This document shows positions 1 through 58,626 of a DNA stretch of 58,626 bases, piece after piece. The stretch comes from an uncultured Bacteroidales bacterium (GTDB lineage: Bacteria > Bacteroidota > Bacteroidia > Bacteroidales > Bacteroidaceae), in NCBI GenBank assembly GCA_902774005.1, contig CACYGK010000009.1:1-58626 (forward strand), given 5' to 3'. Positions within the stretch are counted from its first letter, which is position 1; the number at the start of each line of letters is the position of its first letter. The translations under genes were made by a program, and so were the position numbers. Under the pieces are notes generated by a model. It did no database searches. It was given only the letters and a program-made list of their open reading frames with translations, and was not told where the DNA came from.

Positions 1-1653
1 ACGGAGTGCCTTGAGTGTGACGTCGTCAACGATGAGCTGTGCTGGTGTGTTGCCAGTATTTTGTTTCTGGAAACCGAACACGAGGTCGAACGGCTTGGCA
101 CTTTCAGTTACCTCAAAATCGTAAGTCAGCGTTTTTGCTCCATCGGTGGTTTCGCCTATTGCAGTTGTAGCAGCATCTCCAACTTTGAACTGCGAGAGGT
201 TAGTCATATTCGCCATATTGCTGTTCCACGAGAGTGAGAGCTGGTAGCGTCCTACTGGGAGCATCTTTTCTTTGAAGACAGTGAGTGTAGTAGCTGCGCT
301 GCCCCAGTTCTTACGCATGTAGAGTTTTCCGTCGTTATCTCCCTGATGTGTCTGAACGACTGCCCAAGTGTCTGCATCGGCATACGATACTTCCCAACCT
401 GTTACTTCGTGGATGTTGTTGCTGTTTTCGGTATTGAGTGCACTACCTTCTGCTGCGCTGAAGTCGAGGTTTGTGCCAAGGAAAGCACTTACGTCGTAGT
501 CTGCGGTCTGGGCTTTGTTATAATTCACGAAGGCTGTGTTGAGGGCTGTGATGGCAGTTTGCTGAGTGGCATCTGTATTCATGTTGCTGTCTGCACCATA
601 GCTGCCTGCGATGCTGAGAGCCGTACAACCTTCTACCATTGCCTTGTAGCTCTTGAAGAGACGGAGGGAGGTGTCGGTAGCATCCATCTGGGCGGTGAGG
701 TTGCTTGTCAATGTGCCGTAGCTGGATGCCTGTGATACGTCGTCGAGTGCTTCGCTTACTGCGTTCACCTTTGCAAGCAGACCAGTCCATGCGTCTGCAC
801 TCATCGTAGCGCGGCGGTAATCAGTACCGTCAGCAAGGTTATAGTCTGTTTCGAAACGTTCGAGTGCTGCAATCATCAGTACGCGGTTGGTCTTAACGGT
901 AGAAATCTGTGATTTGGCAGTATTGATAGCATTGGGCAGGGTAGTGAGGGTGACTTCGTTGAGGGCGTCATAAGTATTTGCATCGTTACCATCGTCAATA
1001 GCATCTTGCAGGTCTTGTTGCTGTGCCAATGTGAGCAAATCGGCATCTGCACTAGCCAGGATTCCTTCAGCCTCGGAAACGAGTGCATCGCGATCTGCCT
1101 TCAGTACCGTCAGGTCAGGATCTTTACTATATGTGATGGTATAGATCTGTGTCACGTGCCAGTTGGAACCAGCAGCAGTCTTCTTTATACCGAATGTGAG
1201 GTCGCCAGCTGAGGCCAATTGAGCAGAAAGATTCACTGGCACCTGATCTTCGGCAGCTAACGAGGTGCGGAATACTACAGGTAGTGAGAGTGAACTTTCG
1301 CCAGCAAAACCATAGGTGATGTTAAGTTGTCCATCTGTACATTTTTCAACCAGAGAACCACGACCAGAAGTGTATGATGCTGCTGCATAGAGAGCTACTG
1401 TGTAGTAGCCTGCTGGCATAGAACTAAGTGTCTGATATAAGATGTTGCCAGTGATACTCTCACCGCCAGCAGCCTCTGTGTAACTCTCTACGAAATCTGC
1501 CATAGAAGGATCAGGTTTTGGTACCGACCATGCTGGAGCTGTTGCTGCAGGGCTCAATCCGCTTGCGGTCTGCCAGTCGGCAGCAGCCGTCGAAGCAAGG
1601 AATGTCAGGTTGAACGGATTGCCGTCCTCGGCTGTTACGCTACTGATAAAGGG
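1..1653 (-). CDS. C-terminal part of a large secreted multidomain protein, out of frame with its N-terminal part and cut by the window edge
   Basis: An open frame of about 550 codons runs without a stop from near 1653 to the left edge. It has no convincing start of its own; the first Met lies about 50 codons in, after sequence that already reads as protein. It begins with a beta-rich domain (motifs NPFNLTFLAS, PAGYYTVALYAAASY), continues as alpha-helical bundle sequence rich in Ala, Leu, Asp and Gln (for example LTLAQQQDLQDAIDDGN), and ends with a second beta-sandwich-like segment (LPVGRYQLSLSWN, IVDDVTLKAL). The adjoining upstream gene ends at 1640 in another frame with the same domain style, so I read this as the continuation of that protein after a frameshift. 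Binding to carbohydrate or other surface ligands is a guess from architecture. No catalytic motif was recognised. Confidence 0.6.
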
Positions 1654-3103
1654 CAGCACGGATATTAGCAGTCTGCGTGTTGATGGCTGATGCCGTGGTA
1701 GCTGCTTCGACTGCTGTATTGGCAGCGGAGATAGCGGCGTCGAAGGTAGATTTAGCCGTACCGGGGTCAGTGTATTTATAGGTAGAAGTGTTTTCCAAAC
1801 CCTGCACGTTCGTGCGCATTGTCTTATAGGCGGCGTAGGCATTTTGCAGTTCTGTATCGTTCTGATATGTATCAAGTACGGCAGTCAGAGCTACTATCGC
1901 TGTACTGTATTCCTTTGCTGTCTCATAGGACTGATTGTAGGTTGTGATTGCACTGCTGATAGCGTTCTCACATGCTGTCGGAACTACGTCGCTCGCAATA
2001 AAATCGTTGCATTCGTCCACCAAGTCTGAGAGCTGGGATACGTATGCTGAAAGATCTAGTCCTGTGCAGTAGAGTTTGAAGTTGTCGAAGTTGATCCATT
2101 GGTCGGTTGTCTCGCACTTCATACCAATGGTCAACGAACCATTTGATACAGTTATCTCGTCTGTAATGGTTTGACCATACGTGCGGTCTTGAATCATTGA
2201 AAGAATTGTGCTCTGGAAATCGGTACCAGCAGCGTCACTTGAAGCAGCTTCTTTGGTAGTACCATTACTTGTGTCATACACCTTGCCTGCTCCTGAAGTT
2301 CCTGCCATCTGCAGAGATACTTTATACTTTCCATTAGGAATAGTCAAGTCTTGGTGGATATTGAAACTTGAACGTTGCCAAATCTCGCAACCACCACCAT
2401 AGGAGGTGTTATTGTTGCCTCCGGAACCTTCTTCTGTCCAACCCGTGCGATTGCCTGCATCGAAGGCAACAGGATTGCTGTCGGATGCATTGTCGAGCAG
2501 ATTCTGCTTGAACTGTGCACGGCTGATGGCGTAGATATAGAACTTACCCACGTTGTTGCCTGTCTTGTTTGCTGCACATTCTGCACCGTTTTCTATCACG
2601 TTATCCCACGGACCGATGTAGTTAGAGCCCCCATATTTCCCATTTTGGAGTGTCCATGTACCATCGGCATAAATCAAATTAACTTGCGTCCATGGATTTG
2701 GATTAGGAACGTCGTTGGTGTCAAACATCCATGCGCCAGCACCTTCTGTTTGGAAACACAAAGCGCTATATTCCAAGTTACGTAATGCGAAACCATCGCC
2801 TTGGGATTCTAACGTCCAGACTTTTCCGTTGATGTTTGCGGAAACGGGTTCTACTGATGTCTGGTAATACACACCCAGCGAATACCATTTTGTATTTTGG
2901 TGTACACCCTTAGCGGTGCCCAGCATCAAGTCGCGGGTGGCATCGACGAAGACGTAGTAATTGTTGCCAATATCTGACGATGTAGGTACGCTGGTAATCT
3001 TTGTCCAGCCGTCTGCAGCGGTCAGTTTGTTGGTATCAGCCCACACATTACTGGTAAAAGCGATGAGGGCTGCAATGATTGTATAGAATGATTTACGTTT
3101 CAT
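1640..3103 (-). CDS. Secreted multidomain protein with FIVAR-like helical region, N-terminal part (frameshifted)
   Basis: The 487-residue product opens with a signal peptide (Lys/Arg start, hydrophobic core, probable cleavage after SNVWA). A beta-rich domain follows (residues about 25-190), then a second beta-sandwich-like domain with a PNGKYKVSLQMAG strand and a FDNFKLYCTG end (about 210-345). The rest is a helical repeat region resembling FIVAR or CBM-linker bundles. The frame stops at TAG 1642-1640 just after IRAALYQ, while the frame one base over stays open to the window edge, so the natural protein was probably over 1,000 residues. The gene lies 37 bases downstream of the metallophosphoesterase and is probably co-transcribed with it. 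Function unknown; extracellular, possibly glycan-binding. Confidence 0.6.
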   Translation of the reverse strand: MKRKSFYTIIAALIAFTSNVWADTNKLTAADGWTKITSVPTSSDIGNNYYVFVDATRDLMLGTAKGVHQNTKWYSLGVYYQTSVEPVSANINGKVWTLESQGDGFALRNLEYSALCFQTEGAGAWMFDTNDVPNPNPWTQVNLIYADGTWTLQNGKYGGSNYIGPWDNVIENGAECAANKTGNNVGKFYIYAISRAQFKQNLLDNASDSNPVAFDAGNRTGWTEEGSGGNNNTSYGGGCEIWQRSSFNIHQDLTIPNGKYKVSLQMAGTSGAGKVYDTSNGTTKEAASSDAAGTDFQSTILSMIQDRTYGQTITDEITVSNGSLTIGMKCETTDQWINFDNFKLYCTGLDLSAYVSQLSDLVDECNDFIASDVVPTACENAISSAITTYNQSYETAKEYSTAIVALTAVLDTYQNDTELQNAYAAYKTMRTNVQGLENTSTYKYTDPGTAKSTFDAAISAANTAVEAATTASAINTQTANIRAALYQ

Positions 3104-3140
3104 GTCTTTGTTCCTTTCGTTTTGTTTGTAATGTGTAGTT

Positions 3141-4466
3141 TTAGAATTGTGTCTGGATAACCTCCTTTACGCCTTCTCCACGTTTGAAGAGTACAACGAA
3201 GGCATTGTTCGTCTGTGACGGGTTGCCTGGAGCAGCTACCGTGTAGTCATGCACTTTGTTGGCAGATTCTACTGTGCTTGTGTAGATCTGCTCATCAAAT
3301 CGGTGGTAGTGACCTGAGAAGTGTTGCACCTCGCCATTTACTTTTCCTGCAGCTTTCATCATGATAGCAGACAGTGGGTCTTTCTTCTTTGTATTGGCAA
3401 AGTCGGCATCATTCTTTCCAACGCCTGAGTCACTTGAACCATAGATGGACGAATTCGAACTTGTACGGTACAGTCCATTTTCATTCTGATCGAGCCACCA
3501 ACGATCGCAATCGCTGCCAGCACGCCACGGATAGTGTTGCATCCATACACTGGCTTCGTCTGCATGACTCCCTACGTATGTATTCAGATTGCTCACGATA
3601 CCGTCTGGAGCATACATGGTTCCGTTTGTGTTGGTCAGCAGTCCTGGTTTTGTATATGGCTTCTGGAACCAATAGCAGTTGGCACAGTAGAAACGCACAT
3701 CCTTATATTTGAATGTGAAGTGACTCGGTTCGAAGTCATAACTGTTGCCAGAAGTGAAATATGTGATGCCGTCTTCAAACCAACCACTCCAGTACGAGTT
3801 GTTATCCTTTACAGCACTGATGGTCTGCTGGTCTGCATGATAACCGCCACTGTTTCCGTAAGTCACACCCTTGCTGCCATCGCCCCAATAGTCTGGACTG
3901 ATATCGTGGTTACCTGCAATGAAGATAAACGGAATGCCGGCTTTCTTTGCCAAATCAGCCGTACACTCCAAGAAATTATTATGACTACCGCTGCTGCCGT
4001 CGTCGCCCTTATCCTGATCGAGGTCTCCAGTACAGAACACGATGCTCGTCTTCGGTACGAGGTTAGTAGCACCTTCGGTGGTAAAACGGATTGCTCCTGA
4101 TTTAGGGCTCATGTTTAGGATGTTCTGCATGATGGTTGCCATATCCTCGGCGGAAGTACCGTCATGTCCAGCTCCCTGATTGATATGGCAATCGGAGAAG
4201 AATACTCCGCAGAACCATACGTCCTCCTCAAAGCGGAATCCGTAGGCTTTGTTGTCGTAGGTGAACACTTTCAACTCGCCATAGTTGAGCTTTGTTGTGG
4301 TTGGATTTGGAGTTACGCTCTCGGCATCAACGGGTGAACCGTTGACCGCAACAGCTGTAATAAGTCCGCTGAGGTCGGTACCTGCCGGTACGGTGACAGT
4401 TGTGAAACCCTTGCTGTCGCGCTCGGCTACATCACCATAAGTAATGCCGTCAAGAGTGAACGTCAT
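3141..4466 (-). CDS. Calcineurin-like metallophosphoesterase, separated from its signal peptide by an in-frame TAG
   Basis: The metallophosphoesterase signature is complete: a D-x-H motif in FFSDCH, GDLD, GNHD, and a late GHYH motif, so the dinuclear metal site should be intact. A short beta-rich N-terminal domain (about 80 residues) precedes it. The called start is the ATG directly after a TAG codon. In the same frame upstream lies a perfect 21-residue signal peptide starting at ATG 4532. I infer that the original gene was 3141-4532 and that a CAG codon became TAG. As it stands, translation from 4466 would leave the enzyme in the cytoplasm. The substrate is unknown; secreted phosphodiesterases or nucleotidases of this fold are typical. 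It is first in an apparent operon with the multidomain gene downstream. Confidence 0.75.
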   Translation of the reverse strand: MTFTLDGITYGDVAERDSKGFTTVTVPAGTDLSGLITAVAVNGSPVDAESVTPNPTTTKLNYGELKVFTYDNKAYGFRFEEDVWFCGVFFSDCHINQGAGHDGTSAEDMATIMQNILNMSPKSGAIRFTTEGATNLVPKTSIVFCTGDLDQDKGDDGSSGSHNNFLECTADLAKKAGIPFIFIAGNHDISPDYWGDGSKGVTYGNSGGYHADQQTISAVKDNNSYWSGWFEDGITYFTSGNSYDFEPSHFTFKYKDVRFYCANCYWFQKPYTKPGLLTNTNGTMYAPDGIVSNLNTYVGSHADEASVWMQHYPWRAGSDCDRWWLDQNENGLYRTSSNSSIYGSSDSGVGKNDADFANTKKKDPLSAIMMKAAGKVNGEVQHFSGHYHRFDEQIYTSTVESANKVHDYTVAAPGNPSQTNNAFVVLFKRGEGVKEVIQTQF

Positions 4467-4532
4467 CTAAGCATTTGCCGACAGAGTCATACCCCATACA
4501 GCAAATGCAGTAAAGAATAGTTTTAGTTTCAT
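4467..4532 (-). pseudogene. Orphaned signal peptide codons of the metallophosphoesterase, ended by TAG
   Basis: ATG 4532-4530 starts 21 codons encoding a textbook signal peptide: basic MKLK, a hydrophobic core, and a cleavage site ending SANA. They are followed by TAG (4469-4467) and, in the same frame, the ATG of the enzyme. Other secreted proteins in this window have Ala-Gln at this junction, and CAG to TAG is a single change. The segment is therefore best read as the broken 5' end of the enzyme gene and not as an independent peptide gene. Confidence 0.7.
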
Positions 4533-4609
4533 AGTAATGTATTTAAGTTTTTAAGTTTGTTAGAATTGTATAAGTTATATAATGTTTAGGTTATTTGTGG
4601 TCTTAGGCG

Positions 4610-4617
4610 CAAAAATA
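4610..4617 (-). promoter_or_regulatory. Bacteroidetes -7 box for the metallophosphoesterase operon
   Basis: On the minus strand this reads TATTTTTG, a full match to TAnnTTTG, about 80 bases upstream of the ATG at 4532. No TTTG was seen at the expected distance for a -33 element, so strength is uncertain. Confidence 0.5.
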
Positions 4618-4621
4618 GAAA

Positions 4622-4670
4622 AATCCTTTTACATTTATTCGTTATTACACGAAAAAAATGCAAAAGGATT
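4622..4670. repeat. Imperfect inverted repeat upstream of the metallophosphoesterase promoter
   Basis: Arms 4622-4635 and 4657-4670 are inverted copies matching at 13 of 14 positions (AATCCTTTTACATT against AATGCAAAAGGATT), separated by 21 bases. It lies just upstream of the -7 box of the minus-strand operon, which suits an activator or repressor site, but it is AT-rich and could be fortuitous. Confidence 0.35.
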
Positions 4671-4713
4671 AAGAAGTGTTATTAGCCTATTGGCTAAAAA
4701 GGCTATTTTTTAT

Positions 4714-4732
4714 CTGAATATTAAATATTCAG
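4714..4732 (-). terminator. Weak hairpin at the 3' end of the efflux operon
   Basis: A perfect 7-bp inverted repeat (CTGAATA, 5-base loop, TATTCAG) sits directly after the outer-membrane factor stop codon. A second small stem (TTAGCC, TATT, GGCTAA at 4682-4697) lies 17 bases further on. Both are AT-rich and neither has a clean following T run, so intrinsic termination here is uncertain. Confidence 0.3.
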
Positions 4733-4733
4733 T

Positions 4734-6158
4734 TTACTTTGTTGCACCACCGAGGGCGATGTAGAGAGAGATGACTGCCTTGGCTCCGTCGTACATATTC
4801 TCTGCTTCGTCGAGCTGGGCTGAGAGGAGACTCTCCTGTGCGGTAAGTACCTCGAGGTAGCTTGCCTTACCGTTGTCCATGAGTTCGTGGGTACCTACGA
4901 ATGCATCGTTGAGTACTTCAACCTGACGACGGTAGTGGTAGAACTTTTCGCGAGCTGCGGTGCAGTCGGCGATTGCTTCGTTGACATCGTTACCTGCGTC
5001 GATGATTGCCTGCACGTATTTCTTCTTCAGGTTCTCTTCGCTCAGTTTTGCTGTCTTGAGATTGGCAGTGAGTTTGCCACGCTGGAAGATAGGCTGGGTG
5101 AGTGAACCGACAGCTTCGAACAGAAGCTTACCCGGGTTTGTAATCACTCCGCCTCCGCTATTGGTCCATCCGAGAGCACCTGAAAGGGTGAGGGAAGGAT
5201 AGAAGGCAGAGCGTGCAGCCTGGGTGTTGTAGAATGCCTCTTCCATTGCGAAGTTGAGCAGACGAATGTCGGGACGGAGTTCGATCATCTGAGCCGGAAC
5301 ACCGATGGTCAGGAACTTGGTGTCGAACATGCGCTGACCTGTATTACCTGCTGCATCGGGATGGTGAAGGGCTGCGCTACCCCAGTAGCTGCGTTCGATG
5401 TGCTGCGGAGTGATGCCAAGAAGACTGCAGATTTCGTTCTCTGTAGAGCGTATGCTGCGTTTTACGTCGACAATCTGTGTCTTGATGCTGATGTAGGATG
5501 CTTCCATCTGATTTACGGCTGTGCTATATGCCTTACCGTTCTCGTAGAGTGAACGTTCCATCTCAAGTGAGGCTTTCCACAGACTGTCGGTCATAATGAG
5601 GATATCCAGTTCGCGGTCGAGCAGTTGCAACAGGTAGTATTGCTGTGCTGTGGTGGATATGAGGTTGGCACGGGTGCTTTCCTCTGATACCTGTGACTGG
5701 AAGAGTATAGCTTTTGCGGCACGCTTCTTGTTGGTCAGGGAACCGAACAGGTCGACGTCCCATGACATCTTGAGCTGCAGGTTATAGGTCTTTGACCACG
5801 GGTTGCTGTCGAACTTGGACAGGGAGCCCTGCGGTGCCAAAGAGAACGAAGGCAGGTATGCCAGACGTGCAGCCTTCAACGATGCTTCGCTCTTCTGGAT
5901 GGCGATGCGTGCTGAGAAGAGGTCGGTATTGTTGGCAAGTACCTGTTCGATGAGCTGCTGGAGCAGTGGGTCGGTGAAGAATTCACGCCATGACAACTGA
6001 GCCAGAGACTGATCGCTTGTGGCATCTGCTACGTCGAGGTGGGTACCGAAGACGTTCTCGGGTATCTCTGTTTTCTGCTCGTATTTGTTGTATATGCCGC
6101 AGCCAGAGAGCATTGTGCCTGCTGCTACGGCTATGAGGATATTTCTAAGCTTTCTCAT
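4734..6158 (-). CDS. RND efflux outer-membrane factor (TolC/OprM-type lipoprotein)
   Basis: This is the outer-membrane channel of a tripartite efflux pump. The 474-residue protein starts with a lipoprotein signal whose lipobox ends MLSGC, making Cys20 the acylated residue. Two repeated OMF domains follow, with long helices (for example LARLAYLPSFSL-like and AFYPSLTLSGALGW segments) typical of the NodT/OprM family, and the length is normal. The residues after the Cys (GIYNK) lack acidic positions, fitting a lipid anchor facing the periplasm. It is last in the operon, 27 bases after the pump gene. The substrate spectrum cannot be read from the sequence. Confidence 0.93.
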   Translation of the reverse strand: MRKLRNILIAVAAGTMLSGCGIYNKYEQKTEIPENVFGTHLDVADATSDQSLAQLSWREFFTDPLLQQLIEQVLANNTDLFSARIAIQKSEASLKAARLAYLPSFSLAPQGSLSKFDSNPWSKTYNLQLKMSWDVDLFGSLTNKKRAAKAILFQSQVSEESTRANLISTTAQQYYLLQLLDRELDILIMTDSLWKASLEMERSLYENGKAYSTAVNQMEASYISIKTQIVDVKRSIRSTENEICSLLGITPQHIERSYWGSAALHHPDAAGNTGQRMFDTKFLTIGVPAQMIELRPDIRLLNFAMEEAFYNTQAARSAFYPSLTLSGALGWTNSGGGVITNPGKLLFEAVGSLTQPIFQRGKLTANLKTAKLSEENLKKKYVQAIIDAGNDVNEAIADCTAAREKFYHYRRQVEVLNDAFVGTHELMDNGKASYLEVLTAQESLLSAQLDEAENMYDGAKAVISLYIALGGATK

Positions 6159-6185
6159 ATTATTGTAATGAATTATGCAATATGG

Positions 6186-9100
6186 TTATGAATTCTTTCC
6201 CTGGAATCGCTCGTGGAGCTTCTGGAACATGATGAAGAATGCAGGTACTACGAAGAGCAGTGCGATGGTTCCTACGCTCATACCGCCAACGACACCTACG
6301 GCAAGGGCACGGTTACCGTTGGCACCGGCACCACCTTCGATGATAAGCGGAATCATACCTGCAATCATGGTGAGTACTGTCATGAGGATTGGACGCAGAC
6401 GTTCCTTGCAGGCTTCGAAGGCTGCTTCTGTGATGCCCATGCCTTTCTTGCGGTTCTCACTTGCTACCTCGGTAATCAGGATAGCTGTCTTTGCCAACAG
6501 ACCGATAAGCATGACGACACCTGTCTGCAGATAGATGTTGTTCTGCATGCCCGGTATGCCAAGCAGTGATACCAGCCATGTGACACCGAAGGCACCCAGC
6601 AGACCGAACGGTACGCTGAGAAGGACTGCCATAGGTACGAACCATGAGTTGTACAGAGAACCCAGAATCAGGTAGATGAGGATGGCACAGATGCAATAGA
6701 TGATAGTGGTTGTGTTGGAACCGGCTTGCTCTGCAACCTCACGCGACATGTTGCTGTACTCGAACGTAGCGGTTGTAGGCATCTCCTGACGGAATACCTC
6801 TGCAATGACCTTCTGAACTTCACCTTCACTGTAACCGTTGGCAGGCACTACCTGACACTGAATACTTGAGAAGAGGTTGAAGTGCTGGTTGTTTGACGGT
6901 CCGACAATCTCCTTCAGCGAAACAAACTGGGAGAGTGGTGACATCTTTCCGTTGCTCGTCTTCACAAATACATTATTGAGTGAAGAGGGGTCGAGACGAT
7001 ACTCGGGAGCTGCGGCAATCCACAACTGATATACCTTACCGAACTGGTTGTAGTTGGCGATGTAAGAACCGCTATAGTAGTTGCCGAGTGTGCTCAACAC
7101 ATCCTTTGGTGTCAAGCCCGAACGGCTGCACTGGGCAGCGTCCACGTCAACACGGTACTTCGGGAATTTCTCTGAATATGTGGACATGGCTACACTGACT
7201 TCCTTGCGTTCCATCAGTTTTGCCAGGAAGTTGTCGGTCTTCTTGGAGAACTCTGACAGGTTGCCGTCGGTAGGGTCTTCTACTACGAGGTTTACGTTGT
7301 TGCTCGTACCGTAACCCGGAATCTGAGGCAACTGGAATGGGATGACAGTCGCATTCTTGATGTCCTGACACGATATAGCCAAACGATACAATACCAATTC
7401 AATGTAGTGGTTGAAGCCCGGACGCTCTTCCCAGTTCTTCAGACGGATGATGAAGGAACCATAACTGGAACCAAAACCTGAAATCATACCATAACCGCTT
7501 ACCATGGCGTAGCTCTCCAGTTCGGGAATAGCCTTGACCTTTTCCTCCACCTGCTTCAACAGTTCGTTGGTCTGCGCCAGTGTATAACCTTCAGGTGCAT
7601 CCACCTCAGCCATAAAGATACCCTGGTCTTCCTGTGGCACAAGACCCGAAGGCAGGTTCTTCATGGAGAACATGAGCAGAACGGCAGCAATAACCAACAG
7701 CCCACATGCCAGCATAGGACGCTTGATGAATTTCTGCACACCTTTGGCATATTTGCCGAGGACGGCGTTGTAGCTGGCTTCGTATGCCATCTTGGTATAG
7801 TATGTAAGACCCTTGCCTTCCTTCTTGCCTTCCGTTACTCTCAGCATGATGGCACAGAGGGCAGGACATGTGGTCAGCGCCTGCAGACAGGACAGACCTA
7901 CGGCTGAGGCGATGGTGATACCGAACTGAGTGAAGAATGTACCTGAGGTACCACTCATGAAGGTAACAGGGATGAACACTGCCATGAAGACGAGTGTACA
8001 GGAGAATACTGCCATTGACACCTCACTCATAGCCTGACGTGTAGCCTCCTTGGCATCGGTCATACCGCCCTCAATCTTTGCCATTACTGCCTCGACGACA
8101 ACGATGGCGTCATCCACAACGGTACCGATGGCAAGTACAAGTGCGAAGAGTGTCAGGAGGTTAAGCGAGAATCCTGCCAGTGTAACAATCATAAAGGTAC
8201 CCATCAGTGATACGACAATGGATATAGACGGGATGATTGTTGCCTTGATGTTCTGCAGGAAGAAGAACACTACCAGAATTACAAGGATGATGGCTATAAT
8301 CAGTGTCTCCACCACATTATGGATAGCAGCGAAGAGGAAGTCGTCGGTGTTCTGCAGGGTGACGAACTCCAGACCGTCAGGCATCGTTTCCTTCAACTCC
8401 TCACACATCTGGTCGATGCGGGCGTTGGTCTCTGTAGCATTCGAACCCGGAGACTGGAAGATAAGCATGACGGCACCCGGCTGACCGTTGATGTTAGAGA
8501 TGAAACTGTAGGTCTTGGCACCAATCTCAATTTCTGCTACGTCTCTCAGGTACAGCACATGACCGCCTTCAGTAGTCTTGAGAACGATTTCGTTGAACTC
8601 CTCAATCTCCTTCAGTGTACCCTTGTACTCCATTGAGTACTTGTATTTGTTGTTCGACTGTTCACCAAAACTACCCACAGCGGTAACGAAACTCTGGTTG
8701 GTGATGGCTGTGCTGACATCGTCGGGTGTCAGACCGTACTGTGCCATCACATCAGGTTTCAACCATACACGCAGGGCATAGGTGTTACCCAATGCCATTA
8801 CGGAACCGACACCGAAGATACGCTGCATACGTGGCTTGATGTTGATATCCACATAGTTGGATACGAAGTCGTCGCTATACTTGCCGTTAGTACATTGAAT
8901 ACCGATGATACGCAGGATACTGTTCTGTCGCTTCTCTGTCTCTATACCTACATTGATAACGGCAGATGGCAGCTGCGACTGAGCCTTCGACACGCGGTTC
9001 TGTACGTTTACCGTTGCAATGTCGGGGTCAACACCCTGCTTGAAATACACGTCAATGGTCACATTACCCGATGAGGTGGCTTTCGAGACCATATAGTCCA

Positions 9101-9326
9101 TACCGTCCACACCGTTGATACTCTCTTCCAATGGTGAGATGACAGACTCGATAATGGTTTTGGGGTCGGCACCGCTATAAATGGTTGAGACCTCTACCTC
9201 TGGCGGTGCAATGTTGGGATATTGCTCGATGGGCAACGAATTCATACAGATGAATCCCACCAATGCCAATACAATGGAGATGGCACATGCCATCACATAT
9301 CTGTTGATGAATATATTATTCTTCAT
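6186..9326 (-). CDS. RND efflux pump, inner-membrane proton antiporter (AcrB/MexB-like, HAE1)
   Basis: About 1,046 residues, normal for AcrB homologues. The N-terminal transmembrane helix (FINRYVMACAISIVLAL) is followed by porter-domain sequence and the TM4 pair Asp405-Asp406 in the VVDDAIVVVEA motif, which carries the proton relay. A Lys in GLLAKTAILITE corresponds to the TM10 lysine. I chose ATG 9326 (MKNNIFINR) over a TTG nine bases upstream because the ATG product matches family N-termini. It should trimerise and couple proton entry to drug or bile-salt export with the adaptor and channel encoded on either side. The intergenic spacer before it contains CAATTRT heptamer repeats. Confidence 0.95.
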   Translation of the reverse strand: MKNNIFINRYVMACAISIVLALVGFICMNSLPIEQYPNIAPPEVEVSTIYSGADPKTIIESVISPLEESINGVDGMDYMVSKATSSGNVTIDVYFKQGVDPDIATVNVQNRVSKAQSQLPSAVINVGIETEKRQNSILRIIGIQCTNGKYSDDFVSNYVDINIKPRMQRIFGVGSVMALGNTYALRVWLKPDVMAQYGLTPDDVSTAITNQSFVTAVGSFGEQSNNKYKYSMEYKGTLKEIEEFNEIVLKTTEGGHVLYLRDVAEIEIGAKTYSFISNINGQPGAVMLIFQSPGSNATETNARIDQMCEELKETMPDGLEFVTLQNTDDFLFAAIHNVVETLIIAIILVILVVFFFLQNIKATIIPSISIVVSLMGTFMIVTLAGFSLNLLTLFALVLAIGTVVDDAIVVVEAVMAKIEGGMTDAKEATRQAMSEVSMAVFSCTLVFMAVFIPVTFMSGTSGTFFTQFGITIASAVGLSCLQALTTCPALCAIMLRVTEGKKEGKGLTYYTKMAYEASYNAVLGKYAKGVQKFIKRPMLACGLLVIAAVLLMFSMKNLPSGLVPQEDQGIFMAEVDAPEGYTLAQTNELLKQVEEKVKAIPELESYAMVSGYGMISGFGSSYGSFIIRLKNWEERPGFNHYIELVLYRLAISCQDIKNATVIPFQLPQIPGYGTSNNVNLVVEDPTDGNLSEFSKKTDNFLAKLMERKEVSVAMSTYSEKFPKYRVDVDAAQCSRSGLTPKDVLSTLGNYYSGSYIANYNQFGKVYQLWIAAAPEYRLDPSSLNNVFVKTSNGKMSPLSQFVSLKEIVGPSNNQHFNLFSSIQCQVVPANGYSEGEVQKVIAEVFRQEMPTTATFEYSNMSREVAEQAGSNTTTIIYCICAILIYLILGSLYNSWFVPMAVLLSVPFGLLGAFGVTWLVSLLGIPGMQNNIYLQTGVVMLIGLLAKTAILITEVASENRKKGMGITEAAFEACKERLRPILMTVLTMIAGMIPLIIEGGAGANGNRALAVGVVGGMSVGTIALLFVVPAFFIMFQKLHERFQGKNS

Positions 9327-9332
9327 AATTGT

Positions 9333-9367
9333 CAATCAATTATCAATTATCAATTGTCAATTGTCAA
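9333..9367. repeat. Tandem CAATTRT heptamer repeats between efflux adaptor and pump genes
   Basis: Five consecutive 7-base units (CAATTAT or CAATTGT) fill the 37-base spacer and run into the adaptor stop codon at 9366-9364. Similar ATTGATAATTGACAATTGA-like spacers are common in Bacteroidetes intergenic regions (recollection, not checked). Copy number may vary between strains and alter spacing to the pump start. Confidence 0.6.
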
Positions 9368-10491
9368 TTATCTTTCGGTTCCTCGGGGAAGAGAACTTTC
9401 TGACCCTCACGTACGTTGTTAGCTCCTACGGTAACAATTCTGTCACCGACGTTCAGACCGCTTGTAGCGATGTAGTCCTCGCCGTTGCCTACATCTTCCG
9501 TTGTAACCTCAACAGCTGTTGCTGTACTGTCTGCCAGTACCTTATATACTTGCTGTCTGTCCTGCAACTTGACTACAGATACCTGTGGAATGACTATCAC
9601 GTTCTCTCTGGTTACAGGCAAAACGACAGTACCTTGGATACCTGAGATGAGCTGTCCGTCGGGATTTGGGAATGTTGCCTTGACAGCAATCGTACCGGTA
9701 ACGGGATTTACCACACCGGTCAGAGTGGAGATGCGCCCTTTGTGTTTGTACTCAGTACCATTTTTCATGATAAAAGTGACTTCGGGTATTTCTTCCATGT
9801 ATTTTTTCCTATCTGCAGCCTTGGCACCTTCCGAAACCATCGCTTCAATGAGTGATTCCGTTACGGAGAACTCTGCATCCATTGTAGTGTTACCACTGAG
9901 GGTAGTCAAATATGTAGATTGTGAAACCTGGTCGCCCATACGTACCGGAATCTCACCGATAAGACCGGTTACAGGTGCTGTGATGGTGCAGAAACCGAGG
10001 TCAACCCTTGCACGGTCCACTTTTGCACGTGCCTGTGCTACAGCAGCCTGAGCCTGCATATAGTCGTTGTAAGCATCGTCGAGCAGATATTTGCTGATAA
10101 TCTTTTTCTCGTAGAGGTTCTTGCATGACTCATATTCGAGTTTTGCATTGCTTTCGCTTGCCTGTGCCGAATAGAGGTTTGCCTGTGCATTCTCAAGATC
10201 GAGTTGTGCGTTGCGCTGGTCAATAACGAAAAGGGTCTGACCTTTGGTTACCCTCTGACCCTCAACGACACATATCTGTATAAGCTGTCCGCTTACCTGC
10301 GGGGTGATAGTGACGTCGGTCTTACCCTTCATCTTTGCACTGAACTTAATTGGAACTTCGATTGTTGACTTCTCGATAGTCAGTGTCTCAAACGAAGTCT
10401 GTTTTACCTGTGGCATGTCGACACCACAGGATGTAACGAAGACAAGCATTACAAGAAAGCCTGTCCCAAGCATAGAAAATCTTCTTTTCAT
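9364..10491 (-). CDS. RND efflux periplasmic adaptor lipoprotein (membrane fusion protein)
   Basis: This protein links pump and channel. It is a 375-residue lipoprotein with lipobox VTSC (Cys22). A barrel-sandwich/biotinyl-lipoyl-like segment (VSGQLIQICVVEGQRVTKGQTLFVID) is interrupted by a coiled-coil hairpin (about residues 90-165) and returns as APVTGLIGEIPVRMGD, followed by beta-barrel and membrane-proximal domains. I chose the ATG at 10491 because it opens directly into a lipoprotein signal; an upstream start would add 16 residues with no family counterpart. It is first in the operon, behind a TATCTTTG promoter box. Confidence 0.93.
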   Translation of the reverse strand: MKRRFSMLGTGFLVMLVFVTSCGVDMPQVKQTSFETLTIEKSTIEVPIKFSAKMKGKTDVTITPQVSGQLIQICVVEGQRVTKGQTLFVIDQRNAQLDLENAQANLYSAQASESNAKLEYESCKNLYEKKIISKYLLDDAYNDYMQAQAAVAQARAKVDRARVDLGFCTITAPVTGLIGEIPVRMGDQVSQSTYLTTLSGNTTMDAEFSVTESLIEAMVSEGAKAADRKKYMEEIPEVTFIMKNGTEYKHKGRISTLTGVVNPVTGTIAVKATFPNPDGQLISGIQGTVVLPVTRENVIVIPQVSVVKLQDRQQVYKVLADSTATAVEVTTEDVGNGEDYIATSGLNVGDRIVTVGANNVREGQKVLFPEEPKDN

Positions 10492-10536
10492 TTTGGTTTT
10501 TGTTATATTAGTTAGTTTGTTTTTCAAAAATCCGTG

Positions 10537-10544
10537 CAAAGATA
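10537..10544 (-). promoter_or_regulatory. -7 box of the RND efflux operon promoter
   Basis: The minus strand reads TATCTTTG, an exact TAnnTTTG match, about 45 bases upstream of the adaptor ATG. Upstream sequence lacks an obvious TTTG -33 element. No operator or regulator gene is adjacent. Confidence 0.55.
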
Positions 10545-10570
10545 TGAATTAATTGCTTTACGACGAAAGA

Positions 10571-10612
10571 TTTTTACAGAAAACTGTAAAAGGAGGAGGC
10601 TGCCCTCCTCCT
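10571..10612 (-). terminator. Intrinsic terminator of the GH3 gene
   Basis: Seven bases beyond the GH3 stop codon lies a GC-rich perfect stem of 9 bp (AGGAGGAGG against CCTCCTCCT) with a 4-base loop. On the minus strand it is followed by a T-rich stretch and a second AT hairpin (TTTACAG/CTGTAAA). This insulates the efflux operon promoter downstream. Confidence 0.8.
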
Positions 10613-10618
10613 GCTATG

Positions 10619-12907
10619 TTATTTCACCGAGAATAAAACGGACTGTAGGTTGCGGCTGTCAGGACCTATCATCAGGTCGAACTCACCGGGTTCGAGTACG
10701 TATTCAAGATTGGAATTGTAGTATTTGAGAATGTCGGGTGTGACGGCGAACGTGACATCGCGACTCTCACCGGCTTTGAGGGTGAGGCGCTGGAAGCCTT
10801 TCAGTTCCTTGACGGGACGACTGATGCTTGCTACTCTGTCGTGTATGTAGAGTTGTACTACTTCGGTGGCTTCGCGCTTACCTGTATTGGTAAGGGTAAC
10901 GGTAGCTGTGAGTGAACCGTCGGTTGCCATTGTTTTGCTGCTCAGACGTATGTCGGAGTAGGAGAACTGACTATATGTAAGTCCGTAGCCGAAGGGGTAG
11001 AGAGGTCCCTGGACGACATCGAGGTAGTTGGGACTCCATACACGATAATCGACGGTTCCATCGGGAACTGGACGTCCTGTAGGCAGGTGGTTGTAGTAGA
11101 GCGGTTCCTGACCTGTGGAGCGTGGCATGGATACCGTGAGACGACCTGAAGGTGAGACGTCACCGAAGAGAACGTCGCACAGGGCATCGGCACATTCGCT
11201 GCCGTACCATACGTTCATGATGGCAGGGATATGCTGACTCTCCCAAGTGAGTACGGTGGCACGTCCGGCAAAGTTGAGCAGGACGATGGGTTTGCCGGTC
11301 TGAAGCAATGCTTCGAGCAGACGGCGCTGAGGAGGGTAGAGTTCGAGGTTGCTGCGACTGGTACCTTCTCCGTTCATCCATGCACATTCGCCCAAAGCAC
11401 AGATGACGACATCGGATTGGCGGGCAATGTCAAGTGCTTCGCCCAGTGCCTTGTCGGAATCGACAAAGGGAATCGGTTGGCAGTCGTGTCCTTTGGCTAC
11501 TGTCTGCTGTGTGTGCGGGTTGTCGATGAGGTTGCATCCTTGAGTGCAAAGGAGTGTGGCTTTGCCTTTCAGGAAATGTTCGAATCCTTCGCGCAGTGTG
11601 GTGTATTTCGATGCGTCCTGAGCCATCGACCACGAACCGGTGATGTCGCTGCGGGTATCAATCATCGGACCGATAAGTGCGATAGTACCTTTAGGTTGGA
11701 GCGGTAAGACGGCATTTCCACCGATGGAATCGTTCTTCAGCAATACAAAACTCTCGGCTGTGATGCGTCGGGCTGTCTTACGGTGTTCCTTGCAGTAGGT
11801 TATCTTCTTTGCGAGTTTTGCATCACCGAAACGATAGGGGTCGCGGAAGAGTCCGAGACGGTATTTTGCTTCAAGTATGCGTCGGCATGCCTGGTCTATA
11901 TCTGCCATTGTGACGATACCATCGTTGAGTGACTGACTCAAAGTGCCGATAAAACCGTTTGCACACATGTCCATATCGGTGCCGGCAAGGAGTGCCCGTG
12001 CCGAGTTGGTCTTGAGGTCGCCCAATCCGTGAGATGTCATTTCAGCGATGGATGCATAGTCGCTGACAACCATTCCGCGGAATCCCCATTGACGGCGTAA
12101 TACGTCGGTGAGGAGCCATCGGTTGGATGTGGCAGGTACGGCATCGACGAGGTTGAACGATGACATGACGGAACCCACACCTGCCTCTACTGCTGCACGA
12201 TAGGGTGGGAAGTATTGGTTGTACATGCGGATGTGACTCATATCTACGGTGTTGTAGTCGAGTCCTGCTTCAGCTGCTCCGTAAAGTGCGAAGTGTTTGA
12301 CGCAAGCCATGATTCCTGTACCCTTGTCTGAGGTGAAGACATCACCCTGATAGCCTTGTACCATTGCTTCGGCTACACGACTGCCTAACCAGGGGTCTTC
12401 ACCGGCTCCTTCAGCCTGACGTCCCCAACGTGAGTCGAGGGATATGTCAACCATCGGACTGAAGGTCCACGCCACTCCGTTGGCTGATGCCTCAGCGGCT
12501 GCTATACGTGCCGACTCGCGGATGGCATCGAGGTCCCAGGTGGCTGACATGCCGATAGGTAGCGGGAATATGGTCTGATAACCATGGATGACGTCCATAC
12601 CGATAAGGACAGGTATGCCGAGACGGCTCTGAGTGACGGCAATGCGTTGCAGGTCGTGTATTTTCTGCACGTCCATGATGTTGAATATGGAACCGAGACG
12701 ACCCTGGGCTGCAAGACGTCCCGCATCGGTGTTCTGAGGTGTACCGGTAGTGATGTCGCCGGCTGGTTGCTGGTTGAGTTGTCCGAGTTTCTCTTCAAGA
12801 GTCATACGACTCATCAGTTCAGTAATATAGCTGTCCATCTCATTGTCTGATGACTGGGCATAGCATGGTGCGCTGATAATTAACGCGAGAAGTAAAAGTA
12901 AAATCAT
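10619..12907 (-). CDS. Secreted glycoside hydrolase family 3 (BglX-like beta-glucosidase)
   Basis: The 762-residue enzyme should release terminal beta-linked glucose or xylose in the periplasm or outside the cell. A signal peptide ends CYA before Gln18. The (alpha/beta)8 domain carries GEDPWLGS and VKHFALYG (Lys204-His205) substrate motifs and the nucleophile Asp283 in MVVSDYAS. The alpha/beta-sandwich domain follows, and a C-terminal fibronectin-III-like domain (PFGYGLTYSQF onward, DVTFAVTPDILKYYN) completes the BglX layout. I chose ATG 12907 over a GTG eight codons upstream because it opens directly into the signal peptide. Exact sugar specificity cannot be told. Confidence 0.92.
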   Translation of the reverse strand: MILLLLLALIISAPCYAQSSDNEMDSYITELMSRMTLEEKLGQLNQQPAGDITTGTPQNTDAGRLAAQGRLGSIFNIMDVQKIHDLQRIAVTQSRLGIPVLIGMDVIHGYQTIFPLPIGMSATWDLDAIRESARIAAAEASANGVAWTFSPMVDISLDSRWGRQAEGAGEDPWLGSRVAEAMVQGYQGDVFTSDKGTGIMACVKHFALYGAAEAGLDYNTVDMSHIRMYNQYFPPYRAAVEAGVGSVMSSFNLVDAVPATSNRWLLTDVLRRQWGFRGMVVSDYASIAEMTSHGLGDLKTNSARALLAGTDMDMCANGFIGTLSQSLNDGIVTMADIDQACRRILEAKYRLGLFRDPYRFGDAKLAKKITYCKEHRKTARRITAESFVLLKNDSIGGNAVLPLQPKGTIALIGPMIDTRSDITGSWSMAQDASKYTTLREGFEHFLKGKATLLCTQGCNLIDNPHTQQTVAKGHDCQPIPFVDSDKALGEALDIARQSDVVICALGECAWMNGEGTSRSNLELYPPQRRLLEALLQTGKPIVLLNFAGRATVLTWESQHIPAIMNVWYGSECADALCDVLFGDVSPSGRLTVSMPRSTGQEPLYYNHLPTGRPVPDGTVDYRVWSPNYLDVVQGPLYPFGYGLTYSQFSYSDIRLSSKTMATDGSLTATVTLTNTGKREATEVVQLYIHDRVASISRPVKELKGFQRLTLKAGESRDVTFAVTPDILKYYNSNLEYVLEPGEFDLMIGPDSRNLQSVLFSVK

Positions 12908-12930
12908 TTCAGTAAAGGTTAAGAATTGCA

Positions 12931-12938
12931 CAAAGATG
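12931..12938 (-). promoter_or_regulatory. Probable -7 box of the GH3 gene
   Basis: The minus strand reads CATCTTTG, one mismatch from TAnnTTTG, 23 bases upstream of the ATG. The 174-base region to the divergent lyase gene holds promoters in both directions. Confidence 0.4.
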
Positions 12939-13022
12939 TGGAGAATTAGTGTAAATACAATGTTTTTTTCGGAAAAAGTGTGTTTTTTGTCGAATTTAAC
13001 ACATTATATATATTGAATGGCG

Positions 13023-13030
13023 TATATTTG
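13023..13030 (+). promoter_or_regulatory. -7 box of the rhamnogalacturonan lyase promoter
   Basis: TATATTTG matches TAnnTTTG exactly, 51 bases upstream of the ATG. A TTTG at 12986-12989 is too far away to be a normal -33 element. Confidence 0.55.
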
Positions 13031-13081
13031 CACCGCAAAATTGGAGTTATTATTATCTAACAGCATAAAACTTTTATTCCC

Positions 13082-16000
13082 ATGAAACGTATAGCATTCA
13101 TTATATGTGCCATGCTGCTGTCTGCGACGGTAGTAAGGGCGCAGCGTGTAACTGACAAGCTGGACCGCGGACTTGTGGCAATGCAGCTCTCGGATGGTGT
13201 TCTGCTCACCTGGAGAATCTTCGGTGAGGAGTATTACGATACGGAGTATAACGTGTATCGTAACGGTACGAAACTGAACAGTGAACCTCTCAATGTGTCG
13301 AACTACAAGGACAGTGGTGGCAGATCGACGAGTAAATACACAGTGAAGGCTGTGGTCAATGGTGTTGAGCAGGAAGCCTGCAAGGAGGTGACTCCGTGGA
13401 GCAACAGCTATAAGGAGATTAATCTGACCCATGAGGGCATCCAGAGCCGTCTGTGTCCGAACGATGCAACATGTGCGGATGTAGATGGTGACGGTGAACT
13501 CGAGATACTGCTCAAGTATGATAATATTGATGAGGCAGAACAGTCATATCCGAAGTACGGACCGAAGATTAACGGTAAGTCAACTGGCGAGTACAGCATC
13601 TTCGAGTGTCTGAAGCTGGACGGAACACGTCTGTGGTGGATTAACTGCGGTCCGAATATGGGCGATTTCCAGAATAATGAGCAGAACATCATGGCTTACG
13701 ACTGGGACGGCGACGGAAAGGCTGAGGCTGTGATGAGAGCGTGTGACGGAACGGTGGTTCACATGGCTAACGATGAGACTTTCACAGTAGGTAATGCTAC
13801 GGCAAACGTACGTGGTGAAACGGGTGGAGGTGTGAACTGGTTCGTAACTACCGACGGCGAGTACCTGCTCTATATGAACGGAGCCACAGGTGAACCGTAT
13901 CAGTGTATTCCTTATCCGCTGAAACGTCTGGAAAACGGTGAGACGGACCTGAACCGCGCATGGGGTGACGGCTACGGACACAGATGTTCGAAGCATTTCT
14001 TCGGTGCTCCTTATCTTGACGGAAAGAATCCGAGCATCTTCCTCGCTCGCGGTATCTATACACGTCATAAGATGATTGCTTACGATGTGAACCCGACGAC
14101 TCACGAACTGACTGAGCGTTGGAGATGGTACAACAATTCAAATGGTCCGTGGAAGGGACAGGGTTTCCATAACTATTGTGTAGCCGACGTAGATATGGAC
14201 GGAAAAGATGAGATAGTATATGGTTCGATGGTTATCGACGATAACGGGAAAGGACTTTCAACTACAGGACTCGGACATGGTGATGCCCAGCATACAGGTG
14301 ATTTCAATCCGTATATCCACGGACTGGAGATTTATACCTGTCAGGAAGATAATGCAGGTAACGTGTATCGTGACGGTACTACAGCCAAGATTTACCATCG
14401 TTACATAGCTGATAGAGATGACGGACGTTCGATGGCTGGTAACTTCTGTAATGACTATCCGGGCGGTGCAGGATGTTCGGCACGCGAAGGTCTTATCAGT
14501 CTTGTAAGGAACGAGGCTATCAGCGGTCTGTCGGGTGGCGGTGTCCATACAAACTTCCGTATCTATTGGGATGGCGACCTCCAGGAGGAGACATTCAACG
14601 ACGTTATCGTAAGCAAGTATCCGTCGTGGGATGCCATCTATACATGTGAAGGTGCATACAGCAATAACAGTACGAAGGCTACTCCTTGCTATCAGGGCGA
14701 TATTCTTGGTGACTGGCGTGAGGAGATAATCGAACGTACTGCAAATAATAACATAAGGATTTATTCTACTCCTACAACGACGAAGTGGCGTAATTATACT
14801 TTGTGGCACGACCATCAGTACCGCAATGCGATGGTATGGCAGATGTGCGGATATAACCAACCGCCTCATTGCAGCTATTTCCTCGGACAGTTGGAGGACA
14901 TAACCGTTGCTCCGCCACCACTCACTACTACTGGTCGCAAGCTAGTAAGCGAAGGAGGAACTATCGGTACAAGCCGTAACGGATCTCATGTGCTCGTAGC
15001 CCACGAGGGAAACAGCAGCGTCACCATCGAGGACGGTGCTCAGCCTTCAATCCTGACGTTCAATGTGTCTTCATGGGTACAGGGTTCGGCTCCAAGCGAG
15101 TGTACGACTAAGGAAATGAAGATAACCTACACATATTATACATGTACCGTAAATGGCGGTGGAATCGCCGGAAATGCTCGTCTTATCAAGCAGGGTGACG
15201 GAACCCTGAAGTTGCCGAAGGCTGACTTTACCCATACGGGTGGAACTAATGTGTGGGGTGGTAAGTTGTCGTTCGACGGAAAGATGAAGCAGAGTCCGCT
15301 GTGGCTCAACCGTCACACGGAACTGGACAGCGACGGTGGTGAGTTCCTGAGCATCAAGGCTGACTACGGTTCGGTGATTCGTCCGGGTGGTGCCGATAAT
15401 AAGGGTGATATCACAACCGACAGACTGGAGATGGGATTTGGTTCGCGTCTTGTAATCGATCTCTATGGCGAGGATGTATCGGCTGACGTTGTAAATGCCA
15501 AGGCACTTAAGATAGAACGTAAGACCGGTTTGGCATGGACTCAGGGCGGACCTAAATATCTGATGCCTGTTGTGGAACTGGTAGGTCATTTTGCCGAAGG
15601 TGCCACAAAGATAACTCCGGGCAAGTATGTAATTGCTAATGTGGAGAGTATAGACGGTTCGGTTGATAACATCAAAATTGAAGGACTCTCTTCATCGAAG
15701 AAGAAGCTCTATGAGGAGGACGGAAAACTCATCATCGAGGTATTTGAACAGCGCGACCCGTCAACTGTTTACTGGACCGGTAGCAAGAGTAATGTATGGG
15801 ATGTGTTGGAAACTGACAATTTCCTGATTGAGAATGAGGAAACCGGATTCGTTCCTGGCGATGATGTCATATTCGGTGATAAGGGTGAGCAGTATTCTGT
15901 CAGTATGAGTGAAGATATGTATCCGAATTCCATCGTTGTATCCGGTGAGCAGAATTATACTATCGGCGGTAAGGGAAATATAGCAGGAACTACTTCGTTT

Positions 16001-17629
16001 ACTATGGAAGGAACTGGTACTGTCAGTCTGACGGGTGATAACAGCTATGTCGGAGGTAACTATCTGAAAGGTGGTGTGACTAAGGTGACCCAGCTTGCCA
16101 ACCAGTATTCGGAGACGGGTAATCTGGGTGGTATCACGACTCAGGCGAGTCTGTTCACAATGGAGAACGGTGCTGTTCTTCAGACTTCAGGAGCAGTTGA
16201 GACTGCATCGCCAATCAAGTTGGTAGGCGACGAGGGTGGTGTCATCAACAACAGCGGCGACTTCCGTATGAATGCAGCCCTTTCAGGTACTGTCCTGACG
16301 AAGAGGGGAGCAGGTGCTTTGTTTACCATGAAGTCGAATTCGATCTCACGCATAATAGTGGAAGCGGGAGGACTTGCGGCTCAGGCTGGCAATCCGTCTA
16401 CTATGGTCGAACTGCGTGGCGGTACGCTTTGGGACGATGCACAGGCTACATCCCACAATATCTATGTGCCTGAGGGCAAGTCGGCTGCTTGGCAACTCTC
16501 TTACACCAACTATACAGCTTACTCTAACTGGATTACGGGTAAGGGTACACTTACTATCGTTCCCCGTAATACCATTCAGCGCGTACGCATCACAGGCAAC
16601 TGGTCTCAGTTTGAAGGAACAATCAAACATACGAATACGGGTGTAATCTTGCCACTTGATATGTCATCGGGTATGCCGAACGGAACACTTGATATTGCCG
16701 AAGGTTGTACTGTTTCGAACGTTTGCAAGGCATATACAATCGGTAAGGTGACGGGTAAGGGTTCACTCATCCAGCCTGTTGCCGACTTCCAGAGTCAGGC
16801 TGTAGTGACCGGTAACAATACATGGAACATAGGTAACAGTTGGGAGACAGGAGGCGACTTCACCTTCGAGGGTAAGTTCTCCGACGGCGGAGGCACCAAC
16901 AAGTGTATCTTTAATAAGATTGGTACCTGCGTGATGACTGTTAGCGGACCTAGTGACAATACAGGTGCTACAACCGTGAAGGAAGGTGAACTGCGTCTGA
17001 AGTCGGGCGGACAGCTCGGTAAGGGTTCGCTCACCGTTCAGTCGGGTGCCATCCTCTCCGGTTCTAATACTGCATCGGTACCTCTTGTCAACTCTTCTGT
17101 CAGCATCCAAAGGGGTGGTAAGCTGCAGATTGGTCAGGCAAACCAGTCAAAGGTGGTACAGATCAACTTCGGAGGCAAGAACGTAACACTGGCATCGGGT
17201 TCCACTCTCGCTCTCGCAGCCAGCAGACATGCTACACGCACCAATACAGGTGCTGCATATCTGAGTAATATCGGTACACTGAACATCAACGCAACAATCG
17301 ATATCTATGTACCTGCAACCCATACGTTGGCAGAGGGTGACAGCGTCATCATCTGGAAAGATGTGACAACCGTAAAGGGTAGTCCGGCTCTGGCAAGCGA
17401 CGTCATTGACGAGGAAAAGGGACTCTATTGGGACACTACCGATCTGATGAATGGTATCCTGCGAGTAGAGTACCGCGTACCGTCTGTTATCAATGGGGTA
17501 GTGGAACAGCCTGACGAGGAATCGACAGCAGTCTATGACCTTAACGGACGTATGGTAGCGGAGAAGCTCACTCCGACCCTCAAAAAAGGATTCTATATCT
17601 ATAAGAAAAGGAAGATTGTGGTGCAGTAA
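13082..17629 (+). CDS. Rhamnogalacturonan endolyase (PL11-type) with long autotransporter-like beta-strand repeat region
   Basis: This protein should cleave the rhamnogalacturonan I backbone of pectin by beta-elimination. A signal peptide ends VRA before Gln21. The N-terminal ~600 residues match PL11 style: an opening fibronectin-like strand set (LDRGLVAMQLSDGV, YNVYRNG), then an eight-bladed propeller with repeated Asp-rich calcium loops (VDGDGELEIL, DWDGDGKAEAV, VDMDGKDEIVYG) and DILGDWREEI. PL11 enzymes usually stop near there. Here about 850 more residues follow, with glycine-rich autotransporter-associated repeats (GTLKLPKADFTHTGGTNVW, GATTVKEGELRLKSGGQLG). The end is a short VYDLNGRMV...GFYIYKKRK tail like Prevotella sorting tails, possibly for type IX secretion. 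Catalytic assignment is by family resemblance. Confidence 0.88.
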   Translation: MKRIAFIICAMLLSATVVRAQRVTDKLDRGLVAMQLSDGVLLTWRIFGEEYYDTEYNVYRNGTKLNSEPLNVSNYKDSGGRSTSKYTVKAVVNGVEQEACKEVTPWSNSYKEINLTHEGIQSRLCPNDATCADVDGDGELEILLKYDNIDEAEQSYPKYGPKINGKSTGEYSIFECLKLDGTRLWWINCGPNMGDFQNNEQNIMAYDWDGDGKAEAVMRACDGTVVHMANDETFTVGNATANVRGETGGGVNWFVTTDGEYLLYMNGATGEPYQCIPYPLKRLENGETDLNRAWGDGYGHRCSKHFFGAPYLDGKNPSIFLARGIYTRHKMIAYDVNPTTHELTERWRWYNNSNGPWKGQGFHNYCVADVDMDGKDEIVYGSMVIDDNGKGLSTTGLGHGDAQHTGDFNPYIHGLEIYTCQEDNAGNVYRDGTTAKIYHRYIADRDDGRSMAGNFCNDYPGGAGCSAREGLISLVRNEAISGLSGGGVHTNFRIYWDGDLQEETFNDVIVSKYPSWDAIYTCEGAYSNNSTKATPCYQGDILGDWREEIIERTANNNIRIYSTPTTTKWRNYTLWHDHQYRNAMVWQMCGYNQPPHCSYFLGQLEDITVAPPPLTTTGRKLVSEGGTIGTSRNGSHVLVAHEGNSSVTIEDGAQPSILTFNVSSWVQGSAPSECTTKEMKITYTYYTCTVNGGGIAGNARLIKQGDGTLKLPKADFTHTGGTNVWGGKLSFDGKMKQSPLWLNRHTELDSDGGEFLSIKADYGSVIRPGGADNKGDITTDRLEMGFGSRLVIDLYGEDVSADVVNAKALKIERKTGLAWTQGGPKYLMPVVELVGHFAEGATKITPGKYVIANVESIDGSVDNIKIEGLSSSKKKLYEEDGKLIIEVFEQRDPSTVYWTGSKSNVWDVLETDNFLIENEETGFVPGDDVIFGDKGEQYSVSMSEDMYPNSIVVSGEQNYTIGGKGNIAGTTSFTMEGTGTVSLTGDNSYVGGNYLKGGVTKVTQLANQYSETGNLGGITTQASLFTMENGAVLQTSGAVETASPIKLVGDEGGVINNSGDFRMNAALSGTVLTKRGAGALFTMKSNSISRIIVEAGGLAAQAGNPSTMVELRGGTLWDDAQATSHNIYVPEGKSAAWQLSYTNYTAYSNWITGKGTLTIVPRNTIQRVRITGNWSQFEGTIKHTNTGVILPLDMSSGMPNGTLDIAEGCTVSNVCKAYTIGKVTGKGSLIQPVADFQSQAVVTGNNTWNIGNSWETGGDFTFEGKFSDGGGTNKCIFNKIGTCVMTVSGPSDNTGATTVKEGELRLKSGGQLGKGSLTVQSGAILSGSNTASVPLVNSSVSIQRGGKLQIGQANQSKVVQINFGGKNVTLASGSTLALAASRHATRTNTGAAYLSNIGTLNINATIDIYVPATHTLAEGDSVIIWKDVTTVKGSPALASDVIDEEKGLYWDTTDLMNGILRVEYRVPSVINGVVEQPDEESTAVYDLNGRMVAEKLTPTLKKGFYIYKKRKIVVQ

Positions 17630-17656
17630 GTCGGTGGACTCTCAGAGGCGTTTTTC

Positions 17657-17768
17657 CGACGTCTCAGGCACTCTGAAATTCCAAGCGCTTAGAATTTAAG
17701 TTTCAAGCGCTTGGAATTTTATTTCTAAGCGCTTAGAATTTCAGCGCGGCAGGCGAGCCCCGAAAACG
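17657..17768. repeat. 112-bp interspersed repeat, copy 1, with three AAGCGCTT palindromes
   Basis: It matches 39671-39782 at 109 of 112 positions in the same orientation. It contains three AAGCGCTT cores. The first two can fold into a perfect 15-bp hairpin (17676-17690 with 17705-17719, 14-base loop) followed by TATTT; the third core is a 16-base perfect palindrome (TTCTAAGCGCTTAGAA). It begins 27 bases after the lyase stop, so it may terminate that transcript, but its length and conservation exceed what a terminator needs. Confidence 0.85.
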
Positions 17769-17926
17769 GTACTTGGGGACGACTTGAACACAAAACCGCC
17801 ACGTTTACATAGTAAAGGGATTGTAAAAATGTTAAATAATATTAAATATTCACGTATTTTGGGGACTTTTGGGGTCCGGCGAGAATTTTTATTGTGTAAG
17901 ATGTATGCTGTTTGGCAGGTTTTTCG

Positions 17927-17934
17927 TACCTTTG
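17927..17934 (+). promoter_or_regulatory. -7 box of the ribosomal superoperon promoter
   Basis: TACCTTTG matches TAnnTTTG and sits in the same cGTACCTTTGCAC context as the promoter at 58546-58553. A TTTG at 17911-17914 is closer than the usual 19-20 base spacing. Transcription would start near 17941, giving a leader of about 275 bases. Confidence 0.6.
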
Positions 17935-17940
17935 CACCAC

Positions 17941-18215
17941 TTTTTGGAGTAGTGTGTGCCCTGTATGGGTGCAATGTGCTATCTGCGCGATAGCGGAACC
18001 ACGAAGTAAGCTGAGTAGAGCTTTAGCTGCCATTAAGGATTTTTATGTTGGGTCGGGACGACCTATATGTAAGATGACAAGGTAAAAATGGTGGTAGGCT
18101 ACGAAGGCTGAAGGAGCAGGGGAGAGACGGCGGAGGGGATTGTGGTTGAAGTGCTGCTCGGAAGGTAAAAGGAATAGAAATTTATAGTAATAACAATATT
18201 TAAATTTTAATCAAA
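17941..18215 (+). promoter_or_regulatory. Long structured 5' leader of rpsL
   Basis: No convincing gene lies here. The inferred leader contains a GCTATC/GATAGC hairpin (17978-17994, 5-base loop), a GGTCG/CGACC hairpin (18051-18063, 3-base loop) and a purine-rich stretch before the start. Such a leader is compatible with autogenous control by a ribosomal protein, but I recognise no described motif. Confidence 0.4.
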
Positions 18216-18596
18216 ATGCCTACTATTCAACAATTGGTAAGAAAGGGCCGTAAGGTGTTGGTGGATAAGAGCAAGTCGCCGGCGTTGGACTCATGTCCTC
18301 AGCGTCGTGGCGTTTGTGTTCGTGTCTACACAACAACTCCTAAGAAGCCTAATTCAGCGATGAGAAAGGTCGCTCGTGTTCGTTTGACAAACAAGAAGGA
18401 AGTTAACTCCTACATTCCGGGAGAGGGACACAACCTGCAGGAGCACTCAATCGTGCTGGTTCGCGGTGGACGTGTGAAGGACCTCCCAGGTGTACGTTAT
18501 CACATCGTACGCGGTGCGCTGGATACAGCCGGTGTTGCCAGCCGTACTCAGAGACGTTCAAAGTACGGAGCTAAGCGTCCGAAGGCTAAGAAGTAA
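18216..18596 (+). CDS. rpsL: Small-subunit ribosomal protein S12
   Basis: S12 lies at the decoding centre and controls tRNA selection fidelity. The 126-residue product has the canonical TTPKKPNSA loop and [12 protein letters not shown] loop. Lys43 and Lys88, whose change gives streptomycin resistance in other bacteria, are both lysine, so the sequence is of the sensitive type. It heads the str cluster with rpsG and fusA. The start ATG lies in AT-rich sequence with no Shine-Dalgarno motif, usual for the phylum. Confidence 0.99.
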
Positions 18597-18682
18597 TCGA
18601 AACTTGCTTACCAAAACGAAACAAAACAGTTTTTAACCGTTAAATTGATTTGATTTGTTGGCTATGCTAAGGTTGAGTAAAT

Positions 18683-18725
18683 GACCACACGCACGCGTAT
18701 ATATAAATAATGTGTAAGGGCGGTC
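18683..18725 (+). promoter_or_regulatory. Hairpin in the 186-base rpsL-rpsG spacer
   Basis: GACCACAC (18683-18690) can pair with GTGT (18712-18715) and GGTC (18722-18725), leaving a 6-base bulge on the 3' side. This long spacer in an otherwise tight operon is a candidate S7 autoregulatory site by position only. Confidence 0.3.
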
Positions 18726-18782
18726 GTTGAAGAGACAAGATGCAACACAACCTCGAATCGACAGTAAAATCAAAACAGAAAA

Positions 18783-19259
18783 ATGAGAAAAGCTAAACCA
18801 AAGAAGCGTATAATCCTGCCGGATCCGGTGTATGGTGACGTAAAGGTTACAAAGTTTGTAAACAATCTGATGTATGACGGAAAGAAGAGTATCGCTTACT
18901 CTATCTTCTACAGCGCATTGAAGAATGTAGAAAACAAGATGAAGAACGAGGAGCAGTCTTCACTGGAAATCTGGAAGAAGGCTCTCGACAACATCACTCC
19001 ACAGGTGGAGGTAAAGAGTCGTCGTATCGGTGGTGCTACATTCCAGGTTCCAACAGAGATCCGTGCTGACCGTAAGGAGGCAATCTCTATGAAGAACATG
19101 ATTCAGTTCGCTCGTAAGCGTTCGGGCAAGAGCATGGCTGACAAGCTTGCTGCTGAGATTATGGATGCATTCAACGAGCAGGGTGGTGCGTTCAAGCGTA
19201 AGGAAGATATGCACCGTATGGCTGAGGCTAACCGTGCATTCGCACACTTCCGTTTCTAA
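18783..19259 (+). CDS. rpsG: Small-subunit ribosomal protein S7
   Basis: S7 nucleates assembly of the 30S head and contacts E-site tRNA. The 158-residue sequence has the helical core with [29 protein letters not shown] and the C-terminal [20 protein letters not shown] segment, all diagnostic. It lies second in the str cluster, separated from rpsL by 186 bases with a possible leader hairpin, and 52 bases ahead of fusA. Confidence 0.99.
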
Positions 19260-19311
19260 AAAAGAGAGTATCAGGTAATTAGTTTTAATACGATAAAAAA
19301 GAGAATTATTT

Positions 19312-21429
19312 ATGGCTAAGCAAGATTTGCACCTAACCCGTAACTTCGGAATCATGGCTCACATCGACGCAGGTAAGACTACTACGTCGGAGCGTATCCT
19401 GTTCTACACCGGTAAGACTCATAAGATCGGTGAGGTACACGACGGTGGTGCAACCATGGACTGGATGGCACAGGAGCAGGAACGTGGTATCACTATCACT
19501 TCTGCTGCCACAACGGCATATTGGAACTGGAACGGTAACAAGTACAAGTTCAATCTTATTGACACTCCGGGACACGTCGATTTCACCGCTGAGGTAGAGC
19601 GTTCGCTCCGTGTACTCGACGGTGCTGTCGCTACATACTGTGCAGTAGGTGGTGTTGAGCCACAGTCGGAGACCGTTTGGCGTCAGGCTGACAAGTACAA
19701 TGTGCCACGTATGGGATATGTAAACAAGATGGACCGCTCTGGTGCTGACTTCTTCGAGGTTGTTCGCCAGATGAAGGAGGTTCTTGGTGCTAACCCTGTA
19801 CCAGTGGTAATTCCAATCGGTGCTGAGGAGAACTTCAAGGGTGTGGTTGACCTCATCAAGATGAAGGGTATCGTATGGCACGACGAGACTCAGGGTGCTG
19901 AGTATGACGTTATCGAAATTCCTGAGAACCTGAAGGCTGAAGCTGAGGAATGGCGTGGAAAGATGCTCGAATCAGTTGCTGAGTTTGACGATGCTCTGAT
20001 GGAGAAGTTCTTCGACGATCCTTCAACTATCACTGAGGAGGAAATCATCTCTGCTATCCGCAAGGCTACCTGTTCACTGGCTTGTACTCCTATGCTCTGT
20101 GGTTCTTCGTTCAAGAACAAGGGTGTGCAGACTCTGCTTGACTATATCTGTGCATTCCTGCCTTCTCCACTGGATACTGAGGCTGTCGTAGGTTCTAATC
20201 CCGACACTAAGGCTGAGGAAGACCGTAAGCCATCGGAGGATGAGAAGACTTCAGCTCTTGCATTCAAGATTGCTACTGACCCGTATGTAGGTCGTCTGAC
20301 TTTCATCCGTGTATATTCAGGTAAGGTTGAGGCTGGTTCGTACATCTATAATACCCGTTCGGGCAAGAAGGAGCGTGTGAGCCGTCTGTTCCAGATGCAC
20401 TCTAACCACCAGAATCCTGTTGACGTAATCAGCGCAGGTGATATCGGTGCAGTAGTGGGTCTGAAGGATATCCACACCGGTGATACCCTCTGCGACGAGG
20501 ATGCACCAATCGTACTGGAGTCTATGGACTTCCCAGATCCCGTTATCGGTATCGCTGTTGAGCCTAAGACTCAGAAGGACCTCGACAAGCTGTCAGTAGG
20601 TCTGGCTAAGCTGGCTGAGGAAGACCCGACATTCACAGTGAAGACTGACGAGCAGAGCGGACAGACTGTCATCTCTGGTATGGGTGAGCTTCACCTCGAT
20701 ATCATCATCGACCGTCTGAAGCGTGAGTTCAAGGTTGAATGTAACCAGGGACGTCCACAGGTTAACTATAAGGAAGCTATCACTAAGACTGTCAACCTCC
20801 GTGAGGTTTACAAGAAGCAGTCGGGTGGTCGTGGTAAGTTTGCCGATATCATCGTAAACGTAGGTCCTGTTGACGACGACTTCGAAGGAACAGGTCTGCA
20901 GTTCGTTGACGAGGTTAAGGGCGGTAACATTCCTAAGGAGTTCATCCCTGCAGTACAGAAGGGTTTTGCTGAGGCTATGAAGAATGGTGTTCTCGGCGGA
21001 TTCCCAATGGACAGCCTGAAGGTGACTCTCGTTGACGGTTCGTTCCACCCGGTTGACTCTGACCAGCTGTCGTTCGAAATCGCTGCACGTCAGGCATACA
21101 AGAATGCTTGCTCTCAGGCTAAGCCGGTACTGATGGAGCCTATCATGAAGCTGGAGGTTGTAACTCCGGAGGAGAACATGGGTGACGTCATCGGTGACTT
21201 GAACAAGCGTCGTGGTCAGGTTGAGGGTATGGACAACGCACGTTCAGGTGCACGTATCGTAAAGGCTATGGTTCCACTGGGCGAGATGTTCGGTTATGTA
21301 ACAGCTCTGCGTACCATCACTTCAGGTCGTGCAACTTCTTCAATGCAGTATGATCACCATGCTCCGGTAAGCAGCGCTATCGCTAAGGAAGTGCTTGCTG
21401 AATGCAACGGACGCACAGATCTCGTATAA
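19312..21429 (+). CDS. fusA: Translation elongation factor G
   Basis: EF-G is the GTPase that drives ribosomal translocation and, with RRF, ribosome recycling. All G motifs are intact: [10 protein letters not shown] (P loop, Lys22), RGITI switch at 58-62, DTPGHVD at 84-90, NKMD at 138-141. Domains II to V follow with normal length (705 residues). Intact GTPase motifs show it is the active EF-G, unlike the GTPase-defective EF-G2 paralogues reported in Bacteroides. It ends the str part; rpsJ begins 87 bases later after a hairpin, and tuf is not in this cluster. Confidence 0.99.
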
Positions 21430-21444
21430 TATAAATAATGTATA

Positions 21445-21482
21445 GGGTGCAGGCGAGCAAACGACTCTTTGCCTGCATACCC
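21445..21482 (+). promoter_or_regulatory. Hairpin between fusA and rpsJ
   Basis: GGGTGCAGGC pairs with GCCTGCATACCC (10 bp with a 2-base AT bulge, 16-base loop), followed by TTTA. It could be an attenuator or a regulatory site for the S10 part of the operon; the T run is too short for a convincing terminator. Confidence 0.45.
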
Positions 21483-21516
21483 TTTACAGGTTAATAACAA
21501 TAAAAACAACAAAACA

Positions 21517-21822
21517 ATGAGTCAAAAAATTCGTATCAAACTGAAATCTTACGACCACACTCTCGTTGACAAGTCGGCAGAGAAGATCGTAAAGACAGTT
21601 CGCGCTACTGATGCTATCGTAAGCGGTCCTATTCCACTTCCTACTCACAAGCGCATCTACACTGTTAACCGTTCTACTTTCGTGAACAAGAAGTCGCGTG
21701 AGCAGTTCGAACTCTGCACTTACAAGCGTCTGATCGACATCTACAGTTCTACTACAAAGACTATCGATGCGCTGATGAAGCTTGAGTTGCCTTCAGGTGT
21801 TGAAGTAGAGATTAAGGTTTAA
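21517..21822 (+). CDS. rpsJ: Small-subunit ribosomal protein S10
   Basis: S10 belongs to the 30S head and is the NusE transcription antitermination factor. The 101-residue product is recognised by [11 protein letters not shown] at the start and [17 protein letters not shown] in the middle. An in-frame start 16 codons upstream exists, but the ATG here gives the conserved N-terminus. It opens the S10 section, 43 bases before rplC. Confidence 0.98.
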
Positions 21823-21865
21823 TACCCGAGAAAGAAATTAGAGAATTTTTAAACAGTTATTTGAA

Positions 21866-22480
21866 ATGCCAGGATTATTAGGAAAGAAAATCGGAATGAC
21901 ATCCGTTTTCAGTGCTGATGGCAAGAATGTGCCATGCACTGTTATCGAAGTAGGTCCTTGTGTTGTAACTCAAGTAAAGACTGTAGAGAAAGATGGCTAT
22001 ACTGCTGTTCAGATTGGCTTCGAAGATGCCAAGGAGAAGAACGTAAGCAAACCGATGAAGGGCCACTTCGCTAAGTCGAGTACAACTCCAAAGAGACACT
22101 TGGCCGAGTTCACATTTGACGAAGAGTACAATCTCGGAGATGTCCTCACTGTTGAATTCTTCAACGATGCAGCTTATGTTGACGTTGTAGGAACTTCAAA
22201 GGGTAAGGGCTTCCAGGGCGTTGTAAAGCGCTGGGGCTTCGGTGGTGTAGGTCAGGCTACTCACGGTCAGGACGACCGTCTGCGCAAGCCGGGTTCAATC
22301 GGTGCGTGTGCCACTCCTTCACGTGTGTTCAAGAACCTCCACATGGGCGGACACATGGGAAACGAGCAGGTAACCACTCACAACCTGCAGGTTATTAAGA
22401 TTATTCCAGAGCACAATCTGCTCCTCGTTAAGGGTAGTGTGCCAGGATGTAAGGGTTCAATTATTAAAATCAAGAAGTAA
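21866..22480 (+). CDS. rplC: Large-subunit ribosomal protein L3
   Basis: L3 is an early assembly protein whose loop reaches the peptidyl transferase centre. The 204-residue sequence has [12 protein letters not shown] at the start, [14 protein letters not shown] and the extended [14 protein letters not shown] loop. The glutamine that PrmB methylates in E. coli appears to be absent in that loop (from memory of the E. coli sequence). The stop is 3 bases before the rplD start. Confidence 0.98.
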
Positions 22481-22483
22481 GCA

Positions 22484-23113
22484 ATGGAAGTTTCAGTATT
22501 AAATATTAAAGGTCAGGAAACTGGCAAGAAGGTAGTTCTGAACGATGCAATCTTCGGAATTGAACCTAATGACCACGTTATTTACCTTGCCGTAAACCAG
22601 TATCTCGCTGCACAGCGTCAGGGAACTCACAAGTCAAAGGAAAGAAGCGAAATCACAGGCTCTACCCGTAAGCTCATCCGTCAGAAGGGTGGTGGCGGCG
22701 CTCGTCGCGGTGACATCAAGTCTCCGGTATTGCGCGGTGGTGGTCGTGTGTTCGGTCCACGTCCTCGTGACTATTGGTACAAACTCAATAAGAAAGTAAA
22801 GCTTCTGGCTCGTAAGAGTGCACTTTCGTACAAGGCTCAGCAGAACGGTATCGTTGTAGTTGAGGACTTCGATTTTGCTGCACCAAAGACTAAGGAGGCT
22901 ATAAACCTGTTAAATAATCTTAAAGTTTCTGACAAGAAGGTACTTGTTCTTTTGTCTGAAGTAAAAAAGAACGTATATTTGTCGGCTCGTAATATTCAGC
23001 GTGTCGAAGTTATGACGGCATCTGCACTCAATACCTACAAGGTAATGAATGCAAATGTGCTTGTTGTGACTGAAAATGCGTTGAAGCTTATTGATGAAAC
23101 TTTAAATAAGTAA
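22484..23113 (+). CDS. rplD: Large-subunit ribosomal protein L4
   Basis: L4 helps line the exit tunnel. The 209-residue sequence contains the basic tunnel loop [23 protein letters not shown] and the globular domain with [14 protein letters not shown]. In E. coli L4 also represses its own operon; whether that applies here cannot be read from the sequence. It is tightly spaced on both sides (3 and 12 bases). Confidence 0.98.
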
Positions 23114-23125
23114 GGAGGTACAAGT

Positions 23126-23419
23126 ATGGGATATGTTGTAAAACCATTGGTAACGGAAAAGATGACAGCAATATCAGAGAAGCAGAACAATAAGTTCGGC
23201 TTTATCGTACTTCCTGATGCCAATAAGTTAGAGATTAAGAAAGAAATTGAAGCTAAGTATAACGTGAATGTAGTTTCTGTTAACACTATGAACTACGCTG
23301 GTAAGCGTAAGAGCCGCTACACTAAGGCTGGTGTTATCAAGGGTAAGACTAAGGCTTTCAAGAAGGCTATCGTAACCCTTGCCGAAGGCGAAACTATTGA
23401 TTTCTATAGTAACATTTAA
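23126..23419 (+). CDS. rplW: Large-subunit ribosomal protein L23
   Basis: L23 sits at the tunnel exit and docks trigger factor and SRP. The 97-residue sequence has [32 protein letters not shown] and [10 protein letters not shown]. Its start is preceded by AAGGAGG (23112-23118) seven bases upstream, an unusually strong Shine-Dalgarno site for this phylum. Confidence 0.98.
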
Positions 23420-23427
23420 TAATTAAG

Positions 23428-24255
23428 ATGGGTATTCGTAAATTCAGACCAGTAACTCCTGGTCAGCGTCACAAAGCTATTGGTACTTTTGATGATGTTA
23501 CTACATCGGTACCAGAGAAAAGTCTTGTTTTCGGTAAGCGTAGCACAGGTGGCCGTAACAATGAGGGTCGCATCACAGTACGCTACAGAGGTGGCGGTCA
23601 TAAGAGACTCCTGCGTTTGATCGATTTCAAGAGAGAGAAGGACGGAATTCCCGCAACAGTGAAGACAATCGAGTACGATCCAAACCGTTCGGCTCGTATC
23701 GCTCTTGTTTTCTATGCTGACGGTGAAAAACGTTACATCGTTGCTCCTAACGGATTGAAGGTTGGCGACAAGATCATGTCTGGTGCAGACGCAACTCCAG
23801 ACCTCGGTAATACTCTTCCACTTGAGAAGATTCCTGTGGGTACTGTAATCCACAATATCGAACTCAAGCCAGGACAGGGTGCCAAGATGGTTCGCTCAGC
23901 CGGCAATTTTGCTCAGTTAACTTCACGCGAAGGAAAGTATTGCGTAATCAAGCTGCCTTCAGGTGAAATTCGTAAAGTGCTTTCAGTTTGCCGTGCAACT
24001 ATCGGTAGTGTAAGCAATTCAGACCACGCACTCGAATCGTCAGGTAAGGCAGGACGTAGCCGCTGGCTCGGACGCCGTCCACACAACCGTGGTGTCGTAA
24101 TGAACCCAATCGATCACCCAATGGGTGGTGGTGAAGGACGCCAGACAGGTGGACACCCACGTTCACGCAACGGTCTTTATGCTAAGGGTCTTAAGACTCG
24201 CGCACCAAAGAAGCAGTCAAACAAGTACATAATTGAAAGACGTAACAAGAAATAA
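23428..24255 (+). CDS. rplB: Large-subunit ribosomal protein L2
   Basis: L2 is needed for subunit joining and peptidyl transferase assembly. The 275-residue protein has [34 protein letters not shown] and the C-terminal [14 protein letters not shown] motif with the conserved His implicated in activity. Normal length, 8 bases after rplW and 12 before rpsS. Confidence 0.99.
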
Positions 24256-24267
24256 AGTTAACTGAAT

Positions 24268-24537
24268 ATGAGTCGTTCATTAAAAAAAGGTCCATACATT
24301 AACGTAAAACTCGAAAACAAAGTTCTCGCTATGAACGAGGGCGGCAAGAAGAGTGTTATTAAGACATGGGCACGTGCTTCAATGATTTCTCCGGATTTCG
24401 TGGGACATACCATTGCAGTACATAACGGTAATAAATTTATTCCTGTTTACATTACCGAGAACATGGTCGGTCACAAGCTCGGCGAATTCGCCCTGACTCG
24501 TACTTTCCGTGGTCACGCAGGTAATAAGAAAAAGTAA
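24268..24537 (+). CDS. rpsS: Small-subunit ribosomal protein S19
   Basis: S19 forms a head complex with S13 and contacts tRNA. The 89-residue sequence shows [31 protein letters not shown] and [14 protein letters not shown], all diagnostic. Spacing to rplV is 34 bases. Confidence 0.98.
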
Positions 24538-24571
24538 AACAGGCTCACTAAGTAAATAAGAAATTTATATA

Positions 24572-24976
24572 ATGGGAGCAAGAAAACGATTAATGGCCAA
24601 TAAGATTAAGGAGGCCAAAAAGACACAGTACTTTGCTACATTCCGCAGTATACCTTCTTCACCACGTAAGATGCGCTATGTTGCTGACCTCGTGAGAGGC
24701 ATGGAGGTAAGCAAGGCACTTGCAACTCTCAAGTTCAACAGCAAGGATGCTGCAAAGGATTTGGAGAAGTTGCTTCGTTCTGCCATTGCAAACTGGGAGC
24801 AGAAGAATGACCGTAAAGCTGAGAACGGAGAGCTCTACATCTCAAAGATTTTCGTCGATGAGGGTGCTACTCTGAAGCGTATGCGTCCAGCTCCACAGGG
24901 TCGCGGTTATAGAATTCGCAAGCGTTCTAATCATGTTACTATTTTCGTGGACGCTAAAACTAATGATGAGAAATAA
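24572..24976 (+). CDS. rplV: Large-subunit ribosomal protein L22
   Basis: L22 spans the subunit and its beta hairpin lines the exit tunnel. The 134-residue product has [16 protein letters not shown], the helix [17 protein letters not shown] and the tunnel hairpin ending [18 protein letters not shown]. The MGARKRL start with a short basic extension is typical of Bacteroidetes; an internal Met at codon 8 is less likely. It ends 2 bases before rpsC. Confidence 0.98.
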
Positions 24977-24978
24977 TT

Positions 24979-25710
24979 ATGGGACAGAAGTGTAATCCAA
25001 TAAGCAACCGCCTCGGTATTGTCCGTGGCTGGGATTCAAACTGGTTCGGAGGTAAGAGTTTCGGAGATAACCTCTTGGAAGATTCAAAGATACGTAAGTA
25101 CCTCAATGCCCGTTTGGCTAAGGCAAGTGTTTCTAAGATCGTAATCGAAAGAACACTGAAACTTGTCACTATTACTATTTGTTCTGCTCGTCCAGGTATC
25201 ATCATTGGTAAGGGTGGTCAGGATGTAGAAGCACTCAAGGCAGAGCTTAAGAAGGTAACCGACAAGGATGTACAGATAAACATTTACGAGATTAAGCGTC
25301 CGGAACTCGACGCTACAATCGTTGCTAACAACATAGCACGTCAGATTGAAGGTAAGATTGCTTATCGTCGTGCTATCAAGACTGCAATTGCTAACACAAT
25401 GCGCTCTGGTGCTGAAGGTATCAAGATACAGATTTCAGGTCGTCTGAACGGTGCAGAAATGAGCCGCTCTGAGATGTACAAGGAAGGACGTACTCCACTG
25501 CATACTCTTCGCGCAGATATCGACTACTGCCTGGCAGAGGCTCTTACTAAGGTAGGTCTCCTTGGTATCAAGGTATGGATTTGCCGTGGTGAGAAGTTCG
25601 GTAAGCAGGATCTGGCTCCAAACTTCGCTCAGCAGAAGGAAGCAGTGCGCGGAGGTAACAGCAATGGCGGCAACAGGAGATTTAGAAGCAAAAAGTCAAA
25701 TCGTAATTAA
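24979..25710 (+). CDS. rpsC: Small-subunit ribosomal protein S3
   Basis: S3 forms part of the mRNA entry channel. The 243-residue sequence has [13 protein letters not shown] at the start, the KH-type motif [16 protein letters not shown], and the C-terminal domain [24 protein letters not shown]. The tail is short and Asn/Ser/Lys-rich. Length is normal for the phylum. Confidence 0.99.
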
Positions 25711-25721
25711 TCTGATGAACT

Positions 25722-26153
25722 ATGTTACAGCCCAAAAGACAAAAGTATAGAAGACCGCAAAAGGGTCGTGGCCGTTTGAACGGCGTATCACACCGTGGTA
25801 CTGAACTTGCTTTCGGTAGTTTCGGTATTAAGGCTCTTCAGACTCGCTGGATCACAGCTCGTCAGATTGAAGCAGCCCGTGTTGCTATCACACGTCATAT
25901 GCAGCGTCAAGGTCAGGTTTGGATCCGTATCTTCCCTGACAAACCAATCACTAAGAAGCCGGCTGACGTCCGAATGGGTAAAGGTAAGGGAGATCCATAC
26001 CAGTATGTATTCCCTGCTAAACCAGGACGCATCCTCTTCGAGATTGAAGGTGTTCCATATGATATAGCTAAGGAAGCTCTCCGTCTTGGAGCTCAGAAAC
26101 TTCCTACTACTACTAAGTTTGTTGTACGTCGTGATTACGACAAAAATGCTTAA
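25722..26153 (+). CDS. rplP: Large-subunit ribosomal protein L16
   Basis: L16 helps position tRNA at the A site. The 143-residue sequence shows [55 protein letters not shown] and GKGDPYQYV. It sits 11 bases after rpsC and 3 before rpmC, in the usual order. Confidence 0.98.
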
Positions 26154-26156
26154 AAG

Positions 26157-26351
26157 ATGAAGATTTCAGAAATTAGAGAACTCAACGATGCAGAACTCGC
26201 AGAGCGCATCGAGACAGAAGTAGCCAACTACGAAAACAAGAAGTTCGGCCACAACATTTCTCCTGTAGAAGATAATTCTCAGATTAAGAAGCAGCGTCGT
26301 GACATTGCACGTATGAAGACTGTTCTTCGTGAAAGAGAACTCAATAAATAA
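26157..26351 (+). CDS. rpmC: Large-subunit ribosomal protein L29
   Basis: A 64-residue two-helix protein near the tunnel exit, next to L23. The [21 protein letters not shown] helix and the [20 protein letters not shown] helix match the family. Position between rplP and rpsQ is canonical. Confidence 0.96.
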
Positions 26352-26362
26352 TTCGAGGCTAC

Positions 26363-26617
26363 ATGGAAAGAAATTTAAGAAAACAGCGTCAGGGTGTGGT
26401 TGTAAGCGACAAGATGGATAAGACTATCGTCATTGCAGCTAAGTTTAAAGAGAAGCACCCAATATATGGTAAGTTTGTCCAGAAGACAAAGAAGTACCAT
26501 GCTCATGATGAGAAGAACGATGCACATGTTGGTGACACTGTGCTTATCATGGAGACTCGTCCGTTGAGCAAAACAAAGAGATGGAGATTAGTACAAATCG
26601 TAGAAAGAGCTAAGTAA
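26363..26617 (+). CDS. rpsQ: Small-subunit ribosomal protein S17
   Basis: An 84-residue primary 16S rRNA-binding protein of OB fold. Diagnostic stretches are [56 protein letters not shown]. It is 11 bases after rpmC and 5 before rplN. Confidence 0.98.
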
Positions 26618-26622
26618 ACATT

Positions 26623-26988
26623 ATGATACAGGTAGAAACAAGATTAGCCGTTGCTGATAACAGTGGTGCACGTGAGGTACTTTGTATCCGTGTGCTCGGT
26701 GGTACTCGCCGCCGTTATGCTACTGTTGGAGACGTTATTGTCGTAGCAGTAAAGAGTGCTATCCCAACGAGTGAGGTAAAGAAGGGCTCCGTATCTAAGG
26801 CTCTTATCGTTCGCACAAAGAAGGAGGTGCGTCGTGCCGATGGTTCATACATCCGTTTCGACGACAACGCATGCGTACTTCTCAACAATGCTGGCGAAAT
26901 GAGAGGTAGCCGTATCTTCGGCCCTGTTGCTCGTGAGCTCCGTGCTGCTAATATGAAAGTAGTTTCTTTGGCTACTGAGGTACTTTAA
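26623..26988 (+). CDS. rplN: Large-subunit ribosomal protein L14
   Basis: L14 forms an intersubunit bridge and binds the silencing factor RsfS. The 121-residue sequence begins [19 protein letters not shown] and contains [13 protein letters not shown] and [11 protein letters not shown], with [13 protein letters not shown] at the end. It opens the spc section. Confidence 0.98.
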
Positions 26989-27010
26989 TTATTAAAGAAT
27001 TACAGTAAAA

Positions 27011-27328
27011 ATGGGAAAATTACACATAAAGAAAGGCGACACGGTATATGTAAATGCTGGTGACGACAAGGGAAAGACCGGTAAGGTCCTCTCTGTGCTC
27101 GTGAAGACTCAGCGTGCCGTAGTCGAGGGTGTCAACAAAGTAAAGAAGAGCACTAAGCCAAGTGCTGCACACCCACAGGGAGGTATTATCGAGCAGGAAG
27201 CACCTATCCACATCTCCAACCTCAATGTAGTTGATCCTAAGTCAGGAAAAGCTACTCGTATTGGTAGAAAATTAGGCGCTAATGGAAAGTTAGTTCGTTA
27301 CGCTAAAAAATCAGGGGAGGAAATTTAA
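27011..27328 (+). CDS. rplX: Large-subunit ribosomal protein L24
   Basis: L24 initiates 50S assembly. The 105-residue KOW-fold protein has [35 protein letters not shown] and [19 protein letters not shown]. Its TAA shares its last A with the ATG of rplE, suggesting translational coupling. Confidence 0.97.
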
Positions 27329-27882
27329 TGAGTACAACTGCACAATTAAAGAATGTATATGCTGAGCAGATTGCTCCAGCACTTCAGAAGCAGTTCAATT
27401 ACACTTCACCGATGCAGATTCCTGTATTGAAGAAGATTGTAATCAACCAGGGTCTTGGTATGGCAACTGCTGACAAGAAGATTATCGAGATTGCAATGAA
27501 CGAGATTGCACAGATCACAGGACAGAAGCCAGTGACAACACTGTCAAAGAAGGATATCTCAAACTTCCGTCTGCGTAGAAAGATGCCAATCGGTGTGATG
27601 GTAACTCTGCGTCGCGACAGAATGTATGAATTCCTCGAGAAGCTGGTTCGTGTATCTCTGCCTCGTATTCGTGACTTCAAGGGTATCGATTCTAAGTTTG
27701 ACGGTCGTGGTAACTACACACTCGGTATCACTGAGCAGATCATCTTCCCTGAGATCAATATCGACCAGGTTGAGAAGATTGCCGGTATGAATATCACTTT
27801 CGTTACTTCAGCTAAGACAGACGAAGAGGGTTATGCACTCCTGAAGGCATTCGGTCTTCCATTTAAAGATGCTAAAAAATAA
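27328..27882 (+). CDS. rplE: Large-subunit ribosomal protein L5
   Basis: L5 binds 5S rRNA in the central protuberance. The 184-residue sequence has MQIPVLKKIVINQGLG, ITGQKPVTTLSKKDISNFRLR and YTLGITEQIIFPEINIDQV. The start overlaps the rplX stop by one base and is preceded by GGGGAGG (27314-27320), another Shine-Dalgarno-like site inside the upstream coding end. Confidence 0.98.
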   Translation: MSTTAQLKNVYAEQIAPALQKQFNYTSPMQIPVLKKIVINQGLGMATADKKIIEIAMNEIAQITGQKPVTTLSKKDISNFRLRRKMPIGVMVTLRRDRMYEFLEKLVRVSLPRIRDFKGIDSKFDGRGNYTLGITEQIIFPEINIDQVEKIAGMNITFVTSAKTDEEGYALLKAFGLPFKDAKK

Positions 27883-27888
27883 GTAAGT

Positions 27889-28188
27889 ATGGCAAAGGAA
27901 TCAATGAAAGCACGTGAGGTAAAACGTGCAAGACTTGTGGCTAAGTATGCAGCTAAGCGTGCGGCGCTGAAGAAGATTATTGCTACCGGTGAGCCGGAAG
28001 AGGCATACGAGGCAGCTCGTGCACTTCAGGCAATACCTGCAAATGCAAACCCAATCCGCCTTCACAACCGCTGCAAGATAACTGGACGTCCAAGAGGTTA
28101 TATCCGCCAGTTCGGACTCTCTCGTATCCAGTTCCGCGAGATGGCTTCACAAGGTCTTATTCCAGGAGTTAAGAAAGCAAGTTGGTAA
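27889..28188 (+). CDS. rpsN: Small-subunit ribosomal protein S14, zinc-free form
   Basis: The 99-residue product is the long S14 type that lacks the CxxC...CxxC zinc ribbon: the only Cys is in [17 protein letters not shown]. It therefore needs no zinc. The C-terminal [23 protein letters not shown] is diagnostic. It is followed by an exceptional 223-base gap before rpsH. Confidence 0.98.
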
Positions 28189-28411
28189 TAATTGCGGTTC
28201 CGCTTGCAAATAACTTTTAGCAAGTAAACATCCGATAGTTACCAGTTCGGGGGTAACTTGACGATATTTTACTTCTAAACAACGGTGATGGAAACAGGGT
28301 CTGAACAGGATTTCTAAGTTCTTTCATACGTTAAAGCTAAAAAACGAGATAGTTTTATTATTGTTAAATATTGTCGGACACCCGATTTGCTCCGATTAAT
28401 TTAATTTTATT
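28189..28411 (+). promoter_or_regulatory. Structured 223-base spacer between rpsN and rpsH
   Basis: No gene was found. Three hairpins are visible: GCGG/CCGC directly after the rpsN stop (28194-28203), CTTGC/GCAAG (28203-28224) and the strongest, AGTTACC/GGTAACT (28237-28258, 8-base loop). An AT-rich run leads to the rpsH ATG. No TAnnTTTG box was found, so an RNA-level regulatory site is more likely than a promoter. I do not recognise a described leader motif. Confidence 0.45.
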
Positions 28412-28807
28412 ATGACAGATCCAATAGCAGATTATTTAACGAGGTTGCGCAATGCCATTCAGGCAAAGCACAAGGTGGTAGAGATACCAGCCTCAAACCT
28501 TAAGAAGGAAATCACTAAGATTCTCTTCGACAAAGGTTACATTTTGAACTTCAAGTTCGTAGAGGAGGGTCCTCAGGGCACAATCAAGATTGCTCTCAAG
28601 TATGATCCTCAGACAAAAGTAAGCGCCATTCAGTCGCTGAAGCGTGTTTCACGTCCAGGTCTCCGTAAGTATACCGGTTACAAGGACATGCCACGTGTAA
28701 TTAACGGATTGGGTATCGCAGTGATATCTACATCTAAAGGTGTTATGACAGACAAGGAAGCTGCTGATCTTAAGATTGGTGGTGAGGTTCTTTGTTATGT
28801 ATATTAA
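28412..28807 (+). CDS. rpsH: Small-subunit ribosomal protein S8
   Basis: S8 binds the central domain of 16S rRNA and, in E. coli, represses the spc operon. The 131-residue sequence has MTDPIADYLTRLRNAI, the LKRVSRPGLRKY motif and ISTSKGVMTDKEA. Its start lies in AT-rich sequence after the structured spacer. Confidence 0.98.
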   Translation: MTDPIADYLTRLRNAIQAKHKVVEIPASNLKKEITKILFDKGYILNFKFVEEGPQGTIKIALKYDPQTKVSAIQSLKRVSRPGLRKYTGYKDMPRVINGLGIAVISTSKGVMTDKEAADLKIGGEVLCYVY

Positions 28808-28824
28808 TTAAGGAGGAATTTATA

Positions 28825-29394
28825 ATGTCTAGAATTGGTAAATTACCTATTATTATTCCTGCAGGGGTAACAGTAACTCTTAAGGATGACATTGTAACTG
28901 TAAAAGGTCCGAAAGGCGAACTCAGCCAATACGTGAATCCTGCTATCAAGGTATGTATTGAGGACGGAAAGGTGACAATGGAAGAAGATACTGAATTGAT
29001 GCAGGATAATACAAAGCAGCGTCATGCTTTTCACGGTCTCTACCGTTCACTCGTGAACAATATGGTAGTAGGTGTTTCTGAGGGCTACAAGGCAACACTT
29101 CAGATTGTAGGTGTTGGTTATCGTGTAAGCAATCAGGGCAATGTTCTTGAGTTTGCACTCGGATATTCTCACGGTATCGTATTCGATGTTCCAAAGGAAG
29201 TGAAGGTCGAAACTAAGTCAGAGAGAAATCAGGATCCTCTTATCATGCTCGAATCATGCGACAAGCAGTTGCTTGGACTCGTATGTGCTAAGATTCGCTC
29301 GTTCCGCAAGCCTGAGCCATATAAGGGCAAGGGTATCCGCTTCCAGGGCGAAGAGATTAGAAGAAAGTCTGGTAAGTCTGCAAGTGCTAAATAA
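28825..29394 (+). CDS. rplF: Large-subunit ribosomal protein L6
   Basis: L6 lies near the sarcin-ricin loop and supports factor binding. The product from this ATG is 189 residues, with SRIGKLPIIIPAGVTV, YRSLVNNMVVGVSEGYKA and the C-terminal PEPYKGKGIRFQGEEIRRKSGKS. A start 11 codons earlier would overlap rpsH; AAGGAGG at 28810-28816, eight bases before this ATG, decides the start. Confidence 0.98.
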   Translation: MSRIGKLPIIIPAGVTVTLKDDIVTVKGPKGELSQYVNPAIKVCIEDGKVTMEEDTELMQDNTKQRHAFHGLYRSLVNNMVVGVSEGYKATLQIVGVGYRVSNQGNVLEFALGYSHGIVFDVPKEVKVETKSERNQDPLIMLESCDKQLLGLVCAKIRSFRKPEPYKGKGIRFQGEEIRRKSGKSASAK

Positions 29395-29412
29395 TTAAAA
29401 TCGATTTAGAGT

Positions 29413-29754
29413 ATGATTACAAAGATTGAAAGACGACTCAAAATTAAATATAGAGTACGCAATAAAATCTCAGGTACAGCTGTACGTCCTCGTATGAGTG
29501 TGTTCAGAAGTAACAAGCAGATTTATGTTCAGGTGATTGATGACGATGCACAGAAGACTCTCGTTGCTGCATCATCACTTGGTTTAGAGAAAATGAATAA
29601 GAGTGAACAGGCAGCTAAGGTTGGTGAACTCGTTGCAAAGAAAGCTCTCGAGGCTGGTATTTCAACAGTTGTATTCGACCGTAACGGTTACCTCTATCAC
29701 GGAAGAGTAAAAGCTGTAGCAGATGCTGCACGCGAAGCAGGACTTAAATTTTAA
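29413..29754 (+). CDS. rplR: Large-subunit ribosomal protein L18
   Basis: L18 binds 5S rRNA with L5. The 113-residue sequence has [37 protein letters not shown] and [24 protein letters not shown], which is diagnostic. Spacing is 18 bases from rplF and 8 to rpsE. Confidence 0.98.
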
Positions 29755-29762
29755 ATACGATT

Positions 29763-30272
29763 ATGGTAAATAGAGTTAAAGTACAAAACGATGCCGAGCT
29801 TAAGGACCGCTTGGTTGCTATTAATCGTGTTACTAAGGTTACTAAGGGTGGTCGTACATTCACATTCGCTGCCATCGTAGTTGTTGGTGACGGTAATGGT
29901 GTAATAGGCTATGGTCTTGGTAAGGCTGGTGAAGTTACAGCTGCTATCGCTAAGGGCGTTGAAGCTGCAAAGAAGAATCTGGTTAAGATTCCGGTTCTGA
30001 ACGGAACAGTTCCTCACGAGGCTACTGCTAAGTTTGGCGGTGCACGTGTATTGATTATGCCAGCATCTGAAGGTACTGGAGTTGTAGCCGGTGGTGCTAT
30101 GCGTGCAGTACTTGAGAGTGTAGGTGTTACAGACGTGCTTGCAAAGTCAAAGGGTTCATCAAACCCTCACAACCTTGTAAAAGCTACTATCGAGGCACTG
30201 GCAAATATGCGCGACCCGAGAACTGTCGCTGCTAACCGTGGTGTTAATTTGACAAAAGTATTTAAAGGATAA
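29763..30272 (+). CDS. rpsE: Small-subunit ribosomal protein S5
   Basis: S5 acts in mRNA helicase function and fidelity. The 169-residue protein has the [23 protein letters not shown]-terminal motif, [17 protein letters not shown] and the C-terminal [22 protein letters not shown]. It ends 12 bases before rpmD. Confidence 0.99.
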
Positions 30273-30284
30273 GGAGGATAAAGC

Positions 30285-30461
30285 ATGGCAACAATCAAAA
30301 TCAAGCAAGTAAAAGGTCAGGCTGGTCGTCCTATCGATCAGAAGAGCACACTTGAGTCGCTCGGACTTGGCAAAATCAATCGTGTTGTTGAGCGTGAAGA
30401 CACTCCCTCTCTCCGCGGTATGATTCGCAAGGTAGCACACCTCGTTGAGGTTATCGATTAA
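30285..30461 (+). CDS. rpmD: Large-subunit ribosomal protein L30
   Basis: This short gene encodes 58 residues beginning MATIKIKQVKGQAGRPIDQK and containing LESLGLGKINRVVEREDTPS and GMIRKVAHLVEVID, a clear L30 sequence. Position between rpsE and rplO is canonical. The start is preceded by AAGGAGG (30271-30277), seven bases upstream. Confidence 0.97.
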   Translation: MATIKIKQVKGQAGRPIDQKSTLESLGLGKINRVVEREDTPSLRGMIRKVAHLVEVID

Positions 30462-30490
30462 TTGTTTATCAACTAAAAAAAGATTTGACA

Positions 30491-30937
30491 ATGGAATTAT
30501 ATAATTTGAAACCAGCTGAGGGTTCCACTCACAACAGCAAGCGTGTAGGTCGTGGCTACGGTTCAGGTAAGGGCCGCACTTCTACTCGCGGTCACAAGGG
30601 TGCTAAGGCTCGTTCTGGTTACAAGGCTAAGATTGGTTTCGAAGGTGGTCAGATGCCACTGCAGCGCCGTCTGCCTAAGTTCGGTTTCCAGAATATTAAC
30701 CGCGTAGAGTACAAGGCTATCAACCTCAGCCTTATTCAGTCGTTGGCTGATAAGTTGGGCGTTACAAAAATCGGTCTTGAAGAACTCAGAAATGCTGGTT
30801 TTATCAACAAAAAGCATTTAGTAAAGATACTTGGCAACGGTGAAATCACTTCAAAGATTGATGTTGAGGCTCACGCATTCTCTGCAAAGGCTGAGGCTGC
30901 AATCACTGAGAAGGGTGGTACAGTTGTAAAACTCTAA
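30491..30937 (+). CDS. rplO: Large-subunit ribosomal protein L15
   Basis: L15 is a late assembly protein. The 148-residue sequence has LKPAEGSTHNSKRVGRGYGSG, GHKGAKARSGYKAKIGFEGGQ and MPLQRRLPKFGF. The ATG was preferred over a TTG two codons upstream because MELYNLKPAEGS matches the family. It is 18 bases ahead of secY. Confidence 0.98.
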   Translation: MELYNLKPAEGSTHNSKRVGRGYGSGKGRTSTRGHKGAKARSGYKAKIGFEGGQMPLQRRLPKFGFQNINRVEYKAINLSLIQSLADKLGVTKIGLEELRNAGFINKKHLVKILGNGEITSKIDVEAHAFSAKAEAAITEKGGTVVKL

Positions 30938-30955
30938 TTTAAAATTAGAAAACTA

Positions 30956-32302
30956 ATGAATAAACTTAAGAATCTCAAGCTGGTAAAGACGCTTATCAAC
31001 ATATGGAAAGTTGAGGATCTTCGTGTACGTATCGGAATCACTCTGCTTTTCGTTGCTGTCTATCGATTCGGATCTTATGTTGTGCTTCCGGGCATTGACA
31101 CTGAAGCACTCCAGGGACTGAAGAACCAGACAGAAGGTGGTCTTATGTCACTGCTTGATATGTTCTCAGGTGGAGCTTTTTCAAAGGCATCAATCTTTGC
31201 CCTTGGAATCATGCCCTACATCTCAGCTTCAATCGTGATGCAGTTGTTGGGTATTGCTGTTCCATATTTCCAGAAGATGCAGCGTGAGGGAGAAAGCGGA
31301 AGAAGAAAGATGAATCAGTATACACGTTATTTGACTGTCCTGATTCTTCTGTTCCAGGCTCCTTCATATCTCGTCAATCTGAGAATGCAGACAGCAGGAA
31401 CTGCGCTCTATTCATCATTGAATTGGTCAATGTTCCTTCTTACCTCGACAATCATTCTTGCAGCAGGCAGTATGTTCATCCTCTGGTTGGGTGAACGTAT
31501 TACAGACAAGGGTATCGGAAACGGTGTATCTCTCATAATCATGATTGGTATCATCGCACGTTTCCCATCTGCATTCAGCCAAGAGCTTATTACTCGCTTC
31601 ACAACTCCTCAGGGTGGTGGTCTTGTAATATTCCTGGTTGAGATTGTAGTATTCCTGTTTGTTATTGCTGCAGCCATATTGCTCGTACAAGGTGTACGCC
31701 GTGTGCCAGTCAACTACGCAAAGCTCATATCAGGAAACCGTCAGGTCGGAGGTGCACGTCAGTACATTCCTCTCAAGCCTTATGCCGCTAATGTGATGCC
31801 TATCATCTTTGCTCAGGCAATCATGTTTATCCCAATCACAGTTGCGGGTTACGTATCTGGTGGAAAGCTCAGCGCAGGCATGAACCTGCTCATTGACAAC
31901 ACAAGCTGGCTGTACAATCTTATATTCGCCACTCTGATTATAGTATTTACATACTTATATACTGCAATTACAATTAACCCTGTACAGATGGCAGAGGACA
32001 TGAAGCGCAACAACGGTTTCATTCCTGGAGTCAAGCCTGGTAAGGATACTGCAGACTATATCGATAAGATCATGTCCCGTATCACTCTTCCCGGCTCACT
32101 CTTCCTGGCACTCATTGCTATACTGCCGGCGTTTGCAGATATATTTGGTGTTCAACGTGAATTTGCACAGTTCTTTGGTGGAACATCGTTGCTCATCCTT
32201 GTAGGTGTTGTGCTCGACACACTCCAGCAGATTGAGAGCCATCTTATGATGCGCCATTACGATGGTCTCCTTGACTCAGGCAGAATTCGTGGTGCTCACT
32301 AA
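30956..32302 (+). CDS. secY: Preprotein translocase subunit SecY
   Basis: SecY is the channel of the general secretion pathway in the inner membrane. The 448-residue protein shows about ten hydrophobic segments, the lateral-gate signature ALGIMPYISASIVMQLL, the loop motif NRQVGGARQYIPLKPYAANVMP, and the conserved C-terminal region ending in GRIRGAH. It is placed between rplO and map as in many Bacteroidetes, without adk between. Confidence 0.99.
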   Translation: MNKLKNLKLVKTLINIWKVEDLRVRIGITLLFVAVYRFGSYVVLPGIDTEALQGLKNQTEGGLMSLLDMFSGGAFSKASIFALGIMPYISASIVMQLLGIAVPYFQKMQREGESGRRKMNQYTRYLTVLILLFQAPSYLVNLRMQTAGTALYSSLNWSMFLLTSTIILAAGSMFILWLGERITDKGIGNGVSLIIMIGIIARFPSAFSQELITRFTTPQGGGLVIFLVEIVVFLFVIAAAILLVQGVRRVPVNYAKLISGNRQVGGARQYIPLKPYAANVMPIIFAQAIMFIPITVAGYVSGGKLSAGMNLLIDNTSWLYNLIFATLIIVFTYLYTAITINPVQMAEDMKRNNGFIPGVKPGKDTADYIDKIMSRITLPGSLFLALIAILPAFADIFGVQREFAQFFGGTSLLILVGVVLDTLQQIESHLMMRHYDGLLDSGRIRGAH

Positions 32303-32320
32303 TGTAGGTGTTCAGAGTAG

Positions 32321-33115
32321 ATGGTGTATCTTAAGACTGACGAAGAGGTAGAGCTTTTGCGTAAAGCAAATTTGCTTGTAGGTCAGACTCTTGCTGAACT
32401 TGCGAAAGTAATCAGGCCTGGAGTTACTACAAAGCAGCTCGACACAATAGCTGAGACCTTTATACGCGATAACGGAGCAATTCCGACATTCAAGGGATTT
32501 CCAAATCCCTACGGTAGTTCTTTCCCAGCAAGTATTTGCACATCGGTCAACAATCAGGTCGTGCACGGAATACCAAACGACACTCCGTTGAAGGAGGGTG
32601 ATATCGTTTCGGTCGACTGCGGCACAAAACTGAACGGCTATTGCGGCGATTCATGCTATACGTTTGCTATAGGCGAGATATCTGAGGAGGTGCAGAAACT
32701 CCTTACTACAACAAAGGAAGCACTTTATAAAGGTATTGAGCAGGCAACGGTCGGTCATCGCCTCGGCGACATCTCAAACGCAGTTCAGACTCACTGTGAG
32801 GCACAGGGGTATGGAGTCGTTCGTGAGTTCGTCGGACATGGCATAGGAAAGGAAATGCATGAGGACCCACAGGTTCCTAATTACGGAAGACGTGGAAACG
32901 GCATGCTACTTAAGAACGGATTGTGCATAGCTATCGAACCGATGATTGCAATGGGTGACAAAGAAATCTATATGCAGGAAGATCGTTGGGGAATAGTGAC
33001 AAGAGACGGCAAACCAGCCGCACATTATGAACACTCCATATGCGTACGAAAAGGGAAAGCTGACATCCTCTCGTCGTTTGAAGAAATAGAAAAAGTATTA
33101 AGATTAAATCATTGA
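32321..33115 (+). CDS. map: Type I methionine aminopeptidase
   Basis: Removes the initiator methionine from new proteins. The 264-residue enzyme has the five metal ligands in place: Asp99 and Asp110 (VSVDCG and CGDS), His173 in FVGHGIG, Glu206 in IEPM and Glu237 in HYEHS, plus substrate His82 in VVHGIP. It lies between secY and infA with a 2-base gap to infA. Confidence 0.98.
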
Positions 33116-33117
33116 GT

Positions 33118-33336
33118 ATGGCTAAACAGTCTGCTATCGAACAAGACGGAACAATCGTAGAGGCTTTGTCCAACGCGATGTTCAGAGTCGAACTTGAGAA
33201 CGGTCATGAGATTATCGCTCACATTTCAGGAAAGATGCGTATGCACTACATCAAGATTCTTCCTGGCGACAAAATCCGTGTTGAGATGTCTCCTTACGAC
33301 CTTTCGAAGGGACGCATTACATTTAGATATAAATAA
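33118..33336 (+). CDS. infA: Translation initiation factor IF-1
   Basis: A 72-residue OB-fold factor that blocks the A site during initiation. [39 protein letters not shown] and [11 protein letters not shown] are diagnostic. The ATG is chosen over a TTG two codons upstream that overlaps the map stop. Confidence 0.98.
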
Positions 33337-33347
33337 TATAACAGAAT

Positions 33348-33464
33348 ATGAAAACAAGAGCATCTTTAAAGAAACGTACACCAGATTGCGTTATTGTTAG
33401 ACGTAAAGGACGTCTGTTTGTAATTAACAAGAAGAACCCTAAGTACAAGGTGCGTCAGGGATAA
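33348..33464 (+). CDS. rpmJ: Large-subunit ribosomal protein L36, zinc-free form
   Basis: This 38-residue gene encodes [20 protein letters not shown] at the start and [11 protein letters not shown] at the end. The CxxC...C...H zinc site of classic L36 is reduced to a single Cys14, so it is the zinc-independent type. Location between infA and rpsM is canonical. Confidence 0.96.
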
Positions 33465-33498
33465 TTCTTATTTAAGAATATTGAAATAACATTATAAT

Positions 33499-33879
33499 AT
33501 GGCAATAAGAATTGTTGGTGTAGACCTCCCACAGAACAAGAGAGGTGAAATTGCGCTCACATACATTTTCGGTATTGGACGCAGCAGCGCAGCTAAAATC
33601 CTTGAAAAGGCTGGCGTAGACAAAGACATTAAAGTAAAAGACTGGAACGACGAGCAGGCAGGTAAAATCCGTGAGGTGATTGCTGCTGAGTACAAAGTTG
33701 AGGGTGACCTCCGTTCTGAAGTTCAGCTTAACATCAAGCGCCTGATGGACATCGGTTGCTACCGTGGCATCCGTCACCGTCTTGGTCTGCCCGTACGTGG
33801 ACAGAGCACAAAGAACAACGCACGTACTCGTAAGGGTAAGAAGAAAACAGTTGCAAATAAGAAAAAAGCTACTAAATAA
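33499..33879 (+). CDS. rpsM: Small-subunit ribosomal protein S13
   Basis: S13 forms intersubunit bridges in the head. The 126-residue sequence has [36 protein letters not shown] and the C-terminal [20 protein letters not shown]. It opens the alpha section, 34 bases after rpmJ. Confidence 0.98.
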
Positions 33880-33888
33880 TAGAACGAT

Positions 33889-34278
33889 ATGGCAAAGAAA
33901 ACCACTTCTGCTAAGAAGAGAAATGTCAAGGTTGATGCTCAGGGACAGCTCCATGTTCACTCATCATTCAACAACATCATTGTTAGCCTTGCAAACAGCG
34001 AAGGTCAAGTTATCTCTTGGTCATCGGCTGGTAAGATGGGCTTCCGCGGTTCAAAGAAGAACACTCCGTATGCAGCCCAGATGGCAGCACAGGACTGTGC
34101 AAAGGTTGCTTTCGATCTTGGTTTGCGCAGCGTGAAGGCTTATGTCAAGGGTCCAGGTAACGGACGTGAAGCTGCAATTCGTGGCTGTGTAGCAGCAGGA
34201 ATCGGCGTTACTGAGATCATCGACGTTACTCCACTGCCACACAACGGTTGTCGCCCACCAAAGAGAAGAAGAGTTTAA
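33889..34278 (+). CDS. rpsK: Small-subunit ribosomal protein S11
   Basis: S11 lies on the platform near the E site. The 129-residue sequence has [40 protein letters not shown] and the C-terminal [17 protein letters not shown] 111-base spacer with hairpins separates it from rpsD. Confidence 0.98.
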
Positions 34279-34322
34279 TACACACAAATTTAAGTAGAGT
34301 CAAATTTGCCGAAACCCATTAT

Positions 34323-34367
34323 AATCGCATCTTTTCCTTTCTGCGATTGCTGCTGAGGGTAGGGCAG
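34323..34367 (+). promoter_or_regulatory. Hairpins upstream of rpsD (candidate S4 leader)
   Basis: AATCGCA (34323-34329) pairs perfectly with TGCGATT (34342-34348) across a 12-base loop, and CTGC/GCAG (34350-34367) may form a second small stem. They fill the only long spacer of the alpha section, directly before the gene for S4, a known autoregulator of this operon in several bacteria. A link to S4 is inferred from position. Confidence 0.45.
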
Positions 34368-34389
34368 ATGAGAAAAAAACAAAAACAAT

Positions 34390-34995
34390 ATGGCTAGATA
34401 TACTGGACCTAAGTCTCGAATTTCGCGTCGTTTCGGCGAGGCAATCTTCGGACCAGACAAAGTTCTGTCTAAAAGAAACTATCCTGCAGGTCAGCATGGT
34501 AACAACCGTCGTAAGAAGTCATCTGAATACGGTCTCATGCTTGCTGAGAAGCAGAAGGCAAAATACACATACGGCGTACTCGAACGTCAATTCCGCAATC
34601 TTTTTGAGAAGGCAGCTTCAAAAGACGGTGTAACAGGTGAAGTTCTTCTTCAGCTCCTCGAAGCACGTCTTGACAATGTAGTCTATCGCCTTGGTATCGC
34701 AAAGACACGTGCTGCTGCTCGTCAGCTCGTCAGCCACAAGCATATTACAGTTGACGGTGAGGTTGTAAACATCCCGTCTTACTCTGTAAAGCCAGGTCAG
34801 GTCGTAGCTGTTCGTGAAAAAGCAAAGAGCCTTGAAGTAATTGAAGCATCTCTTGCTGGATTCAACCACAGCAAATACCCATGGATTGAATGGGACGAGA
34901 GCATCAAGGGAGGTAAGCTTCTTCACAACCCTGAGCGTGCAGACATTCCAGAGATTATCAAGGAGCAGATGATTGTCGAGTTGTACTCTAAATAA
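34390..34995 (+). CDS. rpsD: Small-subunit ribosomal protein S4, zinc-free form
   Basis: S4 binds 16S rRNA first in assembly and often represses its own operon. The 201-residue sequence has [16 protein letters not shown], the S4 RNA-binding domain [20 protein letters not shown] and [15 protein letters not shown]. It contains no Cys, so the N-terminal zinc site is absent. Confidence 0.99.
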
Positions 34996-35011
34996 TAAAT
35001 AAATAAAACAA

Positions 35012-36004
35012 ATGGCTGTATTAGCATTTCAAAAACCAGAAAAAGTTATAATGTTGGAGGCAGACGACAAGTTCGGAAAATTTGAATTCCGTCCTTTGGA
35101 GCCTGGTTTCGGAATTACCATTGGCAATTCCCTGCGCCGTATCCTCCTCTCCTCGCTCGAGGGTTATGCCATCAACACAGTGCGTATCGCAGGTGTTGAG
35201 CATGAATTCTCGACTATTGCAGGAGTCAAGGAAGATGTGACCAACATTATCTTGAACCTCAAGCAAGTTAGATTCAAGCAAATAGCTGACGGTGTAGAAT
35301 CCGAGAAGGTGTCAATATCCATTGAGAACCAGAAAGAATTCAAGGCTGGAGACATCGCAAAATTCCTCAGTGGATTTGGAGTGTTAAACCCAGATTTGGT
35401 TATTTGTCATTTGGACCCTCAAGCAACATTGGATATCGAGCTTAGCATCAATAAAGGTCGCGGATATGTTCCTTCAGACGAGAATCGCGTCTACTGCAAG
35501 GATATCAACGAACTGGCTATTGATTCTATCTACACTCCAATCCGCAACGTCAAGTTCGCTGTTGAAAACTATCGTGTACAACAGAAGACCGACTACGAGA
35601 AACTCATCATCGAAGTTACTACAGATGGTTCAATCCATCCGAAGGAGGCATTGAAAGAGGCTGCAAAGATTCTCATCTACCATTTTATGTTGTTCTCAGA
35701 CGAGAAGATTACTCTTGAAAATGCAGACTTTGACGGTAATGAAGAATTCGATGAGGAAGTACTGCGTATGCGTCAGTTGCTTAAGACTAAACTCGTTGAT
35801 ATGGATCTCTCAGTTCGTGCCCTCAACTGTTTGAAGGCTGCTGATGTGGATACTCTCGGCGACCTCGTACAATTTAACAAGACCGATCTTCTCAAGTTCC
35901 GCAACTTCGGTAAAAAGTCTCTCACAGAGCTTGACGATTTGCTCGACAGCTTGAACCTCTCATTCGGAACAGATATTTCGAAGTATAAATTAGATAAAGA
36001 CTAA
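35012..36004 (+). CDS. rpoA: DNA-directed RNA polymerase subunit alpha
   Basis: The 330-residue subunit dimerises to scaffold RNA polymerase. The N-terminal domain has [21 protein letters not shown] and the C-terminal domain (about residues 250-330) has the helix-hairpin motif [18 protein letters not shown] followed by [16 protein letters not shown], which contacts DNA and activators. It sits 16 bases after rpsD and 7 before rplQ, as in most bacteria. Confidence 0.99.
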
Positions 36005-36011
36005 GTAAACA

Positions 36012-36512
36012 ATGAGACACAATAAGAAATTCAACCACCTTGGCCGTACTCATTCTCACCGTGCTGCTATGCTGTCAAATATGGCAACATCTCTCATCCT
36101 GCACAAGAGAATCACTACAACTCTTCCCAAGGCAAAGGCTCTTCGCGTTTATGTCGAGCCACTCATCACAAAGGCAAAGGACGACTCTACAGCATCTCGT
36201 CGTGTAGTATTCAGCTATCTTCAGGATAAGTTTGCTATCAAGGAACTCTTCGGTACAATCGCACAGAAGGTTGGCGACCGTCCAGGCGGCTACACTCGTA
36301 TCATCAAGCTCGGTAAGCGTGCAAACGATGATGCAGATATGGCTTTCATCGAACTCGTTGACTTCGATGAGAACATGGCTAAGACTGAAGCTAAGAAGAC
36401 TCGCACACGTCGTTCGCGCAAGTCTGCTCCTAAGGCTGAAGCTGCTCCAGCAGCAGAGGCTCCTGTGGCAGAAGCTCCTAAGGCTGAGGCTCCTGCTGAG
36501 AAGGAAGCATAA
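36012..36512 (+). CDS. rplQ: Large-subunit ribosomal protein L17 with Ala/Glu/Pro-rich tail
   Basis: The first ~125 residues are a normal L17 ([54 protein letters not shown]). About 40 more follow: a basic stretch and then a low-complexity Lys/Ala/Pro/Glu tail with repeated EAPKAEAP-like units, a common Bacteroidetes extension. It ends the superoperon and is followed by an intrinsic terminator. Confidence 0.98.
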
Positions 36513-36536
36513 GAATCAGATTATATCAGACAAGTC

Positions 36537-36577
36537 AAAAGGCTATACTCAAGGCGGGTATGGCCTTTTTTCTTTTT
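36537..36577 (+). terminator. Intrinsic terminator of the ribosomal superoperon
   Basis: AAAAGGC-T-ATAC pairs with GTAT-G-GCCTTTT around a short loop, followed by a T-rich run (CTTTTT). It lies 24 bases after the rplQ stop and 30 bases before the next promoter box. Confidence 0.85.
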
Positions 36578-36606
36578 AAAATGTTCGTTGTTTCAGAAAT
36601 AATCCG

Positions 36607-36614
36607 TATTTTTG
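36607..36614 (+). promoter_or_regulatory. -7 box of the GH43 gene promoter
   Basis: TATTTTTG matches TAnnTTTG exactly, 30 bases upstream of the ATG. A TTG at 36588-36590 may be part of a -33 element. Confidence 0.6.
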
Positions 36615-36643
36615 CCCCGAAAATCAAACTAAAACCAACACTT

Positions 36644-39619
36644 ATGAAAAGATTTCTTACTCTGTTTGTAGCTGTCTGGGCTTCTGTATCCTTTTTGAAT
36701 GCGCAGACTCAGCTCACCACCAACGAACTTACAGGTACATATAAGTACAAGACTACAACCATAAATCCTTTCGGCGTTCACGACCCATCTGTCTATTGGA
36801 ATTCAGCCGATCAGACTTTCTATGTCTATGGTTCTCACTATGCAGGGGCAAAAACCACAGACCTGCGGAACTGGGCTGGCATTTATAACTACTATACTGG
36901 AGGTTATAACTCCGCTAATGCTTACAAGGCGTTTAAGTCCAATCCCACTCATACCGTTATGCGCTGTCTGCCCGGAAGTGCCGTTCAGGAAGAGGTGACT
37001 CTCGGCTCGTTCGATGCTTCGGCATTCTGCTCCACATATGCACCCATGCATGTTACTGACGGACACACTACTACAGAAGCAGAGTGGGTAAGTGGCGACC
37101 AATGGGCTCCGGATATCATATACAACCCTCACATGGGTAAGTGGTGTCTCTATCTGAGTCTTAACGGTGACAACTGGGCATCTGTCGTAGTACTCCTTAC
37201 GAGCGACAGTCCGACCGGACCGTTCACCTATGTAGCTCCGATTGTATTCGGCGGTTTCAATGGATATACATATTCCGGTACTAATGACGCAGGAAAAGCA
37301 TATTCCTTAAAGGTAGATTACAAGGACACAGACCTGGAATTGGTTCTTGGCACTCAGGCTTCACTTCCCGGCCGTTACAATAAGGGAAGGTCGTGGGGTA
37401 GTTTTTGGCCTAACCCTATCGACCCGTGTGTATTTTTCGATGAAGAAGGCGAACTCTGGATGACATACGGTTCTTGGTCTGGAGGTATTTGGATGTTGAA
37501 ACTCGACAAGGCGACAGGTCTTCGCGACTACACATATACTTATTCTGGCACAGCCAGCAGCGTTACCAGTCAGCAGACATCCGATGCCTACTTCGGCAAA
37601 CTCATTGCCGGTGGAGCCTACGTAAGTGGTGAGGGTTCGTACATTCAGCACATTGGCGACTACTACTACCTCTTCATGAGCTATGGCGGTTTTGCTCCCG
37701 ACGGTGGATATGAAATACGTATATTCCGCTCGTCCGACCCGACCGGTCCATATAAAGATGCCAGCGGCAATTCGGCTATCGACACATCCTACCAGTTGAA
37801 CTTTGGTCCAAAAGCCACCACCAATAAAGGTATGAAGGTTATCGGTGCTTACAATGGGTGGGGGATCCAGACGACGGGTGAATGCGCTCATGGACACAAC
37901 TCCGTGTGCCAGGACGACCAGGGTCGTACATTCCTCGTTACACACAGCAAATTCAATCTCCCGCTTCTGCCTGACGGTTCCCGCAATGCTTCCCACGCGA
38001 TGCGTGTTCATCAGCTCTTCCTCAACGAAAAAGGTTGGCTCTGTGCTGCTCCGTTTGTATTCAACGGCGAAACCCTCACCGACAACGACATCGCAACCTC
38101 ACAGCCTTGGACGGCAAACGATATCGAGGGTGACTACGAGATTATTATCCATCCTTACAAACTCGACCATAATAACATGCAGGAGTCCACACCCGTACAG
38201 ATTCACCTCGATGCCGACGGTACGGTGAGCGGAGCATATACTGGTACTTGGAAATTCTCGCAGAGTGGTAAATCCTATATCCAGATTAAACTTGGTTCTA
38301 CGACATACTATGGTGTAGTAAGCGAACAGACCGTTCAAGGAACAAACGATAAACTTCAGACCCTGACCAGCAATGTAAAGGCACTTTGTTTCTCTGCAGT
38401 TGCGTCAAGTGGTGTGCCTGTATGGGGCCACAAGTGGCAACCGCAGTATGCTATTGCCTACAACTACAACCAGCACAGCAGCGTCGAACTGAAGACTAAT
38501 TCTACAGTAAAGTCGAACATCACCATTATGTTCGATCCTGAGCATGGTGCTGACATCGAATGGACATCGTCCAATCCTGAAGTTCTGTCTGAAACCGGAA
38601 AATATAATCCGGGTGATACAGACCAGTCCGTAGATATGAAAGTGCGCCTCTCTGCAGGCGACTACTATTGGGAGAAGGCATATACTGCAAATTGTCTTGC
38701 TGCTACGGAGGTTACAGGCGATCCGTACTCTGGTCTCGTGGCATACTACAACTTCGACGAGAAACCAGTTAAGAATCAGATGAACAGTTCGCAGACGGCA
38801 ACCCTCTCACGCTCTAGCCAACCTACGTCGGCTCCTACGCTTGAGACAGACTACAACCGTTTCGGACAGGTAATTCACCAGTACTTCGGAGCCAACGGCT
38901 ATAACAGCTACGCACGTATGTCGAATCCATTGAAAGATGCCAGCGACCTCGATGGCTTCACAGTCAGTCTTTGGGTGTATCGTTACGATGCGGAAAACTA
39001 TTACGATGACTTCTGGGCATTTTTCGCATTTTTCAATTCTGCGATTTCTTCAGCAAATGGTCCGCGTCTCTTCTTCACAGGCAACAGCTATCTCGGTTTC
39101 AATGATAACAATGATAACTGGTTCGATGTCAATCACCCCGAAACAAAGAAGATAAAGCAGATAGACGAAAAGACTTGGCGTCTGATTACAGTTACCTTCT
39201 CAAAGGAAGACGGCTACATGATATATCGTGACGGAAAGAAATATATATCTATCTACCTGATGTATACAGGCAGCGTAGCAGCAAGCGAATTCGACTGGTC
39301 GAAGGTTACCGACTTCGTCAGCTCCGCTACGTATTTCCATCTCGGTCTCGGTTCGTTCTGGGGCTCTGCCGAGGCTAAGTTCGACGACCTGATGATTTAC
39401 GACCGTGCACTCTCTGCCGAAGACGTTGCCGGACTCTATTCTATTCTCAGTCGTGTGAACTCGTTCGACGACGGAAGTTTCGCAACCGGTATCGACAGTG
39501 AGATAGCCGACATTCCTGCTGAGGCTCCTAAGGGCATCTTCGACCTCATGGGTCGCAAAGTTCTGGCTCCTGAGAAAGGCATCTACATCGTTGACGGAGT
39601 AAAGACTTGTTTCAAGTAA
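36644..39619 (+). CDS. Secreted GH43 (arabinanase/arabinofuranosidase-like) with C-terminal LamG-type domain
   Basis: This 991-residue enzyme probably cleaves arabinan or arabinoxylan side chains. A signal peptide ends LNA before Gln21. The five-bladed propeller carries the full GH43 triad: Asp47 in VHDPSVYW (base), Asp260 in NPIDPCVF (pKa modulator) and Glu330 in SGEGSY (acid). A beta-sandwich follows (about 530-650), then a concanavalin/LamG-like domain starting GLVAYYNFDE (about 700-940), and a tail IFDLMGRKV...GIYIVDGVK. The tail resembles that of the PL11 enzyme upstream and may direct secretion. An in-frame start 28 codons upstream lies inside the terminator and was rejected. The gene is monocistronic. 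Confidence 0.92.
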   Translation: MKRFLTLFVAVWASVSFLNAQTQLTTNELTGTYKYKTTTINPFGVHDPSVYWNSADQTFYVYGSHYAGAKTTDLRNWAGIYNYYTGGYNSANAYKAFKSNPTHTVMRCLPGSAVQEEVTLGSFDASAFCSTYAPMHVTDGHTTTEAEWVSGDQWAPDIIYNPHMGKWCLYLSLNGDNWASVVVLLTSDSPTGPFTYVAPIVFGGFNGYTYSGTNDAGKAYSLKVDYKDTDLELVLGTQASLPGRYNKGRSWGSFWPNPIDPCVFFDEEGELWMTYGSWSGGIWMLKLDKATGLRDYTYTYSGTASSVTSQQTSDAYFGKLIAGGAYVSGEGSYIQHIGDYYYLFMSYGGFAPDGGYEIRIFRSSDPTGPYKDASGNSAIDTSYQLNFGPKATTNKGMKVIGAYNGWGIQTTGECAHGHNSVCQDDQGRTFLVTHSKFNLPLLPDGSRNASHAMRVHQLFLNEKGWLCAAPFVFNGETLTDNDIATSQPWTANDIEGDYEIIIHPYKLDHNNMQESTPVQIHLDADGTVSGAYTGTWKFSQSGKSYIQIKLGSTTYYGVVSEQTVQGTNDKLQTLTSNVKALCFSAVASSGVPVWGHKWQPQYAIAYNYNQHSSVELKTNSTVKSNITIMFDPEHGADIEWTSSNPEVLSETGKYNPGDTDQSVDMKVRLSAGDYYWEKAYTANCLAATEVTGDPYSGLVAYYNFDEKPVKNQMNSSQTATLSRSSQPTSAPTLETDYNRFGQVIHQYFGANGYNSYARMSNPLKDASDLDGFTVSLWVYRYDAENYYDDFWAFFAFFNSAISSANGPRLFFTGNSYLGFNDNNDNWFDVNHPETKKIKQIDEKTWRLITVTFSKEDGYMIYRDGKKYISIYLMYTGSVAASEFDWSKVTDFVSSATYFHLGLGSFWGSAEAKFDDLMIYDRALSAEDVAGLYSILSRVNSFDDGSFATGIDSEIADIPAEAPKGIFDLMGRKVLAPEKGIYIVDGVKTCFK

Positions 39620-39670
39620 AAAATTGCAGATTCAGAGCATCCTTGCTTTTACTCTTATGTCGCTCTGATT

Positions 39671-39782
39671 CGACGTCTCAGGCACTCTGAAATTCCAAGC
39701 GCTTAGAATTTAAGTTTCAAGCGCTTGGAATTTTATTTCTAAGCGCTTAGAATTTCAGCACGGCAGGCGCGCCCCCAAAACG
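39671..39782. repeat. 112-bp interspersed repeat, copy 2, with three AAGCGCTT palindromes
   Basis: Direct copy of 17657-17768 with three substitutions, starting 52 bases after the GH43 stop. The 15-bp hairpin arms are unchanged, so structure is conserved. Sequence outside the repeat differs completely, which places the unit boundaries near these coordinates. Confidence 0.85.
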
Positions 39783-39802
39783 ATGCAGAAGAGTAGGGGA
39801 GA

Positions 39803-39828
39803 CACCGCTGTTTTACGGTGGTTTTATT
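39803..39828 (+). terminator. Possible terminator after the GH43 gene
   Basis: CACCG and CGGTG form a 5-bp stem with an 8-base loop, followed by GTTTTATT. It is short; the adjacent 112-bp repeat hairpin could do the same job. Confidence 0.4.
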
Positions 39829-39929
39829 CGAATCTCGTTTCTTTGCTTTGCATTTATTAAGATATAAATTATTTGTGTTCGCAAACAACTGTTAATTTCA
39901 ATCCGCAAGTGAAATATCTAATCTAAAAA

Positions 39930-39961
39930 TTTGTTTAGAAATCTAATTTGCAGTTTCTTTG
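39930..39961 (+). promoter_or_regulatory. Promoter of the SusCD-FAS1 operon
   Basis: TTTG (39930-39933) is followed after 20 bases by TTTCTTTG (39954-39961), one mismatch from TAnnTTTG. Transcription would start near 39968 and leave a leader of about 145 bases with a small GAGTCC/GGGCTC hairpin (40054-40071, one G-U pair). No regulator gene is adjacent. Confidence 0.5.
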
Positions 39962-40112
39962 CATTCGAATGTATGGTTCAGAGCATCGATTTGGCCAAAT
40001 GTTGGTGCGACGGGCTTTACTTTAAACCAACCTTTTTAGTTTATCAATTAACCGAGTCCCTTGCAGGGCTCAAAATGTGTTTAGAAAAGAAATTAATCTT
40101 TCTAATATTATT

Positions 40113-42968
40113 ATGTCTTACAAAATTAAACGGAAAACACTGCGCAATCACCTTCTGATAGGAGGTGCGCTAGTTGCTGCAAGTTTTGGCGTATTTTCTT
40201 GTTCGGACAAGTATGACTTAGACTCAGACAAGTCTCAACCGACGGGTCTGAACAGTATCTATGGATACTTGGAACAGCAGGGAAACTACACAAATTACTT
40301 GCGACTGATCAATGATCTTGGTGAGGCAGAAGTGCTTAACCAAACAGGTAGTAATACTGTGTTCCCGGCAGACGATGCTGCTTTTGCACAGTTCTTTGCG
40401 AACAACCCATGGAAGGTTTCGAGCTATGAGAGTTTGACTCTGGCTCAGAAGAAGCTATTGCTTTATTCTTCCATGCTCTCCAACCCTTTCTCAACCTCAA
40501 TGCTTTCTACGGCAGAGGGTCCTATCAAGGGTGAGGTGTTCCGTCGTTCATCTTCAGTAACAATCTACGACTCTGTACTCGTGGTTCCGAACAGCGACCC
40601 GGAGGGCATCATGCCTGAGACAGAGCGTTTCGACCAGCTGCGTAAGAGTACGACTCGTACCAGCACCGTCTTGTTCGACGACCAGTCTCAGACGAATCCG
40701 CTGATTCACTTCAACGCTCAGTTCTTGACAGCTAACAAGATTCTGACCGATGACATTGACTTCATCTATGCGAAGTGGCTCGGTAAGTCGAAGCGTGGCG
40801 AGGAAGACGTGTATGTAAACAACACAAAAGTTGTCGAACCTGACATCTTCTGTAAGAACGGTTTCGTTCATCGTGTTGATGAGGTTCTTCTTCCTTTGGA
40901 CAACTTGGCTGAGACCATACGCAAGACTAACAGAACCAAACTGTTCAGTGGTATTGTCGAGCGATTTGCTGCTGTAGCTTATAGTCGCGACCTGACCGAT
41001 GCGTACAATAACAGTAAGGGCACCAATTACGACTCAGTATTCATCAAGCGTTACTATTCCGACCGCTCTTACGGTTCAACAGCTGCCGGTACAGATGCCG
41101 ACAAGGCATTCGACCTTGATAAGGACGATCGTGCACTCAACGGTTCGTTGATTTTCGACCCGGGATGGAACGGTATGTACCCGCAGATGACTGCGAAGGG
41201 TAACGACCCGATGATGGAGGATATGATGGTAATGCTTGTACCGACCAACGAGGCTCTCAAGTCATGGTGGGACGAGGGCGCAGGTCTTGATATCCATACT
41301 TTCTATGCACCAGGCGAGACTGATACAAAGGCAGGTCTGAAGAAAGTTCCTGAGAGTGTACTTGCGAAGCTTGTCAATGCCGGTATGTTGACTCCGTTTA
41401 CTACTACCATTCCTTCTAACTTTGACAACATCCTCGACGATGCCAACATGAAGCTGGGTATTACCGAGGGTGATATCGATAGCGTCATGCTTACCAGCAA
41501 CGGTCTGATATACTTGACTAACAGGGTGTTCTCACCGACTGACTACCGTTCAGTCCTCAGTCCTGCTGTCATCGATACAATCCGTTTCAGTATGATTCAG
41601 AATGCAATCGAATGTCTGAAGTATGAGGCATACCTCAACTCAATGGTATCACATTATACATTCCTCCTGCCTGAGAACTCAGCTATGGAAAACTATGTTG
41701 ACCCTGTGTCGTTCTACTACCAGACACCACAGATGTGGAAGTTCGGACTTGATAGGAGCAAGGCAGTAGGCAATCGTCTCTCGGTTGGAGTATATAACTG
41801 TGAAATTGACGACGCTGGTAATCCTACTCCTTTAACAGCTAAGCCCGCCAGGACTTTGACAGGTGCAAGTGAAACTCATATAAAGGACCGTCTGGAAGAA
41901 ATTCTCGACAACCTGATTATTACTGAAGATTATTCTCCAACCAAGCAGTTCTACAGGACAAAGGGTAATACCTTCGTACAGATTATTCCTTCTAAAACTG
42001 TAAGCGGAGTGGATGTATATGCTACATGGCAGAAAAACTATAATACTCCGATCAGTATTATCGACAATGCCGAGAACCATTTCAATAAAGACAACGGTTC
42101 TACTTACATTGTTGACAGAATGCCTATGGGCGGTAGAAAATCGGTTGCAGCTACATTGGCTGATATTTCTGATTTCTCCGACTTCCTTTGGGTTCTTGAA
42201 AACAGTGGAGCACTCAGCAAACTGGATACAAAGGATAGCTGGGTAGCTGGTGACCAGAATTATGGTAACCTGCTCAACGAAAAGCCGAAGGGAGCTATCG
42301 GTGCTGAAGATGCAACAAGTAGCAAGAAGGTTACATACCTCCTCAACAACTATCATTATACAATGTATGTTCCGACTAATGCAGCTATGGCTCAGGCATT
42401 TGCCGACGGTCTGCCCGATGCTACAGCAATAGCTGAGGCTGAACAGAAAGATATAGACGAAGGTATTGGAAGTGGTGATCCCGCATCCCATGTCGATTCT
42501 CTTAAAGAGGTATTGCTCGACTTTGTGAAGTATCACATCCAGGACAACTCTCTCTTCGTTGACGAGGGCTTTGCATCAGGTTATTACGAATCAGGAAAGA
42601 CCGAGCTCATCAAATCTACAACTGTTGACGAGACAACAGGCGAGATGATATGGGACGGTACATACTCTCCGGGTCGTCCATACAAGTTGGAAGTTACAGT
42701 CACTCCAAGCGGTATTTCTGTCAAAGATAAGATGGGTAACACACGCCATGTGGTTACTTCAGACGGAATTTATAATCTGATGGCTCGTGAATATTGGAGT
42801 GAAGGTGGTAAGGTGACAACCAATCCATATACTACGGTACTGAACAACTCATCGTTCGTTGCTATCCATGCAATCGACGGTCCTCTCTACTTTGATACTC
42901 CAAATCAGTTCAAATACGAGTATAAGAAACTTTACATAGATACTTCTGCAGCTAAACGTCGTAAATAA
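40113..42968 (+). CDS. Fasciclin (FAS1)-domain surface lipoprotein, 951 residues
   Basis: A lipoprotein signal ends FSC (Cys30) and is followed by SDKYD, acidic residues like the surface-export signal of Bacteroidetes lipoproteins. FAS1-type segments recur: SIYGYLEQQGNYTNYLRLI with NTVFPADDAAFAQFF (about 45-130, closing NGFVHRVDEVLLP), a diverged middle region (VERFAAVAYSRDL onward), and a third with ISDFSDFLWVLENSGALSKL and YTMYVPTNAAMAQAF (about 690-790). FAS1 domains usually mediate adhesion to proteins or glycans. I chose the ATG at 40113 because it opens directly into the signal; an in-frame start 12 codons upstream adds sequence unlike a signal. First gene of the operon, 8 bases before the SusC gene. 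Confidence 0.85.
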   Translation: MSYKIKRKTLRNHLLIGGALVAASFGVFSCSDKYDLDSDKSQPTGLNSIYGYLEQQGNYTNYLRLINDLGEAEVLNQTGSNTVFPADDAAFAQFFANNPWKVSSYESLTLAQKKLLLYSSMLSNPFSTSMLSTAEGPIKGEVFRRSSSVTIYDSVLVVPNSDPEGIMPETERFDQLRKSTTRTSTVLFDDQSQTNPLIHFNAQFLTANKILTDDIDFIYAKWLGKSKRGEEDVYVNNTKVVEPDIFCKNGFVHRVDEVLLPLDNLAETIRKTNRTKLFSGIVERFAAVAYSRDLTDAYNNSKGTNYDSVFIKRYYSDRSYGSTAAGTDADKAFDLDKDDRALNGSLIFDPGWNGMYPQMTAKGNDPMMEDMMVMLVPTNEALKSWWDEGAGLDIHTFYAPGETDTKAGLKKVPESVLAKLVNAGMLTPFTTTIPSNFDNILDDANMKLGITEGDIDSVMLTSNGLIYLTNRVFSPTDYRSVLSPAVIDTIRFSMIQNAIECLKYEAYLNSMVSHYTFLLPENSAMENYVDPVSFYYQTPQMWKFGLDRSKAVGNRLSVGVYNCEIDDAGNPTPLTAKPARTLTGASETHIKDRLEEILDNLIITEDYSPTKQFYRTKGNTFVQIIPSKTVSGVDVYATWQKNYNTPISIIDNAENHFNKDNGSTYIVDRMPMGGRKSVAATLADISDFSDFLWVLENSGALSKLDTKDSWVAGDQNYGNLLNEKPKGAIGAEDATSSKKVTYLLNNYHYTMYVPTNAAMAQAFADGLPDATAIAEAEQKDIDEGIGSGDPASHVDSLKEVLLDFVKYHIQDNSLFVDEGFASGYYESGKTELIKSTTVDETTGEMIWDGTYSPGRPYKLEVTVTPSGISVKDKMGNTRHVVTSDGIYNLMAREYWSEGGKVTTNPYTTVLNNSSFVAIHAIDGPLYFDTPNQFKYEYKKLYIDTSAAKRRK

Positions 42969-42976
42969 TCTATATC

Positions 42977-45900
42977 ATGAAGAAAATATTATCAATCCTA
43001 ATGCTGATTGCGTGTGTTTGCACCAGTGCAAATGCGCAAGTTAAAGCAGGCGATATTGTAAGTGGTCAGATTTGGGACGATCTCGAACCTCTGATGATGG
43101 TTAACGTTGTCGAAATTGACCATAACAACCGTATCGTTGCAGCGGGAACTACCGATATCAACGGTAACTTCTCGTTCAAAATCGTGAGTCCTAAAGATAA
43201 GATTCGTATATCTTATATAGGTTGTGAGACAAAGATTCTTCCTATCACCAAGCGCTCGTTCGGTAAGATTGTACTTACCAACCAGACTCAGTTGAAGGAA
43301 GTAGTCGTAAAGGCAGTCAAGAAGACTCAGACTTCGGGTCTGTCTATTCCTGTGACGGAAATCTCTGTAGCACAGCAGACTATCGACATGAAGGAATTCG
43401 AAGGTCTCGCAATGACCAGTGTCGATGAGGCTCTGCAGGGACGTATCTCAGGTCTGGATATCGTTGCCAACTCTGGTAACCTTGGTTCCGGTACTACAAT
43501 GCGTCTGCGTGGTGTCAACACCATCAACGGTAATGCCGACCCTCTTATCGTAGTAAACGGAAACGTCTTCTCAACCGACGCTAACGAGAACTTCGACTAT
43601 ACCAATGCCAACGAGGAAAAGTTCGCTGAACTTCTGAATGTAAACCCTGAGGATATCGAGTCAATCTCCGTCCTCAAGGATGCTGCCGCTACGGCCATCT
43701 GGGGTTCTCAGGGTGCAAACGGTGTAATCGAAATCCGCACTAAGCGTGGTGCACGTGGTAAGACAAAGATCAACTACTCTTACCGTTTCACAGGCAGCTG
43801 GCAACCTAAGGGTTACAAACTGCTCAACGGTGACGACTACACCATGTACCTTAAGGAAGCATACTTCAACACAACCCAGAACGCAGAGTTCGCTACTCCG
43901 GGTAAGGCAAACTACATCCCTGAAATCGGTTACAACAAGGAATTCTCAGAATATGAGATGTACAACAACAATACCGACTGGGTAGATGCCGTTTCACAGT
44001 TCGGACAGAACCATCAGCACTATATCGCTCTTACGGGTGGTGGTGAGAAAGCAAACTTCCGTATCTCAGGTGGTTACGACCATGCTACCGGTATCGTTAT
44101 CAAGCAGGTACTCGACCGTTTCACTACACGTGTAGCTCTCGACTACTTTGTCAGCGACCGAATCAAGGTAAGTTCAAACTTCGACCTTACTCATACCAAG
44201 AACCAGAAGAACTATCAGTATGGCGGTAAGGACCTTATGGCTATAGCACAGATTAAGATGCCTAACCTTTCCATCTATCAGCAGGACGCCAACGGTAACG
44301 AAATAGGTGAGTACTACACAATGAACCCGTATCTTACTGCTGCACAGGCTGGTTACAATGCTGCATCCGGTATGCATCCTAATCAGAGAGACCTGTTGAA
44401 AGACCAATACGGTCTTCCTAACCCGGTAGCCATTGCACACCAGGCAAAGCGTGACTGGACAGAACTCAAGCTCTCTCCTGAGTTCATCCTGGCATACGAC
44501 ATCCTCGGTACTGAAGCTGATCAGACACGTCTGAAGTATGAAGGACAGATCATATTCGACATCTACAGTCGTGGTGAGGATACTTACTTCCCAGGTTCGC
44601 TCATTGCAACCAACTGGTCTTCTTCCGATACTTATAATGCGGCAGAATCCTACTCGTATAAGCAGCATGGACTTTCTACCCGTCACTCTCTGACATTTAC
44701 TCCTCACTTCAAGAACGAAGACCATAGTCTCTTGGCAATGGTACGCTACCAATATACTAACGGTACGTCTTCCGCACAGACAAACGGTCAGAAGTGGCTT
44801 CCTACAGTCGATGGAATCACATCACCGCTTGCAGGAGGTATTCCTACTTCATTCAGCACAGGTGCCGGTGAATGGAAATCACAGTTCTTCCTCTTCCAGG
44901 TACACTACGCATACAAAGGACGATACATCTTCGATGCTACTCTGCGTCGCGATGCATCTACAAAGTTCGGTCCGTCAAGCCGTTGGGGTAACTTCCCTGG
45001 TCTCTCTGCCCGTTGGAACATCAGCGACGAACCTTGGATGAAATGGGCTGAAAACTGGCTCTCCATGCTTTCTATCCGTCCGGGTTGGGGTATCGTAGGT
45101 AACCAGCCGGGTGGTGAAGGATGGTACTACTCCAAGTATTCCACAGGCTCCAACTACCTCAGCTCTTCATCGGTTATTCCGTCAAACATTCGTCTGGCTG
45201 ACCTGAAGTGGGAAAAGACTGAAACCTTCAACCTCGGTTTCGACTTCGGTTTCCTCGACGGAAAGATTGATGGTGACCTCTCTATCTATACTAAGAAGAC
45301 AACCCAGCTGCTCAACACAAATGGACGTTATAAGATTCCATCATCTTCCGGTTTCAACGCACTCGACGTGAAGAACGAGGGTAAGATGCGAAACAACGGT
45401 TGGGAATTCAACATCAACGGACACAAGATTATCAGTGCAGGCAAATTCTCCGTTGACTTCAACATTACATTCGCTAACTCACGTAACAAGATTCTTGAGA
45501 TGGACGAAACCCTTCTCGAAGGATATAACGAAGAGTTCGGATTCAGAAACGGTCAGTACCTCTCACGCGTTCAGCTCAACAACCCGCTCGGTTCCATCTA
45601 CGGATTCCGTTCAAAGGGTGTTTATGCTTACTCAAGTCTTCCACGCGTACGCGACCGTGCAACAGGTGTTGAATCATACGTAGATATGGATATGGCAGAC
45701 ATCGACAAGTCAAAGTACATCATTCTCGAAAACGGTGGTAAGAACGCACCTGTAGTACGTACTCCAAACGGCGACGTAGTTTACAACGCTTCTGGTACAC
45801 CAAAGAAGATGTATTTCGACTACAATGGTGGTACACGCTATGAATTCCAGGGTGGTGATGCAATCTACGATGATGTTAACCGAGACGGTAGCATCGACGA

Positions 45901-46432
45901 ACTCGATATCGTTTACCTCGGCAGTACATTGCCAAAGCTGACCGGTGGTTTCGGTGTTAAGTTCAACTATGGTCCTCTCTCACTCAACCTCCAGTTCAAC
46001 TACCGTTATGGTAACAAGTTGCTCAACTATGCTCGTATGAACCTCGAGAACATGTCGAACAACAACAACCAGTCACAGGCTGTTAACTGGCGTTGGCATG
46101 CAGAGGGTGATCAGGCGTTGCTCCCACGTGCCGCAACATCGCAGACAGGTGTTAACACATACAACTACCTCGGATCTGACCGCTTCGTTGAGGATGGTTC
46201 ATTCCTCCGTCTCAACTACGCTCAGCTCTCATACACATTCACTCCTCAGTCGTTGAAGAAGTTGGGTATCTCACAACTCCGCTTCAACCTTATAGCTAAT
46301 AACGTATTCTGTATAACGAAGTACTCCGGTCCGGAACCGGAACGTCCACAGGCAGGTTTCGCTCCTGCATCGGATAGTGGTAACACACCGCGTGCAAAGT
46401 CGTTTACAGTAGGTGCATCAATAACTTTCTAA
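42977..46432 (+). CDS. SusC/RagA-type TonB-dependent outer-membrane transporter, first copy
   Basis: The 1,151-residue protein is a 22-strand barrel importing a bound ligand with energy from TonB. The signal peptide ends ANA before Gln21. A carboxypeptidase-regulatory-like domain (GDIVSGQIWDDLEPLMM, GTTDINGNFSF) covers about 25-110, then the plug with the SusC signature MTSVDEALQGRISGLDIV and LRGVNTINGNADPLIVVNG, VEVLKD-like EDIESISVLKDAAATAIWG, and the barrel ending RAKSFTVGASITF. It pairs with the SusD gene 13 bases downstream. The substrate is unknown; no carbohydrate enzyme is in the operon. Confidence 0.96.
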   Translation: MKKILSILMLIACVCTSANAQVKAGDIVSGQIWDDLEPLMMVNVVEIDHNNRIVAAGTTDINGNFSFKIVSPKDKIRISYIGCETKILPITKRSFGKIVLTNQTQLKEVVVKAVKKTQTSGLSIPVTEISVAQQTIDMKEFEGLAMTSVDEALQGRISGLDIVANSGNLGSGTTMRLRGVNTINGNADPLIVVNGNVFSTDANENFDYTNANEEKFAELLNVNPEDIESISVLKDAAATAIWGSQGANGVIEIRTKRGARGKTKINYSYRFTGSWQPKGYKLLNGDDYTMYLKEAYFNTTQNAEFATPGKANYIPEIGYNKEFSEYEMYNNNTDWVDAVSQFGQNHQHYIALTGGGEKANFRISGGYDHATGIVIKQVLDRFTTRVALDYFVSDRIKVSSNFDLTHTKNQKNYQYGGKDLMAIAQIKMPNLSIYQQDANGNEIGEYYTMNPYLTAAQAGYNAASGMHPNQRDLLKDQYGLPNPVAIAHQAKRDWTELKLSPEFILAYDILGTEADQTRLKYEGQIIFDIYSRGEDTYFPGSLIATNWSSSDTYNAAESYSYKQHGLSTRHSLTFTPHFKNEDHSLLAMVRYQYTNGTSSAQTNGQKWLPTVDGITSPLAGGIPTSFSTGAGEWKSQFFLFQVHYAYKGRYIFDATLRRDASTKFGPSSRWGNFPGLSARWNISDEPWMKWAENWLSMLSIRPGWGIVGNQPGGEGWYYSKYSTGSNYLSSSSVIPSNIRLADLKWEKTETFNLGFDFGFLDGKIDGDLSIYTKKTTQLLNTNGRYKIPSSSGFNALDVKNEGKMRNNGWEFNINGHKIISAGKFSVDFNITFANSRNKILEMDETLLEGYNEEFGFRNGQYLSRVQLNNPLGSIYGFRSKGVYAYSSLPRVRDRATGVESYVDMDMADIDKSKYIILENGGKNAPVVRTPNGDVVYNASGTPKKMYFDYNGGTRYEFQGGDAIYDDVNRDGSIDELDIVYLGSTLPKLTGGFGVKFNYGPLSLNLQFNYRYGNKLLNYARMNLENMSNNNNQSQAVNWRWHAEGDQALLPRAATSQTGVNTYNYLGSDRFVEDGSFLRLNYAQLSYTFTPQSLKKLGISQLRFNLIANNVFCITKYSGPEPERPQAGFAPASDSGNTPRAKSFTVGASITF

Positions 46433-46445
46433 TAGTTTAATAGAT

Positions 46446-48368
46446 ATGAATTACATTAAGAAAACAATAAAGAAAGCTGCATTTTTCATGGTGGCAGGAC
46501 TCGGTTTAAGTTCTTGCTCGATGGATCTTCTGCCGCTCAATGAGGTAGTTCTTGAAAACTACTGGAAGGAAGGCGATGACGTACAGAGCGTGGTAAATTC
46601 CTGCTATACAGCAATGCAGTCGAAAGACTATATACAACGTCTTATAGTTTGGGGTGAGTGTCGTTCCGACAATACAACCCCCAACTCATCTGCGGATGCA
46701 AATCTGCGTAACATGATGAAGGGTAATCTGAAGACAACAAACCCATGGTGCGACTGGGGAGCATTCTACACAGTCATCAACCGATGCAACACAGTATTGC
46801 ACTATGCGTCTGAGGTTGCCCAGAAAGACCCTAACTTCACAGAGTCCGACTACAACATCGTAAAGGCAGAAGTGAAATTCATGCGTGCCTTCAGTTATCT
46901 GACTCTTATCAAGACATTCCAGAACGTACCGTTCGTATTGGAGCCGTCAATCGATGATACTCAGTTCTACAGAGTAGGGCAGACATCGTTCAATGAAATT
47001 CTGACAGCTCTCATCAACGATATTGAAGAATGCAAGAACTTCCCACCTATCCGCTATGCAGCAAATCAGCGTTACTATAACACTGGTCGTGTAGCGCGTA
47101 TGGCGATGTATTCACTCCTGGCAGAACTCTATCTGTGGCGTGCTTCCGATGCATCAGCCGATGTGTCTTCGCGTCAGTCTGACTACCGTGCATGTATTTC
47201 CTGCTGCGACTATATCCTCAATATTAAGATTGCGCAGTTCAAGGAAAACAACTACATTAACGACAACGACGGACAGTCAATTAAACTTGAGTCTGTGTGC
47301 GACCGCGACCATGTATATACCACATATGGCATTCCTTTGTTGAAGGAAGCTGATGGTTCTACACCTCCTTCTACCGGTCCTTTGGCTACAAATACAATCT
47401 TCGGCGACGGAAACTCTTTCGAGTCCATGTACGAGATTACCTTTGTAAGGAATCAGGACAAGAACTTCGGTGTCGGCGAGATGTACGGCGGTTATGCTAA
47501 AGAAGATGCAACTTCGACAGTCAAACTCGTCCTTGCCGATCCTAACATCATCAGTACTACTCCGACAGCCATCACATTCGACAACACAAAGCTGTTCTCT
47601 GTGACATCCGACTTCCGCTCACAGGCTCCGTTCTACTATACCGACGGCAGTGGCTCACAGTCTATATATAAATATGTATTGTCGCAGAACATGGCAGCTT
47701 CCAGTTCAACCACCTCCACTTATGGCAGGTTGGGTAACTCCGTTAACTCATACGTGAAGCCGACTGCAGACCAGCAGGAACTTTATCTGCGCTCAAAGGA
47801 GGGCCAGTCGGAGAACTGGATACTCTATCGTCTCTCAGAGGTAATTCTGTTCCGTGCTGAGGCAGAAATCGCACTTGCCGGTACGATGACAGGCGACTCT
47901 GACGGCAGTCCTGCTACGGCAACAGCCGGATTCACTGGTTATCACAACGGTGCAGATCTCGGTAGTGCAGGCGACCTCTATGCCGATGCATTCAATCTGA
48001 TATCTGCGGTATATTGGCGTTCAAACCCATCTGCAATCAATATTACCAGTGCATTGCTTCCTAAAATTACAAACTTCACCACTTACGGTGACTATATGAC
48101 ACTGCTCATGAATGAGCGTCGTCGTGAGTTCCTCTTTGAGGGCAAGCGTTATTACGACCTTGTGCGTCAGGCACGTCGCAATGGCAACACTGCAAACTTC
48201 GCCGCTGCCCTCACATCGAAGTACGGAGATGCATCAAAGGCAATCCTGATTAAGATGTCTAATATGGATTTCATGTACATGCCAGTTGCTAGATCACAGA
48301 TGAAGGTTAACCCGAATCTGCATCAGAACTCATGCTATCTTGATGAAGAAGAATCAGTTAAAAACTAA
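46446..48368 (+). CDS. SusD/RagB-type surface ligand-binding lipoprotein, first copy
   Basis: The 640-residue lipoprotein (SSC, Cys24) lids the preceding SusC barrel. The N-terminal NYWKEGDDVQSVVNSCYTAM and AEVKFMRAFSYLTLIKTFQNVPFV segments are the SusD tetratricopeptide core, and the C-terminal LMNERRREFLFEGKRYYDLVR is the family signature. Length is somewhat above average, with insertions in the middle (about 290-400) that may shape the binding site. It stops 6 bases before the next FAS1 gene. Confidence 0.95.
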   Translation: MNYIKKTIKKAAFFMVAGLGLSSCSMDLLPLNEVVLENYWKEGDDVQSVVNSCYTAMQSKDYIQRLIVWGECRSDNTTPNSSADANLRNMMKGNLKTTNPWCDWGAFYTVINRCNTVLHYASEVAQKDPNFTESDYNIVKAEVKFMRAFSYLTLIKTFQNVPFVLEPSIDDTQFYRVGQTSFNEILTALINDIEECKNFPPIRYAANQRYYNTGRVARMAMYSLLAELYLWRASDASADVSSRQSDYRACISCCDYILNIKIAQFKENNYINDNDGQSIKLESVCDRDHVYTTYGIPLLKEADGSTPPSTGPLATNTIFGDGNSFESMYEITFVRNQDKNFGVGEMYGGYAKEDATSTVKLVLADPNIISTTPTAITFDNTKLFSVTSDFRSQAPFYYTDGSGSQSIYKYVLSQNMAASSSTTSTYGRLGNSVNSYVKPTADQQELYLRSKEGQSENWILYRLSEVILFRAEAEIALAGTMTGDSDGSPATATAGFTGYHNGADLGSAGDLYADAFNLISAVYWRSNPSAINITSALLPKITNFTTYGDYMTLLMNERRREFLFEGKRYYDLVRQARRNGNTANFAAALTSKYGDASKAILIKMSNMDFMYMPVARSQMKVNPNLHQNSCYLDEEESVKN

Positions 48369-48374
48369 AGCCTT

Positions 48375-50255
48375 ATGAATATATTAAATTTCAAACATTT
48401 TGCTGTTGCCGTCCTGTCATGTGCGGCATTACAGTTCGGACTTGTAAGTTGTTCCGACGACCCAGGCGTCGAGAACTACTACACAAGTACGTCTCAGTAT
48501 GCTACTGACTACCTCATGGCTAATGGGCAGTTCAGTGAGTACACAAAGATACTCGAGCGTGCAACCGGTGAGAAGGGTACACTGCGTCTCCTTCAGCTTC
48601 TGGGTTCTTATGGCTCATATACTGTATTTGCTCCTACTAACGATGCTGTATATACATACCTCGCAAGTAAGGGTGTTTCATCAGTTGAAGAACTGTCAAA
48701 GGAAGACTGCGACACCATCGCACTCAACTCTATTATTGAGAATGCCTACTTCACAACCGACGTGAACAATGGTACATATCCTCAGACCAACATGCTCGAC
48801 CAGTATCTGACTATCAGCAGTGATTCAGATACAGTCTCTGTTCCCGGACAGGTTCTGTTGGCAATGACCATCAATAAGGAAGCTTTGATTATCCATGCTG
48901 ACGACTCAGTGTCTAACGGTGTAGTTCACACTATCAACAAGCTTATCTTTACAAGTACGGAATTCATTTCCGACTTCCTTGACAATGATGAGAACTGTAC
49001 ACTCTACAATGCAGCACTGAAGGCAACAGGTGTCAATGAACTCCTGAAAGACTATATCGATCCGACTTATTCTGTTGGTTCCGACTCTATCGACTGGACC
49101 AACGATGCACTCGTGATGCCTACCGCTGTAGAGTATGATAACGTGGCATATCCCGAAAAGCGTTTCTTTAAGTTCACGATGTTTATCTGTACCGACAAGG
49201 TTCTGAAAGAGAAGTACAATATCACTACTCTCGACGACCTGCGTGCGAAAGCACATGAACTCTACGACCCGGTATATCCGGATGATAAGAACATTACAGA
49301 TGAGAGAGACCGCAGAAATGCACTCAACCGTTTCATCTCTTATCATATCCTCAACCGTTATGCCGACTACTACAAACTCACCTGTGTAGATGGTCCTAAC
49401 TCAACGCTTGCAGTCAACTGGAACCGTCGTAAGTGGGATATCTCCGACTGGTACGAGACCATGATGCCATACTCTATCCTTAAGTGCTCATACCCGAACG
49501 GTTCTCAGGCAGGTCTTTATATAAACCGCCGTGGTGTACAGTCAAGAGCTGATGAACGTGGTGTATTCGTTCGTGGAGCAAAGGTTACTCCCGAAGGCAA
49601 CATGGGCATAAGCACAAATAAGTGTCTGAACGGTATCTACCATTACATCGACGATATCATTGCATACGACCAGAACACTCAGCAAGTTGTATTGAACGAG
49701 CGTATGCGTATCGATGCCTCTACACTCTCACCTGACTTCATGAACTGTACAAGTATAACCGGTTCTCCTGCACGTGGATGCTACACCAGGACTACTAACG
49801 AGAATGGTAAGTACGGTACTGGGGATGCTACCAGCAACCACAACAACAAGCAGACATGTCTCGGTTTCAAGGCAGGTTTCGTAAAGAACTTCAAATACGA
49901 CAACAACACACACCTCCACGTTCGTCCACGTACACTTCATTTCTGGTCATATCAGGGCGATGAGGTTACCATCCTCGGTATATTCGACTTCTCAGTTAAG
50001 ATTCCACCAGTACCGGCTGGTACATACGAGGTTCGACTCTTCACTTGCGTTGCTTTTGATAACCGTGGTATCATCCAGGTTTACATTGACGACATTCCTC
50101 AGGGCATTCCGTTCGACATGCGTCCAGGTGGTGTGGCACTCTTCGGTTGGAAGAGCGATGACGCCCTTGGTGATGAAGATGCCGTTGCATCATTCGACAA
50201 GTCAATCCACAACCTCGGATGGATGAAGGGACCGATACTTCTCAGCTACTTCTGA
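48375..50255 (+). CDS. Fasciclin (FAS1)-domain surface lipoprotein, C-terminus frameshifted
   Basis: A lipoprotein signal ends VSC (Cys26), followed by SDDPG, matching the acidic surface-export pattern. A clear FAS1 domain spans about 45-195: YATDYLMANGQFSEYTKILE, SYTVFAPTNDAVYTYLASKG, NGVVHTINKLIF. A second FAS1-like region and a beta-sandwich follow (PAGTYEVRLFTCVAFDNRGI, IQVYIDDIPQG). The frame closes at TGA 50253-50255 just after GWMKGP, but coding sequence resumes one frame over and runs 70 codons to TAA 50464-50466. The intact protein would be about 696 residues. It lies between the first SusD gene and the third FAS1 gene. Confidence 0.85.
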   Translation: MNILNFKHFAVAVLSCAALQFGLVSCSDDPGVENYYTSTSQYATDYLMANGQFSEYTKILERATGEKGTLRLLQLLGSYGSYTVFAPTNDAVYTYLASKGVSSVEELSKEDCDTIALNSIIENAYFTTDVNNGTYPQTNMLDQYLTISSDSDTVSVPGQVLLAMTINKEALIIHADDSVSNGVVHTINKLIFTSTEFISDFLDNDENCTLYNAALKATGVNELLKDYIDPTYSVGSDSIDWTNDALVMPTAVEYDNVAYPEKRFFKFTMFICTDKVLKEKYNITTLDDLRAKAHELYDPVYPDDKNITDERDRRNALNRFISYHILNRYADYYKLTCVDGPNSTLAVNWNRRKWDISDWYETMMPYSILKCSYPNGSQAGLYINRRGVQSRADERGVFVRGAKVTPEGNMGISTNKCLNGIYHYIDDIIAYDQNTQQVVLNERMRIDASTLSPDFMNCTSITGSPARGCYTRTTNENGKYGTGDATSNHNNKQTCLGFKAGFVKNFKYDNNTHLHVRPRTLHFWSYQGDEVTILGIFDFSVKIPPVPAGTYEVRLFTCVAFDNRGIIQVYIDDIPQGIPFDMRPGGVALFGWKSDDALGDEDAVASFDKSIHNLGWMKGPILLSYF

Positions 50256-50466
50256 AACCGGAGGTAACCAGGGAACTTGCTTCCGCGATGCTCCAAATAC
50301 CATTCGTAAGGTACTCGGTACATTCGTGAGCGACGGTAAGACCGACCACTACCTGCGATTCCAGCAGAAACTGAAGTCAACTTCGAACGCAATGAACTTT
50401 GACTTTTTGGAGATTTGTCCAAGCTCAGTATATAACAACGAATACTACGCAGAAGACAGATGGTAA
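50227..50466 (+). pseudogene. Out-of-frame C-terminal segment of the preceding FAS1 lipoprotein
   Basis: In the +1 frame relative to the upstream gene, codons from about 50227 read as protein (ATSETGGNQGTCFRDAP, TDHYLRFQQKLKSTS, DFLEICPSSVYNNEYYAEDR) and end at a normal TAA 26 bases before the next ATG. It has no start or binding site of its own. The shift must lie between the +1-frame stop at 50224-50226 and the TGA at 50253-50255. Confidence 0.75.
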
Positions 50467-50492
50467 TAACGTTTAGCGAAAAATACAATATT

Positions 50493-52427
50493 ATGAAAAA
50501 TAGCATAAAAAATACATTGCGCACGGGTGCTGCCGCTGTTTTCGGTTTGATGGCGTTGTATGCTTGTTCCGACGATCGGAACAGTCACTTCAACGACGGT
50601 TCGGCATACGAGGCTACAGCTACACAACCATTCGACGGCACAGCCATGCAGGCACTGGAAGAGGAAGCATCCGACTTTGCTGAGATTGTAAAAGCAGTAG
50701 GATTCGACGTCTATCTCAACTCATCCAGTTCATTTACAATATGGGCTCCGGCAAACGGCACCTTCAATAAGGATAGTGTTCTTAATGTGCTCTCAACTAG
50801 CAAAGACCTTGTTCTGAAGCAGTTCGTACAGAACCATGTTGCACGCTACTCAGTTCCATTGGATCTTGAGTCGCACCATATCAGTCTTCTCAACGGCAAG
50901 GGTTTCATCATGACCAGCAAATCACAGCATAAGATCGGTGATGTGAACATAAGCTCGAAGAATAATATCAGATGTAACAATGGTATTCTCCACATCCTCG
51001 AAGGTAATCTCCCATTCCAGAGCAACATCTTCGAATTCATCGAGTTGGAGTATCTCAAATCCACGAATCCTACCAAGGAAGATATCTCTCTGTATGCATA
51101 TCTGAAGACAGCAGACAAGGATTCACTCGACGAGTCTCGTTCCATCTATCGTGGATACGATGCTTATGGTAACAAGCTTTGGGTCGATTCCGTAGTATGG
51201 CGTAACAACACCATCCTTCGCGACTTCAACGCCCTCATCTACGAAGAGGACTCTAACTACATTGCTCTCGTTCCTTCGGTTGAGGCATATCAGGGAAGAT
51301 ACAACGAAGCTCTTCCGTATCTGAAATATAACCCATCGATGGACAAAGGACTCGAATACAAGCGTACCGACTCTCTGACAAACAGCTACGCTAACCGCTT
51401 TGCTATGACCGACCTCTTCTACAGCCGCAATATGAACGAGTCATGGGAAGACTCTCTGATTTCTACCCAGTACTTAAAGTATAGCTGGCCCGACCACCTT
51501 TACTATCGTAAGGAACCTGCAAACCTTCCTGACGACAAGACTGTCAACGACATCCTTGCCAAGGTTGGTGTTGCCGACTCTATCGTATGCTCTAACGGTA
51601 TTGCATACCGCTTCAACGAGTATCCTTTCGATATCTACGAGCAGTTCCTCAAGAAAATCAATATGAACACCTTGAGTCTTCGTACCAACTATATAAGTCC
51701 GGAAGAGAAAATCAAGGGTTCTGAGGTGCAGGTTACCAAGAACGTCGGTGACCCCGACTATCAGTCAGGTATTTTTTCTGTGGTAATCTACGAAACAGAT
51801 GAGGAAGGTGAGCGTGTAGAAGACGAAAACGGAAATCCTATAATAAAGGAGAATATAATGCAGAATTATTCATATATCTACGTTCCGGCATCATCTAAGG
51901 TAAACACTTACATCGGATTCAACGTTCCAAACAACTTCTCCGGTAAGTACGACATCTATGTTATTACCATGCCAATATGGTTCTATAAGATGGAAGCAGA
52001 AGGTCTTATACCGACTAACAAGAAAGCTTATAACTTCCGTGCGTGGATGTGGGAGAAAGATGAATCAGGCAACTATCCGAGCGGTGGTATTGTCATGAAG
52101 GACGACGAAGGCAAACAGATATTCACGACTCCCGAACCTGTCGACATTCGTAATATCCGCGATACCACCTATATAGGATCATACGAATTCAAGTATGCAT
52201 ACTATGGTGAAAACGAACCGGGTGTAATCCTCCAGATTGCTACAGTTGTCGGCACAAGTCAGCGCGACAAGTATTCATACGACATGATGTTCCATGGAAT
52301 CGTATTGAAGCCGCACAGAGAAGACATTACACCGGCAGCAAAGAAGCATCCGCTCAAAACGTACTCAGTTCCTGTCAAAGGTACTGCAACTTTAGGTAAA
52401 GGAATAAAAAAAATTTTAAAACGATAA
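50493..52427 (+). CDS. Fasciclin-like surface lipoprotein, 644 residues
   Basis: The lipoprotein signal ends YAC (Cys25) followed by SDDRN, the same acidic pattern as the other two FAS1 proteins. One FAS1 domain is evident (about 45-190): ASDFAEIVKAVGFDVYLNSSS, FTIWAPANGTFNKDSVL, VLKQFVQNHVARYSVP, NGILHILEGNLP. The remainder is divergent, with beta-rich sequence at 400-600 and a basic C-terminus. The ATG was chosen because it opens directly into the signal; an in-frame start 11 codons upstream overlaps the previous gene's true end. It precedes the second SusC gene by 4 bases. Confidence 0.8.
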   Translation: MKNSIKNTLRTGAAAVFGLMALYACSDDRNSHFNDGSAYEATATQPFDGTAMQALEEEASDFAEIVKAVGFDVYLNSSSSFTIWAPANGTFNKDSVLNVLSTSKDLVLKQFVQNHVARYSVPLDLESHHISLLNGKGFIMTSKSQHKIGDVNISSKNNIRCNNGILHILEGNLPFQSNIFEFIELEYLKSTNPTKEDISLYAYLKTADKDSLDESRSIYRGYDAYGNKLWVDSVVWRNNTILRDFNALIYEEDSNYIALVPSVEAYQGRYNEALPYLKYNPSMDKGLEYKRTDSLTNSYANRFAMTDLFYSRNMNESWEDSLISTQYLKYSWPDHLYYRKEPANLPDDKTVNDILAKVGVADSIVCSNGIAYRFNEYPFDIYEQFLKKINMNTLSLRTNYISPEEKIKGSEVQVTKNVGDPDYQSGIFSVVIYETDEEGERVEDENGNPIIKENIMQNYSYIYVPASSKVNTYIGFNVPNNFSGKYDIYVITMPIWFYKMEAEGLIPTNKKAYNFRAWMWEKDESGNYPSGGIVMKDDEGKQIFTTPEPVDIRNIRDTTYIGSYEFKYAYYGENEPGVILQIATVVGTSQRDKYSYDMMFHGIVLKPHREDITPAAKKHPLKTYSVPVKGTATLGKGIKKILKR

Positions 52428-52431
52428 GACT

Positions 52432-55400
52432 ATGCAACACTTCAATAAAATCGGAATAGCAGCATTGATGTTCCTCGCAGGAACAGCACTACCTATTGTT
52501 GCACAAGAGCAGACAGAATCTGAAGAAGTTGCTGAAGCACCAGCTGCACCTAAAAAGAAGGTGAAGAATGTGAAGAAGTACCCAACCATTGCGGTTGCAG
52601 GTAAAGTCTTCGATGCAGCTACAGGCGAACCCCTTGCCGGTGCTCAGATTCAAGCATACAACAATATGCGTTATACAGCGATGACCGACGAAGACGGTTC
52701 GTTCGTAATCAACGTACCCGAGTTCATTACTTCAATCGCCGTACGACTTGAAGGTTACAACCTGAATCGTACTCCACTCAACGGACGCACCGAAGGTGTA
52801 GATGTATATCTTCGTTCCGACATCTTCAAGAACGACTATCAGGCAGTGACCACAGGTTCTCATTCTGCCTATGCCGACAGATTCGAATCAACCAACGCAA
52901 TCACAATTGACGAAGAACTCCAGAACAAGCTCGGAGGTGATATCCACACCATCTTCCGCAGTGCAAATCCGGGACAGGGTTTGGCAATGTTCATCAATGG
53001 TCTCAACTCGCTCAATTCTAATGCGATGCCACTTGTCGTTCTCGACGGAGTCATCTTCGACCAGATGTACGACACAGAGATGCTCCACAACGGCTACTTC
53101 AACAACCTGCTTCAGGCCATCAACATCTACGACATCGAAAGCGTAGAAGTCCTGAAAAACGGTACAGCCATCTATGGTGCCAAAGCAGCTAACGGAGTCA
53201 TCCTCATCCGCACTAAGCGTTGCCGCTCAATGGCTACACGCATCGATGTCAACATAAGCGGTGGTGTCAGCTTCCGTCCGAGCACAATGAACATGATGGG
53301 TGCAGAGGAATACCGTTCCTTCGCTTCCGACCTGCTCGGTACTACCGACACCAAACTCACCGACTTCAAGTTCCTCAATCCTAATCCTAACTATTATTAC
53401 TACAACATGTACCATAATAATACGAACTGGAAGGATGAGGTTTACAAGAAAGCAGCATGGGATCAGCACTACGGCATCGCCATCCAAGGTGGTGACGACG
53501 TAGCAGCCTACAACCTCTCAGTAGGATACATGGACTCAAGGTCTATCCTCAAGAAGAACGACATGCAGCGTTTCAACATCCGCTTCAATACCGACATCAA
53601 CTTCAACCAGTGGTTCTCGGCACAGTTCGATGCCAGCTACACCAACGTCACCAGAAACCTGCGCGACGACGGTCTGTCATCTACCTTCGAGATTCCTTCA
53701 ACGGCTTCTCCAGGCTTCCTCTCCTTGGCTAAGGCTCCGTTCCTGTCACCTTACGACTTCGCAACCGACGGAACTCAGACATCATTCATCGCCGATGCCG
53801 ACACATATCTCGATGAGATACTCGGTAAGGGTAAGTCTTCACTTGCCAACCCTACAGCAATACTCGAGAACGGTGAGGCAAAGAACAAGAACCACAGCGA
53901 CTGTACGATGATCAACATCGCCATCGCACCTAAGTGGCAACCTACAAAGAACTTCTGGCTGTCCGACCGCTTTGCTTACACAATGCAGAGTTTCGACGAG
54001 GCATATTACACACCTATCAAGGGTATGCCATCATATCTGAAACCAGGTAACCAGTACACAACTGAAAACTCCAAGTATTCGGTATTCACACGTCACAACT
54101 CAGTATTCAACGACCTCCGTGCCGATTGGACTATCCTTCCTGACGGAGCTCACCACGTCGATGTATTCGGTGGTTTCCGTTTCATGAACGACACCCACAA
54201 CGGCTCATACCTCATCGGTGATAACACAGGTAACGATAAGACACCTAACAACTCTTCCGGTCAGGGCAACAAGGAGACACGTGGTCTCGACGTATCTTGG
54301 CGTACACTCGCATACTATGCAAACGTCAACTACAACTTCCAGGAGAAGTACTACCTCCAGGGACAGCTCTCAGTTGAGTCCTCTTCACGTTTCGGTAAGC
54401 AGACCGACGGAGGTGTGAAACTCTTCGGAGTGCCTTGGGGAATCTTCCCATCCATCCAGGGTGCATGGGTAATCTCCAACGAGAAGTTTTTCCGTCCTAA
54501 CAAGGGTGTCAACATGCTGAAACTCAACGTCGGATTCGAATCAGTCGGAAACGATGCCATGGACAACAGTGCCACACTTACCTACATGGCAACATCACCT
54601 CTGTTCACCAACACCGCTACATCTATCGGTCTGGCTAACATCGGTAACCCGAAACTCCGTTGGGAAACTACCAACCGCTTCAATGCAGGTCTCGAAGGTA
54701 ACTTCCTCAACAACCGACTCAACGTTAAGTTCAACTACTACCTCTCAAAGACCAACAACCTCATCTCACTCGGTACTCTTGCATACGTTGCCGGACTTTC
54801 CGACTACACCTATCTCACCAACGACGGTTCACTCAAGAACTCAGGATTCGACTTCTCTCTCCTCGGAAAGATCGTCGATCGTCGCAACTTCAAGTTCGAT
54901 GCAGGTGCCAGCATAGGTCACTACCGTAACAAGCTCGTTTCTCTGCCTGAGGGTAAGGACAGCTTCACAACCGACATGTACGGTGGAACTATCCTTTCTG
55001 AGGTAGGTCGTCCGGTAGGAGTCTTCTACGGCTTCAAGACCGACGGAGTATATGCTACATCCGAACAGGCAGCAGCCGACGGCAAATATATTGTCAACTC
55101 GGGCAACAACGTTTACTTCAAGGCCGGCGACACCAAGTTCATCGACCAGAACAACGACGGTAAGATTGACTATGAAAATGACAGGGTAGTGATAGGCGAC
55201 CCGAACCCCGACTTCTTCGGAACATTCACACTCCATTTCAACATTCACCAGCGCATCGATATCACAGCCAACTTCAAATACTCAGTCGGCAACGATGTAT
55301 ATAACTACCAGCGTGCACTGCTTGAAAATGGTTCTATGTTTATCAACCAGACAAAGGCTGTCAACCGTCGTTGGACATCTGAAGGACAGGTTACCGACGT

Positions 55401-55698
55401 TCCTCGTGCTACCTACCTCGACCCGATGGGCAACAGCCGCTTCTCCGACCGTTGGATTGAAGACGGTTCATTCCTGAAACTCAAGAACATCACAGTTTCA
55501 TATCAGGTTCCTATTCGCAACGAATACATTCAGGGACTCACCATATGGGCTGCTGCTAACAACCTCTTCACACTCACACGCTATCTGGGTACCGACCCTG
55601 AAGTGTCATGTGGAAACGCAGTCTTGATGCAGGGTATCGACGCAGGATATCTGCCTGCCGGACGCAGTATCAACCTCGGTGTAAAGATAAACCTCTAA
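52432..55698 (+). CDS. SusC/RagA-type TonB-dependent outer-membrane transporter, second copy
   Basis: The 1,088-residue transporter has a signal peptide ending IVA before Gln25, a low-complexity Glu/Ala/Pro/Lys linker (about 25-50), the regulatory-like domain GKVFDAATGEPLAGAQIQAY, a plug with FINGLNSLNSNAMPLVVLDG and IESVEVLKNGTAIYGAKAANG, and the barrel ending AGRSINLGVKINL. The plug signature is more diverged than in the first copy and the linker is absent there, so the two pairs are not a recent duplication. A matching SusD gene follows after 36 bases. Confidence 0.95.
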   Translation: MQHFNKIGIAALMFLAGTALPIVAQEQTESEEVAEAPAAPKKKVKNVKKYPTIAVAGKVFDAATGEPLAGAQIQAYNNMRYTAMTDEDGSFVINVPEFITSIAVRLEGYNLNRTPLNGRTEGVDVYLRSDIFKNDYQAVTTGSHSAYADRFESTNAITIDEELQNKLGGDIHTIFRSANPGQGLAMFINGLNSLNSNAMPLVVLDGVIFDQMYDTEMLHNGYFNNLLQAINIYDIESVEVLKNGTAIYGAKAANGVILIRTKRCRSMATRIDVNISGGVSFRPSTMNMMGAEEYRSFASDLLGTTDTKLTDFKFLNPNPNYYYYNMYHNNTNWKDEVYKKAAWDQHYGIAIQGGDDVAAYNLSVGYMDSRSILKKNDMQRFNIRFNTDINFNQWFSAQFDASYTNVTRNLRDDGLSSTFEIPSTASPGFLSLAKAPFLSPYDFATDGTQTSFIADADTYLDEILGKGKSSLANPTAILENGEAKNKNHSDCTMINIAIAPKWQPTKNFWLSDRFAYTMQSFDEAYYTPIKGMPSYLKPGNQYTTENSKYSVFTRHNSVFNDLRADWTILPDGAHHVDVFGGFRFMNDTHNGSYLIGDNTGNDKTPNNSSGQGNKETRGLDVSWRTLAYYANVNYNFQEKYYLQGQLSVESSSRFGKQTDGGVKLFGVPWGIFPSIQGAWVISNEKFFRPNKGVNMLKLNVGFESVGNDAMDNSATLTYMATSPLFTNTATSIGLANIGNPKLRWETTNRFNAGLEGNFLNNRLNVKFNYYLSKTNNLISLGTLAYVAGLSDYTYLTNDGSLKNSGFDFSLLGKIVDRRNFKFDAGASIGHYRNKLVSLPEGKDSFTTDMYGGTILSEVGRPVGVFYGFKTDGVYATSEQAAADGKYIVNSGNNVYFKAGDTKFIDQNNDGKIDYENDRVVIGDPNPDFFGTFTLHFNIHQRIDITANFKYSVGNDVYNYQRALLENGSMFINQTKAVNRRWTSEGQVTDVPRATYLDPMGNSRFSDRWIEDGSFLKLKNITVSYQVPIRNEYIQGLTIWAAANNLFTLTRYLGTDPEVSCGNAVLMQGIDAGYLPAGRSINLGVKINL

Positions 55699-55734
55699 AC
55701 CACCTCCCAACAAACTCTGAAAAAACTCACAATT

Positions 55735-58008
55735 ATGAAAATAAAATCAATCATAGCATTTGGATTGCTTCTGCTCGGAGTCGGAGCAGCCACTACATCG
55801 TGTGAGGACATGATGACGCCTGACAACAAGCTTGTCACCACCGATTTTGCTCCTCAAGACACCCTGTATCAGATGATGGGTATCATAAAGCGCATGCAGA
55901 AACTTGCCGACCGCACCGTACTGCTCGGTGAGGTAAGAGCCGACCTCGTTGATGTTGACCAGGCCCATTCGTCTGCTGATATAAAAGAACTCGGAAACAA
56001 CGATGTTTCCACTACCAACGTATATAACTCTCCTGCCGATTACTACGCTGTCATCAACAACTGTAACATCTATCTTGCATACGTTGACTCACTCTTCCAG
56101 GTATATGGCGACTACTACTACCGCAAGGAAGTCATCGCAGCCAAGTGTTTCCGTGCATGGTGCTACCTCGAACTCGCGAAAATCTACGGTGCAGTTCCAT
56201 TCTTCACCCATCCGATTCTCACACCCGACGCAGCAGAAAGCGCACTTGCTCAGCCAAAGGCAGACATGCTTACCATCCTCGACTTTGCCATCGGCGACCT
56301 CGCTGATTATGCAAAGACAGAATCCGAGAACGGTACAGTACGTCCAAGCTACGGATACACATGGAACAACACCTTCTCCGGTCGTAGCCTCTTCATTCCG
56401 TTCCGCGTGATGCTTGCCGAACTCTACCTCTGGCGTGGTTCCTACAAGGGCAAGGCAGCCGGAAAAGAAGACTTTATCAATGCCGTACGTATGTACCACG
56501 ACTACCTCACCTACCCGGGCGAGGAGAAATCAGTAGAGTACGACGCATGCGAATGGTACAGTAACGATTGGAAGCAGCTCAACGGTCAGATGAACTACGG
56601 CGACCACTACTCAGCTCGTTCCAAGGAAGACTACTATGCCGGAGTGCTCCCTCTCGACACAGCTGCTTACTTCGGATACACTACCGACCTGCGTGCCATC
56701 TTCAACTCTACCATCTCCAACTACTACTATCCGGCACTCGTTCCGTCTGCTCGTATGAGCAACATATCCAAGGCACAGGACTATGCATTCCTTACCTATA
56801 AGATGGGTACCGGTGTTGCAGGCGATACAGTCTTGACTTATGCCAAGAAAGACGCAGCTGCTTTGGGTGGCGAACGCAGAGTGGGCGACCTCCGTCTCAA
56901 CGCTATTTACATTGACCGTTCAAACGTGAGCGAGTCTAAGTACAACGCCAAAGTCAACTCTGTAAAGCAGTACATTGTTAAGTGGACAGAAGGTAACACA
57001 TCTCTGTCTAACGACAACCGTCAGCGTTACATCTTCTACTACACTACCAACATGCTCTATCTCCACATGGCAGAGGCACTCAACCTCGCAGGCTATCCTG
57101 AGACAGCTATGGCAGTGCTTACCCATGGTCTTTCTTACGAGACACTCAACACATCCTACTACCTCATTCACAACAAGCAGTCCTCTACAGGTGCCGATAC
57201 CACAATCCAGGTACGAGTTGTGTCCGATGCTGAGTTCGATGACCTCTGTAAAATCAAGACTTACGGTTACACCAACACTACCTCCGACTTCGACGACGAC
57301 GCTGACAAAGCAGCCAGGGCAAACAACTCGTTCGTAGTTTGGAAGAGCACAGTATTCACCCCTCTCAACAAGTTCGGTTGGTATCGTACACTTGGAACAG
57401 AAGGCCGTTGGAGCACAGTATATCGTAGTGTAGATCGCATTCAGATAGGTATCCACTCACTTGGTTCGGGTGATACTGAAAACAATGAGCATTACCGTCT
57501 TCTTAATCCTAATGATAATACTAAAACTGGTGGCATCAGTTTTGTAGATATCATTAATAATCTTAAGCAGGGTGGTATTCGTCCGGCAGCTCCTATCGGA
57601 TGGGCACCGGGTGTTGCAGTACTTTCATTCGACGACTGGAAAAACCATCCTGACAACAAACTGTCCCCCACACAGAAGACCACTGCTAACTACAACAAAT
57701 ACGTAGATTCCTACAATGTTTATCCTAAGCGTGTGGCAGACTATAAGAGCGACTCTACATACCTGCGCTCACCTGCCGTACTCGACAAGTGTCAGGAACG
57801 TGTACGCTGGCTCATCCTCGAAGAGGAAGCACTCGAAGGTTCATTCGAAGGAAACCGCTTCTACGACATCCTGCGCCATCAGATGCAGAGTGGAAAAGTC
57901 GGCGGTGTCGGTTCTACAATCACAATGCCCGACTCAATCGTGAAACTCTATGGTGCTACTCCAAACATGGAAGGCAAACCATGGTACATCAAACTTCCTG
58001 AGCGTTAA
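55735..58008 (+). CDS. SusD/RagB-type surface ligand-binding lipoprotein, second copy
   Basis: The 757-residue lipoprotein (TSC, Cys23, then acidic EDMM) is larger than typical SusD proteins. Core helices include YYAVINNCNIYLAYVDSLF and YRKEVIAAKCFRAWCYLELAKIYGAVPF; the C-terminal RWLILEEEALEGSFEGNRFYDILRHQM is the SusD family motif. Extra length lies in loops between about 380 and 640. It is last in the operon and is followed by a strong terminator. Confidence 0.94.
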   Translation: MKIKSIIAFGLLLLGVGAATTSCEDMMTPDNKLVTTDFAPQDTLYQMMGIIKRMQKLADRTVLLGEVRADLVDVDQAHSSADIKELGNNDVSTTNVYNSPADYYAVINNCNIYLAYVDSLFQVYGDYYYRKEVIAAKCFRAWCYLELAKIYGAVPFFTHPILTPDAAESALAQPKADMLTILDFAIGDLADYAKTESENGTVRPSYGYTWNNTFSGRSLFIPFRVMLAELYLWRGSYKGKAAGKEDFINAVRMYHDYLTYPGEEKSVEYDACEWYSNDWKQLNGQMNYGDHYSARSKEDYYAGVLPLDTAAYFGYTTDLRAIFNSTISNYYYPALVPSARMSNISKAQDYAFLTYKMGTGVAGDTVLTYAKKDAAALGGERRVGDLRLNAIYIDRSNVSESKYNAKVNSVKQYIVKWTEGNTSLSNDNRQRYIFYYTTNMLYLHMAEALNLAGYPETAMAVLTHGLSYETLNTSYYLIHNKQSSTGADTTIQVRVVSDAEFDDLCKIKTYGYTNTTSDFDDDADKAARANNSFVVWKSTVFTPLNKFGWYRTLGTEGRWSTVYRSVDRIQIGIHSLGSGDTENNEHYRLLNPNDNTKTGGISFVDIINNLKQGGIRPAAPIGWAPGVAVLSFDDWKNHPDNKLSPTQKTTANYNKYVDSYNVYPKRVADYKSDSTYLRSPAVLDKCQERVRWLILEEEALEGSFEGNRFYDILRHQMQSGKVGGVGSTITMPDSIVKLYGATPNMEGKPWYIKLPER

Positions 58009-58016
58009 TCAGCACT

Positions 58017-58069
58017 ACACATTATTTATATATATAGGAGAGTCCCCGAGGCTCTCCTATATTTTTTTT
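58017..58069. repeat. 53-bp direct repeat, copy 1, containing the operon terminator
   Basis: It matches 58404-58456 at 52 of 53 positions, 387 bases away. It consists of an AT-rich lead (ACACATTATTTATATATATAG) and the terminator hairpin with eight T. Downstream of both copies runs GAAACTTTG-like sequence. Confidence 0.85.
58036..58069 (+). terminator. Intrinsic terminator of the SusCD-FAS1 operon
   Basis: AGGAGAG and CTCTCCT form a 7-bp stem, extended by CC/GG past a bulged T, with a small loop and a run of eight T. It lies 27 bases after the SusD stop. Confidence 0.9.
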
Positions 58070-58131
58070 GAAAAGGTGGTGAAACTTTGCAACTTTGAAA
58101 CTAGCTGGACGAAGTATAAGATGTAAGAGCG

Positions 58132-58163
58132 ATTTTGTTTTATATACACAATAAAAACAAAAT
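58132..58163. repeat. AT-rich inverted repeat upstream of a remnant promoter
   Basis: ATTTTGTTTT (58132-58141) and AAAACAAAAT (58154-58163) are perfect inverted copies separated by 12 bases, just upstream of the TTG/TATCTTTG promoter. It could have been an operator for the deleted gene. Confidence 0.35.
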
Positions 58164-58177
58164 TAATGTAGATTTTA

Positions 58178-58208
58178 TTGTCTATAAACAATGGATTTAT
58201 TATCTTTG
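58178..58208 (+). promoter_or_regulatory. Promoter left over from a deleted gene
   Basis: TTG (58178-58180), 20-base spacer, TATCTTTG (58201-58208): a good Bacteroidetes promoter. It points straight into the ATPase remnant with no room for the missing N-terminal coding region. Confidence 0.55.
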
Positions 58209-58209
58209 C

Positions 58210-58381
58210 ACAAAACCAGGCAAGACGGTTTATGTGCAGGCAAGCTATATTATTGCTGATGACTCTACCCGTGACCGCGAGTTTGGTCCACTGGAGAAGA
58301 TTCGCGTTGTTGACGCAGCGCAACGAAAACGGCATTACGCATATGTCTCTGAGGACGTTCCTGAAAGAAGGATTGGTTTAA
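58210..58381 (+). pseudogene. Remnant of a DUF4143-type ATPase gene, last ~55 codons, frameshifted
   Basis: One frame reads KTVYVQASYIIADDSTRDREFGPLEKI, close to the C-terminal region of AAA+ ATPases with a DUF4143 domain (typically YVQ..Y.L.....REFG.LE.I). Near 58310 the match moves to another frame: NENGITHMSLRTFLKEGLV then TAA at 58379-58381, resembling the short end of the same family. The first ~350 residues are absent and the fragment begins next to a promoter, so an internal deletion plus a frameshift is the simplest reading. Family assignment is from memory of the motif. Confidence 0.6.
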
Positions 58382-58403
58382 CCCTTAAACGGTAAGCTGC
58401 TTT

Positions 58404-58456
58404 ACACATTATTTATATATATAGGAGAGTCCCCGAGGCTCTCCTGTATTTTTTTT
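58404..58456. repeat. 53-bp direct repeat, copy 2, containing a second terminator
   Basis: Same unit as 58017-58069 with a single A/G difference. It follows the ATPase remnant stop by 22 bases, so it also ends the remnant transcript. Confidence 0.85.
58423..58456 (+). terminator. Intrinsic terminator after the ATPase remnant
   Basis: Identical AGGAGAG/CTCTCCT stem and eight-T run as the upstream copy. It insulates the strong promoter 67 bases downstream. Confidence 0.85.
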
Positions 58457-58522
58457 AAAAACGAAGTGAAACTTTGAAACTTTGAAACTTTGCAACTTTT
58501 TAGAAAAAACATTCCGTATTAT

Positions 58523-58553
58523 TTTGCCAGTCCGCAGAAAGTCCGTACCTTTG
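58523..58553 (+). promoter_or_regulatory. Consensus Bacteroidetes promoter, probably of an rRNA operon
   Basis: TTTG (58523-58526), exactly 19 bases, TACCTTTG (58546-58553): a full match to TTTG-N19-TAnnTTTG. About 35 bases on, AGTTCTTTGACA (near 58590-58601) resembles the boxA-like element of Bacteroidetes rRNA leaders. No coding start is convincing in the last 70 bases. The rRNA assignment is inference because the window ends at 58626. Confidence 0.65.
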
Positions 58554-58626
58554 CACTCGCTTTTCGCAAGAAGGGCACAGAAGAAAGAGTTCTTTGACAG
58601 ACTGCGACACAAAAATGGAAGACAAT

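What the first reader, a model, noticed from the sequence alone, without database searches (positions are those of the whole stretch)
40113..58008. A tandem SusCD-fasciclin locus without polysaccharide enzymes
Seven genes with small gaps encode FAS1, SusC, SusD, FAS1, FAS1, SusC, SusD. SusCD pairs normally sit with glycoside hydrolases or proteases and a sensor; here there is neither. All three FAS1 proteins are lipoproteins with acidic residues right after the Cys (SDKYD, SDDPG, SDDRN), like the surface-export signal of Bacteroidetes lipoproteins, so capture proteins and transporters may form one outer-surface complex. The two SusC proteins differ enough to suggest two ligands or two parts of one ligand. 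FAS1-SusCD neighbours are, as far as I know, annotated but functionally undescribed.
Basis: partly seen in the sequence, partly recalled or inferred. Interest (0 to 1): 0.78.

Follow-up and report, generated by a model that had tools for sequence, protein, structure and literature searches.

The report
Conserved seven-gene SusCD-fasciclin surface cassette
A rumen-type bacterium carries a seven-gene set, kept in the same order in distantly related bacteria, that codes for two nutrient transporters and three surface-type proteins and most likely captures and imports pieces of plant pectin.

Summary
The seven genes are real and tightly packed. The claim that no polysaccharide enzyme is present is wrong: a GH43 endo-arabinanase-like gene lies 493 nt upstream on the same strand, and a homologue holds that place in all 8 related loci whose upstream flank I fetched. 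The contig stops 618 nt after the last gene, so the other side cannot be judged.

The order FAS1-SusC-SusD-FAS1-FAS1-SusC-SusD is deeply conserved: I verified it in cassettes from 11 anonymous GTDB families of the class. In trees of 43 of them each SusC, SusD and the last two FAS1 positions form their own clade (supports 0.999-1.0), so the cassette looks like one old unit.

Predicted structures show FASb and FASc as two FAS1 domains plus a C-terminal jelly roll like carbohydrate-binding modules. Lipoprotein signals with acidic residues are conserved.

Neighbours in unrelated families often concern rhamnogalacturonan-I (RG-I). The RG-I lyase PL11 occurs in 6 of 7 cassette genomes but 4 of 289 others of the class sample; yet most PL11 genes lie far from cassettes. 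Best explanation: a twin SusCD surface machine with FAS1/CBM-like capture proteins for RG-I-type pectin. Ligand, surface exposure and a physical complex are inferred. Orphan FASb genes also exist.

The parts
36560..39619 (+). GH43 endo-arabinanase-like gene with GH43_C, aBig_2 and LamG domains; neighbour of the cassette (true start probably 36644, by eye)
   Evidence: Pfam; PDB best 4kca; homologue is the nearest upstream gene in 8 of 8 group-A loci with fetched flank, GH43 + GH43_C in the 6 of these scanned
40113..42968 (+). FASa: lipoprotein, probably four FAS1 domains (ORF opens at 40077)
   Evidence: Pfam; profile matches to TGFBIp and periostin; FAS1 motifs by script and by eye
42977..46432 (+). 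SusC1, TonB-dependent transporter
   Evidence: own clade, support 1.0
46446..48368 (+). SusD1, lid lipoprotein
   Evidence: Pfam; D1 and D2 split with support 1.0
48375..50255 (+). FASb: lipoprotein, two FAS1 domains and a CBM-like jelly roll; frame-shifted near 50235, similarity continues in another frame to 50463
   Evidence: structure of the UBA2744 relative
50493..52427 (+). FASc: lipoprotein, two FAS1 domains and a CBM-like jelly roll (ORF opens at 50460)
   Evidence: Pfam; structure
52432..55698 (+). SusC2, TonB-dependent transporter
   Evidence: own clade, support 0.999
55735..58008 (+). SusD2, lid lipoprotein
   Evidence: Pfam SusD-like_3 over cut-off
58032..58069 (+). terminator-like hairpin and T run after SusD2
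   Evidence: 13-pair stem then T7 (such hits overall are only slightly above shuffles, 20 vs 14.7)
13082..17629 (+). PL11 rhamnogalacturonan lyase, 1515 aa, 22 kb away; context, not part of the cassette
   Evidence: Pfam

Best explanation
A self-contained outer-membrane capture-and-import apparatus of the SusCD kind, specialised for RG-I-type pectic glycans (rhamnogalacturonan backbone with arabinan and galactan side chains). Three surface lipoproteins hold the polymer: FASa through a row of FAS1 domains, FASb and FASc through FAS1 pairs that end in CBM-like jelly rolls. Cut pieces pass to two different SusCD transporters, which import two parts or sizes of the same glycan with TonB energy. 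Locus-specific enzymes beside the cassette (here an endo-arabinanase) do the cutting. Shown here: gene content and order, conservation as a unit, predicted folds of FASb and FASc, lipoprotein signals, neighbour enzymes, the genome-level association with PL11. Inferred: surface exposure, glycan binding, RG-I as ligand, co-transcription, a physical complex.
For: Order and position-specific clades across 11 families. Median gaps 3-29 nt in 51 named cassettes. Lipobox in 66/70 FASa, 75/81 SusD1, 98/103 FASb, 73/76 FASc, 65/71 SusD2, with an acidic residue at +2 to +5 in 66/66, 71/75, 96/98, 72/73, 63/65 of these (my own pattern, which also hits 32/84 SusC1 and 10/83 SusC2, but with an acid in only 1/32 and 2/10). 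CBM-like C-termini. Neighbours: GH43, GH28, PL11, PL4, GH51-type, GH2, GH35, SASA/GDSL esterases, RhaT with sugar kinase, aldolase and isomerase, AraR/NrtR-type regulator. PL11 in 6 of 7 cassette genomes vs 4 of 289 others of the class (p 1.6e-9); 11 of 14 vs 27 of 281 in the order (p 1.1e-8). 7 of 42 PL11 genes within 20 kb of a verified cassette vs 0.78 expected and 0 of 34 for xylanase GH10 (p 0.015).
Against: Cassette genomes are plant degraders in general: GH10 is in 6 of 7 vs 37 of 289. 35 of 42 PL11 genes are not within 20 kb of a verified cassette. Some PL11 bearers show no cassette (G129, G215, G080, G272; control Bacteroides ihuae has PL11 but no fasciclin hit), so RG-I use does not need it. 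Some neighbours are not pectin-specific (GH115, GH30, cyclophilin, PPDK, aminotransferase) and several had no Pfam family. FASb also occurs without SusCD. Genomes are related, so p values overstate. Jelly-roll matches also include laminin and Cry4Ba; fold shows no function.
Confidence: 0.55

Rival explanations
1. Same kind of machine, other ligand: arabinogalactan or ester-linked glucuronoxylan, or different plant glycans for different paralogous cassettes; the neighbours only reflect each locus.
For: A' loci have GH115 and an esterase, G239 C5 has GH30 and an esterase; genomes carry up to three cassettes with different flanks; cassette genomes are also GH10-rich.
Against: PL11 is associated beyond GH10: 5 of 6 vs 4 of 37 among GH10-positive genomes (p 0.0007); no GH10 within 20 kb of a verified cassette (0 of 34).
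Confidence: 0.27
2. The FAS1 lipoproteins are adhesins that attach cells to plant fibres; the two SusCD pairs are ordinary transporters that share the operon.
For: FAS1 is known for adhesion, and one paper passage reads a highly transcribed FAS1 protein of a symbiont as adhesion (PMC10199937); 23 of 80 named loci have FASb without SusC/D beside it.
Against: Each FAS1 position is bound to a fixed SusC/SusD position across families.
Confidence: 0.12
3. Protein or glycopeptide uptake of the RagAB type.
For: Both SusC have RagA among their solved relatives.
Against: Other SusC homologues score better there (8aa4 first for both); the scanned flanks are rich in carbohydrate enzymes; clear peptidase genes were not prominent, although few flank genes were scanned.
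Confidence: 0.05

Closest known systems
Levan and dextran utilisomes of Bacteroides thetaiotaomicron (PMC7618045; abstract and discussion seen)
   Same: SusCD core plus surface glycan-binding lipoproteins encoded together; capture, then import.
   Different: One SusCD pair, one glycan-binding lipoprotein and one enzyme lipoprotein there; here two SusCD pairs, three FAS1 lipoproteins and no enzyme inside the unit. A complex is proven there, not here.
RG-I utilisation loci of Bacteroides (cited in a passage of PMC10807430; otherwise recalled)
   Same: PL11, GH28 and related enzymes with SusCD.
   Different: No FAS1 described in the passages seen; the control Bacteroides ihuae has PL11 but no fasciclin hit.
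TGFBIp and periostin, FAS1 proteins
   Same: Tandem FAS1 domains by sequence and predicted fold.
   Different: Human matrix proteins (function recalled); no transporter partner; FASb and FASc add CBM-like tails.

Membership tests
SusC/SusD transporter pair | SusC/RagA family model over cut-off | tested here: met
   TIGR04056 670 and 567 bits, cut-off 368
SusC/SusD transporter pair | SusD lipoprotein encoded directly after SusC | tested here: met
   Pfam SusD domains over cut-off (SusD2 by SusD-like_3 only); gaps 13 and 36 nt
FAS1 (fasciclin) proteins | PF02469 over cut-off | tested here: met
   52.1, 55.0, 31.2 bits vs 22; FAS1 fold in models
Polysaccharide utilisation locus | carbohydrate-active enzyme beside SusCD | tested here: met
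   GH43 493 nt upstream, kept in 8 of 8 group-A loci with fetched flank
Polysaccharide utilisation locus | dedicated sensor or regulator | tested here: inconclusive
   none among scanned window proteins, contig ends at 58626; a hybrid two-component regulator lies 3.1 kb after one G239 cassette
RG-I utilisation locus | RG-I lyase or other RG-I enzyme in the locus | tested here: inconclusive
   PL11 or PL4 beside some cassettes, 22 kb away in the window, not near many others
Surface glycan-binding proteins | surface lipoprotein with a glycan-binding domain | tested here: inconclusive
   lipobox and acidic residues, CBM-like fold; binding and exposure not testable here
Utilisome | stable outer-membrane complex of SusCD with accessory lipoproteins | not testable with these tools

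The most novel reading that the evidence does not exclude
The seven genes encode one fixed double utilisome: two different SusCD transporters bridged by three FAS1 lipoproteins into a single surface machine that holds and strips one branched pectin, making FAS1 a bacterial pectin-holding scaffold and giving a conserved architecture with two transporters per capture complex.
Probability: 0.25. Interest if true: 0.78.

Novelty: new variant of a known kind. Interest (0 to 1): 0.6.

Why it matters
It defines a conserved seven-gene unit seen in 11 GTDB families of one class, with at least 576 genome stretches encoding relatives of one of its FAS1 proteins, while NCBIfam matched none of the three FAS1 proteins of the window. 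It gives a concrete test of how loci with two SusCD pairs assemble, which the utilisome paper leaves open, and a candidate route for pectin uptake by rumen and gut bacteria.

Tried and rejected
Rejected: 'locus without enzymes'. Rejected as members: lone FAS1 genes in G292, G074, G330, G352, G251, G297, and G335, whose SusCD lies about 4 kb off on the other strand; also G041, G051, G060. Variant: G098 has a six-gene form without FASc. G427 (L252) has no recognisable FASa before SusC1; regions of G601, G488, G403, G474, G510 and G486 gave partial, rearranged, orphan or contig-cut arrangements. In the class sample I looked at 15 of the 35 genomes with a FASb hit; the other 20 had open frames of at most 370 aa and were not looked at. 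In the order sample I looked at 24 of 58.

Of the 29 named loci without the full order, 6 are partial (4 are short of genes with 4 of them near a contig end or missing FASa, 1 lacks SusD2, 1 has a split SusD1: L141, L148, L166, L183, L191, L192) and 23 have no SusC/D labelled on that strand; several of the 23 hold about 10 kb on both sides. Two of the 51 full loci hold a short end gene (FASa 125 aa in L193, SusD2 179 aa in L175).

Trees used a selection of 43 cassettes (42 by labels, L074 by position; other verified ones were left out). A first clade test that treated the six-gene variant as an outsider gave no clean SusC clade; with its two SusC counted by position the supports are 1.0 and 0.999. 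The FASb-FASc profile comparison aligned only the N-terminal part. Sigma-70-like sites were no more than in shuffles (32 vs 28.7). Rfam found only a ribosomal S4 leader. Several flank proteins had no Pfam family.

Papers: nine searches. Searches found 63, 53 and 1112 papers of which 25, 15 and 12 were listed (one search matched 'susceptible'), so they exclude little. Most subscription journals are not in the library, and no supplements were read. A search found the utilisome paper.

Full report
What is there. The window is the whole of contig C9 of a genome of 2.1 Mb in 80 contigs, 80% complete. Close named relatives of its FASb are metagenome bins such as Prevotellaceae bacterium UBA2744 and UBA2448 and rumen or deer bins. 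After the ribosomal protein operon come a GH43 gene (36560-39619) and, 493 nt on, seven same-strand genes, here called FASa, SusC1, SusD1, FASb, FASc, SusC2, SusD2. A terminator-like hairpin follows SusD2 and the contig ends 618 nt after it. FASb is frame-shifted near 50235. The GH43 protein is closest to endo-1,5-alpha-L-arabinanase 4kca among solved structures; NCBIfam places it nearest AbnB but below that model's cut-off (228 vs 750 bits).

Conservation. In the genus the same order appears at three types of locus: group A (the window's), A' and B, whose FASb are 54-80%, 37-39% and 27-31% identical to the window's. FASb-like matches occur in 41 of 61 genomes searched (own included), 36 of the 37 of the genus. 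Of 80 named loci brought in by a FASb profile, 51 hold all seven genes in order, 6 are partial and 23 show no SusC/D beside FASb. Median gaps in the 51 are 10, 15, 8, 29, 3 and 14 nt. Outside the genus, position-specific profiles recover the order in G043, in G239 (three cassettes), G122, G094, G280, G318 and G162, and in 13 of 20 further regions: G575, G385, G524 (two), G520 (two), G457 (two), G610, G397, G556, G484, G586. G059 fits by position although its FASc was not recognised and its FASa scored best as FASb. These lie in 11 anonymous GTDB families (f1, f3, f8, f24, f27, f62, f80, f126, f134, f138, f168). In trees of 43 cassettes, SusC1 (support 1.0) and SusC2 (0.999) are separate clades with six non-cassette SusC between them; SusD1 and SusD2 split with 1.0, FASb and FASc with 0.999. 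The simplest reading is one origin and inheritance or transfer as a block. The class sample also shows how patchy it is: 7 of 296 genomes with a verified cassette.

Neighbours. In group A the nearest upstream gene is a GH43 homologue in 8 of 8 loci whose flank I fetched, GH43 + GH43_C in the 6 scanned. Elsewhere: GH28 in two scanned group-B loci; GH115 and an esterase in A'; PL11 on both sides and a GDSL esterase at G239 C21; GH51-type arabinofuranosidase at G239 C1 and G520 C8; GH30, esterase and a hybrid two-component regulator at G239 C5; PL4 12 nt after SusD2, with GH2, GH115, GH28, SASA and GDSL at G094; PL11 and GH35 at G280; SASA/GDSL at G318; RhaT, a sugar kinase, an aldolase-dehydrogenase and a TIM-barrel isomerase, plus GH2, at G162; an AraR/NrtR-type regulator at G122; GH43 at G457 C7 and GH2 at G385. 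Other flank genes were unrelated (cyclophilin, aminotransferase, PPDK-like, nucleoside phosphorylase) or had no family. The recurring theme is the RG-I backbone, its arabinan and galactan side chains, its acetyl groups and rhamnose; that these families act there is general knowledge, partly echoed by a passage naming PL11, GH28, GH105 and GH106 as pectin signatures (PMC10807430). I scanned chosen neighbours, not all.

Tests of the RG-I idea. In 296 genomes of the class PL11 occurs in 10: 6 of the 7 with a verified cassette, 4 of the other 289 (p 1.6e-9). The exception, G094, has PL4 beside its cassette, seen only because I looked there. In 295 genomes of the order PL11 is in 38: 11 of 14 with a verified cassette, 27 of the other 281, which include unverified FASb bearers (p 1.1e-8). 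Control: GH10 is in 43 of the 296, 6 of 7 against 37 of 289 (p 4e-5), so cassette bearers are plant degraders in general; among GH10 bearers PL11 is still 5 of 6 against 4 of 37 (p 0.0007). Location: in 15 genomes with both, 7 of 42 PL11 genes lie within 20 kb of a verified cassette (0.78 expected at random), in G239, G280, G457 and G524 only; GH10 gives 0 of 34 (12 by script, 22 compared by contig; p 0.015). Relatedness and fragmented assemblies weaken these numbers. Against: 35 of the 42 are not close, and several PL11 genomes show no cassette.

How it probably works. SusCD with accessory lipoproteins forms stable utilisomes for levan and dextran, and that paper leaves open how loci with several SusCD pairs assemble (PMC7618045, abstract and discussion). 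By analogy FASa-c would be the capture arm, SusD1/2 the lids, SusC1/2 the channels and the locus-specific enzymes the scissors. Two old SusC clades kept side by side suggest two cargoes from one polymer. A review passage suggests that the plant FAS1 protein AtFla4 might interact with RG-I galactan side chains (PMC6032426): a hint only.

Literature. Nine searches listed no description of the cassette; three of them were capped lists. Passages read in PMC7661554, PMC2668756 and PMC10199937 treat fasciclin as adhesion only; the last reports one FAS1 protein among the top 20 transcribed genes of a symbiont that also has SusCD pairs, without linking the two in the passages seen.

Verdict. A real, widely conserved and, as far as I could search, undescribed variant of SusCD surface machinery; RG-I is the best-supported ligand, with moderate confidence.

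Noticed in passing
window 50235-50463: Frameshift in FASb: the last 76 residues of the relative match in another frame. Real or assembly error unknown.
   Followed up: partly
window 58032-58062 and 58419-58449: The same terminator-like hairpin occurs twice after SusD2; between them, by eye, the tail of a broken gene. The contig end looks, by eye, like an rRNA operon leader; two relatives' contigs also end within 150 nt of SusD2 (L038, L039).
   Followed up: no
L130, L134, L149, L150, L161, L163, L194, L199 and others; also L045, L049, L050, L052, L053, L056: Stand-alone FASb genes without SusC/D beside them; role unknown.
   Followed up: partly
L205:115-4068, L213:118-3114 (downstream of group-A cassettes): Two large genes follow SusD2 in relatives where the contig goes on: a 1317-aa protein with only a CarbopepD_reg domain recognised and a 998-aa PPDK_N protein. 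The window is cut before this point.
   Followed up: partly
window 13082-17629: The window's PL11 is a long form (1515 aa) like PL11 beside cassettes in G239 C21 and G280 (1499-1547 aa), though 22 kb away here.
   Followed up: partly
G000 contigs C14 (L006) and C77 (L058): The same genome holds a second, contig-cut cassette (C14) and a broken FASb copy (C77).
   Followed up: partly
window 34323-34355: S4-Bacteroidia ribosomal-protein leader RNA just over its gathering score (35.2 vs 34.7 bits).
   Followed up: no
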